Origin: Hydractinia symbiolongicarpus
Taxonomy: Eukaryota > Cnidaria > Hydrozoa > Anthoathecata > Hydractiniidae
Reading direction: 5' to 3'
Assembly (NCBI RefSeq): GCF_029227915.1
Contig: NC_079877.1
Span: forward strand, 4,030,001 to 4,094,000
Length of the DNA: 64,000 bases
The notes beneath the pieces were generated by a model, which saw only the letters and a list, made by a program, of their open reading frames with translations, searched no databases and was not told where the DNA came from. A program made the translations under genes and the position numbers. Numbering within the stretch: position 1 is the stretch's first letter; every line of letters starts with the position of its first letter. This document shows positions 1-64,000 of this stretch, piece by piece.

Positions 1-1022
1 GATAGCCGCAGTCGTCACGTTCTGTTGCCTTGCGCAGACATTTTTCTAACGAAAATTCAACACAAACCAGCAGTAAAAACTTTAAGGATCGCGCATTATG
101 TTATTTTGCGACGAATGTGGAGAGCGTACTTCTATGCTTACCTAGGCGGTGGTAGCACCACGGTCCACTTTGGTTTAGCAATTCACTATAACAACAGCCT
201 TTCTTCTCGCATGCCCGCTTCGTTATGCCTGGATAACCACAATCATGACGTCTTGTTGCTGCTATTTTCCGGCATTTTTCTAAAATTACGGATGGAAGAG
301 TACACAATGCTTTCAAAATACCTAATCAGTAAGAGCGGAACAACTTACCTTGCCTGTAATAACACCACGGTCCCTTTTCCTTGATCGCGTTGTAACAGCA
401 TCCTTTTTTGACGCAATCTGATTTGCTTATCCCAGGGTAACCACAATCTTCACGTTTGTTTGCTTCAATCATGGGACAGTTTGCTAGAGTATTTTGAGAA
501 ATAATTAGTGGCCCAAATTGTCAGTGTTAATGCCGAAAACATAGTCGAAAATTTACCTTTTCGATGATAACACCACGGGCCAGCCACCTTTAATTCGCCA
601 TAACAACATCCCTTTCTCAAGCAATCCAACGGACTAATTCCATGGTAGCCACAATCAACGCGCATTGACGCCTTTATGTTTCGACATTTTGCTATTACGA
701 AACAAATTAGGTAGATTCACAACTAAAATGCAATGACAACCCCCTCAAGTGTAAGAAGCCGTATTACCTCCACATGTGTTGCAAAGCCTTGGGCAATGAC
801 TGGAAACGATTTTCTTTGAACAACTAGTTGATCTAACCACAGAGCACAAGATATTTCTGTTGCTGCAAACTCTTGTAGCTGAAAAATTAAGAACAAATGC
901 AATTTTTTTATTATTGCGACGAAACATTGACGGCAATTGCAATGAAGAAGCATTAAAATACCTGTGGCAGCGGCAAAAGCCAAAACAACAAAACAAATCA
1001 CGTAAATCTGATATTTCCTCAT
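1..1022 (-). CDS. Four-trefoil secreted protein, copy 1 (3' end cut by window edge)
   Basis: Exons on the minus strand are: signal peptide 962-1022, trefoil 1 at 557-691, trefoil 2 at 349-483, trefoil 3 at 142-279, and the first 45 nt of trefoil 4 at 1-45. The remaining 86 nt of the last exon and the stop lie left of the window. The TATA box is at 1084-1090. All visible splice sites are GT-AG. The visible coding sequence is intact. The only exon difference from the consensus is a silent change at position 29 (Lys162, AAA to AAG). The gene is probably functional, but its last exon cannot be assessed here. Confidence 0.83.
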
Positions 1023-1083
1023 GATTCCGGCTCTTATTTCGTCGGTGCGCGAATCGTATTAGTCCAATTCATGTCAAAGCCTT

Positions 1084-1119
1084 CTTTATACGCTCTTTTC
1101 TCTCTAATTACTGTAATTA
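1084..1119 (-). promoter_or_regulatory. Core promoter of copy 1: TATA box plus inverted TAATTA pair
   Basis: On the minus strand a TATAAAG lies at 1084-1090. A start site about 30 nt downstream, near 1060, would give a 5' UTR of about 38 nt. Just upstream, 1105-1119 reads TAATTACTGTAATTA, a perfect 7-bp inverted repeat around one base that holds two TAATTA cores of the kind bound by homeodomain proteins. The same block precedes every copy at a fixed distance; TATA positions are given with each gene. Binding by any factor is inferred, not shown. Confidence 0.65.
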
Positions 1120-1916
1120 ATGAGTGCTTATAATCAAGATGGCCGTTTACAAATTACAACGTAAATTCGCCTCCGGGGAAGATATTGTGCATGTAGCATT
1201 CACCGTTTAAACTCTTGTGGGTTTCGCTTTGAAATATGTTGACACGGTCTATGAAGATCATTGTTGATTGTTGAATAAACGGAAGGTTTTTATCGGAGTG
1301 GTGTAGGACTAGGGTGCACACGAATCACACACGAGTTATTCTTGTCTTCGGTGACCAAACCAACAATTCCCAATCATACATGCGTGTTATACTTTCAAGA
1401 GATCGTTCTTTCGCGGTGAAGGTGATATTCCCTTCAATTTCAATGAATATGAAACAAAAGAGCTAAATTCCATCAGAAGGATGCGTTGCCAATCCTAGAT
1501 CATTGGATTGTTCATTATACGACGTTCTGACAATGTCTTGTTGTTTTAGATAACTCACATGTCGAAACTATTTTTGTTGCGTACTACATCACATCTAGAA
1601 GGTGTCCATTCACACAAGACACGGTCGATTTTGCGGATTTAAGTACCAATACGCGCTGCATCGTGCGCCTTTTTTGTCAGGGATGAAGAGATAAAAAAAA
1701 AGAATTTTCTAATATGCTTCAAAATTTACGTCAACGTAACCCTGTTTTGACAACTAGGGATACGTTTCCCTGTTTAACATGCTATTAACATTTCTTATTA
1801 AGAACAATGCTGGAGATGAGTAGTCGAAATGAAATACGTGCGTTTAAGGTCACTGCTTCAATTGGACGTTAAGTATTTTTATCCCATGACTTTTCATTAA
1901 TGCCCCTGCGCTGTCA

Positions 1917-1924
1917 TTTATATA
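1917..1924 (-). promoter_or_regulatory. Isolated TATA-like element in the spacer
   Basis: The minus strand reads GGG TATATAAA TG here, about 900 bp upstream of the ATG of copy 1, and the same site recurs in each spacer. No convincing ORF follows: the first ATGs give only very short frames. It could start a noncoding transcript or an alternative 5' exon, or be chance in AT-rich DNA. Confidence 0.25.
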
Positions 1925-2896
1925 CCCTCGATAACGGCTTGGTTATAAACGGCACTAGCGGGCCTTATACAGTATTATTTACTGATAGCTATTTTAAATC
2001 AGTATATACGGGAAATCCACAGCACTGATTGGGTAAAAGCCTCAACGACGAGCTTCATACAGCCCGGTGCAATTTTTGACCTTGTAACATACATATTAAT
2101 AACTATAAATGCATACAAATAACATTGGAAAAAATAGCCAAACACATCCACACTGAAAAATGAAGTTGCAGTAAATCCTAAATCACGATTCACTCCGTAA
2201 GAATCAGAAAAACATGTTCCACGTTCGGTGTCGCAGATAAAAGAAAATGCTTTTAAAAACATTAACAGCACAATGAAAAACAAGCAAAACAACGTCGAAT
2301 TTATGTGATAAACATGTATTTGAAAAATTGAAACAATAAAACTCAAATGGAAAGTTCTCTATTTTTTTACAACCTTGTCATCTTACGAGAAATATTACTC
2401 TCGGTCAGCGTAGCGACCTCGCATGTTCGGTCTATGCTTTTGACCTCGCATAAACTTTCTCGGTACAGATAGACAAGTTATTTTATGTTGTATTAATAAC
2501 GCCCGCAAAAGTAGCCTTTTTGTATTTAGATTTATGCTTTCCGTATCCGCCCTGACATTTTTGACTATCAAAATTGTGGCTCCGAATGAGACAGAATTGC
2601 CAAGTTGACAAAGTAGCAAAAAACGGCATTATCCGGTTAATAACGCCTTGGATAGAAATGCTCACGCCACGCTTGCACGGTTGCATTGCGATTCTGGGTA
2701 TGGTGGCGCCAGAAGATTTCAGGCTTTACTAAATAACGCTTACTACTCCTTTCATCAAATACGGACACTCAAGGCACCCTATGCAATAATTCAAATGTGT
2801 TTGGCTGCAGCGACATGACAAAAAGAAAATTGGCAGTCAAATCATTCATCTCCTACTGGATCTTATTGGGAAGGAAAAGTTCATATATTAGAGGTA

Positions 2897-2902
2897 TTTA
2901 TT
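2897..2902 (-). terminator. Polyadenylation signal AATAAA of copy 2
   Basis: The canonical AATAAA on the minus strand starts 142 nt after the TGA stop (3044-3046) of copy 2. The same hexamer is at the same place behind every complete copy; positions are listed with the genes. Cleavage is expected 10-30 nt further on, around 2870-2885. Confidence 0.7.
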
Positions 2903-3040
2903 TGACAACATATTTTTACAACAATGAGTACACTAAAGTTCGCATATAATCTTCCGAAGGTCCTCGTATCTAAACGAAAGGAAGTACATATTAAGCTCGT
3001 GGCCCGAAATGACTTGCTTACAAAAGTGTTCGCGACTTTT

Positions 3041-3046
3041 ACCTCA
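3041..3046 (-). other. Stop codon directly followed by relic-like splice donor (copy 2, all copies alike)
   Basis: The last trefoil exon reads CGA TGA G then GTAAAAGT. The other three trefoil exons end CGA AAA G, AGG CAA G and CGC CTA G, each followed by a used GTAA donor. So the stop occupies the codon just before the splice-phase base, and a donor-like AG|GTAAAAGT survives behind it. The simplest reading is an internal exon that became terminal through a nonsense change. Whether the donor is still used in the 3' UTR cannot be told from sequence. Confidence 0.6.
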
Positions 3047-4151
3047 TCGGTAATAACACCATGGCCCACGACCGGGCAATGAATTATAGCAGCAACCTCT
3101 TTTCATGCATTCGAATTCTGTTATACCAGGATAGCCGCAGTCGTCACGTTCTGTTGCTTTGCGCAGACATTTTTCTAACGAAAATTCAACACAAACCAGC
3201 AGTAAAAACTTTAAGGATCGCGCATTATGTTATTTTGCGACGAATGTGGAGAGCGTACTTCTATGCTTACCTAGGCGGTGGTAGCACCACGGTCCACTTT
3301 GGTTTAGCAATTCACTATAACAACAGCCTTTCTTCTCGCATGCCCGCTTCGTTATGCCTGGATAACCACAATCATGACGTCTTGTTGCTGCTATTTTCCG
3401 GCATTTTTCTAAAATTACGGATGGAAGAGTACACAATGCTTTCAAAATACCTAATCAGTAAGAGCGGAACAACTTACCTTGCCTGTAATAACACCACGGT
3501 CCCTTTTCCTTGATCGCGTTGTAACAGCATCCTTTTTTGACGCAATCTGATTTGCTTATCCCAGGGTAACCACAATCTTCACGTTTGTTTGCTTCAATCA
3601 TGGGACATTTTGCTAGAGTATTTTGAGAAATAATTAGTGGCCCAAATTGTCAGTGTTAATGCCGAAAACATAGTCGAAAATTTACCTTTTCGATGATAAC
3701 ACCACGGGCCAGCCACCTTTAATTCGCCATAACAACATCCCTTTCTCAAGCAATCCAACGGACTAATTCCATGGTAGCCACAATCAACGCGCATTGACGC
3801 CTTTATGTTTCGACATTTTGCTATTACGAAACAAATTAGGTAGATTCACAACTAAAATGCAATGACAACCCCCTCAAGTGTAAGAAGCCGTATTACCTCC
3901 ACATGTGTTGCAAAGCCTTGGGCAATGACTGGAAACGATTTTCTTTGAACAACTAGTTGATCTAACCACAGAGCACAAGATATTTCTGTTGCTGCAAACT
4001 CTTGTAGCTGAAAAATTAAGAACAAATGCAATTTTTTTATTATTGCGACGAAACATTGACGGCAATTGCAATGAAGAAGCATTAAAATACCTGTGGCAGC
4101 GGCAAAAGCCAAAACAACAAAACAAATCACGTAAATCTGATATTTCCTCAT
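3044..4151 (-). CDS. Secreted protein with four trefoil (P-type) domains, copy 2; first complete copy
   Basis: Exons: 4091-4151, 3686-3820, 3478-3612, 3271-3408, 3044-3174, giving 600 nt and 199 aa. Residues 1-21 form a signal peptide with a hydrophobic core (about 5-18) and an A-T-A cleavage motif at 19-21. Four trefoil domains follow, with cysteines at 23/34/44/49/50/61, 68/79/89/94/95/106, 113/124/134/139/140/152 and 159/169/179/184/185/196. This matches the family pattern C-x9/10-C-x9-C-x4-CC-x10/11-C, and each domain has CGY(P/H)GI and GPWCY(H/Y)R. No mucin-like linker, transmembrane segment or other domain is present. Trefoil proteins are known as protease-resistant secreted peptides, often with mucus or lectin-like roles; the role here is an inference. 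The start is the ATG opening the signal peptide, downstream of a TATA box at 4213-4219; AATAAA lies at 2897-2902. Specific to this copy: t3608 changes Asn67 to Lys, the residue at the same place in the other three domains. Confidence 0.88.
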
Positions 4152-6173
4152 GATTCCGGCTCTTATTTCGTCGGTGCGCGAATCGTATTAGTCCAATTCA
4201 TGTCAAAGCCTTCTTTATACGCTCTTTTCTCTCTAATTACTGTAATTAATGAGTGCTTATAATCAAGATGGCCGTTTACAAATTACAACGTAAATTCGCC
4301 TCCGGGGAAGATATTGTGCATGTAGCATTCACCGTTTAAGCTCTTGTGGGTTTCGCTTTGAAATATGTTGACACGGTCTATGAAGATCATTGTCGATTGT
4401 TGAATAAACGGAAGGTTTTTATCGGAGTGGTGTAGGACTAGGGTGCACACGAATCACACACGAGTTATTCTTGTCTTCGGTGACCAAACCAACAATTCCC
4501 AATCATACATGCGTGTTATACTTTCAAGAGATCGTTCTTTCGCGGTGAAGGTGATATTCCCTTCAATTTCAATGAATATGAAACAAAAGAGCTAAATTCC
4601 ATCAGAAGGATGCGTTGCCAATCCTAGATCATTGGATTGTTCATTATACGACGTTCTGACAATGTCTTGTTGTTTTAGATAACTCACATGTCGAAACTAT
4701 TTTTGTTGCGTACTACATCACATCTAGAAGGTGTCCATTCACACAAGACACGGTCGATTTTGCGGATTTAAGTACCAATACGCGCTGCATCGTGCGCCTT
4801 TTTTGTCAGGGATGAAGAGATAAAAAAAAAGAATTTTCTAATATGCTTCATAATTTACGTCAACGTAACCCTGTTTTGACAACTAGGGATACGTTTCCCT
4901 GTTTAACATGCTATTAACATTTCTTATTAAGAACAATGCTGGAGATGAGTAGTCGAAATGAAATATGTGCGTTTAACGTCACTGCTTTAATTGGACGTTA
5001 AGTATTTTTATCCCATGACTTTTCATTAATGCCCCTGCGCTGTCATTTATATACCCTCGATAACGGCTTGGTTATAAACGGCACTAGCGGGCCTTATACA
5101 GTATTATTTACTGATAGCTATTTTAAATCAGTATATACGGGAAATCCACAGCACTGATTGGGTAAAAGCCTCAACGACGAGCTTCATACAGCCCGGTGCA
5201 ACTTTTGACCTTGTAACATACATATTAATAACTATAAATGCATACAAATAACATTGGAAAAAATAGCCAAACACATCCACACTGAAAAATGAAGTTGCAG
5301 TAAATCCTAAATCACGATTCACTCCGTCAGAATCAGAAAAACATGTTCCACGTTCGGTGTCGCAGATAAAAGAAAATGCTTTTAAAAACATTAACAGCAC
5401 AATGAAAAACAAGCAAAACAACGTCGAATTTATGTGATAAACATGTATTTGAAAAATTGAAACAATAAAACTTAAATGGAAAGTTCTCTATTTTTTTTAC
5501 AACCTTGTCATCTTACGAGAAATATTACTCTCGGTCAGCGTAGCGACCTCGCATGTTCGGTCTATGCTTTTGACCTCGCATAAACTTTCTCGGTACAGAT
5601 AGACAAGTTATTTTATGTTGTATTAATAACGCCCGCAAAAGTAGCCTTTTTGTATTTAGATTTATGCTTTCCGTATCCGCCCTGACATTTTTGACTATCA
5701 AAATTGTGGCTCCGAATGAGACAGAATTGCCAAGTTGACAAAGTAGCAAAAAACGGCATTATCCGGTTAAAAACGCCTTGGATAGAAATGCTCACGCCAC
5801 GCTTGCACGGTTGCATTGCGATTCTGGGTATGGCGGCGCCAGAAGATTTCAGGCTTTACTAAATAACGCTTACTACTCCTTTCATCAAATACGGACACTC
5901 AAGGCACCCTATGCAATAATTCAAATGTGTTTGGCTGCAGCGACATGACAAAAAGAAAATTGGCAGTCAAATCATTCATCTCCTACTGGATCTTATTGGG
6001 AAGGAAAAGTTCATATATTAGAGGTATTTATTTGACAACATATTTTTACAACAATGAGTACACTAAAGTTCGCATATAATCTTCCGAAGGTCCTCGTATC
6101 TAAACGAAAGGAAGTACATATTAAGCTCGTGGCCCGAAATGACTTGCTTACAAAAGTGTTCGCGACTTTTACC
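4152..6173. other. Spacer 2, with the most private changes
   Basis: Same layout as spacer 1. Private substitutions at 4340, 4394, 4851, 4966 (CpG to TpG), 4988 and 5473 make it the most diverged spacer noticed. a5771 is shared with spacers 6 and 8. No gene seen. Confidence 0.8.
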
Positions 6174-7281
6174 TCATCGGTAATAACACCATGGCCCACG
6201 ACCGGGCAATGAATTATAGCAGCAACCTCTTTTCATGCATTCGAATTCTGTTATACCAGGATAGCCGCAGTCGTCACGTTCTGTTGCTTTGCGCAGACAT
6301 TTTTCTAACGAAAATTCAACACAAACCAGTAGTAAAAACTTTAAGGATCGCGCATTATGTTATTTTGCGACGAATGTGGAGAGCGTACTTCTATGCTTAC
6401 CTAGGCGGTGGTAGCACCACGGTCCACTTTGGTTTAGCAATTCACTATAACAACAGCCTTTCTTCTCGCATGCCCGCTTCGTTATGCCTGGATAACCACA
6501 ATCATGACGTCTTGTTGCTGCTATTTTCCGGCATTTTTCTAAAATTACGGATGGAAGAGTACACAATGCTTTCAAAATACCTAATCAGTAAGAGCGGAAC
6601 AACTTACCTTGCCTGTAATAACACCACGGTCCCTTTTCCTTGATCGCGTTGTAACAGCATCCTTTTTTGACGCAATCTGATTTGCTTATCCCAGGGTAAC
6701 CACAATCTTCACGTTTGTTTGCTTCAATCATGGGACAGTTTGCTAGAGTATTTTGAGAAATAATTAGTGGCCCAAATTGTCAGTGTTAATGCCGAAAACA
6801 TAGTCGAAAATTTACCTTTTCGATGATAACACCACGGGCCAGCCACCTTTAATTCGCCATAACAACATCCCTTTCTCAAGCAATCCAACGGACTAATTCC
6901 ATGGTAGCCACAATCAACACGCATTGACGCCTTTATGTTTCGACATTTTGCTATTACGAAACAAATTAGGTAGATTCACAACTAAAATGCAATGACAACC
7001 CCCTCAAGTGTAAGAAGCCGTATTACCTCCACATGTGTTGCAAAGCCTTGGGCAATGACTGGAAACGATTTTCTTTGAACAACTAGTTGATCTAACCACA
7101 GAGCACAAGATATTTCTGTTGCTGCAAACTCTTGTAGCTGAAAAATTAAGAACAAATGCAATTTTTTTATTATTGCGACGAAACATTGACGGCAATTGCA
7201 ATGAAGAAGCATTAAAATACCTGTGGCAGCGGCAAAAGCCAAAACAACAAAACAAATCCCGTAAATCTGATATTTCCTCAT
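6174..7281 (-). CDS. Four-trefoil secreted protein, copy 3 (V8G)
   Basis: Exons: 7221-7281, 6816-6950, 6608-6742, 6401-6538, 6174-6304. TATA box 7343-7349, AATAAA 6027-6032. The reading frame is open to the normal stop. A change at 7259 turns Val8 into Gly inside the signal-peptide core. The core stays mostly hydrophobic, so export is probably kept but could be weakened. The change at 6919 is silent (Arg31) and falls on a CpG. Position 6330 differs in intron 4 with no effect on splice sites. Confidence 0.86.
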
Positions 7282-9303
7282 GATTCCGGCTCTTATTTCG
7301 TCGGTGCGCGAATCGTATTAGTCCAATTCATGTCAAAGCCTTCTTTATACGCTCTTTTCTCTCTAATTACTGTAATTAATGAGTGCTTATAATCAAGATG
7401 GCCGTTTACAAATTACAACGTAAATTCGCCTCCGGGGAAGATATTGTGCATGTAGCATTCACCGTTTAAACTCTTGTGGGTTTCGCTTTGAAATATGTTG
7501 ACACGGTCTATGAAGATCATTGTTGATTGTTGAATAAACGGAAGGTTTTTATCGGAGTGGTGTAGGACTAGGGTGCACACGAATCACACACGAGTTATTC
7601 TTGTCTTCGGTGACCAAACCAACAATTCCCAATCATACATGCGTGTTATACTTTCAAGAGATCGTTCTTTCGCGGTGAAGGTGATATTCCCTTCAATTTC
7701 AATGAATATGAAACAAAAGAGCTAAATTCCATCAGAAGGATGCGTTGCCAATCCTAGATCATTGGATTGTTCATTATACGACGTTCTGACAATGTCTTGT
7801 TGTTTTAGATAACTCACATGTCGAAACTATTTTTGTTGCGTACTACATCACATCTAGAAGGTGTCCATTCACACAAGACACGGTCGATTTTGCGGATTTA
7901 AGTACCAATACGCGCTGCATCGTGCGCCTTTTTTGTCAGGGATGAAGAGATAAAAAAAAAGAATTTTCTAATATGCTTCAAAATTTACGTCAACGTAACC
8001 CTGTTTTGACAACTAGGGATACGTTTCCCTGTTTAACATGCTATTAACATTTCTTATTAAGAACAATGCTGGAGATGAGTAGTCGAAATGAAATACGTGC
8101 GTTTAACGTCACTGCTTCAATTGGACGTTAAGTATTTTTATCCCATGACTTTTCATTAATGCCCCTGCGCTGTCATTTATATACCCTCGATAACGGCTTG
8201 GTTATAAACGGCACTAGCGGGCCTTATACAGTATTATTTACTGATAGCTATTTTAAATCAGTATATACGGGAAATCCACAGCACTGATTGGGTAAAAGCC
8301 TCAACGACGAGCTTCATACAGCCCGGTGCAACTTTTGACCTTGTAACATACATATTAATAACTATAAATGCATACAAATAACATTGGAAAAAATAGCCAA
8401 ACACATCCACACTGAAAAATGAAGTTGCAGTAAATCCTAAATCACGATTCACTCCGTCAGAATCAGAAAAACATGTTCCACGTTCGGTGTCGCAGATAAA
8501 AGAAAATGCTTTTAAAAACATTAACAGCACAATGAAAAACAAGCAAAACAACGTCGAATTTATGTGATAAACATGTATTTGAAAAATTGAAACAATAAAA
8601 CTCAAATGGAAAGTTCTCTATTTTTTTTACAACCTTGTCATCTTACGAGAAATATTACTCTCGGTCAGCGTAGCGACCTCGCATGTTCGGTCTATGCTTT
8701 TGACCTCGCATAAACTTTCTCGGTACAGATAGACAAGTTATTTTATGTTGTATTAATAACGCCCGCAAAAGTAGCCTTTTTGTATTTAGATTTATGCTTT
8801 CCGTATCCGCCCTGACATTTTTGACTATCAAAATTGTGGCTCCGAATGAGACAGAATTGCCAAGTTGACAAAGTAGCAAAAAACGGCATTATCCGGTTAA
8901 TAACGCCTTGGATAGAAATGCTCACGCCACGCTTGCACGGTTGCATTGCGATTCTGGGTATGGCGGCGCCAGAAGATTTCAGGCTTTACTAAATAACGCT
9001 TACTACTCCTTTCATCAAATACGGACACTCAAGGCACCCTATGCAATAATTCAAATGTGTTTGGCTGCAGCGACATGACAAAAAGAAAATTGGCAGTCAA
9101 ATCATTCATCTCCTACTGGATCTTATTGGGAAGGAAAAGTTCATATATTAGAGGTATTTATTTGACAACATATTTTTACAACAATGAGTACACTAAAGTT
9201 CGCATATAATCTTCCGAAGGTCCTCGTATCTAAACGAAAGGAAGTACATATTAAGCTCGTGGCCCGAAATGACTTGCTTACAAAAGTGTTCGCGACTTTT
9301 ACC
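7282..9303. other. Spacer 3
   Basis: Matches the consensus spacer; no gene and no diagnostic variant noticed. Confidence 0.75.
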
Positions 9304-10412
9304 TCATCGGTAATAACACCATGGCCCACGACCGGGCAATGAATTATAGCAGCAACCTCTTTTCATGCATTCGAATTCTGTTATACCAGGATAGCCGCAG
9401 TCGTCACGTTCTGTTGCTTTGCGCAGACATTTTTCTAACGAAAATTCAACACAAACCAGCAGTAAAAAACTTTAAGGATCGCGCATTATGTTATTTTGCG
9501 ACGAATGTGGAGAGCGTACTTCTATGCTTACCTAGGCGGTGGTAGCACCACGGTCCACTTTGGTTTAGCAATTCACTATAACAACAGCCTTTCTTCTCGC
9601 ATGCCCGCTTCGTTATGCCTGGATAACCACAATCATGACGTCTTGTTGCTGCTATTTTCCGGCATTTTTCTAAAATTACGGATGGAAGAGTACACAATGC
9701 TTTCAAAATACCTAATCAGTAAGAGCGGAACAACTTACCTTGCCTGTAATAACACCACGGTCCCTTTTCCTTGATCGCGTTGTAACAGCATCCTTTTTTG
9801 ACGCAATCTGATTTGCTTATCCCAGGGTAACCACAATCTTCACGTTTGTTTGCTTCAATCATGGGACAGTTTGCTAGAGTATTTTGAGAAATAATTAGTG
9901 GCCCAAATTGTCAGTGTTAATGCCGAAAACATAGTCGAAAATTTACCTTTTCGATGATAACACCACGGACCAGCCACCTTTAATTCGCCATAACAACATC
10001 CCTTTCTCAAGCAATCCAACGGACTAATTCCATGGTAGCCACAATCAACGCGCATTGACGCCTTTATGTTTCGACATTTTGCTATTACGAAACAAATTAG
10101 GTAGATTCACAACTAAAATGCAATGACAACCCCCTCAAGTGTAAGAAGCCGTATTACCTCCACATGTGTTGCAAAGCCTTGGGCAATGACTGGAAACGAT
10201 TTTCTTTGAACAACTAGTTGATCTAACCACAGAGCACAAGATATTTCTGTTGCTGCAAACTCTTGTAGCTGAAAAATTAAGAACAAATGCAATTTTTTTA
10301 TTATTGCGACGAAACATTGACGGCAATTGCAATGAAGAAGCATTAAAATACCTGTGGCAGCGGCAAAAGCCAAAACAACAAAACAAATCACGTAAATCTG
10401 ATATTTCCTCAT
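9304..10412 (-). CDS. Four-trefoil secreted protein, copy 4
   Basis: Exons: 10352-10412, 9947-10081, 9739-9873, 9532-9669, 9304-9434. TATA box 10474-10480, AATAAA 9157-9162. Intron 4 has one extra A in the run near 9464-9470, so it is 97 bp instead of 96; neither splice site is touched. The change at 9969 is silent (Gly58). The predicted protein equals the array consensus. Confidence 0.87.
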
Positions 10413-12426
10413 GATTCCGGCTCTTATTTCGTCGGTGCGCGAATCGTATTAGTCCAATTCATGTCAAAGCCTTCTTTATACGCTCTTTTCTCTCTAATTA
10501 CTGTAATTAATGAGTGCTTATAATCAAGATGGCCGTTTACAAATTACAACGTAAATTCGCCTCCGGGGAAGATATTGTGCATGTAGCATTCACCGTTTAA
10601 ACTCTTGTGGGTTTCGCTTTGAAATATGTTGACACGGTCTATGAAGATCATTGTTGATTGTTGAATAAACGGAAGGTTTTTATCGGAGTGGTGTAGGACT
10701 AGGGTGCACACGAATTACACACGAGTTATTCTTGTCTTCGGTGACCAAACCAACAATTCCCAATCATACATGCGTGTTATACTTTCAAGAGATCGTTCTT
10801 TCGCGGTGAAGGTGATATTCCCTTCAATTTCAATGAATATGAAACAAAAGAGCTAAATTCCATCAGAAGGATGCGTTGCCAATCCTAGATCATTGGATTG
10901 TTCATTATACGACGTTCTGACAATGTCTTGTTGTTTTAGATAACTCACATGTCGAAACTATTTTTGTTGCGTACTACATCACATCTAGAAGGTGTCCATT
11001 CACACAAGACACGGTCGATTTTGCGGATTTAAGTACCAATACGCGCTGCATCGTGCGCCTTTTTTGTCAGGGATGAAGAGATAAAAAAAAAGAATTTTCT
11101 AATATGCTTCAAAATTTACGTCAACGTAACCCTGTTTTGACAACTAGGGATACGTTTCCCTGTTTAACATGCTATTAACATTTCTTATTAAGAACAATGC
11201 TGGAGATGAGTAGTCGAAATGAAATACGTGCGTTTAACGTCACTGCTTCAATTGGACGTTAAGTATTTTTATCCCATGACTTTTCATTAATGCCCCTGCG
11301 CTGTCATTTATATACCCTCGATAACGGCTTGGTTATAAACGGCACTAGCGGGCCTTATACAGTATTATTTACTGATAGCTATTTTAAATCAGTATATACG
11401 GGAAATCCACAGCACTGATTGGGTAAAAGCCTCAACGACGAGCTTCATACAGCCCGGTGCAACTTTTGACCTTGTAACATACATATTAATAACTATAAAT
11501 GCATACAAATAACATTGGAAAAAATAGCCAAACACATCCACACTGAAAAATGAAGTTGCAGTAAATCCTAAATCACGATTCACTCCGTCAGAATCAGAAA
11601 AACATGTTCCACGTTCGGTGTCGCAGATAAAAGAAAATGCTTTTAAAAACATTAACAGCACAATGAAAAACAAGCAAAACAACGTCGAATTTATGTGATA
11701 AACATGTATTTGAAAAATTGAAACAATAAAACTCAAATGGAAAGTTCTCTATTTTTTTTACAACCTTGTCATCTTACGAGAAATATTACTCTCGGTCAGC
11801 GTAGCGACCTCGCATGTTCGGTCTATGCTTTTGACCTCGCATAAACTTTCTCGGTACAGATAGACAAGTTATTTTATGTTGTATTAATAACGCCCGCAAA
11901 AGTAGCCTTTTTGTATTTAGATTTATGCTTTCCGTATCCGCCCTGACATTTTTGACTATCAAAATTGTGGCTCCGAATGAGACAGAATTGCCAAGTTGAC
12001 GATGTAGCAAAAAACGGCATTATCCGGTTAATAACGCCTTGGATAGAAATGCTCACGCCACGCTTGCACGGTTGCATTGCGATTCTGGGTATGGTGGCGC
12101 CAGAAGATTTACTAAATAACGCTTACTACTCCTTTCATCAAATACGGACACTCAAGGCACCCTATGCAATAATTCAAATGTGTTTGGCTGCAGCGACATG
12201 ACAAAAAGAAAATTGGCAGTCAAATCATTCATCTCCTACTGGATCTTATTGGGAAGGAAAAGTTCATATATTAGAGGTATTTATTTGACAACATATTTTT
12301 ACAACAATGAGTACACTAAAGTTCGCATATAATCTTCCGAAGGTCCTCGTATCTAAACGAAAGGAAGTACATATTAAGCTCGTGGCCCGAAATGACTTGC
12401 TTACAAAAGTGTTCGCGACTTTTACC
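10413..12426. other. Spacer 4, 8-bp deletion haplotype
   Basis: Lacks the 8 bases caggcttt between 12110 and 12111 that most units carry between two ttt runs. Also carries t10716, gat at 12001-12003 and t12095. The deletion opens a plus-strand frame over about 11965-12201, which is closed in most units and is not accepted as a gene. Its twin is spacer 18. Confidence 0.8.
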
Positions 12427-13534
12427 TCATCGGTAATAACACCATGGCCCACGACCGGGCAATGAATTATAGCAGCAACCTCTTTTCATGCATTCGAATT
12501 CTGTTATACCAGGATAGCCGCAGTCGTCACGTTCTGTTGCTTTGCGCAGACATTTTTCTAACGAAAATTCAACACAAACCAGCAGTAAAAACTTTAAGGA
12601 TCGCGCATTATGTTATTTTGCGACGAATGTGGAGAGCGTACTTCTATGCTTACCTAGGCGGTGGTAGCACCACGGTCCACTTTGGTTTAGCAATTCACTA
12701 TAACAACAGCCTTTCTTCTCGCATGCCCGCTTCGTTATGCCTGGATAACCACAATCATGACGTCTTGTTGCTGCTATTTTCCGGCATTTTTCTAAAATTA
12801 CGGATGGAAGAGTACACAATGCTTTCAAAATACCTAATCAGTAAGAGCGGAACAACTTACCTTGCCTGTAATAACACCACGGTCCCTTTTCCTTGATCGC
12901 GTTGTAACAGCATCCTTTTTTGACGCAATCTGATTTGCTTATCCCAGGGTAACCACAATCTTCACGTTTGTTTGCTTCAATCATGGGACAGTTTGCTAGA
13001 GTATTTTGAGAAATAATTAGTGGCCCAAATTGTCAGTGTTAATGCCGAAAACATAGTCGAAAATTTACCTTTTCGATGATAACACCACGGGCCAGCCACC
13101 TTTAATTCGCCATAACAACATCCCTTTCTCAAGCAATCCAACGGACTAATTCCATGGTAGCCACAATCAACGCGCATTGACGCCTTTATGTTTCGACATT
13201 TTGCTATTACGAAACAAATTAGGTAGATTCACAACTAAAATGCAATGACAACCCCCTCAAGTGTAAGAAGCCGTATTACCTCCACATGTGTTGCAAAGCC
13301 TTGGGCAATGACTGGAAACGATTTTCTTTGAACAACTAGTTGATCTAACCACAGAGCACAAGATATTTCTGTTGCTGCAAACTCTTGTAGCTGAAAAATT
13401 AAGAACAAATGCAATTTTTTTATTATTGCGACGAAACATTGACGGCAATTGCAATGAAGAAGCATTAAAATACCTGTGGCAGCGGCAAAAGCCAAAACAA
13501 CAAAACAAATCACGTAAATCTGATATTTCCTCAT
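12427..13534 (-). CDS. Four-trefoil secreted protein, copy 5
   Basis: Exons: 13474-13534, 13069-13203, 12861-12995, 12654-12791, 12427-12557. TATA box 13596-13602, AATAAA 12280-12285. The predicted protein is the array consensus with Asn67, Arg64, Val8 and Gly128. A private change at 13548 lies in the expected 5' UTR, 14 nt upstream of the ATG. Confidence 0.88.
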
Positions 13535-15556
13535 GATTCCGGCTCTTGTTTCGTCGGTGCGCGAATCGTATTAGTCCAATTCATGTCAAAGCCTTCTTTA
13601 TACGCTCTTTTCTCTCTAATTACTGTAATTAATGAGTGCTTATAATCAAGATGGCCGTTTACAAATTACAACGTAAATTCGCCTCCGGGGAAGATATTGT
13701 GCATGTAGCATTCACCGTTTAAACTCTTGTGGGTTTCGCTTTGAAATATGTTGACACGGTCTATGAAGATCATTGTTGATTGTTGAATAAACGGAAGGTT
13801 TTTATCGGAGTGGTGTAGGACTAGGGTGCACACGAATCACACACGAGTTATTCTTGTCTTCGGTGACCAAACCAACAATTCCCAATCATACATGCGTGTT
13901 ATACTTTCAAGAGATCGTTCTTTCGCGGTGAAGGTGATATTCCCTTCAATTTCAATGAATATGAAACAAAAGAGCTAAATTCCATCAGAAGGATGCGTTG
14001 CCAATCCTAGATCATTGGATTGTTCATTATACGACGTTCTGACAATGTCTTGTTGTTTTAGATAACTCACATGTCGAAACTATTTTTGTTGCGTACTGCA
14101 TCACATCTAGAAGGTGTCCATTCACACAAGACACGGTCGATTTTGCGGATTTAAGTACCAATACGCGCTGCATCGTGCGCCTTTTTTGTCAGGGATGAAG
14201 AGATAAAAAAAAAGAATTTTCTAATATGCTTCAAAATTTACGTCAACGTAACCCTGTTTTGACAACTAGGGATACGTTTCCCTGTTTAACATGCTATTAA
14301 CATTTCTTATTAAGAACAATGCTGGAGATGAGTAGTCGAAATGAAATACGTGCGTTTAACGTCACTGCTTCAATTGGACGTTAAGTATTTTTATCCCATG
14401 ACTTTTCATTAATGCCCCTGCGCTGTCATTTATATACCCTCGATAACGGCTTGGTTATAAACGGCACTAGCGGGCCTTATACAGTATTATTTACTGATAG
14501 CTATTTTAAATCAGTATATACGGGAAATCCACAGCACTGATTGGGTAAAAGCCTCAACGACGAGCTTCATACAGCCCGGTGCAACTTTTGACCTTGTAAC
14601 ATACATATTAATAACTATAAATGCATACAAATAACATTGGAAAAAATAGCCAAACACATCCACACTGAAAAATGAAGTTGCAGTAAATCCTAAATCACGA
14701 TTCACTCCGTAAGAATCAGAAAAACATGTTCCACGTTCGGTGTCGCAGATAAAAGAAAATGCTTTTAAAAACATTAACAGCACAATGAAAAACAAGCAAA
14801 ACAACGTCGAATTTATGTGATAAACATGTATTTGAAAAATTGAAACAATAAAACTCAAATGGAAAGTTCTCTATTTTTTTTACAACCTTGTCATCTTACG
14901 AGAAATATTACTCTCGGTCAGCGTAGCGACCTCGCATGTTCGGTCTATGCTTTTGACCTCGCATAAACTTTCTCGGTACAGATAGACAAGTTATTTTATG
15001 TTGTATTAATAACGCCCGCAAAAGTAGCCTTTTTGTATTTAGATTTATGCTTTCCGTATCCGCCCTGACATTTTTGACTATCAAAATTGTGGCTCCGAAT
15101 GAGACAGAATTGCCAAGTTGACAAAGTAGCAAAAAACGGCATTATCCGGTTAATAACGCCTTGGATAGAAATGCTCACGCCACGCTTGCACGGTTGCATT
15201 GCGATTCTGGGTATGGCGGCGCCAGAAGATTTCAGGCTTTACTAAATAACGCTTACTACTCCTTTCATCAAATACGGACACTCAAGGCACCCTATGCAAT
15301 AATTCAAATGTGTTTGGCTGCAGCGACATGACAAAAAGAAAATTGGCAGTCAAATCATTCATCTCCTACTGGATCTTATTGGGAAGGAAAAGTTCATATA
15401 TTAGAGGTATTTATTTGACAACATATTTTTACAACAATGAGTACACTAAAGTTCGCATATAATCTTCCGAAGGTCCTCGTATCTAAACGAAAGGAAGTAC
15501 ATATTAAGCTCGTGGCCCGAAATGACTTGCTTACAAAAGTGTTCGCGACTTTTACC
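13535..15556. other. Spacer 5
   Basis: Private g13548 (5' UTR of copy 5) and g14098. a14711 is shared with spacers 1 and 9. No gene seen. Confidence 0.78.
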
Positions 15557-16664
15557 TCATCGGTAATAACACCATGGCCCACGACCGGGCAATGAATTAT
15601 AGCAGCAACCTCTTTTCATGCATTCGAATTCTGTTATACCAGGATAGCCGCAGTCGTCACGTTCTGTTGCTTTGCGCAGACATTTTTCTAACGAAAATTC
15701 AACACAAACCAGCAGTAAAAACTTTAAGGATCGCGCATTATGTTATTTTGCGACGAATGTGGAGAGCGTACTTCTATGCTTACCTAGGCGGTGGTAGCAC
15801 CACGGTCCACTTTGGTTTAGCAATTCACTATAACAACAGCCTTTCTTCTCGCATGCCCGCTTCGTTATGCCTGGATAACCACAATCATGACGTCTTGTTG
15901 CTGCTATTTTCCGGCATTTTTCTAAAATTACGGATGGAAGAGTACACAATGCTTTCAAAATACCTAATCAGTAAGAGCGGAACAACTTACCTTGCCTGTA
16001 ATAACACCACGGTCCCTTTTCCTTGATCGCGTTGTAACAGCATCCTTTTTTGACGCAATCTGATTTGCTTATCCCAGGGTAACCACAATCTTCACGTTTG
16101 TTTGCTTCAATCATGGGACAGTTTGCTAGAGTATTTTGAGAAATAATTAGTGGCCCAAATTGTCAGTGTTAATGCCGAAAACATAGTCGAAAATTTACCT
16201 TTTCGATGATAACACCACGGGCCAGCCACCTTTAATTCGCCATAACAACATCCCTTTCTCAAGCAATCCAACGGACTAATTCCATGGTAGCCACAATCAA
16301 CGCGCATTGACGCCTTTATGTTTCGACATTTTGCTATTACGAAACAAATTAGGTAGATTCACAACTAAAATGCAATGACAACCCCCTCAAGTGTAAGAAG
16401 CCGTATTACCTCCACATGTGTTGCAAAGCCTTGGGCAATGACTGGAAACGATTTTCTTTGAACAACTAGTTGATCTAACCACAGAGCACAAGATATTTCT
16501 GTTGCTGCAAACTCTTGTAGCTGAAAAATTAAGAACAAATGCAATTTTTTTATTATTGCGACGAAACATTGACGGCAATTGCAATGAAGAAGCATTAAAA
16601 TACCTGTGGCAGCGGCAAAAGCCAAAACAACAAAACAAATCACGTAAATCTGATATTTCCTCAT
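15557..16664 (-). CDS. Four-trefoil secreted protein, copy 6
   Basis: Exons: 16604-16664, 16199-16333, 15991-16125, 15784-15921, 15557-15687. TATA box 16726-16732, AATAAA 15410-15415. No exon, splice-site or TATA difference from the consensus was seen, so this is a good reference copy. Confidence 0.88.
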
Positions 16665-18686
16665 GATTCCGGCTCTTATTTCGTCGGTGCGCGAATCGTA
16701 TTAGTCCAATTCATGTCAAAGCCTTCTTTATACGCTCTTTTCTCTCTAATTACTGTAATTAATGAGTGCTTATAATCAAGATGGCCGTTTACAAATTACA
16801 ACGTAAATTCGCCTCCGGGGAAGATATTGTGCATGTAGCATTCACCGTTTAAACTCTTGTGGGTTTCGCTTTGAAATATGTTGACACGGTCTATGAAGAT
16901 CATTGTTGATTGTTGAATAAACGGAAGGTTTTTATCGGAGTGGTGTAGGACTAGGGTGCACACGAATCACACACGAGTTATTCTTGTCTTCGGTGACCAA
17001 ACCAACAATTCCCAATCATACATGCGTGTTATACTTTCAAGAGATCGTTCTTTCGCGGTGAAGGTGATATTCCCTTCAATTTCAATGAATATGAAACAAA
17101 AGAGCTAAATTCCATCAGAAGGATGCGTTGCCAATCCTAGATCATTGGATTGTTCATTATACGACGTTCTGACAATGTCTTGTTGTTTTAGATAACTCAC
17201 ATGTCGAAACTATTTTTGTTGCGTACTACATCACATCTAGAAGGTGTCCATTCACACAAGACACGGTCGATTTTGCGGATTTAAGTACCAATACGCGCTG
17301 CATCGTGCGCCTTTTTTGTCAGGGATGAAGAGATAAAAAAAAAAAATTTTCTAATATGCTTCAAAATTTACGTCAACGTAACCCTGTTTTGACAACTAGG
17401 GATACGTTTCCCTGTTTAACATGCTATTAACATTTCTTATTAAGAACAATGCTGGAGATGAGGAGTCGAAATGAAATACGTGCGTTTAACGTCACTGCTT
17501 CAATTGGACGTTAAGTATTTTTATCCCATGACTTTTCATTAATGCCCCTGCGCTGTCATTTATATACCCTCGATAACGGCTTGGTTATAAACGGCACTAG
17601 CGGGCCTTATACAGTATTATTTACTGATAGCTATTTTAAATCAGTATATACGGGAAATCCACAGCACTGATTGGGTAAAAGCCTCAACGACGAGCTTCAT
17701 ACAGCCCGGTGCAACTTTTGACCTTGTAACATACATATTAATAACTATAAATGCATACAAATAACATTGGAAAAAATAGCCAAACACATCCACACTGAAA
17801 AATGAAGTTGCAGTAAATCCTAAATCACGATTCACTCCGTCAGAATCAGAAAAACATGTTCCACGTTCGGTGTCGCAGATAAAAGAAAATGCTTTTAAAA
17901 ACATTAACAGCACAATGAAAAACAAGCAAAACAACGTCGAATTTATGTGATAAACATGTATTTGAAAAATTGAAACAATAAAACTCAAATGGAAAGTTCT
18001 CTATTTTTTTTACAACCTTGTCATCTTACGAGAAATATTACTCTCGGTCAGCGTAGCGACCTCGCATGTTCGGTCTATGCTTTTGACCTCGCATAAACTT
18101 TCTCGGTACAGATAGACAAGTTATTTTATGTTGTATTAATAACGCCCGCAAAAGTAGCCTTTTTGTATTTAGATTTATGCTTTCCGTATCCGCCCTGACA
18201 TTTTTGACTATCAAAATTGTGGCTCCGAATGAGACAGAATTGCCAAGTTGACAAAGTAGCAAAAAACGGCTTTATCCGGTTAAAAACGCCTTGGATAGAA
18301 ATGCTCACGCCACGCTTGCACGGTTGCATTGCGATTCTGGGTATGGCGGCGCCAGAAGATTTCAGGCTTTACTAAATAACGCTTACTACTCCTTTCATCA
18401 AATACGGACACTCAAGGCACCCTATGCAATAATTCAAATGTGTTTGGCTGCAGCGACATGACAAAAAGAAAATTGGCAGTCAAATCATTCATCTCCTACT
18501 GGATCTTATTGGGAAGGAAAAGTTCATATATTAGAGGTATTTATTTGACAACATATTTTTACAACAATGAGTACACTAAAGTTCGCATATAATCTTCCGA
18601 AGGTCCTCGTATCTAAACGAAAGGAAGTACATATTAAGCTCGTGGCCCGAAATGACTTGCTTACAAAAGTGTTCGCGACTTTTACC
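16665..18686. other. Spacer 6
   Basis: Private a17344. g17463 is shared with spacer 20; t18271 and a18284 are shared with spacer 8 (a18284 also with spacer 2). This is a mosaic of two lineages; no gene seen. Confidence 0.78.
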
Positions 18687-19794
18687 TCATCGGTAATAAC
18701 ACCATGGCCCACGACCGGGCAATGAATTATAGCAGCAACCTCTTTTCATGCATTCGAATTCTGTTATACCAGGATAGCCGCAGTCGTCACGTTCTGTTGC
18801 TTTGCGCAGACATTTTTCTAACGAAAATTCAACACAAACCAGCAGTAAAAACTTTAAGGATCGCGCATTATCTTATTTTGCGACGAATGTGGAGAGCGTA
18901 CTTCTATGCTTACCTAGGCGGTGGTAGCACCACGGTCCACTTTGGTTTAGCAATTCACTATAACAACAGCCTTTCTTCTCGCATGCCCGCTTCGTTATGC
19001 CTGGATAACCACAATCATGACGTCTTGTTGCTGCTATTTTCCGGCATTTTTCTAAAATTACGGATGGAAGAGTACACAATGCTTTCAAAATACCTAATCA
19101 GTAAGAGCGGAACAACTTACCTTGCCTGTAATAACACCACGGTCCCTTTTCCTTGATCGCGTTGTAACAGCATCCTTTTTTGACGCAATCTGATTTGCTT
19201 ATCCCAGGGTAACCACAATCTTCACGTTTGTTTGCTTCAATCATGGGACAGTTTGCTAGAGTATTTTGAGAAATAATTAGTGGCCCAAATTGTCAGTGTT
19301 AATGCCGAAAACATAGTCGAAAATTTACCTTTTCGATGATAACACCACGGGCCAGCCACCTTTAATTCGCCATAACAACATCCCTTTCTCAAGCAATCCA
19401 ACGGACTAATTCCATGGTAGCCACAATCAACGCGCATTGACGCCTTTATGTTTCGACATTTTGCTATTACGAAACAAATTAGGTAGATTCACAACTAAAA
19501 TGCAATGACAACCCCCTCAAGTGTAAGAAGCCGTATTACCTCCACATGTGTTGCAAAGCCTTGGGCAATGACTGGAAACGATTTTCTTTGAACAACTAGT
19601 TGATCTAACCACAGAGCACAAGATATTTCTGTTGCTGCAAACTCTTGTAGCTGAAAAATTAAGAACAAATGCAATTTTTTTATTATTGCGACGAAACATT
19701 GACGGCAATTGCAATGAAGAAGCATTAAAATACCTGTGGCAGCGGCAAAAGCCAAAACAACAAAACAAATCACGTAAATCTGATATTTCCTCAT
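18687..19794 (-). CDS. Four-trefoil secreted protein, copy 7
   Basis: Exons: 19734-19794, 19329-19463, 19121-19255, 18914-19051, 18687-18817. TATA box 19856-19862, AATAAA 18540-18545. The protein equals the consensus. One private intron 4 change (18872) lies away from both splice sites. Confidence 0.87.
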
Positions 19795-21816
19795 GATTCC
19801 GGCTCTTATTTCGTCGGTGCGCGAATCGTATTAGTCCAATTCATGTCAAAGCCTTCTTTATACGCTCTTTTCTCTCTAATTACTGTAATTAATGAGTGCT
19901 TATAATCAAGATGGCCGTTTACAAATTACAACGTAAATTCGCCTCCGGGGAAGATATTGTGCATGTAGCATTCACCGTTTAAACTCTTGTGGGTTTCGCT
20001 TTGAAATATGTTGACACGGTCTATGAAGATCATTGTTGATTGTTGAATAAACGGAAGGTTTTTATCGGAGTGGTGTAGGACTAGGGTGCACACGAATCAC
20101 ACACGAGTTATTCTTGTCTTCGGTGACCAAACCAACAATTCCCAATCATACATGCGTGTTATACTTTCAAGAGATCGTTCTTTCGCGGTGAAGGTGATAT
20201 TCCCTTCAATTTCAATGAATATGAAACAAAAGAGCTAAATTCCATCAGAAGGATGCGTTGCCAATCCTAGATCATTGGATTGTTCATTATACGACGTTCT
20301 GACAATGTCTTGTTGTTTTAGATAACTCACATGTCGAAACTATTTTTGTTGCGTACTACATCACATCTAGAAGGTGTCCATTCACACAAGACACGGTCGA
20401 TTTTGCGGATTTAAGTACCAATACGCGCTGCATCGTGCGCCTTTTTTGTCAGGGATGAAGAGATAAAAAAAAAGAATTTTCTAATATGCTTCAAAATTTA
20501 CGTCAACGTAACCCTGTTTTGACAACTAGGGATACGTTTCCCTGTTTAACATACTATTAACATTTCTTATTAAGAACAATGCTGGAGATGAGTAGTCGAA
20601 ATGAAATACGTGCGTTTAACGTCACTGCTTCAATTGGACGTTAAGTATTTTTATCCCATGACTTTTCATTAATGCCCCTGCGCTGTCATTTATATACCCT
20701 CGATAACGGCTTGGTTATAAACGGCACTAGCGGGCCTTATACAGTATTATTTACTGATAGCTATTTTAAATCAGTATATACGGGAAATCCACAGCACTGA
20801 TTGGGTAAAAGCCTCAACGACGAGCTTCATACAGCCCGGTGCAACTTTTGACCTTGTAACATACATATTAATAACTATAAATGCATACAAATAACATTGG
20901 AAAAAATAGCCAAACACATCCACACTGAAAAATGAAGTTGCAGTAAATCCTAAATCACGATTCACTCCGTCAGAATCAGAAAAACATGTTCCACGTTCGG
21001 TGTCGCAGATAAAAGAAAATGCTTTTAAAAACATTAACAGCACAATGAAAAACAAGCAAAACAACGTCGAATTTATGTGATAAACATGTATTTGAAAAAT
21101 TGAAACAATAAAACTCAAATGGAAAGTTCTCTATTTTTTTTACAACCTTGTCATCTTACGAGAAATATTACTCTCGGTCAGCGTAGCGACCTCGCATGTT
21201 CGGTCTATGCTTTTGACCTCGCATAAACTTTCTCGGTACAGATAGACAAGTTATTTTATGTTGTATTAATAACGCCCGCAAAAGTAGCCTTTTTGTATTT
21301 AGATTTATGCTTTCCGTATCCGCCCTGACATTTTTGACTATCAAAATTGTGGCTCCGAATGAGACAGAATTGCCAAGTTGACAAAGTAGCAAAAAACGGC
21401 ATTATCCGGTTAATAACGCCTTGGATAGAAATGCTCACGCCACGCTTGCACGGTTGCATTGCGATTCTGGGTATGGCGGCGCCAGAAGATTTCAGGCTTT
21501 ACTAAATAACGCTTACTACTCCTTTCATCAAATACGGACACTCAAGGCACCCTATGCAATAATTCAAATGTGTTTGGCTGCAGCGACATGACAAAAAGAA
21601 AATTGGCAGTCAAATCATTCATCTCCTACTGGATCTTATTGGGAAGGAAAAGTTCATATATTAGAGGTATTTATTTGACAACATATTTTTACAACAATGA
21701 GTACACTAAAGTTCGCATATAATCTTCCGAAGGTCCTCGTATCTAAACGAAAGGAAGTACATATTAAGCTCGTGGCCCGAAATGACTTGCTTACAAAAGT
21801 GTTCGCGACTTTTACC
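19795..21816. other. Spacer 7
   Basis: Private a20553; otherwise consensus, no gene. Confidence 0.75.
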
Positions 21817-22924
21817 TCATCGGTAATAACACCATGGCCCACGACCGGGCAATGAATTATAGCAGCAACCTCTTTTCATGCATTCGAATTCTGTTATACC
21901 AGGATAGCCGCAGTCGTCACGTTCTGTTGCTTTGCGCAGACATTTTTCTAACGAAAATTCAACACAAACCAGCAGTAAAAACTTTAAGGATCGCGCATTA
22001 TGTTATTTTGCGACGAATGTGGAGAGCGTACTTCTATGCTTACCTAGGCGGTGGTAGCACCACGGTCCACTTTGGTTTAGCAATTCACTATAACAACAGC
22101 CTTTCTTCTCGCATGCCCGCTTCGTTATGCCTGGATAACCACAATCATGACGTCTTGTTGCTGCTATTTTCCGGCATTTTTCTAAAATTACGGATGGAAG
22201 AGTACACAATGCTTTCAAAATACCTAATCAGTAAGAGCGGAACAACTTACCTTACCTGTAATAACACCACGGTCCCTTTTCCTTGATCGCGTTGTAACAG
22301 CATCCTTTTTTGACGCAATCTGATTTGCTTATCCCAGGGTAACCACAATCTTCACGTTTGTTTGCTTCAATCATGGGACAGTTTGCTAGAGTATTTTGAG
22401 AAATAATTAGTGGCCCAAATTGTCAGTGTTAATGCCGAAAACATAGTCGAAAATTTACCTTTTCGATGATAACACCACGGGCCAGCCACCTTTAATTCGC
22501 CATAACAACATCCCTTTCTCAAGCAATCCAACGGACTAATTCCATGGTAGCCACAATCAACGCGCATTGACGCCTTTATGTTTCGACATTTTGCTATTAC
22601 GAAACAAATTAGGTAGATTCACAACTAAAATGCAATGACAACCCCCTCAAGTGTAAGAAGCCGTATTACCTCCACATGTGTTGCAAAGCCTTGGGCAATG
22701 ACTGGAAACGATTTTCTTTGAACAACTAGTTGATCTAACCACAGAGCACAAGATATTTCTGTTGCTGCAAACTCTTGTAGCTGAAAAATTAAGAACAAAT
22801 GCAATTTTTTTATTATTGCGACGAAACATTGACGGCAATTGCAATGAAGAAGCATTAAAATACCTGTGGCAGCGGCAAAAGCCAAAACAACAAAACAAAT
22901 CACGTAAATCTGATATTTCCTCAT
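21817..22924 (-). pseudogene. Four-trefoil gene, copy 8, with nonsense change after domain 2 (Q110 to stop)
   Basis: Exons: 22864-22924, 22459-22593, 22251-22385, 22044-22181, 21817-21947. TATA box 22986-22992, AATAAA 21670-21675. At 22254 the plus strand has a instead of g, so codon 110 (22252-22254) reads TAA instead of CAA. It is the last full codon of the trefoil 2 exon. Normal splicing would give a 109-aa precursor with two complete trefoil domains, ending in CYYR exactly as the full protein does. The same change creates a GTAAG 5 nt upstream of the real donor, which could also disturb splicing. Promoter, other exons and the distal stop are intact. It is called a pseudogene for lack of the full product; a stable two-domain product or nonsense-mediated decay are both possible. 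Confidence 0.75.
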
Positions 22925-24946
22925 GATTCCGGCTCTTATTTCGTCGGTGCGCGAATCGTATTAGTCCAATTCATGTCAAAGCCTTCTTTATACGCTCTTT
23001 TCTCTCTAATTACTGTAATTAATGAGTGCTTATAATCAAGATGGCCGTTTACAAATTACAACGTAAATTCGCCTCCGGGGAAGATATTGTGCATGTAGCA
23101 TTCACCGTTTAAACTCTTGTGGGTTTCGCTTTGAAATATGTTGACACGGTCTATGAAGATCATTGTTGATTGTTGAATAAACGGAAGGTTTTTATCGGAG
23201 TGGTGTAGGACTAGGGTGCACACGAATCACACACGAGTTATTCTTGTCTTCGGTGACCAAACCAACAATTCCCAATCATACATGCGTGTTATACTTTCAA
23301 GAGATCGTTCTTTCGCGGTGAAGGTGATATTCCCTTCAATTTCAATGAATATGAAACAAAAGAGCTAAATTCCATCAGAAGGATGCGTTGCCAATCCTAG
23401 ATCATTGGATTGTTCATTATACGACGTTCTGACAATGTCTTGTTGTTTTAGATAACTCACATGTCGAAACTATTTTTGTTGCGTACTACATCACATCTAG
23501 AAGGTGTCCATTCACACAAGACACGGTCGATTTTGCGGATTTAAGTACCAATACGCGCTGCATCGTGCGCCTTTTTTGTCAGGGATGAAGAGATAAAAAA
23601 AAAGAATTTTCTAATATGCTTCAAAATTTACGTCAACGTAACCCTGTTTTGACAACTAGGGATACGTTTCCCTGTTTAACATGCTATTAACATTTCTTAT
23701 TAAGAACAATGCTGGAGATGAGTAGTCGAAATGAAATACGTGCGTTTAACGTCACTGCTTCAATTGGACGTTAAGTATTTTTATCCCATGACTTTTCATT
23801 AATGCCCCTGCGCTGTCATTTATATACCCTCGATAACGGCTTGGTTATAAACGGCACTAGCGGGCCTTATACAGTATTATTTACTGATAGCTATTTTAAA
23901 TCAGTATATACGGGAAATCCACAGCACTGATTGGGTAAATGCCTCAACGACGAGCTTCATACAGCCCGGTGCAACTTTTGACCTTGTAACATACATATTA
24001 ATAACTATAAATGCATACAAATAACATTGGAAAAAATAGCCAAACACATCCACACTGAAAAATGAAGTTGCAGTAAATCCTAAATCACGATTCACTCCGT
24101 CAGAATCAGAAAAACATGTTCCACGTTCGGTGTCGCAGATAAAAGAAAATGCTTTTAAAAACATTAACAGCACAATGAAAAACAAGCAAAACAACGTCGA
24201 ATTTATGTGATAAACATGTATTTGAAAAATTGAAACAATAAAACTCAAATGGAAAGTTCTCTATTTTTTTTACAACCTTGTCATCTTACGAGAAATATTA
24301 CTCTCGGTCAGCGTAGCGACCTCGCATGTTCGGTCTATGCTTTTGACCTCGCATAAACTTTCTCGGTACAGATAGACAAGTTATTTTATGTTGTATTAAT
24401 AACGCCCGCAAAAGTAGCCTTTTTGTATTTAGATTTATGCTTTCCGTATCCGCCCTGACATTTTTGACTATCAAAATTGTGGCTCCGAATGAGACAGAAT
24501 TGCCAAGTTGACAAAGTAGCAAAAAACGGCTTTATCCGGTTAAAAACGCCTTGGATAGAAATGCTCACGCCACGCTTGCACGGTTGCATTGCGATTCTGG
24601 GTATGGCGGCGCCAGAAGATTTCAGGCTTTACTAAATAACGCTTACTACTCCTTTCATCAAATACGGACACTCAAGGCACCCTATGCAATAATTCAAATG
24701 TGTTTGGCTGCAGCGACATGACAAAAAGAAAATTGGCAGTCAAATCATTCATCTCCTACTGGATCTTATTGGGAAGGAAAAGTTCATATATTAGAGGTAT
24801 TTATTTGACAACATATTTTTACAACAATGAGTACACTAAAGTTCGCATATAATCTTCCGAAGGTCCTCGTATCTAAACGAAAGGAAGTACATATTAAGCT
24901 CGTGGCCCGAAATGACTTGCTTACAAAAGTGTTCGCGACTTTTACC
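22925..24946. other. Spacer 8
   Basis: Private t23940; t24531 and a24544 are shared with spacer 6 at exactly 6,260 bp. No gene. Confidence 0.78.
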
Positions 24947-26054
24947 TCATCGGTAATAACACCATGGCCCACGACCGGGCAATGAATTATAGCAGCAACC
25001 TCTTTTCATGCATTCGAATTCTGTTATACCAGGATAGCCGCAGTCGTCACGTTCTGTTGCTTTGCGCAGACATTTTTCTAACGAAAATTCAACACAAACC
25101 AGCAGTAAAAACTTTAAGGATCGCGCATTATGTTATTTTGCGACGAATGTGGAGAGCGTACTTCTATGCTTACCTAGGCGGTGGTAGCACCACGGTCCAC
25201 TTTGGTTTAGCAATTCACTATAACAACAGCCTTTCTTCTCGCATGCCCGCTTCGTTATGCTTGGATAACCACAATCATGACGTCTTGTTGCTGCTATTTT
25301 CCGGCATTTTTCTAAAATTACGGATGGAAGAGTACACAATGCTTTCAAAATACCTAATCAGTAAGAGCGGAACAACTTACCTTGCCTGTAATAACACCAC
25401 GGTCCCTTTTCCTTGATCGCGTTGTAACAGCATCCTTTTTTGACGCAATCTGATTTGCTTATCCCAGGGTAACCACAATCTTCACGTTTGTTTGCTTCAA
25501 TCATGGGACAGTTTGCTAGAGTATTTTGAGAAATAATTAGTGGCCCAAATTGTCAGTGTTAATGCCGAAAACATAGTCGAAAATTTACCTTTTTGATGAT
25601 AACACCACGGGCCAGCCACCTTTAATTCGCCATAACAACATCCCTTTCTCAAGCAATCCAACGGACTAATTCCATGGTAGCCACAATCAACGCGCATTGA
25701 CGCCTTTATGTTTCGACATTTTGCTATTACGAAACAAATTAGGTAGATTCACAACTAAAATGCAATGACAACCCCCTCAAGTGTAAGAAGCCGTATTACC
25801 TCCACATGTGTTGCAAAGCCTTGGGCAATGACTGGAAACGATTTTCTTTGAACAACTAGTTGATCTAACCACAGAGCACAAGATATTTCTGTTGCTGCAA
25901 ACTCTTGTAGCTGAAAAATTAAGAACAAATGCAATTTTTTTATTATTGCGACGAAACATTGACGGCAATTGCAATGAAGAAGCATTAAAATACCTGTGGC
26001 AGCGGCAAAAGCCAAAACAACAAAACAAATCACGTAAATCTGATATTTCCTCAT
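24947..26054 (-). CDS. Four-trefoil secreted protein, copy 9 (R64Q, G128S)
   Basis: Exons: 25994-26054, 25589-25723, 25381-25515, 25174-25311, 24947-25077. TATA box 26116-26122, AATAAA 24800-24805. This is the most altered full-length protein in the window. The change at 25594 turns Arg64, right after CYH of domain 1, into Gln. The change at 25261 turns Gly128 of the CGYPGI motif in domain 3 into Ser. That glycine is present in all four domains here, so G128S could affect folding. All cysteines are kept. Confidence 0.85.
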
Positions 26055-28076
26055 GATTCCGGCTCTTATTTCGTCGGTGCGCGAATCGTATTAGTCCAAT
26101 TCATGTCAAAGCCTTCTTTATACGCTCTTTTCTCTCTAATTACTGTAATTAATGAGTGCTTATAATCAAGATGGCCGTTTACAAATTACAACGTAAATTC
26201 GCCTCCGGGGAAGATATTGTGCATGTAGCATTCACCGTTTAAACTCTTGTGGGTTTCGCTTTGAAATATGTTGACACGGTCTATGAAGATCATTGTTGAT
26301 TGTTGAATAAACGGAAGGTTTTTATCGGAGTGGTGTAGGACTAGGGTGCACACGAATCACACACGAGTTATTCTTGTCTTCGGTGACCAAACCAACAATT
26401 CCCAATCATACATGCGTGTTATACTTTCAAGAGATCGTTCTTTCGCGGTGAAGGTGATATTCCCTTCAATTTCAATGAATATGAAACAAAAGAGCTAAAT
26501 TCCATCAGAAGGATGCGTTGCCAATCCTAGATCATTGGATTGTTCATTATACGACGTTCTGACAATGTCTTGTTGTTTTAGATAACTCACATGTCGAAAC
26601 TATTTTTGTTGCGTACTACATCACATCTAGAAGGTGTCCATTCACACAAGACACGGTCGATTTTGCGGATTTAAGTACCAATACGCGCTGCATCGTGCGC
26701 CTTTTTTGTCAGGGATGAAGAGATAAAAAAAAAGAATTTTCTAATATGCTTCAAAATTTACGTCAACGTAACCCTGTTTTGACAACTAGGGATACGTTTC
26801 CCTGTTTAACATGCTATTAACATTTCTTATTAAGAACAATGCTGGAGATGAGTAGTCGAAATGAAATACGTGCGTTTAACGTCACTGCTTCAATTGGACG
26901 TTAAGTATTTTTATCCCATGACTTTTCATTAATGCCCCTGCGCTGTCATTTATATACCCTCGATAACGGCTTGGTTATAAACGGCACTAGCGGGCCTTAT
27001 ACAGTATTATTTACTGATAGCTATTTTAAATCAGTATATACGGGAAATCCACAGCACTGATTGGGTAAAAGCCTCAACGACGAGCTTCATACAGCCCGGT
27101 GCAACTTTTGACCTTGTAACATACATATTAATAACTATAAATGCATACAAATAACATTGGAAAAAATAGCCAAACACATCCACACTGAAAAATGAAGTTG
27201 CAGTAAATCCTAAATCACGATTCACTCCGTAAGAATCAGAAAAACATGTTCCACGTTCGGTGTCGCAGATAAAAGAAAATGCTTTTAAAAACATTAACAG
27301 CACAATGAAAAACAAGCAAAACAACGTCGAATTTATGTGATAAACATGTATTTGAAAAATTGAAACAATAAAACTCAAATGGAAAGTTCTCTATTTTTTT
27401 TACAACCTTGTCATCTTACGAGAAATATTACTCTCGGTCAGCGTAGCGACCTCGCATGTTCGGTCTATGCTTTTGACCTCGCATAAACTTTCTCGGTACA
27501 GATAGACAAGTTATTTTATGTTGTATTAATAACGCCCGCAAAAGTAGCCTTTTTGTATTTAGATTTATGCTTTCCGTATCCGCCCTGACATTTTTGACTA
27601 TCAAAATTGTGGCTCCGAATGAGACAGAATTGCCAAGTTGACAAAGTAGCAAAAAACGGCATTATCCGGTTAATAACGCCTTGGATAGAAATGCTCACGC
27701 CACGCTTGCACGGTTGCATTGCGATTCTGGGTATGGCGGCGCCAGAAGATTTCAGGCTTTACTAAATAACGCTTACTACTCCTTTCATCAAATACGGACA
27801 CTCAAGGCACCCTATGCAATAATTCAAATGTGTTTGGCTGCAGCGACATGACAAAAAGAAAATTGGCAGTCAAATCATTCATCTCCTGCTGGATCTTATT
27901 GGGAAGGAAAAGTTCATATATTAGAGGTATTTATTTGACAACATATTTTTACAACAATGAGTACACTAAAGTTCGCATATAATCTTCCGAAGGTCCTCGT
28001 ATCTAAACGAAAGGAAGTACATATTAAGCTCGTGGCCCGAAATGACTTGCTTACAAAAGTGTTCGCAACTTTTACC
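26055..28076. other. Spacer 9
   Basis: a27231 is shared with spacers 1 and 5. Private g27888, and a28067 in the 3' UTR of copy 10. No gene. Confidence 0.78.
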
Positions 28077-29184
28077 TCATCGGTAATAACACCATGGCCC
28101 ACGACCGGGCAATGAATTATAGCAGCAACCTCTTTTCATGCATTCGAATTCTGTTATACCAGGATAGCCGCAGTCGTCACGTTCTGTTGCTTTGCGCAGA
28201 CATTTTTCTAACGAAAATTCAACACAAACCAGCAGTAAAAACTTTAAGGATCGCGCATTATGTTATTTTGCGACGAATGTGGAGAGCGTACTTCTATGCT
28301 TACCTAGGCGGTGGTAGCACCACGGTCCACTTTGGTTTAGCAATTCACTATAACAACAGCCTTTCTTCTCGCATGCCCGCTTCGTTATGCCTGGATAACC
28401 ACAATCATGACGTCTTGTTGCTGCTATTTTCCGGCATTTTTCTAAAATTACGGATGGAAGAGTACACAATGCTTTCAAAATACCTAATCAGTAAGAGCGG
28501 AACAACTTACCTTGCCTGTAATAACACCACGGTCCCTTTTCCTTGATCGCGTTGTAACAGCATCCTTTTTTGACGCAATCTGATTTGCTTATCCCAGGGT
28601 AACCACAATCTTCACGTTTGTTTGCTTCAATCATGGGACAGTTTGCTAGAGTATTTTGAGAAATAATTAGTGGCCCAAATTGTCAGTGTTAATGCCGAAA
28701 ACATAGTCGAAAATTTACCTTTTCGATGATAACACCACGGGCCAGCCACCTTTAATTCGCCATAACAACATCCCTTTCTCAAGCAATCCAACGGACTAAT
28801 TCCATGGTAGCCACAATCAACGCGCATTGACGCCTTTATGTTTCGACATTTTGCTATTACGAAACAAATTAGGTAGATTCACAACTAAAATGCAATGACA
28901 ACCCCCTCAAGTGTAAGAAGCCGTATTACCTCCACATGTGTTGCAAAGCCTTGGGCAATGACTGGAAACGATTTTCTTTGAACAACTAGTTGATCTAACC
29001 ACAGAGCACAAGATATTTCTGTTGCTGCAAACTCTTGTAGCTGAAAAATTAAGAACAAATGCAATTTTTTTATTATTGCGACGAAACATTGACGGCAATT
29101 GCAATGAAGAAGCATTAAAATACCTGTGGCAGCGGCAAAAGCCAAAACAACAAAACAAATCACGTAAATCTGATATTTCCTCAT
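28077..29184 (-). CDS. Four-trefoil secreted protein, copy 10
   Basis: Exons: 29124-29184, 28719-28853, 28511-28645, 28304-28441, 28077-28207. TATA box 29246-29252, AATAAA 27930-27935. The protein equals the consensus. One CpG-to-CpA change at 28067 lies in the 3' UTR, 10 nt past the stop. Confidence 0.88.
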
Positions 29185-31205
29185 GATTCCGGCTCTTATT
29201 TCGTCGGTGCGCGAATCGTATTAGTCCAATTCATGTCAAAGCCTTCTTTATACGCTCTTTTCTCTCTAATTACTGTAATTAATGAGTGCTTATAATCAAG
29301 ATGGCCGTTTACAAATTACAACGTAAATTCGCCTCCGGGGAAGATATTGTGCATGTAGCATTCACCGTTTAAACTCTTGTGGGTTTCGCTTTGAAATATG
29401 TTGACACGGTCTATGAAGATCATTGTTGATTGTTGAATAAACGGAAGGTTTTTATCGGAGTGGTGTAGGACTAGGGTGCACACGAATCACACACGAGTTA
29501 TTCTTGTCTTCGGTGACCAAACCAACAATTCCCAATCATACATGCGTGTTATACTTTCAAGAGATCGTTCTTTCGCGGTGAAGGTGATATTCCCTTCAAT
29601 TTCAATGAATATGAAACAAAAGAGCTAAATTCCATCAGAAGGATGCGTTGCCAATCCTAGATCATTGGATTGTTCATTATACGACGTTCTGACAATGTCT
29701 TGTTGTTTTAGATAACTCACATGTCGAAACTATTTTTGTTGCGTACTACATCACATCTAGAAGGTGTCCATTCACACAAGACACGGTCGATTTTGCGGAT
29801 TTAAGTACCAATACGCGCTGCATCGTGCGCCTTTTTTGTCAGGGATGAAGAGATAAAAAAAAAGAATTTTCTAATATGCTTCAAAATTTACGTCAACGTA
29901 ACCCTGTTTTGACAACTAGGGATACGTTTCCCTGTTTAACATGCTATTAACATTTCTTATTAAGAACAATGCTGGAGATGAGTAGTCGAAATGAAATACG
30001 TGCGTTTAACGTCACTGCTTCAATTGGACGTTAAGTATTTTTATCCCATGACTTTTCATTAATGCCCCTGCGCTGTCATTTATATACCCTCGATAACGGC
30101 TTGGTTATAAACGGCACTAGCGGGCCTTATACAGTATTATTTACTGATAGCTATTTTAAATCAGTATATACGGGAAATCCACAGCACTGATTGGGTAAAA
30201 GCCTCAACGACGAGCTTCATACAGCCCGGTGCAACTTTTGACCTTGTAACATACATATTAATAACTATAAATGCATACAAATAACATTGGAAAAAATAGC
30301 CAAACACATCCACACTGAAAAATGAAGTTGCAGTAAATCCTAAATCACGATTCACTCCGTCAGAATCAGAAAAACATGTTCCACGTTCGGTGTCGCAGAT
30401 AAAAGAAAATGCTTTTAAAAACATTAACAGCACAATGAAAAACAAGCAAAACAACGTCGAATTTATGTGATAAACATGTATTTGAAAAATTGAAACAATA
30501 AAACTCAAATGGAAAGTTCTCTATTTTTTTACAACCTTGTCATCTTACGAGAAATATTACTCTCGGTCAGCGTAGCGACCTCGCATGTTCGGTCTATGCT
30601 TTTGACCTCGCATAAACTTTCTCGGTACAGATAGACAAGTTATTTTATGTTGTATTAATAACGCCCGCAAAAGTAGCCTTTTTGTATTTAGATTTATGCT
30701 TTCCGTATCCGCCCTGACATTTTTGACTATCAAAATTGTGGCTCCGAATGAGACAGAATTGCCAAGTTGACAAAGTAGCAAAAAACGGCATTATCCGGTT
30801 AATAACGCCTTGGATAGAAATGCTCACGCCACGCTTGCACGGTTGCATTGCGATTCTGGGTATGGCGGCGCCAGAAGATTTCAGGCTTTACTAAATAACG
30901 CTTACTACTCCTTTCATCAAATACGGACACTCAAGGCACCCTATGCAATAATTCAAATGTGTTTGGCTGCAGCGACATGACAAAAAGAAAATTGGCAGTC
31001 AAATCATTCATCTCCTACTGGATCTTATTGGGAAGGAAAAGTTCATATATTAGAGGTATTTATTTGACAACATATTTTTACAACAATGAGTACACTAAAG
31101 TTCGCATATAATCTTCCGAAGGTCCTCGTATCTAAACGAAAGGAAGTACATATTAAGCTCGTGGCCCGAAATGACTTGCTTACAAAAGTGTTCGCGACTT
31201 TTACC
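29185..31205. other. Spacer 10
   Basis: Has a T7 tract near 30523-30529, where most units have T8, making this unit 3,129 bp. Otherwise consensus; no gene. Confidence 0.76.
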
Positions 31206-32313
31206 TCATCGGTAATAACACCATGGCCCACGACCGGGCAATGAATTATAGCAGCAACCTCTTTTCATGCATTCGAATTCTGTTATACCAGGATAGCCGC
31301 AGTCGTCACGTTCTGTTGCTTTGCGCAGACATTTTTCTAACGAAAATTCAACACAAACCAGCAGTAAAAACTTTAAGGATCGCGCATTATGTTATTTTGC
31401 GACGAATGTGGAGAGCGTACTTCTATGCTTACCTAGGCGGTGGTAGCACCACGGTCCACTTTGGTTTAGCAATTCACTATAACAACAGCCTTTCTTCTCG
31501 CATGCCCGCTTCGTTATGCCTGGATAACCACAATCATGACGTCTTGTTGCTGCTATTTTCCGGCATTTTTCTAAAATTACGGATGGAAGAGTACACAATG
31601 CTTTCAAAATACCTAATCAGTAAGAGCGGAACAACTTACCTTGCCTGTAATAACACCACGGTCCCTTTTCCTTGATCGCGTTGTAACAGCATCCTTTTTT
31701 GACGCAATCTGATTTGCTTATCCCAGGGTAACCACAATCTTAACGTTTGTTTGCTTCAATCATGGGACAGTTTGCTAGAGTATTTTGAGAAATAATTAGT
31801 GGCCCAAATTGTCAGTGTTAATGCCGAAAACATAGTCGAAAATTTACCTTTTCGATGATAACACCACGGGCCAGCCACCTTTAATTCGCCATAACAACAT
31901 CCCTTTCTCAAGCAATCCAACGGACTAATTCCATGGTAGCCACAATCAACGCGCATTGACGCCTTTATGTTTCGACATTTTGCTATTACGAAACAAATTA
32001 GGTAGATTCACAACTAAAATGCAATGACAACCCCCTCAAGTGTAAGAAGCCGTATTACCTCCACATGTGTTGCAAAGCCTTGGGCAATGACTGGAAACGA
32101 TTTTCTTTGAACAACTAGTTGATCTAACCACAGAGCACAAGATATTTCTGTTGCTGCAAACTCTTGTAGCTGAAAAGTTAAGAACAAATGCAATTTTTTT
32201 ATTATTGCGACGAAACATTGACGGCAATTGCAATGAAGAAGCATTAAAATACCTGTGGCAGCGGCAAAAGCCAAAACAACAAAACAAATCACGTAAATCT
32301 GATATTTCCTCAT
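31206..32313 (-). pseudogene. Four-trefoil gene, copy 11, with nonsense change at start of domain 2 (E77 to stop)
   Basis: Exons: 32253-32313, 31848-31982, 31640-31774, 31433-31570, 31206-31336. TATA box 32375-32381, AATAAA 31059-31064. At 31742 the plus strand has a instead of c, so codon 77 (31740-31742) becomes TAA instead of GAA, two codons before the second cysteine of domain 2. The product would be 76 aa: signal peptide, one complete trefoil domain and an unfolded stub with a single cysteine. Because the stop is early and followed by three introns, decay of the mRNA is likely where that pathway exists. Splice sites and promoter are unchanged. Intron 1 also differs at 32177. Confidence 0.82.
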
Positions 32314-34335
32314 GATTCCGGCTCTTATTTCGTCGGTGCGCGAATCGTATTAGTCCAATTCATGTCAAAGCCTTCTTTATACGCTCTTTTCTCTCTAATT
32401 ACTGTAATTAATGAGTGCTTATAATCAAGATGGCCGTTTACAAATTACAACGTAAATTCGCCTCCGGGGAAGATATTGTGCATGTAGCATTCACCGTTTA
32501 AACTCTTGTGGGTTTCGCTTTGAAATATGTTGACACGGTCTATGAAGATCATTGTTGATTGTTGAATAAACGGAAGGTTTTTATCGGAGTGGTGTAGGAC
32601 TAGGGTGCACACGAATCACACACGAGTTATTCTTGTCTTCGGTGACCAAACCAACAATTCCCAATCATACATGCGTGTTATACTTTCAAGAGATCGTTCT
32701 TTCGCGGTGAAGGTGATATTCCCTTCAATTTCAATGAATATGAAACAAAAGAGCTAAATTCCATCAGAAGGATGCGTTGCCAATCCTAGATCATTGGATT
32801 GTTCATTATACGACGTTCTGACAATGTCTTGTTGTTTTAGATAACTCACATGTCGAAACTATTTTTGTTGCGTACTACATCACATCTAGAAGGTGTCCAT
32901 TCACACAAGACACGGTCGATTTTGCGGATTTAAGTACCAATACGCGCTGCATCGTGCGCCTTTTTTGTCAGAGATGAAGAGATAAAAAAAAAGAATTTTC
33001 TAATATGCTTCAAAATTTACGTCAACGTAACCCTGTTTTGACAACTAGGGATACGTTTCCCTGTTTAACATGCTATTAACATTTCTTATTAAGAACAATG
33101 CTGGAGATGAGTAGTCGAAATGAAATACGTGCGTTTAACGTCACTGCTTCAATTGGACGTTAAGTATTTTTATCCCATGACTTTTCATTAATGCCCCTGC
33201 GCTGTCATTTATATACCCTCGATAACGGCTTGGTTATAAACGGCACTAGCGGGCCTTATACAGTATTATTTACTGATAGCTATTTTAAATCAGTATATAC
33301 GGGAAATCCACAGCACTGATTGGGTAAAAGCCTCAACGACGAGCTTCATACAGCCCGGTGCAACTTTTGACCTTGTAACATACATATTAATAACTATAAA
33401 TGCATACAAATAACATTGGAAAAAATAGCCAAACACATCCACACTGAAAAATGAAGTTGCAGTAAATCCTAAATCACGATTCACTCCGTCAGAATCAGAA
33501 AAACATGTTCCACGTTCGGTGTCGCAGATAAAAGAAAATGCTTTTAAAAACATTAACAGCACAATGAAAAACAAGCAAAACAACGTCGAATTTATGTGAT
33601 AAACATGTATTTGAAAAATTGAAACAATAAAACTCAAATGGAAAGTTCTCTATTTTTTTTACAACCTTGTCATCTTACGAGAAATATTACTCTCGGTCAG
33701 CGTAGCGACCTCGCATGTTCGGTCTATGCTTTTGACCTCGCATAAACTTTCTCGGTACAGATAGACAAGTTATTTTATGTTGTATTAATAACGCCCGCAA
33801 AAGTAGCCTTTTTGTATTTAGATTTATGCTTTCCGTATCCGCCCTGACATTTTTGACTATCAAAATTGTGGCTCCGAATGAGACAGAATTGCCAAGTTGA
33901 CAAAGTAGCAAAAAACGGCATTACCCGGTTAATAACGCCTTGGATAGAAATGCTCACGCCACGCTTGCACGGTTGCATTGCGATTCTGGGTATGGCGGCG
34001 CCAGAAGATTTCAGGCTTTACTAAATAACGCTTACTACTCCTTTCATCAAATACGGACACTCAAGGCACCCTATGCAATAATTCAAATGTGTTTGGCTGC
34101 AGCGACATGACAAAAAGAAAATTGGCAGTCAAATCATTCATCTCCTACTGGATCTTATTGGGAAGGAAAAGTTCATATATTAGAGGTATTTATTTGACAA
34201 CATATTTTTACAACAATGAGTACACTAAAGTTCGCATATAATCTTCCGAAGGTCCTCGTATCTAAACGAAAGGAAGTACATATTAAGCTCGTGGCCCGAA
34301 ATGACTTGCTTACAAAAGTGTTCGCGACTTTTACC
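32314..34335. other. Spacer 11
   Basis: a32972 and c33924 are shared only with spacer 12, one unit away. No gene. Confidence 0.78.
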
Positions 34336-35443
34336 TCATCGGTAATAACACCATGGCCCACGACCGGGCAATGAATTATAGCAGCAACCTCTTTTCATGC
34401 ATTCGAATTCTGTTATACCAGGATAGCCGCAGTCGTCACGTTCTGTTGCTTTGCGCAGACATTTTTCTAACGAAAATTCAACACAAACCAGCAGTAAAAA
34501 CTTTAAGGATCGCGCATTATGTTATTTTGCGACGAATGTGGAGAGCGTACTTCTATGCTTACCTAGGCGGTGGTAGCACCACGGTCCACTTTGGTTTAGC
34601 AATTCACTATAACAACAGCCTTTCTTCTCGCATGCCCGCTTCGTTATGCCTGGATAACCACAATCATGACGTCTTGTTGCTGCTATTTTCCGGCATTTTT
34701 CTAAAATTACGGATGAAAGAGTACACAATGCTTTCAAAATACCTAATCAGTAAGAGCGGAACAACTTACCTTGCCTGTAATAACACCACGGTCCCTTTTC
34801 CTTGATCGCGTTGTAACAGCATCCTTTTTTGACGCAATCTGATTTGCTTATCCCAGGGTAACCACAATCTTCACGTTTGTTTGCTTCAATCATGGGACAG
34901 TTTGCTAGAGTATTTTGAGAAATAATTAGTGGCCCAAATTGTCAGTGTTAATGCCGAAAACATAGTCGAAAATTTACCTTTTCGATGATAACACCACGGG
35001 CCAGCCACCTTTAATTCGCCATAACAACATCCCTTTCTCAAGCAATCCAACGGACTAATTCCATGGTAGCCACAATCAACGCGCATTGACGCCTTTATGT
35101 TTCGACATTTTGCTATTACGAAACAAATTAGGTAGATTCACAACTAAAATGCAATGACAACCCCCTCAAGTGTAAGAAGCCGTATTACCTCCACATGTGT
35201 TGCAAAGCCTTGGGCAATGACTGGAAACGATTTTCTTTGAACAACTAGTTGATCTAACCACAGAGCACAAGATATTTCTGTTGCTGCAAACTCTTGTAGC
35301 TGAAAAATTAAGAACAAATGCAATTTTTTTATTATTGCGACGAAACATTGACGGCAATTGCAATGAAGAAGCATTAAAATACCTGTGGCAGCGGCAAAAG
35401 CCAAAACAACAAAACAAATCACGTAAATCTGATATTTCCTCAT
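34336..35443 (-). CDS. Four-trefoil secreted protein, copy 12
   Basis: Exons: 35383-35443, 34978-35112, 34770-34904, 34563-34700, 34336-34466. TATA box 35505-35511, AATAAA 34189-34194. The protein equals the consensus. Intron 3 carries a variant at 34716 that is shared only with copy 13, marking the two as recent sisters. Confidence 0.87.
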
Positions 35444-37465
35444 GATTCCGGCTCTTATTTCGTCGGTGCGCGAATCGTATTAGTCCAATTCATGTCAAAG
35501 CCTTCTTTATACGCTCTTTTCTCTCTAATTACTGTAATTAATGAGTGCTTATAATCAAGATGGCCGTTTACAAATTACAACGTAAATTCGCCTCCGGGGA
35601 AGATATTGTGCATGTAGCATTCACCGTTTAAACTCTTGTGGGTTTCGCTTTGAAATATGTTGACACGGTCTATGAAGATCATTGTTGATTGTTGAATAAA
35701 CGGAAGGTTTTTATCGGAGTGGTGTAGGACTAGGGTGCACACGAATCACACACGAGTTATTCTTGTCTTCGGTGACCAAACCAACAATTCCCAATCATAC
35801 ATGCGTGTTATACTTTCAAGAGATCGTTCTTTCGCGGTGAAGGTGATATTCCCTTCAATTTCAATGAATATGAAACAAAAGAGCTAAATTCCATCAGAAG
35901 GATGCGTTGCCAATCCTAGATCATTGGATTGTTCATTATACGACGTTCTGACAATGTCTTGTTGTTTTAGATAACTCACATGTCGAAACTATTTTTGTTG
36001 CGTACTACATCACATCTAGAAGGTGTCCATTCACACAAGACACGGTCGATTTTGCGGATTTAAGTACCAATACGCGCTGCATCGTGCGCCTTTTTTGTCA
36101 GAGATGAAGAGATAAAAAAAAAGAATTTTCTAATATGCTTCAAAATTTACGTCAACGTAACCCTGTTTTGACAACTAGGGATACGTTTCCCTGTTTAACA
36201 TGCTATTAACATTTCTTATTAAGAACAATGCTGGAGATGAGTAGTCGAAATGAAATACGTGCGTTTAACGTCACTGCTTCAATTGGACGTTAAGTATTTT
36301 TATCCCATGACTTTTCATTAATGCCCCTGCGCTGTCATTTATATACCCTCGATAACGGCTTGGTTATAAACGGCACTAGCGGGCCTTATACAGTATTATT
36401 TACTGATAGCTATTTTAAATCAGTATATACGGGAAATCCACAGCACTGATTGGGTAAAAGCCTCAACGACGAGCTTCATACAGCCCGGTGCAACTTTTGA
36501 CCTTGTAACATACATATTAATAACTATAAATGCATACAAATAACATTGGAAAAAATAGCCAAACACATCCACACTGAAAAATGAAGTTGCAGTAAATCCT
36601 AAATCACGATTCACTCCGTCAGAATCAGAAAAACATGTTCCACGTTCGGTGTCGCAGATAAAAGAAAATGCTTTTAAAAACATTAACAGCACAATGAAAA
36701 ACAAGCAAAACAACGTCGAATTTATGTGATAAACATGTATTTGAAAAATTGAAACAATAAAACTCAAATGGAAAGTTCTCTATTTTTTTTACAACCTTGT
36801 CATCTTACGAGAAATATTACTCTCGGTCAGCGTAGCGACCTCGCATGTTCGGTCTATGCTTTTGACCTCGCATAAACTTTCTCGGTACAGATAGACAAGT
36901 TATTTTATGTTGTATTAATAACGCCCGCAAAAGTAGCCTTTTTGTATTTAGATTTATGCTTTCCGTATCCGCCCTGACATTTTTGACTATCAAAATTGTG
37001 GCTCCGAATGAGACAGAATTGCCAAGTTGACAAAGTAGCAAAAAACGGCATTACCCGGTTAATAACGCCTTGGATAGAAATGCTCACGCCACGCTTGCAC
37101 GGTTGCATTGCGATTCTGGGTATGGCGGCGCCAGAAGATTTCAGGCTTTACTAAATAACGCTTACTACTCCTTTCATCAAATACGGACACTCAAGGCACC
37201 CTATGCAATAATTCAAATGTGTTTGGCTGCAGCGACATGACAAAAAGAAAATTGGCAGTCAAATCATTCATCTCCTACTGGATCTTATTGGGAAGGAAAA
37301 GTTCATATATTAGAGGTATTTATTTGACAACATATTTTTACAACAATGAGTACACTAAAGTTCGCATATAATCTTCCGAAGGTCCTCGTATCTAAACGAA
37401 AGGAAGTACATATTAAGCTCGTGGCCTGAAATGACTTGCTTACAAAAGTGTTCGCGACTTTTACC
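35444..37465. other. Spacer 12
   Basis: a36102 and c37054 repeat the spacer 11 variants exactly 3,130 bp on. Private t37427. No gene. Confidence 0.78.
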
Positions 37466-38573
37466 TCATCGGTAATAACACCATGGCCCACGACCGGGCA
37501 ATGAATTATAGCAGCAACCTCTTTTCATGCATTCGAATTCTGTTATACCAGGATAGCCGCAGTCGTCACGTTCTGTTGCTTTGCGCAGACATTTTTCTAA
37601 CGAAAATTCAACACAAACCAGCAGTAAAAACTTTAAGGATCGCGCATTATGTTATTTTGCGACGAATGTGGAGAGCGTACTTCTATGCTTACCTAGGCGG
37701 TGGTAGCACCACGGTCCACTTTGGTTTAGCAATTCACTATAACAACAGCCTTTCTTCTCGCATGCCCGCTTCGTTATGCCTGGATAACCACAATCATGAC
37801 GTCTTGTTGCTGCTATTTTCCGGCATTTTTCTAAAATTACGGATGAAAGAGTACACAATGCTTTCAAAATACCTAATCAGTAAGAGCGGAACAACTTACC
37901 TTGCCTGTAATAACACCACGGTCCCTTTTCCTTGATCGCGTTGTAACAGCATCCTTTTTTGACGCAATCTGATTTGCTTATCCCAGGGTAACCACAATCT
38001 TCACGTTTGTTTGCTTCAATCATGGGACAGTTTGCTAGAGTATTTTGAGAAATAATTAGTGGCCCAAATTGTCAGTGTTAATGCCGAAAACATAGTCGAA
38101 AATTTACCTTTTCGATGATAACACCACGGGCCAGCCACCTTTAATTCGCCATAACAACATCCCTTTCTCAAGCAATCCAACGGACTAATTCCATGGTAGC
38201 CACAATCAACGCGCATTGACGCCTTTATGTTTCGACATTTTGCTATTACGAAACAAATTAGGTAGATTCACAACTAAAATGCAATGACAACCCCCTCAAG
38301 TGTAAGAAGCCGTATTACCTCCACATGTGTTGCAAAGCCTTGGGCAATGACTGGAAACGATTTTCTTTGAACAACTAGTTGATCTAACCACAGAGCACAA
38401 GATATTTCTGTTGCTGCAAACTCTTGTAGCTGAAAAATTAAGAACAAATGCAATTTTTTTATTATTGCGACGAAACATTGACGGCAATTGCAATGAAGAA
38501 GCATTAAAATACCTGTGGCAGCGGCAAAAGCCAAAACAACAAAACAAATCACGTAAATCTGATATTTCCTCAT
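37466..38573 (-). CDS. Four-trefoil secreted protein, copy 13
   Basis: Exons: 38513-38573, 38108-38242, 37900-38034, 37693-37830, 37466-37596. TATA box 38635-38641, AATAAA 37319-37324. The protein equals the consensus. The intron 3 variant at 37846 is shared with copy 12. A private CpG-to-TpG change at 37427 is in the 3' UTR. Confidence 0.87.
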
Positions 38574-40595
38574 GATTCCGGCTCTTATTTCGTCGGTGCG
38601 CGAATCGTATTAGTCCAATTCATGTCAAAGCCTTCTTTATACGCTCTTTTCTCTCTAATTACTGTAATTAATGAGTGCTTATAATCAAGATGGCCGTTTA
38701 CAAATTACAACGTAAATTCGCCTCCGGGGAAGATATTGTGCATGTAGCATTCACCGTTTAAACTCTTGTGGGTTTCGCTTTGAAATATGTTGACACGGTC
38801 TATGAAGATCATTGTTGATTGTTGAATAAACGGAAGGTTTTTATCGGAGTGGTGTAGGACTAGGGTGCACACGAATCACACACGAGTTATTCTTGTCTTC
38901 GGTGACCAAACCAACAATTCCCAATCATACATGCGTGTTATACTTTCAAGAGATCGTTCTTTCGCGGTGAAGGTGATATTCCCTTCAATTTCAATGAATA
39001 TGAAACAAAAGAGCTAAATTCCATCAGAAGGATGCGTTGCCAATCCTAGATCATTGGATTGTTCATTATACGACGTTCTGACAATGTCTTGTTGTTTTAG
39101 ATAACTCACATGTCGAAACTATTTTTGTTGCGTACTACATCACATCTAGAAGGTGTCCATTCACACAAGACACGGTCGATTTTGCGGATTTAAGTACCAA
39201 TACGCGCTGCATCGTGCGCCTTTTTTGTCAGGGATGAAGAGATAAAAAAAAAGAATTTTCTAATATGCTTCAAAATTTACGTCAACGTAACCCTGTTTTG
39301 ACAACTAGGGATACGTTTCCCTGTTTAACATGCTATTAACATTTCTTATTAAGAACAATGCTGGAGATGAGTAGTCGAAATGAAATACGTGCGTTTAACG
39401 TCACTGCTTCAATTGGACGTTAAGTATTTTTATCCCATGACTTTTCATTAATGCCCCTGCGCTGTCATTTATATACCCTCGATAACGGCTTGGTTATAAA
39501 CGGCACTAGCGGGCCTTATACAGTATTATTTACTGATAGCTATTTTAAATCAGTATATACGGGAAATCCACAGCACTGATTGGGTAAAAGCCTCAACGAC
39601 GAGCTTCATACAGCCCGGTGCAACTTTTGACCTTGTACCATACATATTAATAACTATAAATGCATACAAATAACATTGGAAAAAATAGCCAAACACATCC
39701 ACACTGAAAAATGAAGTTGCAGTAAATCCTAAATCACGATTCACTCCGTCAGAATCAGAAAAACATGTTCCACGTTCGGTGTCGCAGATAAAAGAAAATG
39801 CTTTTAAAAACATTAACAGCACAATGAAAAACAAGCAAAACAACGTCGAATTTATGTGATAAACATGTATTTGAAAAATTGAAACAATAAAACTCAAATG
39901 GAAAGTTCTCTATTTTTTTTACAACCTTGTCATCTTACGAGAAATATTACTCTCGGTCAGCGTAGCGACCTCGCATGTTCGGTCTATGCTTTTGACCTCG
40001 CATAAACTTTCTCGGTACAGATAGACAAGTTATTTTATGTTGTATTAATAACGCCCGCAAAAGTAGCCTTTTTGTATTTAGATTTATGCTTTCCGTATCC
40101 GCCCTGACATTTTTGACTATCAAAATTGTGGCTCCGAATGAGACAGAATTGCCAAGTTGACGAAGTAGCAAAAAACGGCATTATCCGGTTAATAACGCCT
40201 TGGATAGAAATGCTCACGCCACGCTTGCACGGTTGCATTGCGATTCTGGGTATGGCGGCGCCAGAAGATTTCAGGCTTTACTAAATAACGCTTACTACTC
40301 CTTTCATCAAATACGGACACTCAAGGCACCCTATGCAATAATTCAAATGTGTTTGGCTGCAGCGACATGACAAAAAGAAAATTGGCAGTCAAATCATTCA
40401 TCTCCTACTGGATCTTATTGGGAAGGAAAAGTTCATATATTAGAGGTATTTATTTGACAACATATTTTTACAACAATGAGTACACTAAAGTTCGCATATA
40501 ATCTTCCGAAGGTCCTCGTATCTAAACGAAAGGAAGTACATATTAAGCTCGTGGCCCGAAATGACTTGCTTACAAAAGTGTTCGCGACTTTTACC
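38574..40595. other. Spacer 13
   Basis: Private c39638. g40162 is shared with spacers 4 and 18, but the 8-bp segment is present here. No gene. Confidence 0.77.
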
Positions 40596-41703
40596 TCATC
40601 GGTAATAACACCATGGCCCACGACCGGGCAATGAATTATAGCAGCAACCTCTTTTCATGCATTCGAATTCTGTTATACCAGGATAGCCGCAGTCGTCACG
40701 TTCTGTTGCTTTGCGCAGACATTTTTCTAACGAAAATTCAACACAAACCAGCAGTAAAAACTTTAAGGATCGCGCATTATGTTATTTTGCGACGAATGTG
40801 GAGAGCGTACTTCTATGCTTACCTAGGCGGTGGTAGCACCACGGTCCACTTTGGTTTAGCAATTCACTATAACAACAGCCTTTCTTCTCGCATGCCCGCT
40901 TCGTTATGCCTGGATAACCACAATCATGACGTCTTGTTGCTGCTATTTTCCGGCATTTTTCTAAAATTACGGATGGAAGAGTACACAATGCTTTCAAAAT
41001 ACCTAATCAGTAAGAGCGGAACAACTTACCTTGCCTGTAATAACACCACGGTCCCTTTTCCTTGATTGCGTTGTAACAGCATCCTTTTTTGACGCAATCT
41101 GATTTGCTTATCCCAGGGTAACCACAATCTTCACGTTTGTTTGCTTCAATCATGGGACAGTTTGCTAGAGTATTTTGAGAAATAATTAGTGGCTCAAATT
41201 GTCAGTGTTAATGCCGAAAACATAGTCGAAAATTTACCTTTTTGATGATAACACCACGGGCCAGCCACCTTTAATTCGCCATAACAACATCCCTTTCTCA
41301 AGCAATCCAACGGACTAATTCCATGGTAGCCACAATCAACGCGCATTGACGCCTTTATGTTTCGACATTTTGCTATTACGAAACAAATTAGGTAGATTCA
41401 CAACTAAAATGCAATGACAACCCCCTCAAGTGTAAGAAGCCGTATTACCTCCACATGTGTTGCAAAGCCTTGGGCAATGACTGGAAACGATTTTCTTTGA
41501 ACAACTAGTTGATCTAACCACAGAGCACAAGATATTTCTGTTGCTGCAAACTCTTGTAGCTGAAAAATTAAGAACAAATGCAATTTTTTTATTATTGCGA
41601 CGAAACATTGACGGCAATTGCAATGAAGAAGCATTAAAATACCTGTGGCAGCGGCAAAAGCCAAAACAACAAAACAAATCACGTAAATCTGATATTTCCT
41701 CAT
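40596..41703 (-). CDS. Four-trefoil secreted protein, copy 14 (R64Q)
   Basis: Exons: 41643-41703, 41238-41372, 41030-41164, 40823-40960, 40596-40726. TATA box 41765-41771, AATAAA 40449-40454. The change at 41243 gives Arg64 to Gln, as in copies 9 and 16. The change at 41067 is silent (Ala98). Intron 2 differs near 41194. All cysteines and splice sites are kept. Confidence 0.86.
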
Positions 41704-43725
41704 GATTCCGGCTCTTATTTCGTCGGTGCGCGAATCGTATTAGTCCAATTCATGTCAAAGCCTTCTTTATACGCTCTTTTCTCTCTAATTACTGTAATTA
41801 ATGAGTGCTTATAATCAAGATGGCCGTTTACAAATTACAACGTAAATTCGCCTCCGGGGAAGATATTGTGCATGTAGCATTCACCGTTTAAACTCTTGTG
41901 GGTTTCGCTTTGAAATATGTTGACACGGTCTATGAAGATCATTGTTGATTGTTGAATAAACGGAAGGTTTTTATCGGAGTGGTGTAGGACTAGGGTGCAC
42001 ACGAATCACACACGAGTTATTCTTGTCTTCGGTGACCAAACCAACAATTCCCAATCATACATGCGTGTTATACTTTCAAGAGATCGTTCTTTCGCGGTGA
42101 AGGTGATATTCCCTTCAATTTCAATGAATATGAAACAAAAGAGCTAAATTCCATCAGAAGGATGCGTTGCCAATCCTAGATCATTGGATTGTTCATTATA
42201 CGACGTTCTGACAATGTCTTGTTGTTTTAGATAACTCACATGTCGAAACTATTTTTGTTGCGTACTACATCACATCTAGAAGGTGTCCATTCACACAAGA
42301 CACGGTCGATTTTGCGGATTTAAGTACCAATACGCGCTGCATCGTGCGCCTTTTTTGTCAGGGATGAAGAGATAAAAAAAAAGAATTTTCTAATATGCTT
42401 CAAAATTTACGTCAACGTAACCCTGTTTTGACAACTAGGGATACGTTTCCCTGTTTAACATGCTATTAACATTTCTTATTAAGAACAATGCTGGAGATGA
42501 GTAGTCGAAATGAAATACGTGCGTTTAACGTCACTGCTTCAATTGGACGTTAAGTATTTTTATCCCATGACTTTTCATTAATGCCCCTGCGCTGTCATTT
42601 ATATACCCTCGATAACGGCTTGGTTATAAACGGCACTAGCGGGCCTTATACAGTATTATTTACTGATAGCTATTTTAAATCAGTATATACGGGAAATCCA
42701 CAGCACTGATTGGGTAAAAGCCTCAACGACGAGCTTCATACAGCCCGGTGCAACTTTTGACCTTGTAACATACATATTAATAACTATAAATGCATACAAA
42801 TAACATTGGAAAAAATAGCCAAACACATCCACACTGAAAAATGAAGTTGCAGTAAATCCTAAATCACGATTCACTCCGTCAGAATCAGAAAAACATGTTC
42901 CACGTTCGGTGTCGCAGATAAAAGAAAATGCTTTTAAAAACATTAACAGCACAATGAAAAACAAGCAAAACAACGTCGAATTTATGTGATAAACATGTAT
43001 TTGAAAAATTGAAACAATAAAACTCAAATGGAAAGTTCTCTATTTTTTTTACAACCTTGTCATCTTACGAGAAATATTACTCTCGGTCAGCGTAGCGACC
43101 TCGCATGTTCGGTCTATGCTTTTGACCTCGCATAAACTTTCTCGGTACAGATAGACAAGTTATTTTATGTTGTATTAATAACGCCCGCAAAAGTAGCCTT
43201 TTTGTATTTAGATTTATGCTTTCCGTATCCGCCCTGACATTTTTGACTATCAAAATTGTGGCTCCGAATGAGACAGAATTGCCAAGTTGACAAAGTAGCA
43301 AAAAACGGCATTATCCGGTTAATAACGCCTTGGATAGAAATGCTCACGCCACGCTTGCACGGTTGCATTGCGATTCTGGGTATGGCGGCGCCAGAAGATT
43401 TCAGGCTTTACTAAATAACGCTTACTACTCCTTTCATCAAATACGGACACTCAAGGCACCCTATGCAATAATTCAAATGTGTTTGGCTGCAGCGACATGA
43501 CAAAAAGAAAATTGGCAGTCAAATCATTCATCTCCTACTGGATCTTATTGGGAAGGAAAAGTTCATATATTAGAGGTATTTATTTGACAACATATTTTTA
43601 CAACAATGAGTACACTAAAGTTCGCATATAATCTTCCGAAGGTCCTCGTATCTAAACGAAAGGAAGTACATATTAAGCTCGTGGCCCGAAATGACTTGCT
43701 TACAAAAGTGTTCGCGACTTTTACC
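41704..43725. other. Spacer 14
   Basis: Consensus spacer; no variant or gene noticed. Confidence 0.75.
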
Positions 43726-44833
43726 TCATCGGTAATAACACCATGGCCCACGACCGGGCAATGAATTATAGCAGCAACCTCTTTTCATGCATTCGAATTC
43801 TGTTATACCAGGATAGCCGCAGTCGTCACGTTCTGTTGCTTTGCGCAGACATTTTTCTAACGAAAATTCAACACAAACCAGCAGTAAAAACTTTAAGGAT
43901 CGCGCATTATGTTATTTTGCGACGAATGTGGAGAGCGTACTTCTATGCTTACCTAGGCGGTGGTAGCACCACGGTCCACTTTGGTTTAGCAATTCACTAT
44001 AACAACAGCCTTTCTTCTCGCATGCCCGCTTCGTTATGCCTGGATAACCACAATCATGACGTCTTGTTGCTGCTATTTTCCGGCATTTTTCTAAAATTAC
44101 GGATGGAAGAGTACACAATGCTTTCAAAATACCTAATCAGTAAGAGCGGAACAACTTACCTTGCCTGTAATAACACCACGGTCCCTTTTCCTTGATCGCG
44201 TTGTAACAGCATCCTTTTTTGACGCAATCTGATTTGCTTATCCCAGGGTAACCACAATCTTCACGTTTGTTTGCTTCAATCATGGGACAGTTTGCTAGAG
44301 TATTTTGAGAAATAATTAGTGGCCCAAATTGTCAGTGTTAATGCCGAAAACATAGTCGAAAATTTACCTTTTCGATGATAACACCACGGGCCAGCCACCT
44401 TTAATTCGCCATAACAACATCCCTTTCTCAAGCAATCCAACGGACTAATTCCATGGTAGCCACAATCAACGCGCATTGACGCCTTTATGTTTCGACATTT
44501 TGCTATTACGAAACAAATTAGGTAGATTCACAACTAAAATGCAATGACAACCCCCTCAAGTGTAAGAAGCCGTATTACCTCCACATGTTTTGCAAAGCCT
44601 TGGGCAATGACTGAAAACGATTTTCTTTGAACAACTAGTTGATCTAACCACAGAGCACAAGATATTTCTGTTGCTGCAAACTCTTGTAGCTGAAAAATTA
44701 AGAACAAATGCAATTTTTTTATTATTGCGACGAAACATTGACGGCAATTGCAATGAAGAAGCATTAAAATACCTGTGGCAGCGGCAAAAGCCAAAACAAC
44801 AAAACAAATCACGTAAATCTGATATTTCCTCAT
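43726..44833 (-). CDS. Four-trefoil secreted protein, copy 15
   Basis: Exons: 44773-44833, 44368-44502, 44160-44294, 43953-44090, 43726-43856. TATA box 44895-44901, AATAAA 43579-43584. The protein equals the consensus. Two private changes in intron 1 (44589 and 44614) do not touch splice sites. Confidence 0.87.
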
Positions 44834-46855
44834 GATTCCGGCTCTTATTTCGTCGGTGCGCGAATCGTATTAGTCCAATTCATGTCAAAGCCTTCTTTAT
44901 ACGCTCTTTTCTCTCTAATTACTGTAATTAATGAGTGCTTATAATCAAGATGGCCGTTTACAAATTACAACGTAAATTCGCCTCCGGGGAAGATATTGTG
45001 CATGTAGCATTCACCGTTTAAACTCTTGTGGGTTTCGCTTTGAAATATGTTGACACGGTCTATGAAGATCATTGTTGATTGTTGAATAAACGGAAGGTTT
45101 TTATCAGAGTGGTGTAGGACTAGGGTGCACACGAATCACACACGAGTTATTCTTGTCTTCGGTGACCAAACCAACAATTCCCAATCATTCATGCGTGTTA
45201 TACTTTCAAGAGATCGTTCTTTCGCGGTGAAGGTGATATTCCCTTCAATTTCAATGAATATGAAACAAAAGAGCTAAATTCCATCAGAAGGATGCGTTGC
45301 CAATCCTAGATCATTGGATTGTTCATTATACGACGTTCTGACAATGTCTTGTTGTTTTAGATAACTCACATGTCGAAACTATTTTTGTTGCGTACTACAT
45401 CACATCTAGAAGGTGTCCATTCACACAAGACACGGTCGATTTTGCGGATTTAAGTACCAATACGCGCTGCATCGTGCGCCTTTTTTGTCAGGGATGAAGA
45501 GATAAAAAAAAAGAATTTTCTAATATGCTTCAAAATTTACGTCAACGTAACCCTGTTTTGACAACTAGGGATACGTTTCCCTGTTTAACATGCTATTAAC
45601 ATTTCTTATTAAGAACAATGCTGGAGATGAGTAGTCGAAATGAAATACGTGCGTTTAACGTCACTGCTTCAATTGGACGTTAAGTATTTTTATCCCATGA
45701 CTTTTCATTAATGCCCCTGCGCTGTCATTTATATACCCTCGATAACGGCTTGGTTATAAACGGCACTAGCGGGCCTTATACAGTATTATTTACTGATAGC
45801 TATTTTAAATCAGTATATACGGGAAATCCACAGCACTGATTGGGTAAAAGCCTCAACGACGAGCTTCATACAGCCCGGTGCAACTTTTGACCTTGTAACA
45901 TACATATTAATAACTATAAATGCATACAAATAACATTGGAAAAAATAGCCAAACACATCCACACTGAAAAATGAAGTTGCAGTAAATCCTAAATCACGAT
46001 TCACTCCGTCAGAATCAGAAAAACATGTTCCACGTTCGGTGTCGCAGATAAAAGAAAATGCTTTTAAAAACATTAACAGCACAATGAAAAACAAGCAAAA
46101 CAACGTCGAATTTATGTGATAAACATGTATTTGAAAAATTGAAACAATAAAACTCAAATGGAAAGTTCTCTATTTTTTTTACAACCTTGTCATCTTACGA
46201 GAAATATTACTCTCGGTCAGCGTAGCGACCTCGCATGTTCGGTCTATGCTTTTGACCTCGCATAAACTTTCTCGGTACAGATAGACAAGTTATTTTATGT
46301 TGTATTAATAACGCCCGCAAAAGTAGCCTTTTTGTATTTAGATTTATGCTTTCCGTATCCGCCCTGACATTTTTGACTATCAAAATTGTGGCTCCGAATG
46401 AGACAGAATTGCCAAGTTGACAAAGTAGCAAAAAACGGCATTATCCGGTTAATAACGCCTTGGATAGAAATGCTCACGCCACGCTTGCACGGTTGCATTG
46501 CGATTCTGGGTATGGCGGCGCCAGAAGATTTCAGGCTTTACTAAATAACGCTTACTACTCCTTTCATCAAATACGGACACTCAAGGCACCCTATGCAATA
46601 ATTCAAATGTGTTTGGCTGCAGCGACATGACAAAAAGAAAATTGGCAGTCAAATCATTCATCTCCTACTGGATCTTATTGGGAAGGAAAAGTTCATATAT
46701 TAGAGGTATTTATTTGACAACATATTTTTACAACAATGAGTACACTAAAGTTCGCATATAATCTTCCGAAGGTCCTCGTATCTAAACGAAAGGAAGTACA
46801 TATTAAGCTCGTGGCCCGAAATGACTTGCTTACAAAAGTGTTCGCGACTTTTACC
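44834..46855. other. Spacer 15
   Basis: Private a45106 (CpG to CpA) and t45189. No gene. Confidence 0.76.
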
Positions 46856-47963
46856 TCATCGGTAATAACACCATGGCCCACGACCGGGCAATGAATTATA
46901 GCAGCAACCTCTTTTCATGCATTCGAATTCTGTTATACCAGGATAGCCGCAGTCGTCACGTTCTGTTGCTTTGCGCAGACATTTTTCTAACGAAAATTCA
47001 ACACAAACCAGCAGTAAAAACTTTAAGGATCGCGCATTATGTTATTTTGCGACGAATGTGGAGAGCGTACTTCTATGCTTACCTAGGCGGTGGTAGCACC
47101 ACGGTCCACTTTGGTTTAGCAATTCACTATAACAACAGCCTTTCTTCTCGCATGCCCGCTTCGTTATGCCTGGATAACCACAATCATGACGTCTTGTTGC
47201 TGCTATTTTCCGGCATTTTTCTAAAATTACGGATGGAAGAGTACACAATGCTTTCAAAATACCTAATCAGTAAGAGCGGAACAACTTACCTTGCCTGTAA
47301 TAACACCACGGTCCCTTTTCCTTGATCGCGTTGTAACAGCATCCTTTTTTGACGCAATCTGATTTGCTTATCCCAGGGTAACCACAATCTTCACGTTTGT
47401 TTGCTTCAATCATGGGACAGTTTGCTAGAGTATTTTGAGAAATAATTAGTGGCCCAAATTGTCAGTGTTAATGCCGAAAACATAGTCGAAAATTTACCTT
47501 TTTGATGATAACACCACGGGCCAGCCACCTTTAATTCGCCATAACAACATCCCTTTCTCAAGCAATCCAACGGACTAATTCCATGGTAGCCACAATCAAC
47601 GCGCATTGACGCCTTTATGTTTCGACATTTTGCTATTACGAAACAAATTAGGTAGATTCACAACTAAAATGCAATGACAACCCCCTCAAGTGTAAGAAGC
47701 CGTATTACCTCCACATGTGTTGCAAAGCCTTGGGCAATGACTGGAAACGATTTTCTTTGAACAACTAGTTGATCTAACCACAGAGCACAAGATATTTCTG
47801 TTGCTGCAAACTCTTGTAGCTGAAAAATTAAGAACAAATGCAATTTTTTTATTATTGCGACGAAACATTGACGGCAATTGCAATGAAGAAGCATTAAAAT
47901 ACCTGTGGCAGCGGCAAAAGCCAAAACAATAAAACAAATCACGTAAATCTGATATTTCCTCAT
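46856..47963 (-). CDS. Four-trefoil secreted protein, copy 16 (V12I, R64Q)
   Basis: Exons: 47903-47963, 47498-47632, 47290-47424, 47083-47220, 46856-46986. TATA box 48025-48031, AATAAA 46709-46714. The change at 47930 gives a conservative Val12 to Ile in the signal-peptide core. The change at 47503 gives Arg64 to Gln, the third copy with that residue. Confidence 0.86.
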
Positions 47964-49970
47964 GATTCCGGCTCTTATTTCGTCGGTGCGCGAATCGTAT
48001 TAGTCCAATTCATGTCAAAGCCTTCTTTATACGCTCTTTTCTCTCTAATTACTGTAATTAATGAGTGCTTATAATCAAGATGGCCGTTTACAAATTACAA
48101 CGTAAATTCGCCTCCGGGGAAGATATTGTGCATGTAGCATTCACCGTTTAAACTCTTGTGGGTTTCGCTTTGAAATATGTTGACACGGTCTATGAAGATC
48201 ATTGTTGATTGTTGAATAAACGGAAGGTTTTTATCGGAGTGGTGTAGGACTAGGGTGCACACGAATCACACACGAGTTATTCTTGTCTTCGGTGACCAAA
48301 CCAACAATTCCCAATCATACATGCGTGTTATACTTTCAAGAGATCGTTCTTTCGCGGTGAAGGTGATATTCCCTTCAATTTCAATGAATATGAAACAAAA
48401 GAGCTAAATTCCATCAGAAGGATGCGTTGCCAATCCTAGATCATTGGATTGTTCATTATACGACGTTCTGACAATGTCTTGTTGTTTTAGATAACTCACA
48501 TGTCGAAACTATTTTTGTTGCGTACTACATCACATCTAGAAGGTGTCCATTCACACAAGACACGGTCGATTTTGCGGATTTAAGTACCAATACGCGCTGC
48601 ATCGTGCGCCTTTTTTGTCAGGGATGAAGAGATAAAAAAAAAGAATTTTCTAATATGCTTCAAAATTTACGTCAACGTAACCCTGTTTTGACAACTAGGG
48701 ATACGTTTCCCTGTTTAACATGCTATTAACATTTCTTATTAAGAACAATGCTGGAGATGAGTAGTCGAAATGAAATACGTGCGTTTAACGTCACTGCTTC
48801 AATTGGACGTTAAGTATTTTTATCCCATGACTTTTCATTAATGCCCCTGCGCTGTCATTTATATACCCTCGATAACGGCTTGGTTATAAACGGCACTAGC
48901 GGGCCTTATACAGTATTATTTACTGATAGCTATTTTAAATCAGTATATACGGGAAATCCACAGCACTGATTGGGTAAAAGCCTCAACGACGAGCTTCATA
49001 CAGCCCGGTGCAACTTTTGACCTTGTAACATACATATTAATAACTATAAATGCATACAAATAACATTGGAAAAAATAGCCAAACACATCCACACTGAAAA
49101 ATGAAGTTGCAGTAAATCCTAAATCACGATTCACTCCGTCAGAATCAGAAAAACATGTTCAGATAAAAGAAAATGCTTTTAAAAACATTAACAGCACAAT
49201 GAAAAACAAGCAAAACAACGTCGAATTTATGTGATAAACATGTATTTGAAAAATTGAAACAATAAAACTCAAATGGAAAGTTCTCTATTTTTTTTACAAC
49301 CTTGTCATCTTACGAGAAATATTACTCTCGGTCAGCGTAGCGACCTCGCATGTTCGGTCTATGCTTTTGACCTCGCATAAACTTTCTCGGTACAGATAGA
49401 CAAGTTATTTTATGTTGTATTAATAACGCCCGCAAAAGTAGCCTTTTTGTATTTAGATTTATGCTTTCCGTATCCGCCCTGACATTTTTGACTATCAAAA
49501 TTGTGGCTCCGAATGAGACAGAATTGCCAAGTTGACAAAGTAGCAAAAAACGGCATTATCTGGTTAATAACGCCTTGGATAGAAATGCTCACGCCACGCT
49601 TGCACGGTTGCATTGCGATTCTGGGTATGGCGGCGCCAGAAGATTTCAGGCTTTACTAAATAACGCTTACTACTCCTTTCATCAAATAGGGACACTCAAG
49701 GCACCCTATGCAATAATTCAAATGTGTTTGGCTGCAGCGACATGACAAAAAGAAAATTGGCAGTCAAATCATTCATCTCCTACTGGATCTTATTGGGAAG
49801 GAAAAGTTCATATATTAGAGGTATTTATTTGACAACATATTTTTACAACAATGAGTACACTAAAGTTCGCATATAATCTTCCGAAGGTCCTCGTATCTAA
49901 ACGAAAGGAAGTACATATTAAGCTCGTGGCCCGAAATGACTTGCTTACAAAAGTGTTCGCGTCTTTTACC
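47964..49970. other. Spacer 16, 15-bp deletion
   Basis: Fifteen bases present in all other units are missing at 49160/49161, which makes this the shortest unit (3,115 bp). Private t49561 (CpG to TpG), g49689 and t49962. No gene. Confidence 0.79.
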
Positions 49971-51078
49971 TCATCGGTAATAACACCATGGCCCACGACC
50001 GGGCAATGAATTATAGCAGCAACCTCTTTTCATGCATTCGAATTCTGTTATACCAGGATAGCCGCAGTCGTCACGTTCTGTTGCTTTGCGCAGACATTTT
50101 TCTAACGAAAATTCAACACAAACCAGCAGTAAAAACTTTAAGGATCGCGCATTATGTTATTTTGCGACGAATGTGGAGAGCGTACTTCTATGCTTACCTA
50201 GGCGGTGGTAGCACCACGGTCCACTTTGGTTTAGCAATTCACTATAACAACAGCCTTTCTTCTCGCATGCCCGCTTCGTTATGCCTGGATAACCACAATC
50301 ATGACGTCTTGTTGCTGCTATTTTCCGGCATTTTTCTAAAATTACGGATGGAAGAGTACACAATGCTTTCAAAATACCTAATCAGTAAGAGCGGAACAAC
50401 TTACCTTGCCTGTAATAACACCACGGTCCCTTTTCCTTGATCGCGTTGTAACAGCATCCTTTTTTGACGCAATCTGATTTGCTTATCCCAGGGTAACCAC
50501 AATCTTCACGTTTGTTTGCTTCAATCATGGGACAGTTTGCTAGAGTATTTTGAGAAATAATTAGTGGCCCAAATTGTCAGTGTTAATGCCGAAAACATAG
50601 TCGAAAATTTACCTTTTCGATGATAACACCACGGGCCAGCCACCTTTAATTCGCCATAACAACATCCCTTTCTCAAGCAATCCAACGGACTAATTCCATG
50701 GTAGCCACAATCAACGCGCATTGACGCCTTTTTGTTTCGACATTTTGCTATTACGAAACAAATTAGGTAGATTCACAACTAAAATGCAATGACAACCCCC
50801 TCAAGTGTAAGAAGCCGTATTACCTCCACATGTGTTGCAAAGCCTTGGGCAATGACTGGAAACGATTTTCTTTGAACAACTAGTTGATCTAACCACAGAG
50901 CACAAGATATTTCTGTTGCTGCAAACTCTTGTAGCTGAAAAATTAAGAACAAATGCAATTTTTTTATTATTGCGACGAAACATTGACGGCAATTGCAATG
51001 AAGAAGCATTAAAATACCTGTGGCAGCGGCAAAAGCCAAAACAACAAAACAAATCACGTAAATCTGATATTTCCTCAT
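49971..51078 (-). CDS. Four-trefoil secreted protein, copy 17 (I26K)
   Basis: Exons: 51018-51078, 50613-50747, 50405-50539, 50198-50335, 49971-50101. TATA box 51140-51146, AATAAA 49824-49829. The change at 50732 turns Ile26 of domain 1 into Lys, between its first and second cysteines, and adds to an already basic surface. The 3' UTR differs at 49962. Confidence 0.86.
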
Positions 51079-53100
51079 GATTCCGGCTCTTATTTCGTCG
51101 GTGCGCGAATCGTATTAGTCCAATTCATGTCAAAGCCTTCTTTATACGCTCTTTTCTCTCTAATTACTGTAATTAATGAGTGCTTATAATCAAGATGGCC
51201 GTTTACAAATTACAACGTAAATTCGCCTCCGGGGAAGATATTGTGCATGTAGCATTCACCGTTTAAACTCTTGTGGGTTTCGCTTTGAAATATGTTGACA
51301 CGGTCTATGAAGATCATTGTTGATTGTTGAATAAACGGAAGGTTTTTATCGGAGTGGTGTAGGACTAGGGTGCACACGAATCACACACGAGTTATTCTTG
51401 TCTTCGGTGACCAAACCAACAATTCCCAATCATACATGCGTGTTATACTTTCAAGAGATCGTTCTTTCGCGGTGAAGGTGATATTCCCTTCAATTTCAAT
51501 GAATATGAAACAAAAGAGCTAAATTCCATCAGAAGGATGCGTTGCCAATCCTAGATCATTGGATTGTTCATTATACGACGTTCTGACAATGTCTTGTTGT
51601 TTTAGATAACTCACATGTCGAAACTATTTTTGTTGCGTACTACATCACATCTAGAAGGTGTCCATTCACACAAGACACGGTCGATTTTGCGGATTTAAGT
51701 ACCAATACGCGCTGCATCGTGCGCCTTTTTTGTCAGGGATGAAGAGATAAAAAAAAAGAATTTTCTAATATGCTTCAAAATTTACGTCAACGTAACCCTG
51801 TTTTGACAACTAGGGATACGTTTCTCTGTTTAACATGCTATTAACATTTCTTATTAAGAACAATGCTGGAGATGAGTAGTCGAAATGAAATACGTGCGTT
51901 TAACGTCACTGCTTCAATTGGACGTTAAGTATTTTTATCCCATGACTTTTCATTAATGCCCCTGCGCTGTCATTTATATACCCTCGATAACGGCTTGGTT
52001 ATAAACGGCACTAGCGGGCCTTATACAGTATTATTTACTGATAGCTATTTTAAATCAGTATATACGGGAAATCCACAGCACTGATTGGGTAAAAGCCTCA
52101 ACGACGAGCTTCATACAGCCCGGTGCAACTTTTGACCTTGTAACATACATATTAATAACTATAAATGCATACAAATAACATTGGAAAAAATAGCCAAACA
52201 CATCCACACTGAAAAATGAAGTTGCAGTAAATCCTAAATCACGATTCACTCCGTCAGAATCAGAAAAACATGTTCCACGTTCGGTGTCGCAGATAAAAGA
52301 AAATGCTTTTAAAAACATTAACAGCACAATGAAAAACAAGCAAAACAACGTCGAATTTATGTGATAAACATGTATTTGAAAAATTGAAACAATAAAACTC
52401 AAATGGAAAGTTCTCTATTTTTTTTACAACCTTGTCATCTTACGAGAAATATTACTCTCGGTCAGCGTAGCGACCTCGCATGTTCGGTCTATGCTTTTGA
52501 CCTCGCATAAACTTTCTCGGTACAGATAGACAAGTTATTTTATGTTGTATTAATAACGCCCGCAAAAGTAGCCTTTTTGTATTTAGATTTATGCTTTCCG
52601 TATCCGCCCTGACATTTTTGACTATCAAAATTGTGGCTCCGAATGAGACAGAATTGCCAAGTTGACAAAGTAGCAAAAAACGGCATTATCCGGTTAATAA
52701 CGCCTTGGATAGAAATGCTCACGCCACGCTTGCACGGTTGCATTGCGATTCTGGGTATGGCGGCGCCAGAAGATTTCAGGCTTTACTAAATAACGCTTAC
52801 TACTCCTTTCATCAAATACGGACACTCAAGGCACCCTATGCAATAATTCAAATGTGTTTGGCTGCAGCGACATGACAAAAAGAAAATTGGCAGTCAAATC
52901 ATTCATCTCCTACTGGATCTTATTGGGAAGGAAAAGTTCATATATTAGAGGTATTTATTTGACAACATATTTTTACAACAATGAGTACACTAAAGTTCGC
53001 ATATAATCTTCCGAAGGTCCTCGTATCTAAACGAAAGGAAGTACATATTAAGCTCGTGGCCCGAAATGACTTGCTTACAAAAGTGTTCGCGACTTTTACC
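51079..53100. other. Spacer 17
   Basis: Private t51825; no gene. Confidence 0.75.
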
Positions 53101-54208
53101 TCATCGGTAATAACACCATGGCCCACGACCGGGCAATGAATTATAGCAGCAACCTCTTTTCATGCATTCGAATTCTGTTATACCAGGATAGCCGCAGTCG
53201 TCACGTTCTGTTGCTTTGCGCAGACATTTTTCTAACGAAAATTCAACACAAACCAGCAGTAAAAACTTTAAGGATCGCGCATTATGTTATTTTGCGACGA
53301 ATGTGGAGAGCGTACTTCTATGCTTACCTAGGCGGTGGTAGCACCACGGTCCACTTTGGTTTAGCAATTCACTATAACAACAGCCTTTCTTCTCGCATGC
53401 CCGCTTCGTTATGCCTGGATAACCACAATCATGACGTCTTGTTGCTGCTATTTTCCGGCATTTTTCTAAAATTACGGATGGAAGAGTACACAATGCTTTC
53501 AAAATACCTAATCAGTAAGAGCGGAACAACTTACCTTGCCTGTAATAACACCACGGTCCCTTTTCCTTGATCGCGTTGTAACAGCATCCTTTTTTGACGC
53601 AATCTGATTTGCTTATCCCAGGGTAACCACAATCTTCACGTTTGTTTGCTTCAATCATGGGACAGTTTGCTAGAGTATTTTGAGAAATAATTAGTGGCCC
53701 AAATTGTCAGTGTTAATGCCGAAAACATAGTCGAAAATTTACCTTTTCGATGATAACACCACGGGCCAGCCACCTTTAATTCGCCATAACAACATCCCTT
53801 TCTCAAGCAATCCAACGGACTAATTCCATGGTAGCCACAATCAACGCGCATTGACGCCTTTATGTTTCGACATTTTGCTATTACGAAACAAATTAGGTAG
53901 ATTCACAACTAAAATGCAATGACAACCCCCTCAAGTGTAAGAAGCCGTATTACCTCCACATGTGTTGCAAAGCCTTGGGCAATGACTGGAAACGATTTTC
54001 TTTGAACAACTAGTTGATCTAACCACAGAGCACAAGATATTTCTGTTGCTGCAAACTCTTGTAGCTGAAAAATTAAGAACAAATGCAATTTTTTTATTAT
54101 TGCGACGAAACATTGACGGCAATTGCAATGAAGAAGCATTAAAATACCTGTGGCAGCGGCAAAAGCCAAAACAACAAAACAAATCACGTAAATCTGATAT
54201 TTCCTCAT
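53101..54208 (-). CDS. Four-trefoil secreted protein, copy 18
   Basis: Exons: 54148-54208, 53743-53877, 53535-53669, 53328-53465, 53101-53231. TATA box 54270-54276, AATAAA 52954-52959. No difference from the consensus was seen in exons, introns or TATA box. Confidence 0.88.
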
Positions 54209-56222
54209 GATTCCGGCTCTTATTTCGTCGGTGCGCGAATCGTATTAGTCCAATTCATGTCAAAGCCTTCTTTATACGCTCTTTTCTCTCTAATTACTGT
54301 AATTAATGAGTGCTTATAATCAAGATGGCCGTTTACAAATTACAACGTAAATTCGCCTCCGGGGAAGATATTGTGCATGTAGCATTCACCGTTTAAACTC
54401 TTGTGGGTTTCGCTTTGAAATATGTTGACACGGTCTATGAAGATCATTGTTGATTGTTGAATAAACGGAAGGTTTTTATCGGAGTGGTGTAGGACTAGGG
54501 TGCACACGAATTACACACGAGTTATTCTTGTCTTCGGTGACCAAACCAACAATTCCCAATCATACATGCGTGTTATACTTTCAAGAGATCGTTCTTTCGC
54601 GGTGAAGGTGATATTCCCTTCAATTTCAATGAATATGAAACAAAAGAGCTAAATTCCATCAGAAGGATGCGTTGCCAATCCTAGATCATTGGATTGTTCA
54701 TTATACGACGTTCTGACAATGTCTTGTTGTTTTAGATAACTCACATGTCGAAACTATTTTTGTTGCGTACTACATCACATCTAGAAGGTGTCCATTCACA
54801 CAAGACACGGTCGATTTTGCGGATTTAAGTACCAATACGCGCTGCATCGTGCGCCTTTTTTGTCAGGGATGAAGAGATAAAAAAAAAGAATTTTCTAATA
54901 TGCTTCAAAATTTACGTCAACGTAACCCTGTTTTGACAACTAGGGATACGTTTCCCTGTTTAACATGCTATTAACATTTCTTATTAAGAACAATGCTGGA
55001 GATGAGTAGTCGAAATGAAATACGTGCGTTTAACGTCACTGCTTCAATTGGACGTTAAGTATTTTTATCCCATGACTTTTCATTAATGCCCCTGCGCTGT
55101 CATTTATATACCCTCGATAACGGCTTGGTTATAAACGGCACTAGCGGGCCTTATACAGTATTATTTACTGATAGCTATTTTAAATCAGTATATACGGGAA
55201 ATCCACAGCACTGATTGGGTAAAAGCCTCAACGACGAGCTTCATACAGCCCGGTGCAACTTTTGACCTTGTAACATACATATTAATAACTATAAATGCAT
55301 ACAAATAACATTGGAAAAAATAGCCAAACACATCCACACTGAAAAATGAAGTTGCAGTAAATCCTAAATCACGATTCACTCCGTCAGAATCAGAAAAACA
55401 TGTTCCACGTTCGGTGTCGCAGATAAAAGAAAATGCTTTTAAAAACATTAACAGCACAATGAAAAACAAGCAAAACAACGTCGAATTTATGTGATAAACA
55501 TGTATTTGAAAAATTGAAACAATAAAACTCAAATGGAAAGTTCTCTATTTTTTTTACAACCTTGTCATCTTACGAGAAATATTACTCTCGGTCAGCGTAG
55601 CGACCTCGCATGTTCGGTCTATGCTTTTGACCTCGCATAAACTTTCTCGGTACAGATAGACAAGTTATTTTATGTTGTATTAATAACGCCCGCAAAAGTA
55701 GCCTTTTTGTATTTAGATTTATGCTTTCCGTATCCGCCCTGACATTTTTGACTATCAAAATTGTGGCTCCGAATGAGACAGAATTGCCAAGTTGACGAAG
55801 TAGCAAAAAACGGCATTATCCGGTTAATAACGCCTTGGATAGAAATGCTCACGCCACGCTTGCACGGTTGCATTGCGATTCTGGGTATGGTGGCGCCAGA
55901 AGATTTACTAAATAACGCTTACTACTCCTTTCATCAAATACGGACACTCAAGGCACCCTATGCAATAATTCAAATGTGTTTGGCTGCAGCGACATGACAA
56001 AAAGAAAATTGGCAGTCAAATCATTCATCTCCTACTGGATCTTATTGGGAAGGAAAAGTTCATATATTAGAGGTATTTATTTGACAACATATTTTTACAA
56101 CAATGAGTACACTAAAGTTCGCATATAATCTTCCGAAGGTCCTCGTATCTAAACGAAAGGAAGTACATATTAAGCTCGTGGCCCGAAATGACTTGCTTAC
56201 AAAAGTGTTCGCGACTTTTACC
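54209..56222. other. Spacer 18, twin of spacer 4
   Basis: Carries t54512, g55797, t55891 and the same 8-bp deletion at 55906/55907 as spacer 4, all at an offset of exactly 43,796 bp. No gene accepted. Confidence 0.8.
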
Positions 56223-57330
56223 TCATCGGTAATAACACCATGGCCCACGACCGGGCAATGAATTATAGCAGCAACCTCTTTTCATGCATTCGAATTCTGT
56301 TATACCAGGATAGCCGCAGTCGTCACGTTCTGTTGCTTTGCGCAGACATTTTTCTAACGAAAATTCAACACAAACCAGCAGTAAAAACTTTAAGGATCGC
56401 GCATTATGTTATTTTGCGACGAATGTGGAGAGCGTACTTCTATGCTTACCTAGGCGGTGGTAGCACCACGGTCCACTTTGGTTTAGCAATTCACTATAAC
56501 AACAGCCTTTCTTCTCGCATGCCCGCTTCGTTATGCCTGGATAACCACAATCATGACGTCTTGTTGCTGCTATTTTCCGGCATTTTTCTAAAATTACGGA
56601 TGGAAGAGTACACAATGCTTTCAAAATACCTAATCAGTAAGAGCGGAACAACTTACCTTGCCTGTAATAACACCACGGTCCCTTTTCCTTGATCGCGTTG
56701 TAACAGCATCCTTTTTTGACGCAATCTGATTTGCTTATCCCAGGGTAACCACAATCTTCACGTTTGTTTGCTTCAATCATGGGACAGTTTGCTAGAGTAT
56801 TTTGAGAAATAATTAGTGGCCCAAATTGTCAGTGTTAATGCCGAAAACATAGTCGAAAATTTACCTTTTCGATGATAACACCACGGGCCAGCCACCTTTA
56901 ATTCGCCATAACAACATCCCTTTCTCAAGCAATCCAACGGACTAATTCCATGGTAGCCACAATCAACGCGCATTGACGCCTTTATGTTTCGACATTTTGC
57001 TATTACGAAACAAATTAGGTAGATTCACAACTAAAATGCAATGACAACCCCCTCAAGTGTAAGAAGCCGTATTACCTCCACATGTGTTGCAAAGCCTTGG
57101 GCAATGACTGGAAACGATTTTCTTTGAACAACTAGTTGATCTAACCACAGAGCACAAGATATTTCTGTTGCTGCAAACTCTTGTAGCTGAAAAATTAAGA
57201 ACAAATGCAATTTTTTTATTATTGCGACGAAACATTGACGGCAATTGCAATGAAGAAGCATTAAAATACCTGTGGCAGCGGCAAAAGCCAAAACAACAAA
57301 ACAAATCACGTAAATCTGATATTTCCTCAT
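56223..57330 (-). CDS. Four-trefoil secreted protein, copy 19
   Basis: Exons: 57270-57330, 56865-56999, 56657-56791, 56450-56587, 56223-56353. TATA box 57392-57398, AATAAA 56076-56081. The protein equals the consensus. The gene sits next to the unusual 8-bp-deleted spacer 18 but is itself unaltered. Confidence 0.88.
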
Positions 57331-59352
57331 GATTCCGGCTCTTATTTCGTCGGTGCGCGAATCGTATTAGTCCAATTCATGTCAAAGCCTTCTTTATACG
57401 CTCTTTTCTCTCTAATTACTGTAATTAATGAGTGCTTATAATCAAGATGGCCGTTTACAAATTACAACGTAAATTCGCCTCCGGGGAAGATATTGTGCAT
57501 GTAGCATTCACCGTTTAAACTCTTGTGGGTTTCGCTTTGAAATATGTTGACACGGTCTATGAAGATCATTGTTGATTGTTGAATAAACGGAAGGTTTTTA
57601 TCGGAGTGGTGTAGGACTAGGGTGCACACGAATCACACACGAGTTATTCTTGTCTTCGGTGACCAAACCAACAATTCCCAATCATACATGCGTGTTATAC
57701 TTTCAAGAGATCGTTCTTTCGCGGTGAAGGTGATATTCCCTTCAATTTCAATGAATATGAAACAAAAGAGCTAAATTCCATCAGAAGGATGCGTTGCCAA
57801 TCCTAGATCATTGGATTGTTCATTATACGACGTTCTGACAATGTCTTGTTGTTTTAGATAACTCACATGTCGAAACTATTTTTGTTGCGTACTACATCAC
57901 ATCTAGAAGGTGTCCATTCACACAAGACACGGTCGATTTTGCGGATTTAAGTACCAATACGCGCTGCATCGTGCGCCTTTTTTGTCAGGGATGAAGAGAT
58001 AAAAAAAAAGAATTTTCTAATATGCTTCAAAATTTACGTCAACGTAACCCTGTTTTGACAACTAGGGATACGTTTCCCTGTTTAACATGCTATTAACATT
58101 TCTTATTAAGAACAATGCTGGAGATGAGTAGTCGAAATGAAATACGTGCGTTTAACGTCACTGCTTCAATTGGACGTTAAGTATTTTTATCCCATGACTT
58201 TTCATTAATGCCCCTGCGCTGTCATTTATATACCCTCGATAACGGCTTGGTTATAAACGGCACTAGCGGGCCTTATACAGTATTATTTACTGATAGCTAT
58301 TTTAAATCAGTATATACGGGAAATCCACAGCACTGATTGGGTAAAAGCCTCAACGACGAGCTTCATACAGCCCGGTGCAACTTTTGACCTTGTAACATAC
58401 ATATTAATAACTATAAATGCATACAAATAACATTGGAAAAAATAGCCAAACACATCCACACTGAAAAATGAAGTTGCAGTAAATCCTAAATCACGATTCA
58501 CTCCGTCAGAATCAGAAAAACATGTTCCACGTTCGGTGTCGCAGATAAAAGAAAATGCTTTTAAAAACATTAACAGCACAATGAAAAACAAGCAAAACAA
58601 CGTCGAATTTATGTGATAAACATGTATTTGAAAAATTGAAACAATAAAACTCAAATGGAAAGTTCTCTATTTTTTTTACAACCTTGTCATCTTACGAGAA
58701 ATATTACTCTCGGTCAGCGTAGCGACCTCGCATGTTCGGTCTATGCTTTTGACCTCGCATAAACTTTCTCGGTACAGATAGACAAGTTATTTTATGTTGT
58801 ATTAATAACGCCCGCAAAAGTAGCCTTTTTGTATTTAGATTTATGCTTTCCGTATCCGCCCTGACATTTTTGACTATCAAAATTGTGGCTCCGAATGAGA
58901 CAGAATTGCCAAGTTGACAAAGTAGCAAAAAACGGCATTATCCGGTTAATAACGCCTTGGATAGAAATGCTCACGCCACGCTTGCACGGTTGCATTGCGA
59001 TTCTGGGTATGGCGGCGCCAGAAGATTTCAGGCTTTACTAAATAACGCTTACTACTCCTTTCATCAAATACGGACACTCAAGGCACCCTATGCAATAATT
59101 CAAATGTGTTTGGCTGCAGCGACATGACAAAAAGAAAATTGGCAGTCAAATCATTCATCTCCTACTGGATCTTATTGGGAAGGAAAAGTTCATATATTAG
59201 AGGTATTTATTTGACAACATATTTTTACAACAATGAGTACACTAAAGTTCGCATATAATCTTCCGAAGGTCCTCGTATCTAAACGAAAGGAAGTACATAT
59301 TAAGCTCGTGGCCCGAAATGACTTGCTTACAAAAGTGTTCGCGACTTTTACC
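57331..59352. other. Spacer 19
   Basis: Consensus spacer; no gene. Confidence 0.75.
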
Positions 59353-60460
59353 TCATCGGTAATAACACCATGGCCCACGACCGGGCAATGAATTATAGCA
59401 GCAACCTCTTTTCATGCATTCGAATTCTGTTATACCAGGATAGCCGCAGTCGTCACGTTCTGTTGCTTTGCGCAGACATTTTTCTAACGAAAATTCAACA
59501 CAAACCAGCAGTAAAAACTTTAAGGATCGCGCATTATGTTATTTTGCGACGAATGTGGAGAGCGTACTTCTATGCTTACCTAGGCGGTGGTAGCACCACG
59601 GTCCACTTTGGTTTAGCAATTCACTATAACAACAGCCTTTCTTCTCGCATGCCCGCTTCGTTATGCCTGGATAACCACAATCATGACGTCTTGTTGCTGC
59701 TATTTTCCGGCATTTTTCTAAAATTACGGATGGAAGAGTACACAATGCTTTCAAAATACCTAATCAGTAAGAGCGGAACAACTTACCTTGCCTGTAATAA
59801 CACCACGGTCCCTTTTCCTTGATCGCGTTGTAACAGCATCCTTTTTTGACGCAATCTGATTTGCTTATCCCAGGGTAACCACAATCTTCACGTTTGTTTG
59901 CTTCAATCATGGGACAGTTTGCTAGAGTATTTTGAGAAATAATTAGTGGCCCAAATTGTCAGTGTTAATGCCGAAAACATAGTCGAAAATTTACCTTTTC
60001 GATGATAACACCACGGGCCAGCCACCTTTAATTCGCCATAACAACATCCCTTTCTCAAGCAATCCAACGGACTAATTCCATGGTAGCCACAATCAACGCG
60101 CATTGACGCCTTTATGTTTCGACATTTTGCTATTACGAAACAAATTAGGTAGATTCACAACTAAAATGCAATGACAACCCCCTCAAGTGTAAGAAGCCGT
60201 ATTACCTCCACATGTGTTGCAAAGCCTTGGGCAATGACTGGAAACGATTTTCTTTGAACAACTAGTTGATCTAACCACAGAGCACAAGATATTTCTGTTG
60301 CTGCAAACTCTTGTAGCTGAAAAATTAAGAACAAATGCAATTTTTTTATTATTGCGACGAAACATTGACGGCAATTGCAATGAAGAAGCATTAAAATACC
60401 TGTGGCAGCGGCAAAAGCCAAAACAACAAAACAAATCACGTAAATCTGATATTTCCTCAT
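59353..60460 (-). CDS. Four-trefoil secreted protein, copy 20
   Basis: Exons: 60400-60460, 59995-60129, 59787-59921, 59580-59717, 59353-59483. TATA box 60522-60528, AATAAA 59206-59211. The gene body matches the consensus. Confidence 0.88.
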
Positions 60461-62482
60461 GATTCCGGCTCTTATTTCGTCGGTGCGCGAATCGTATTAG
60501 TCCAATTCATGTCAAAGCCTTCTTTATACGCTCTTTTCTCTCTAATTACTGTAATTAATGAGTGCTTATAATCAAGATGGCCGTTTACAAATTACAACGT
60601 AAATTCGCCTCCGGGGAAGATATTGTGCATGTAGCATTCACCGTTTAAACTCTTGTGGGTTTCGCTTTGAAATATGTTGACACGGTCTATGAAGATCATT
60701 GTTGATTGTTGAATAAACGGAAGGTTTTTATCGGAGTGGTGTAGGACTAGGGTGCACACGAATCACACACGAGTTATTCTTGTCTTCGGTGACCAAACCA
60801 ACAATTCCCAATCATACATGCGTGTTATACTTTCAAGAGATCGTTCTTTCGCGGTGAAGGTGATATTCCCTTCAATTTCAATGAATATGAAACAAAAGAG
60901 CTAAATTCCATCAGAAGGATGCGTTGCCAATCCTAGATCATTGGATTGTTCATTATACGACGTTCTGACAATGTCTTGTTGTTTTAGATAACTCACATGT
61001 CGAAACTATTTTTGTTGCGTACTACATCACATCTAGAAGGTGTCCATTCACACAAGACACGGTCGATTTTGCGGATTTAAGTACCAATACGCGCTGCATC
61101 GTGCGCCTTTTTTGTCAGGGATGAAGAGATAAAAAAAAAGAATTTTCTAATATGCTTCAAAATTTACGTCAACGTAACCCTGTTTTGACAACTAGGGATA
61201 CGTTTCCCTGTTTAACATGCTATTAACATTTCTTATTAAGAACAATGCTGGAGATGAGGAGTCGAAATGAAATACGTGCGTTTAACGTCACTGCTTCAAT
61301 TGGACGTTAAGTATTTTTATCCCATGACTTTTCATTAATGCCCCTGCGCTGTCATTTATATACCCTCGATAACGGCTTGGTTATAAACGGCACTAGCGGG
61401 CCTTATACAGTATTATTTACTGATAGCTATTTTAAATCAGTATATACGGGAAATCCACAGCACTGATTGGGTAAAAGCCTCAACGACGAGCTTCATACAG
61501 CCCGGTGCAACTTTTGACCTTGTAACATACATATTAATAACTATAAATGCATACAAATAACATTGGAAAAAATAGCCAAACACATCCACACTGAAAAATG
61601 AAGTTGCAGTAAATCCTAAATCACGATTCACTCCGTCAGAATCAGAAAAACATGTTCCACGTTCGGTGTCGCAGATAAAAGAAAATGCTTTTAAAAACAT
61701 TAACAGCACAATGAAAAACAAGCAAAACAACGTCGAATTTATGTGATAAACATGTATTTGAAAAATTGAAACAATAAAACTCAAATGGAAAGTTCTCTAT
61801 TTTTTTTACAACCTTGTCATCTTACGAGAAATATTATTCTCGGTCAGCGTAGCGACCTCGCATGTTCGGTCTATGCTTTTGACCTCGCATAAACTTTCTC
61901 GGTACAGATAGACAAGTTATTTTATGTTGTATTAATAACGCCCGCAAAAGTAGCCTTTTTGTATTTAGATTTATGCTTTCCGTATCCGCCCTGACATTTT
62001 TGACTATCAAAATTGTGGCTCCGAAAGAGACAGAATTGCCAAGTTGACAAAGTAGCAAAAAACGGCATTATCCGGTTAATAACGCCTTGGATAGAAATGC
62101 TCACGCCACGCTTGCACGGTTGCATTGCGATTCTGGGTATGGCGGCGCCAGAAGATTTCAGGCTTTACTAAATAACGCTTACTACTCCTTTCATCAAATA
62201 CGGACACTCAAGGCACCCTATGCAATAATTCAAATGTGTTTGGCTGCAGCGACATGACAAAAAGAAAATTGGCAGTCAAATCATTCATCTCCTACTGGAT
62301 CTTATTGGGAAGGAAAAGTTCATATATTAGAGGTATTTATTTGACAACATATTTTTACAACAATGAGTACACTAAAGTTCGCATATAATCTTCCGAAGGT
62401 CCTCGTATCTAAACGAAAGGAAGTACATATTAAGCTCGTGGCCCGAAATGACTTGCTTACAAAAGTGTTCGCGACTTTTACC
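60461..62482. other. Spacer 20
   Basis: g61259 is shared with spacer 6 at an offset of 43,796 bp. Private t61837 and a62026. No gene. Confidence 0.77.
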
Positions 62483-63590
62483 TCATCGGTAATAACACCA
62501 TGGCCCACGACCGGGCAATGAATTATAGCAGCAACCTCTTTTCATGCATTCGAATTCTGTTATGCCAGGATAGCCGCAGTCGTCACGTTCTGTTGCTTTG
62601 CGCAGACATTTTTCTAACGAAAATTCAACACAAACCAGCAGTAAAAACTTTAAGGATCGCGCATTATGTTATTTTGCGACGAATGTGGAGAGCGTACTTC
62701 TATGCTTACCTAGGCGGTGGTAGCACCACGGTCCACTTTGGTTTAGCAATTCACTATAACAACAGCCTTTCTTCTCGCATGCCCGCTTCGTTATGCCTGG
62801 ATAACCACAATCATGACGTCTTGTTGCTGCTATTTTCCGGCATTTTTCTAAAATTACGGATGGAAGAGTACACAATGCTTTCAAAATACCTAATCAGTAA
62901 GAGCGGAACAACTTACCTTGCCTGTAATAACACCACGGTCCCTTTTCCTTGATCGCGTTGTAACAGCATCCTTTTTTGACGCAATCTGATTTGCTTATCC
63001 CAGGGTAACCACAATCTTCACGTTTGTTTGCTTCAATCATGGGACAGTTTGCTAGAGTATTTTGAGAAATAATTAGTGGCCCAAATTGTCAGTGTTAATG
63101 CCGAAAACATAGTCGAAAATTTACCTTTTCGATGATAACACCACGGGCCAGCCACCTTTAATTCGCCATAACAACATCCCTTTCTCAAGCAATCCAACGG
63201 ACTAATTCCATGGTAGCCACAATCAACGCGCATTGACGCCTTTATGTTTCGACATTTTGCTATTACGAAACAAATTAGGTAGATTCACAACTAAAATGCA
63301 ATGACAACCCCCTCAAGTGTAAGAAGCCGTATTACCTCCACATGTGTTGCAAAGCCTTGGGCAATGACTGGAAACGATTTTCTTTGAACAACTAGTTGAT
63401 CTAACCACAGAGCACAAGATATTTCTGTTGCTGCAAACTCTTGTAGCTGAAAAATTAAGAACAAATGCAATTTTTTTATTATTGCGACGAAACATTGACG
63501 GCAATTGCAATGAAGAAGCATTAAAATACCTGTGGCAGCGGCAAAAGCCAAAACAACAAAACAAATCACGTAAATCTGATATTTCCTCAT
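62483..63590 (-). CDS. Four-trefoil secreted protein, copy 21
   Basis: Exons: 63530-63590, 63125-63259, 62917-63051, 62710-62847, 62483-62613. TATA box 63652-63658, AATAAA 62336-62341. The change at 62564 is silent (Gly173). This is the last gene in the window; its promoter region is present but the spacer upstream is cut at 64000. Confidence 0.88.
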
Positions 63591-64000
63591 GATTCCGGCT
63601 CTTATTTCGTCGGTGCGCGAATCGTATTAGTCCAATTCATGTCAAAGCCTTCTTTATACGCTCTTTTCTCTCTAATTACTGTAATTAATGAGTGCTTATA
63701 ATCAAGATGGCCGTTTACAAATTACAACGTAAATTCGCCTCCGGGGAAGATATTGTGCATGTAGCATTCACCGTTTAAACTCTTGTGGGTTTCGCTTTGA
63801 AATATGTTGACACGGTCTATGAAGATCATTGTTGATTGTTGAATAAACGGAAGGTTTTTATCGGAGTGGTGTAGGACTAGGGTGCACACGAATCACACAC
63901 GAGTTATTCTTGTCTTCGGTGACCAAACCAACAATTCCCAATCATACATGCGTGTTATACTTTCAAGAGATCGTTCTTTCGCGGTGAAGGTGATATTCCC
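63591..64000. other. Spacer 21 (partial)
   Basis: Promoter of copy 21 (TATA 63652-63658) and the first part of the spacer, cut by the window edge. Matches the consensus. Confidence 0.75.

Follow-up and report, generated by a model that had tools for sequence, protein, structure and literature searches.

Near-identical tandem arrays are familiar from rRNA and histone genes and from some dosage genes such as Nv1. What does it mean when the repeated element is a complete gene for a secreted trefoil protein, as in the colonial hydroid Hydractinia symbiolongicarpus? The window (the whole 64-kb stretch of DNA that was analysed) is read here, with a probability of roughly 55%, as an interior stretch of a tandem gene array that spread recently from one founder, is kept homogeneous and would supply a four-site lectin at high dosage.

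Head-to-tail units of ~3,130 bp fill the entire window on the minus strand, each with its own promoter-like TATA sequence, a six-exon gene, a poly(A) signal and a spacer of ~2 kb. Twenty-one start-codon anchors were found, and the 20 spacings between them range from 3,115 to 3,131 bp, with exactly 3,130 bp in 14. Pairwise identity among the 20 full units averages 99.78% (range 99.52–99.97%), which together with the spacings bears out the near-identical ~3.13-kb units described in an initial annotation of this DNA. That annotation had counted 21 complete genes; the 21 anchors are indeed present, but one copy is cut by the window start, leaving 20 complete. No edge of the array was seen within the 64-kb window. 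Tandem Repeats Finder returned 0 rows, with a longest period of 500 against a unit of ~3,130 bp. Coordinates are given in Table 1.

Table 1 Features of the trefoil array and of its representative gene (copy 20).
Feature	Position	Strand	Basis or remark
Internal part of array	1..64000	-	20 complete gene copies and one cut
Start codons, copies other than the representative (upper part)	63590, 60460, 57330, 54208, 51078, 47963, 44833, 41703, 38573, 35443	-	
Start codons, copies other than the representative (rest)	32313, 29184, 26054, 22924, 19794, 16664, 13534, 10412, 7281, 1022 (cut)	-	
Representative gene, copy 20, ATG to TGA	3044..4151	-	
TATAAA	4214..4219	-	68 bp upstream of ATG; tag in 21/21 copies
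Exon 1, signal peptide	4091..4151	-	Translation; visual call of the signal peptide
Exon 2, six-cysteine ShK-like domain	3897..4007	-	Pfam PF01549
Exon 3, trefoil domain 1	3686..3820	-	Pfam
Exon 4, trefoil domain 2	3478..3612	-	Pfam
Exon 5, trefoil domain 3	3271..3408	-	Pfam
Exon 6, trefoil domain 4 and stop codon	3044..3174	-	Pfam, stop tag
Candidate 73-bp intron, 3' UTR	2970..3042	-	GT...AG reading; begins one base past stop codon
AATAAA signal	2897..2902	-	Tag in 20/20 copies reaching the signal
Nonsense change, copy 11	31742	-	At start of trefoil 2
Nonsense change, copy 14	22254	-	At end of trefoil 2

The signals of a complete gene recur along the array. The TATA box, stop codon and AATAAA signal that had been credited to each copy are all confirmed, with the stop and AATAAA tags found in 20 copies each and the 21st copy cut before both. 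Eight of the ten splice-site tags were found in all 21 copies; the other two, d3 (18/21) and a1 (20/21), escape detection in some copies because of single substitutions, which leave GT and AG intact. The predicted product is a secreted protein with a signal peptide (judged by eye), an ShK-like domain and four trefoil domains. The four trefoils of the earlier description are thus upheld by Pfam, but it had overlooked the separate ShK-like exon.

This exon matches PF01549 at 21.6 bits when searched alone (cut-off 20.9, E 3.3e-4), and at 15.6–17.3 bits, under the cut-off of 20.9, when it lies within longer proteins. None of nine shuffled exon-2 peptides matched any Pfam family. The ShK-like part had 0 matches among PDB sequences with E up to 10, and its predicted structure is poor (pLDDT under 50; mean 56.9 when modelled alone). 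Both ShK and trefoil are among the domains taken as markers of extracellular proteins (PMC8260672).

Four stretches were recognised by PF00088 at 170.4 bits (cut-off 21, E 6.3e-51; query with one extra Gly). In pairwise comparison, the trefoil exons differ at 77–89% of synonymous and 24–28% of nonsynonymous sites, a contrast that is a lower bound because the synonymous sites are saturated. Judged from these site classes, the four exons are the outcome of an old divergence under purifying selection, pointing to long-term constraint. In human trefoil factors the side chains that contact glycans are Asp/Asn and Trp (PMC7221086). Asp115 and Trp142 of the annotated protein P0001, in trefoil 2, align with the glycan contacts on TFF1, and the same Asp and Trp are found in all four trefoil domains. 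With this pair kept in all four, the gene probably encodes a secreted lectin with four binding sites, produced at high gene dosage. When the predicted structure of P0001 was compared with human TFF3 and TFF1, the probability was 0.99 but E was 0.07–0.12.

A secreted gastric protein with four trefoil domains is also known from frogs, where xP4 is mucin-bound and has been proposed as a mucin cross-linker; unlike the array product, it is encoded by two genes in an allotetraploid frog, and the available text mentions neither an array nor an ShK-like domain (PMC6929139). Multi-trefoil proteins also occur in other cnidarians (Pocillopora, Porites, Dendronephthya, Rhopilema, Oculina and Acropora), and the seven that were scanned each had two to four trefoils; unlike the Hydractinia product, these seven and one tunicate match gave no ShK match with E up to 1. 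Beta-trefoil folds (PMC3531485) were set aside as a different fold, and the available part of PMC11876637 contains nothing on the array gene.

The closest annotated proteins are "trefoil factor 2-like" entries of H. symbiolongicarpus, the best matching at 99% over 63% of the query and the second at 100% over 43%, in protein clusters of 8 and 2 member sequences. The annotated models, of 132 and 154 amino acids, have ends that fall inside introns 3 or 4 (retained introns), and neither a set of 6 matches nor the best 120 of 124 in a second set includes a full-length H. symbiolongicarpus protein with four trefoils. A Val residue of P0001, the representative protein, is coded by none of the 21 window copies, indicating further copies outside the window. 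It is conceivable, though improbable, that the array serves to raise the dosage of a secreted lectin and that splicing determines how many sugar-binding sites this lectin carries. Retention of intron 3 or 4 would yield one- or two-trefoil proteins with an ShK-like head, and full splicing would yield four trefoils; if so, the many near-identical promoters would allow the animal to coat itself abundantly with lectins whose valency it selects.

No second gene was recognised in the ~2-kb spacer. Rfam returned nothing in window positions 1–7000 at gathering scores, nor in 2900–6200 with E up to 1, so that no noncoding-RNA gene is recognised as a driver of the array in the stretches searched. Ten ORFs were chosen from the 44 listed for positions 1–6400, nine of them outside coding exons and one that overlaps exon 6. 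None reached a Pfam cut-off; two had weak matches, of 14.3 and 13.6 bits. Trefoil remnants in the spacer were not convincing either, all non-exon matches having E >= 1.5.

In a concertedly evolving array, the whole unit, including the spacer, is expected to be near-identical, with no clear decay of identity with distance. Both features were observed, with identities of 99.77–99.81% at 1–17 units apart and 99.70–99.71% for the three pairs 18–19 apart. No two of the 20 full units are identical. Of the 54 substitutions among them, 43 are private to one unit; only four indel events occur, none of them coding, and Tajima's D across units is -2.24. The 13 shared variants, which include two indels, form 78 pairs, of which 9 fail the four-gamete test; variants are shared between units as a mosaic, to which recurrent mutation could also contribute. 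Copies that share variants lie as far apart as randomly drawn ones: a fraction of 0.49 of the draws gave a mean distance equal to or less than that observed. Since sharing is independent of distance, local block duplication is rejected as the sole process. The few, mostly private changes fit a recent spread from one unit together with exchange between units. The CpG observed/expected ratio of 1.16 means that there is no depletion, the signature of methylation decay that was looked for. Transitions are somewhat more frequent at CpG sites (9 in 276) than at other C/G sites (17 in 947).

Selection on individual copies is not visible, as variants are no rarer in exons (14/711 sites) than in noncoding sequence (40/2,419; P 0.62). 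The coding variants comprise 8 nonsynonymous, 5 synonymous (one only in the cut copy) and 2 stops, where 8.8, 2.9 and 0.7 would be expected under neutrality; binomial tests against neutrality gave P 0.37 for protein changes and P 0.20 for stops, and no present-day purifying selection among copies is seen relative to that expectation. Nonsense codons are present in 2 of the 20 complete copies, so the intact gene that the initial annotation saw in every copy holds for 18 and fails for two. The identical majority protein is encoded by 11 of the 20. The initial annotation's suggestion of recent amplification or homogenisation gains support from the preponderance of private substitutions, the negative Tajima's D and the equal exon and noncoding densities; its suggestion of selection for dosage finds none in coding counts that fit neutrality.

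Under the preferred reading, the units would have spread recently from one founder unit, and unequal crossing-over or gene conversion within the array would keep them alike. The many promoters may give a high dosage of the secreted protein, whose four trefoils would act as a lectin with four sites and cross-link glycans in mucus or in the surface coat. Speaking against this reading are the annotated proteins that end in introns, the missing full-length match, the neutral pattern among copies, the two copies with stops, and the low Pfam score within longer proteins and poor model of the ShK-like part. Exon variation as dense as elsewhere fits neutrality, and would also suit a large satellite that contains the gene by chance and grew by unequal exchange without benefit, with perhaps one or a few copies at work. 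The H. symbiolongicarpus genome readily forms tandem arrays (PMC11067881), and two copies are broken; against this, TATA, splice and poly(A) signals are intact, the indels spare the coding sequence and 18 copies are open, although this counter-evidence is weak because a very recent spread would leave a similar picture under neutrality. We regard such a satellite as somewhat unlikely.

The score of the ShK-like exon searched alone would favour an array that, like that of Nv1, raises the dosage of a venom component. The ShK-like head would then make the product a toxin or toxin-like, and high copy number would make it dominant; however, trefoil makes up most of the protein, and ShK domains are also found in secreted proteins outside venom. 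Copy number of the Nv1 array in Nematostella correlates with expression (PMC9842752), and intron retention, which the ends of the annotated models would suit, has been reported for a Nematostella neurotoxin (cited in PMC3509713), but in the available main text of a Hydractinia venom paper the word "trefoil" is absent and ShK is mentioned once (PMC8917316). A role in venom is improbable. An assembly artefact, in which one locus was wrongly multiplied or misordered, is very improbable. Units so alike are difficult for an assembler to place in order, the evidence is the window sequence, and a scrambled order would also give distance-independent variant sharing. Yet all 20 full units differ from one another, by 35 transitions and 19 transversions with so few indels, unlike long-read errors, which are indel-rich, and copies 3 and 17 share an 8-bp deletion together with three linked changes. 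The eight members of the annotated protein cluster also argue against an artefact, although they may derive from the same assembly and not be independent.

Arrays of such build are known for other genes, and a trefoil-based one seems new. Similar tandem arrays in the Hydractinia genome consist of rRNA, snRNA, U3 and tRNA genes (PMC11067881), whereas the present one carries a protein-coding gene. A close analogue is the Nematostella vectensis cluster for the sodium-channel toxin Nv1, which is like the trefoil array in being cnidarian, with a secreted cysteine-rich product and tandem near-identical copies; 14 of 18 family copies are 99% alike, and concerted evolution has been proposed and partly questioned (PMC9842752). 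It differs in encoding another protein and in having 1–24 diploid copies, compared with at least 21 within 64 kb for the trefoil array; dosage and population variation are features of Nv1 (PMC9842752). The earlier statement that no such array was known to have been described stands in part: no trefoil array appears among the literature matches listed for trefoil with cnidarians, Hydractinia or arrays (20 of 487 in one listing), but the same build is found in the Hydractinia noncoding RNAs and in Nv1.

With a trefoil array, the known arrays would gain a product of the mucosal-lectin type. The Hydractinia genome has already been noted for arrays of unclear significance, and this one would offer a direct way to ask if dosage is what maintains them or if they are a side effect of a genome prone to forming arrays.

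The whole 64-kb window is occupied by a single array, in which exact 24-mers recur mainly at a distance of 3,130 bp. Anchoring on the start codon identified 21 gene copies, all of them minus-strand; the 20 intervals between successive copies measure 3,115-3,131 bp (3,130 bp in 14 of 20). The initial annotation described 21 complete copies; the count of 21 stands by this anchor, but 20 copies are complete and one is cut by the window start. Neither array edge was found within the 64-kb window and, since both ends lie outside it, 21 is a lower bound. When the 20 full units were aligned, mean identity was 99.78% (range 99.52-99.97%), and no two were identical. Mean identity stays flat, within 99.77-99.81%, for separations of up to 17 units; the three pairs separated by 18-19 units give 99.70-99.71%. 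The spacer of copy 5 lacks 15 bp that every other unit has.

Each unit, read on the minus strand, contains a TATA box 68 bp upstream of the ATG, six exons separated by five GT-AG introns of 69-96 bp, and a TGA stop followed 141 bases further on by AATAAA. Exon lengths show that all five introns share the same phase. Exon 1 encodes a signal peptide, as judged by eye, and Pfam together with exon reading assigns one trefoil to each of exons 3-6. The anatomy first proposed (TATA box, signal peptide, four trefoil exons, stop and AATAAA) is retained, with the addition of exon 2, which had been overlooked. The TGA occupies the position of the last codon ahead of the usual splice junction; donor-like sequence directly follows it, and acceptor-like sequence ends a 73-bp stretch. 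This stretch may be a 3' UTR intron, and the stop and adjoining donor-like sequence look as though the gene formerly ran into another exon.

Coordinates of features in the window (gene structure from copy 20, the representative unit)
Feature	Window position	Strand
Intron 3	3613-3685	minus
Intron 4	3409-3477	minus
TGA and following 73-bp stretch, candidate 3' UTR intron (equivalents in other units)	2970-3044	minus
Gene start, copy 3	57330	minus
Gene start, copy 5	51078	minus
Gene start, copy 17	13534	minus

Among 5.77 billion proteins, the closest to the array product were two from H. symbiolongicarpus (best 6 of 62 candidates): P0001, a 154-aa 'trefoil factor 2-like' protein with 8 member sequences that covers 63% of the query at 99% identity, and P0002, of 132 aa, with 2 member sequences and 100% identity over 43%. 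On these proteins the array is attributed to H. symbiolongicarpus, with a sister species as a less likely source. The P0001 model reads through into intron 4 and ends there, with two trefoils; that of P0002 ends in intron 3, with one. We take the isoform label X1 on P0002 to be a hint of transcript support, following the practice of that annotation. No full-length four-trefoil H. symbiolongicarpus protein was found among the 6 matches listed of these 62 candidates, nor in the best 120 of 124 matches from a second search (7,992 candidates scored). A Val in P0001 corresponds to an Ala codon in the window (GCG in 20 of 21 copies, GCA in one); because none of the 21 encodes this Val, at least one more copy lies outside the window. 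Trefoil-domain proteins of the red algae Cyanidium caldarium and Cyanidiococcus yangmingshanensis (P0005, P0006) also matched the query, with E about 1e-5.

Exon 2 encodes six cysteines. By itself it reaches 21.6 bits with the Pfam ShK profile (cut-off 20.9), and none of nine shuffled peptides (five with cysteines in place, four without) matched any family. Within longer proteins exon 2 scores 15.6-17.3 bits; because this is below the cut-off, the domain is named ShK-like rather than ShK. None of the eight other multi-trefoil proteins scanned with Pfam had an ShK match, and residues 1-60 of P0001, searched against proteins of similar length sharing exact words, retrieved only the two Hydractinia proteins P0001 and P0002. 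An ShK-like domain followed by four trefoils would thus be an architecture not met in the other proteins compared.

Eighteen of the 20 complete copies are open, two carry nonsense codons, and 11 of 20 encode an identical majority protein. A candidate frameshift in copy 18 was rejected (the one extra base sits in intron 5); the aligned coding sequence of this copy shows a single synonymous change. Trefoil exons within one gene differ at 77-89% of synonymous but only 24-28% of nonsynonymous sites, which argues that all four trefoils, including those absent from the annotated proteins, have long been under purifying selection. Variation among copies is of a different kind. Variant density is similar in exons (14 in 711 sites) and elsewhere (40 in 2,419 sites; P 0.62), and coding variants over the 21 copies comprise 8 nonsynonymous, 5 synonymous (one in the cut copy only) and 2 stop changes, against a neutral expectation, derived from noncoding rates of 20 units, of 8.8, 2.9 and 0.7. 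With numbers this low, nothing short of strong constraint is excluded.

Recent amplification, one of two explanations initially offered, is supported by the 54 substitutions among units, of which 43 occur in one unit, 6 in two and 5 in three, and by a Tajima's D of -2.24 over units, a statistic designed for alleles and applied here to paralogues. Thirteen variants are shared between units; of the 78 pairs that they form, 9 contain all four combinations, and copies with a common variant are no nearer each other than random copies. This pattern fits recent spread from one unit together with exchange along the array, although part of the mosaic sharing could be attributable to recurrent mutation or to a wrong assembled order. 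Copies 3 and 17 lie fourteen units apart. An 8-bp deletion occurs in both, together with three substitutions, and a single change distinguishes them; such a likeness points to exchange over a long range, to the copying of a block or to a unit out of place. The array may serve gene dosage, the other explanation initially offered, or may be carried along.

Passages of PMC11067881 report tandem arrays of noncoding-RNA genes in the H. symbiolongicarpus assembly. The nearest protein-coding analogue found is the Nv1 cluster of Nematostella, for which PMC9842752 gives 1-24 diploid copies and expression correlating with copy number, and discusses, and in part questions, concerted evolution. A search of accessible main texts for trefoil arrays gave none among the matches listed (20 of 487 papers in one query), in agreement with the earlier remark that no described array of the kind was known to its author. 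The array is homogeneous and protein-coding; its evolutionary mode is of a known kind, and its gene content, combining an ShK-like domain with four trefoils, seems new.

Human trefoil factors are described in PMC7221086 as divalent lectins for GlcNAc-alpha-1,4-Gal, with contact through one Asp/Asn and one Trp side chain. Both contact residues align in the array protein, with an Asp ahead of the second cysteine and a Trp ahead of the last (GPWC) in all four trefoil domains, and no variant in the coding-variant alignment hits a domain Asp or Trp. Frog xP4, according to PMC6929139, has four trefoils, is mucin-bound and is proposed to cross-link mucin. Given the retention of Asp and Trp in four domains and the xP4 precedent, the predicted product is most likely a four-site secreted lectin.
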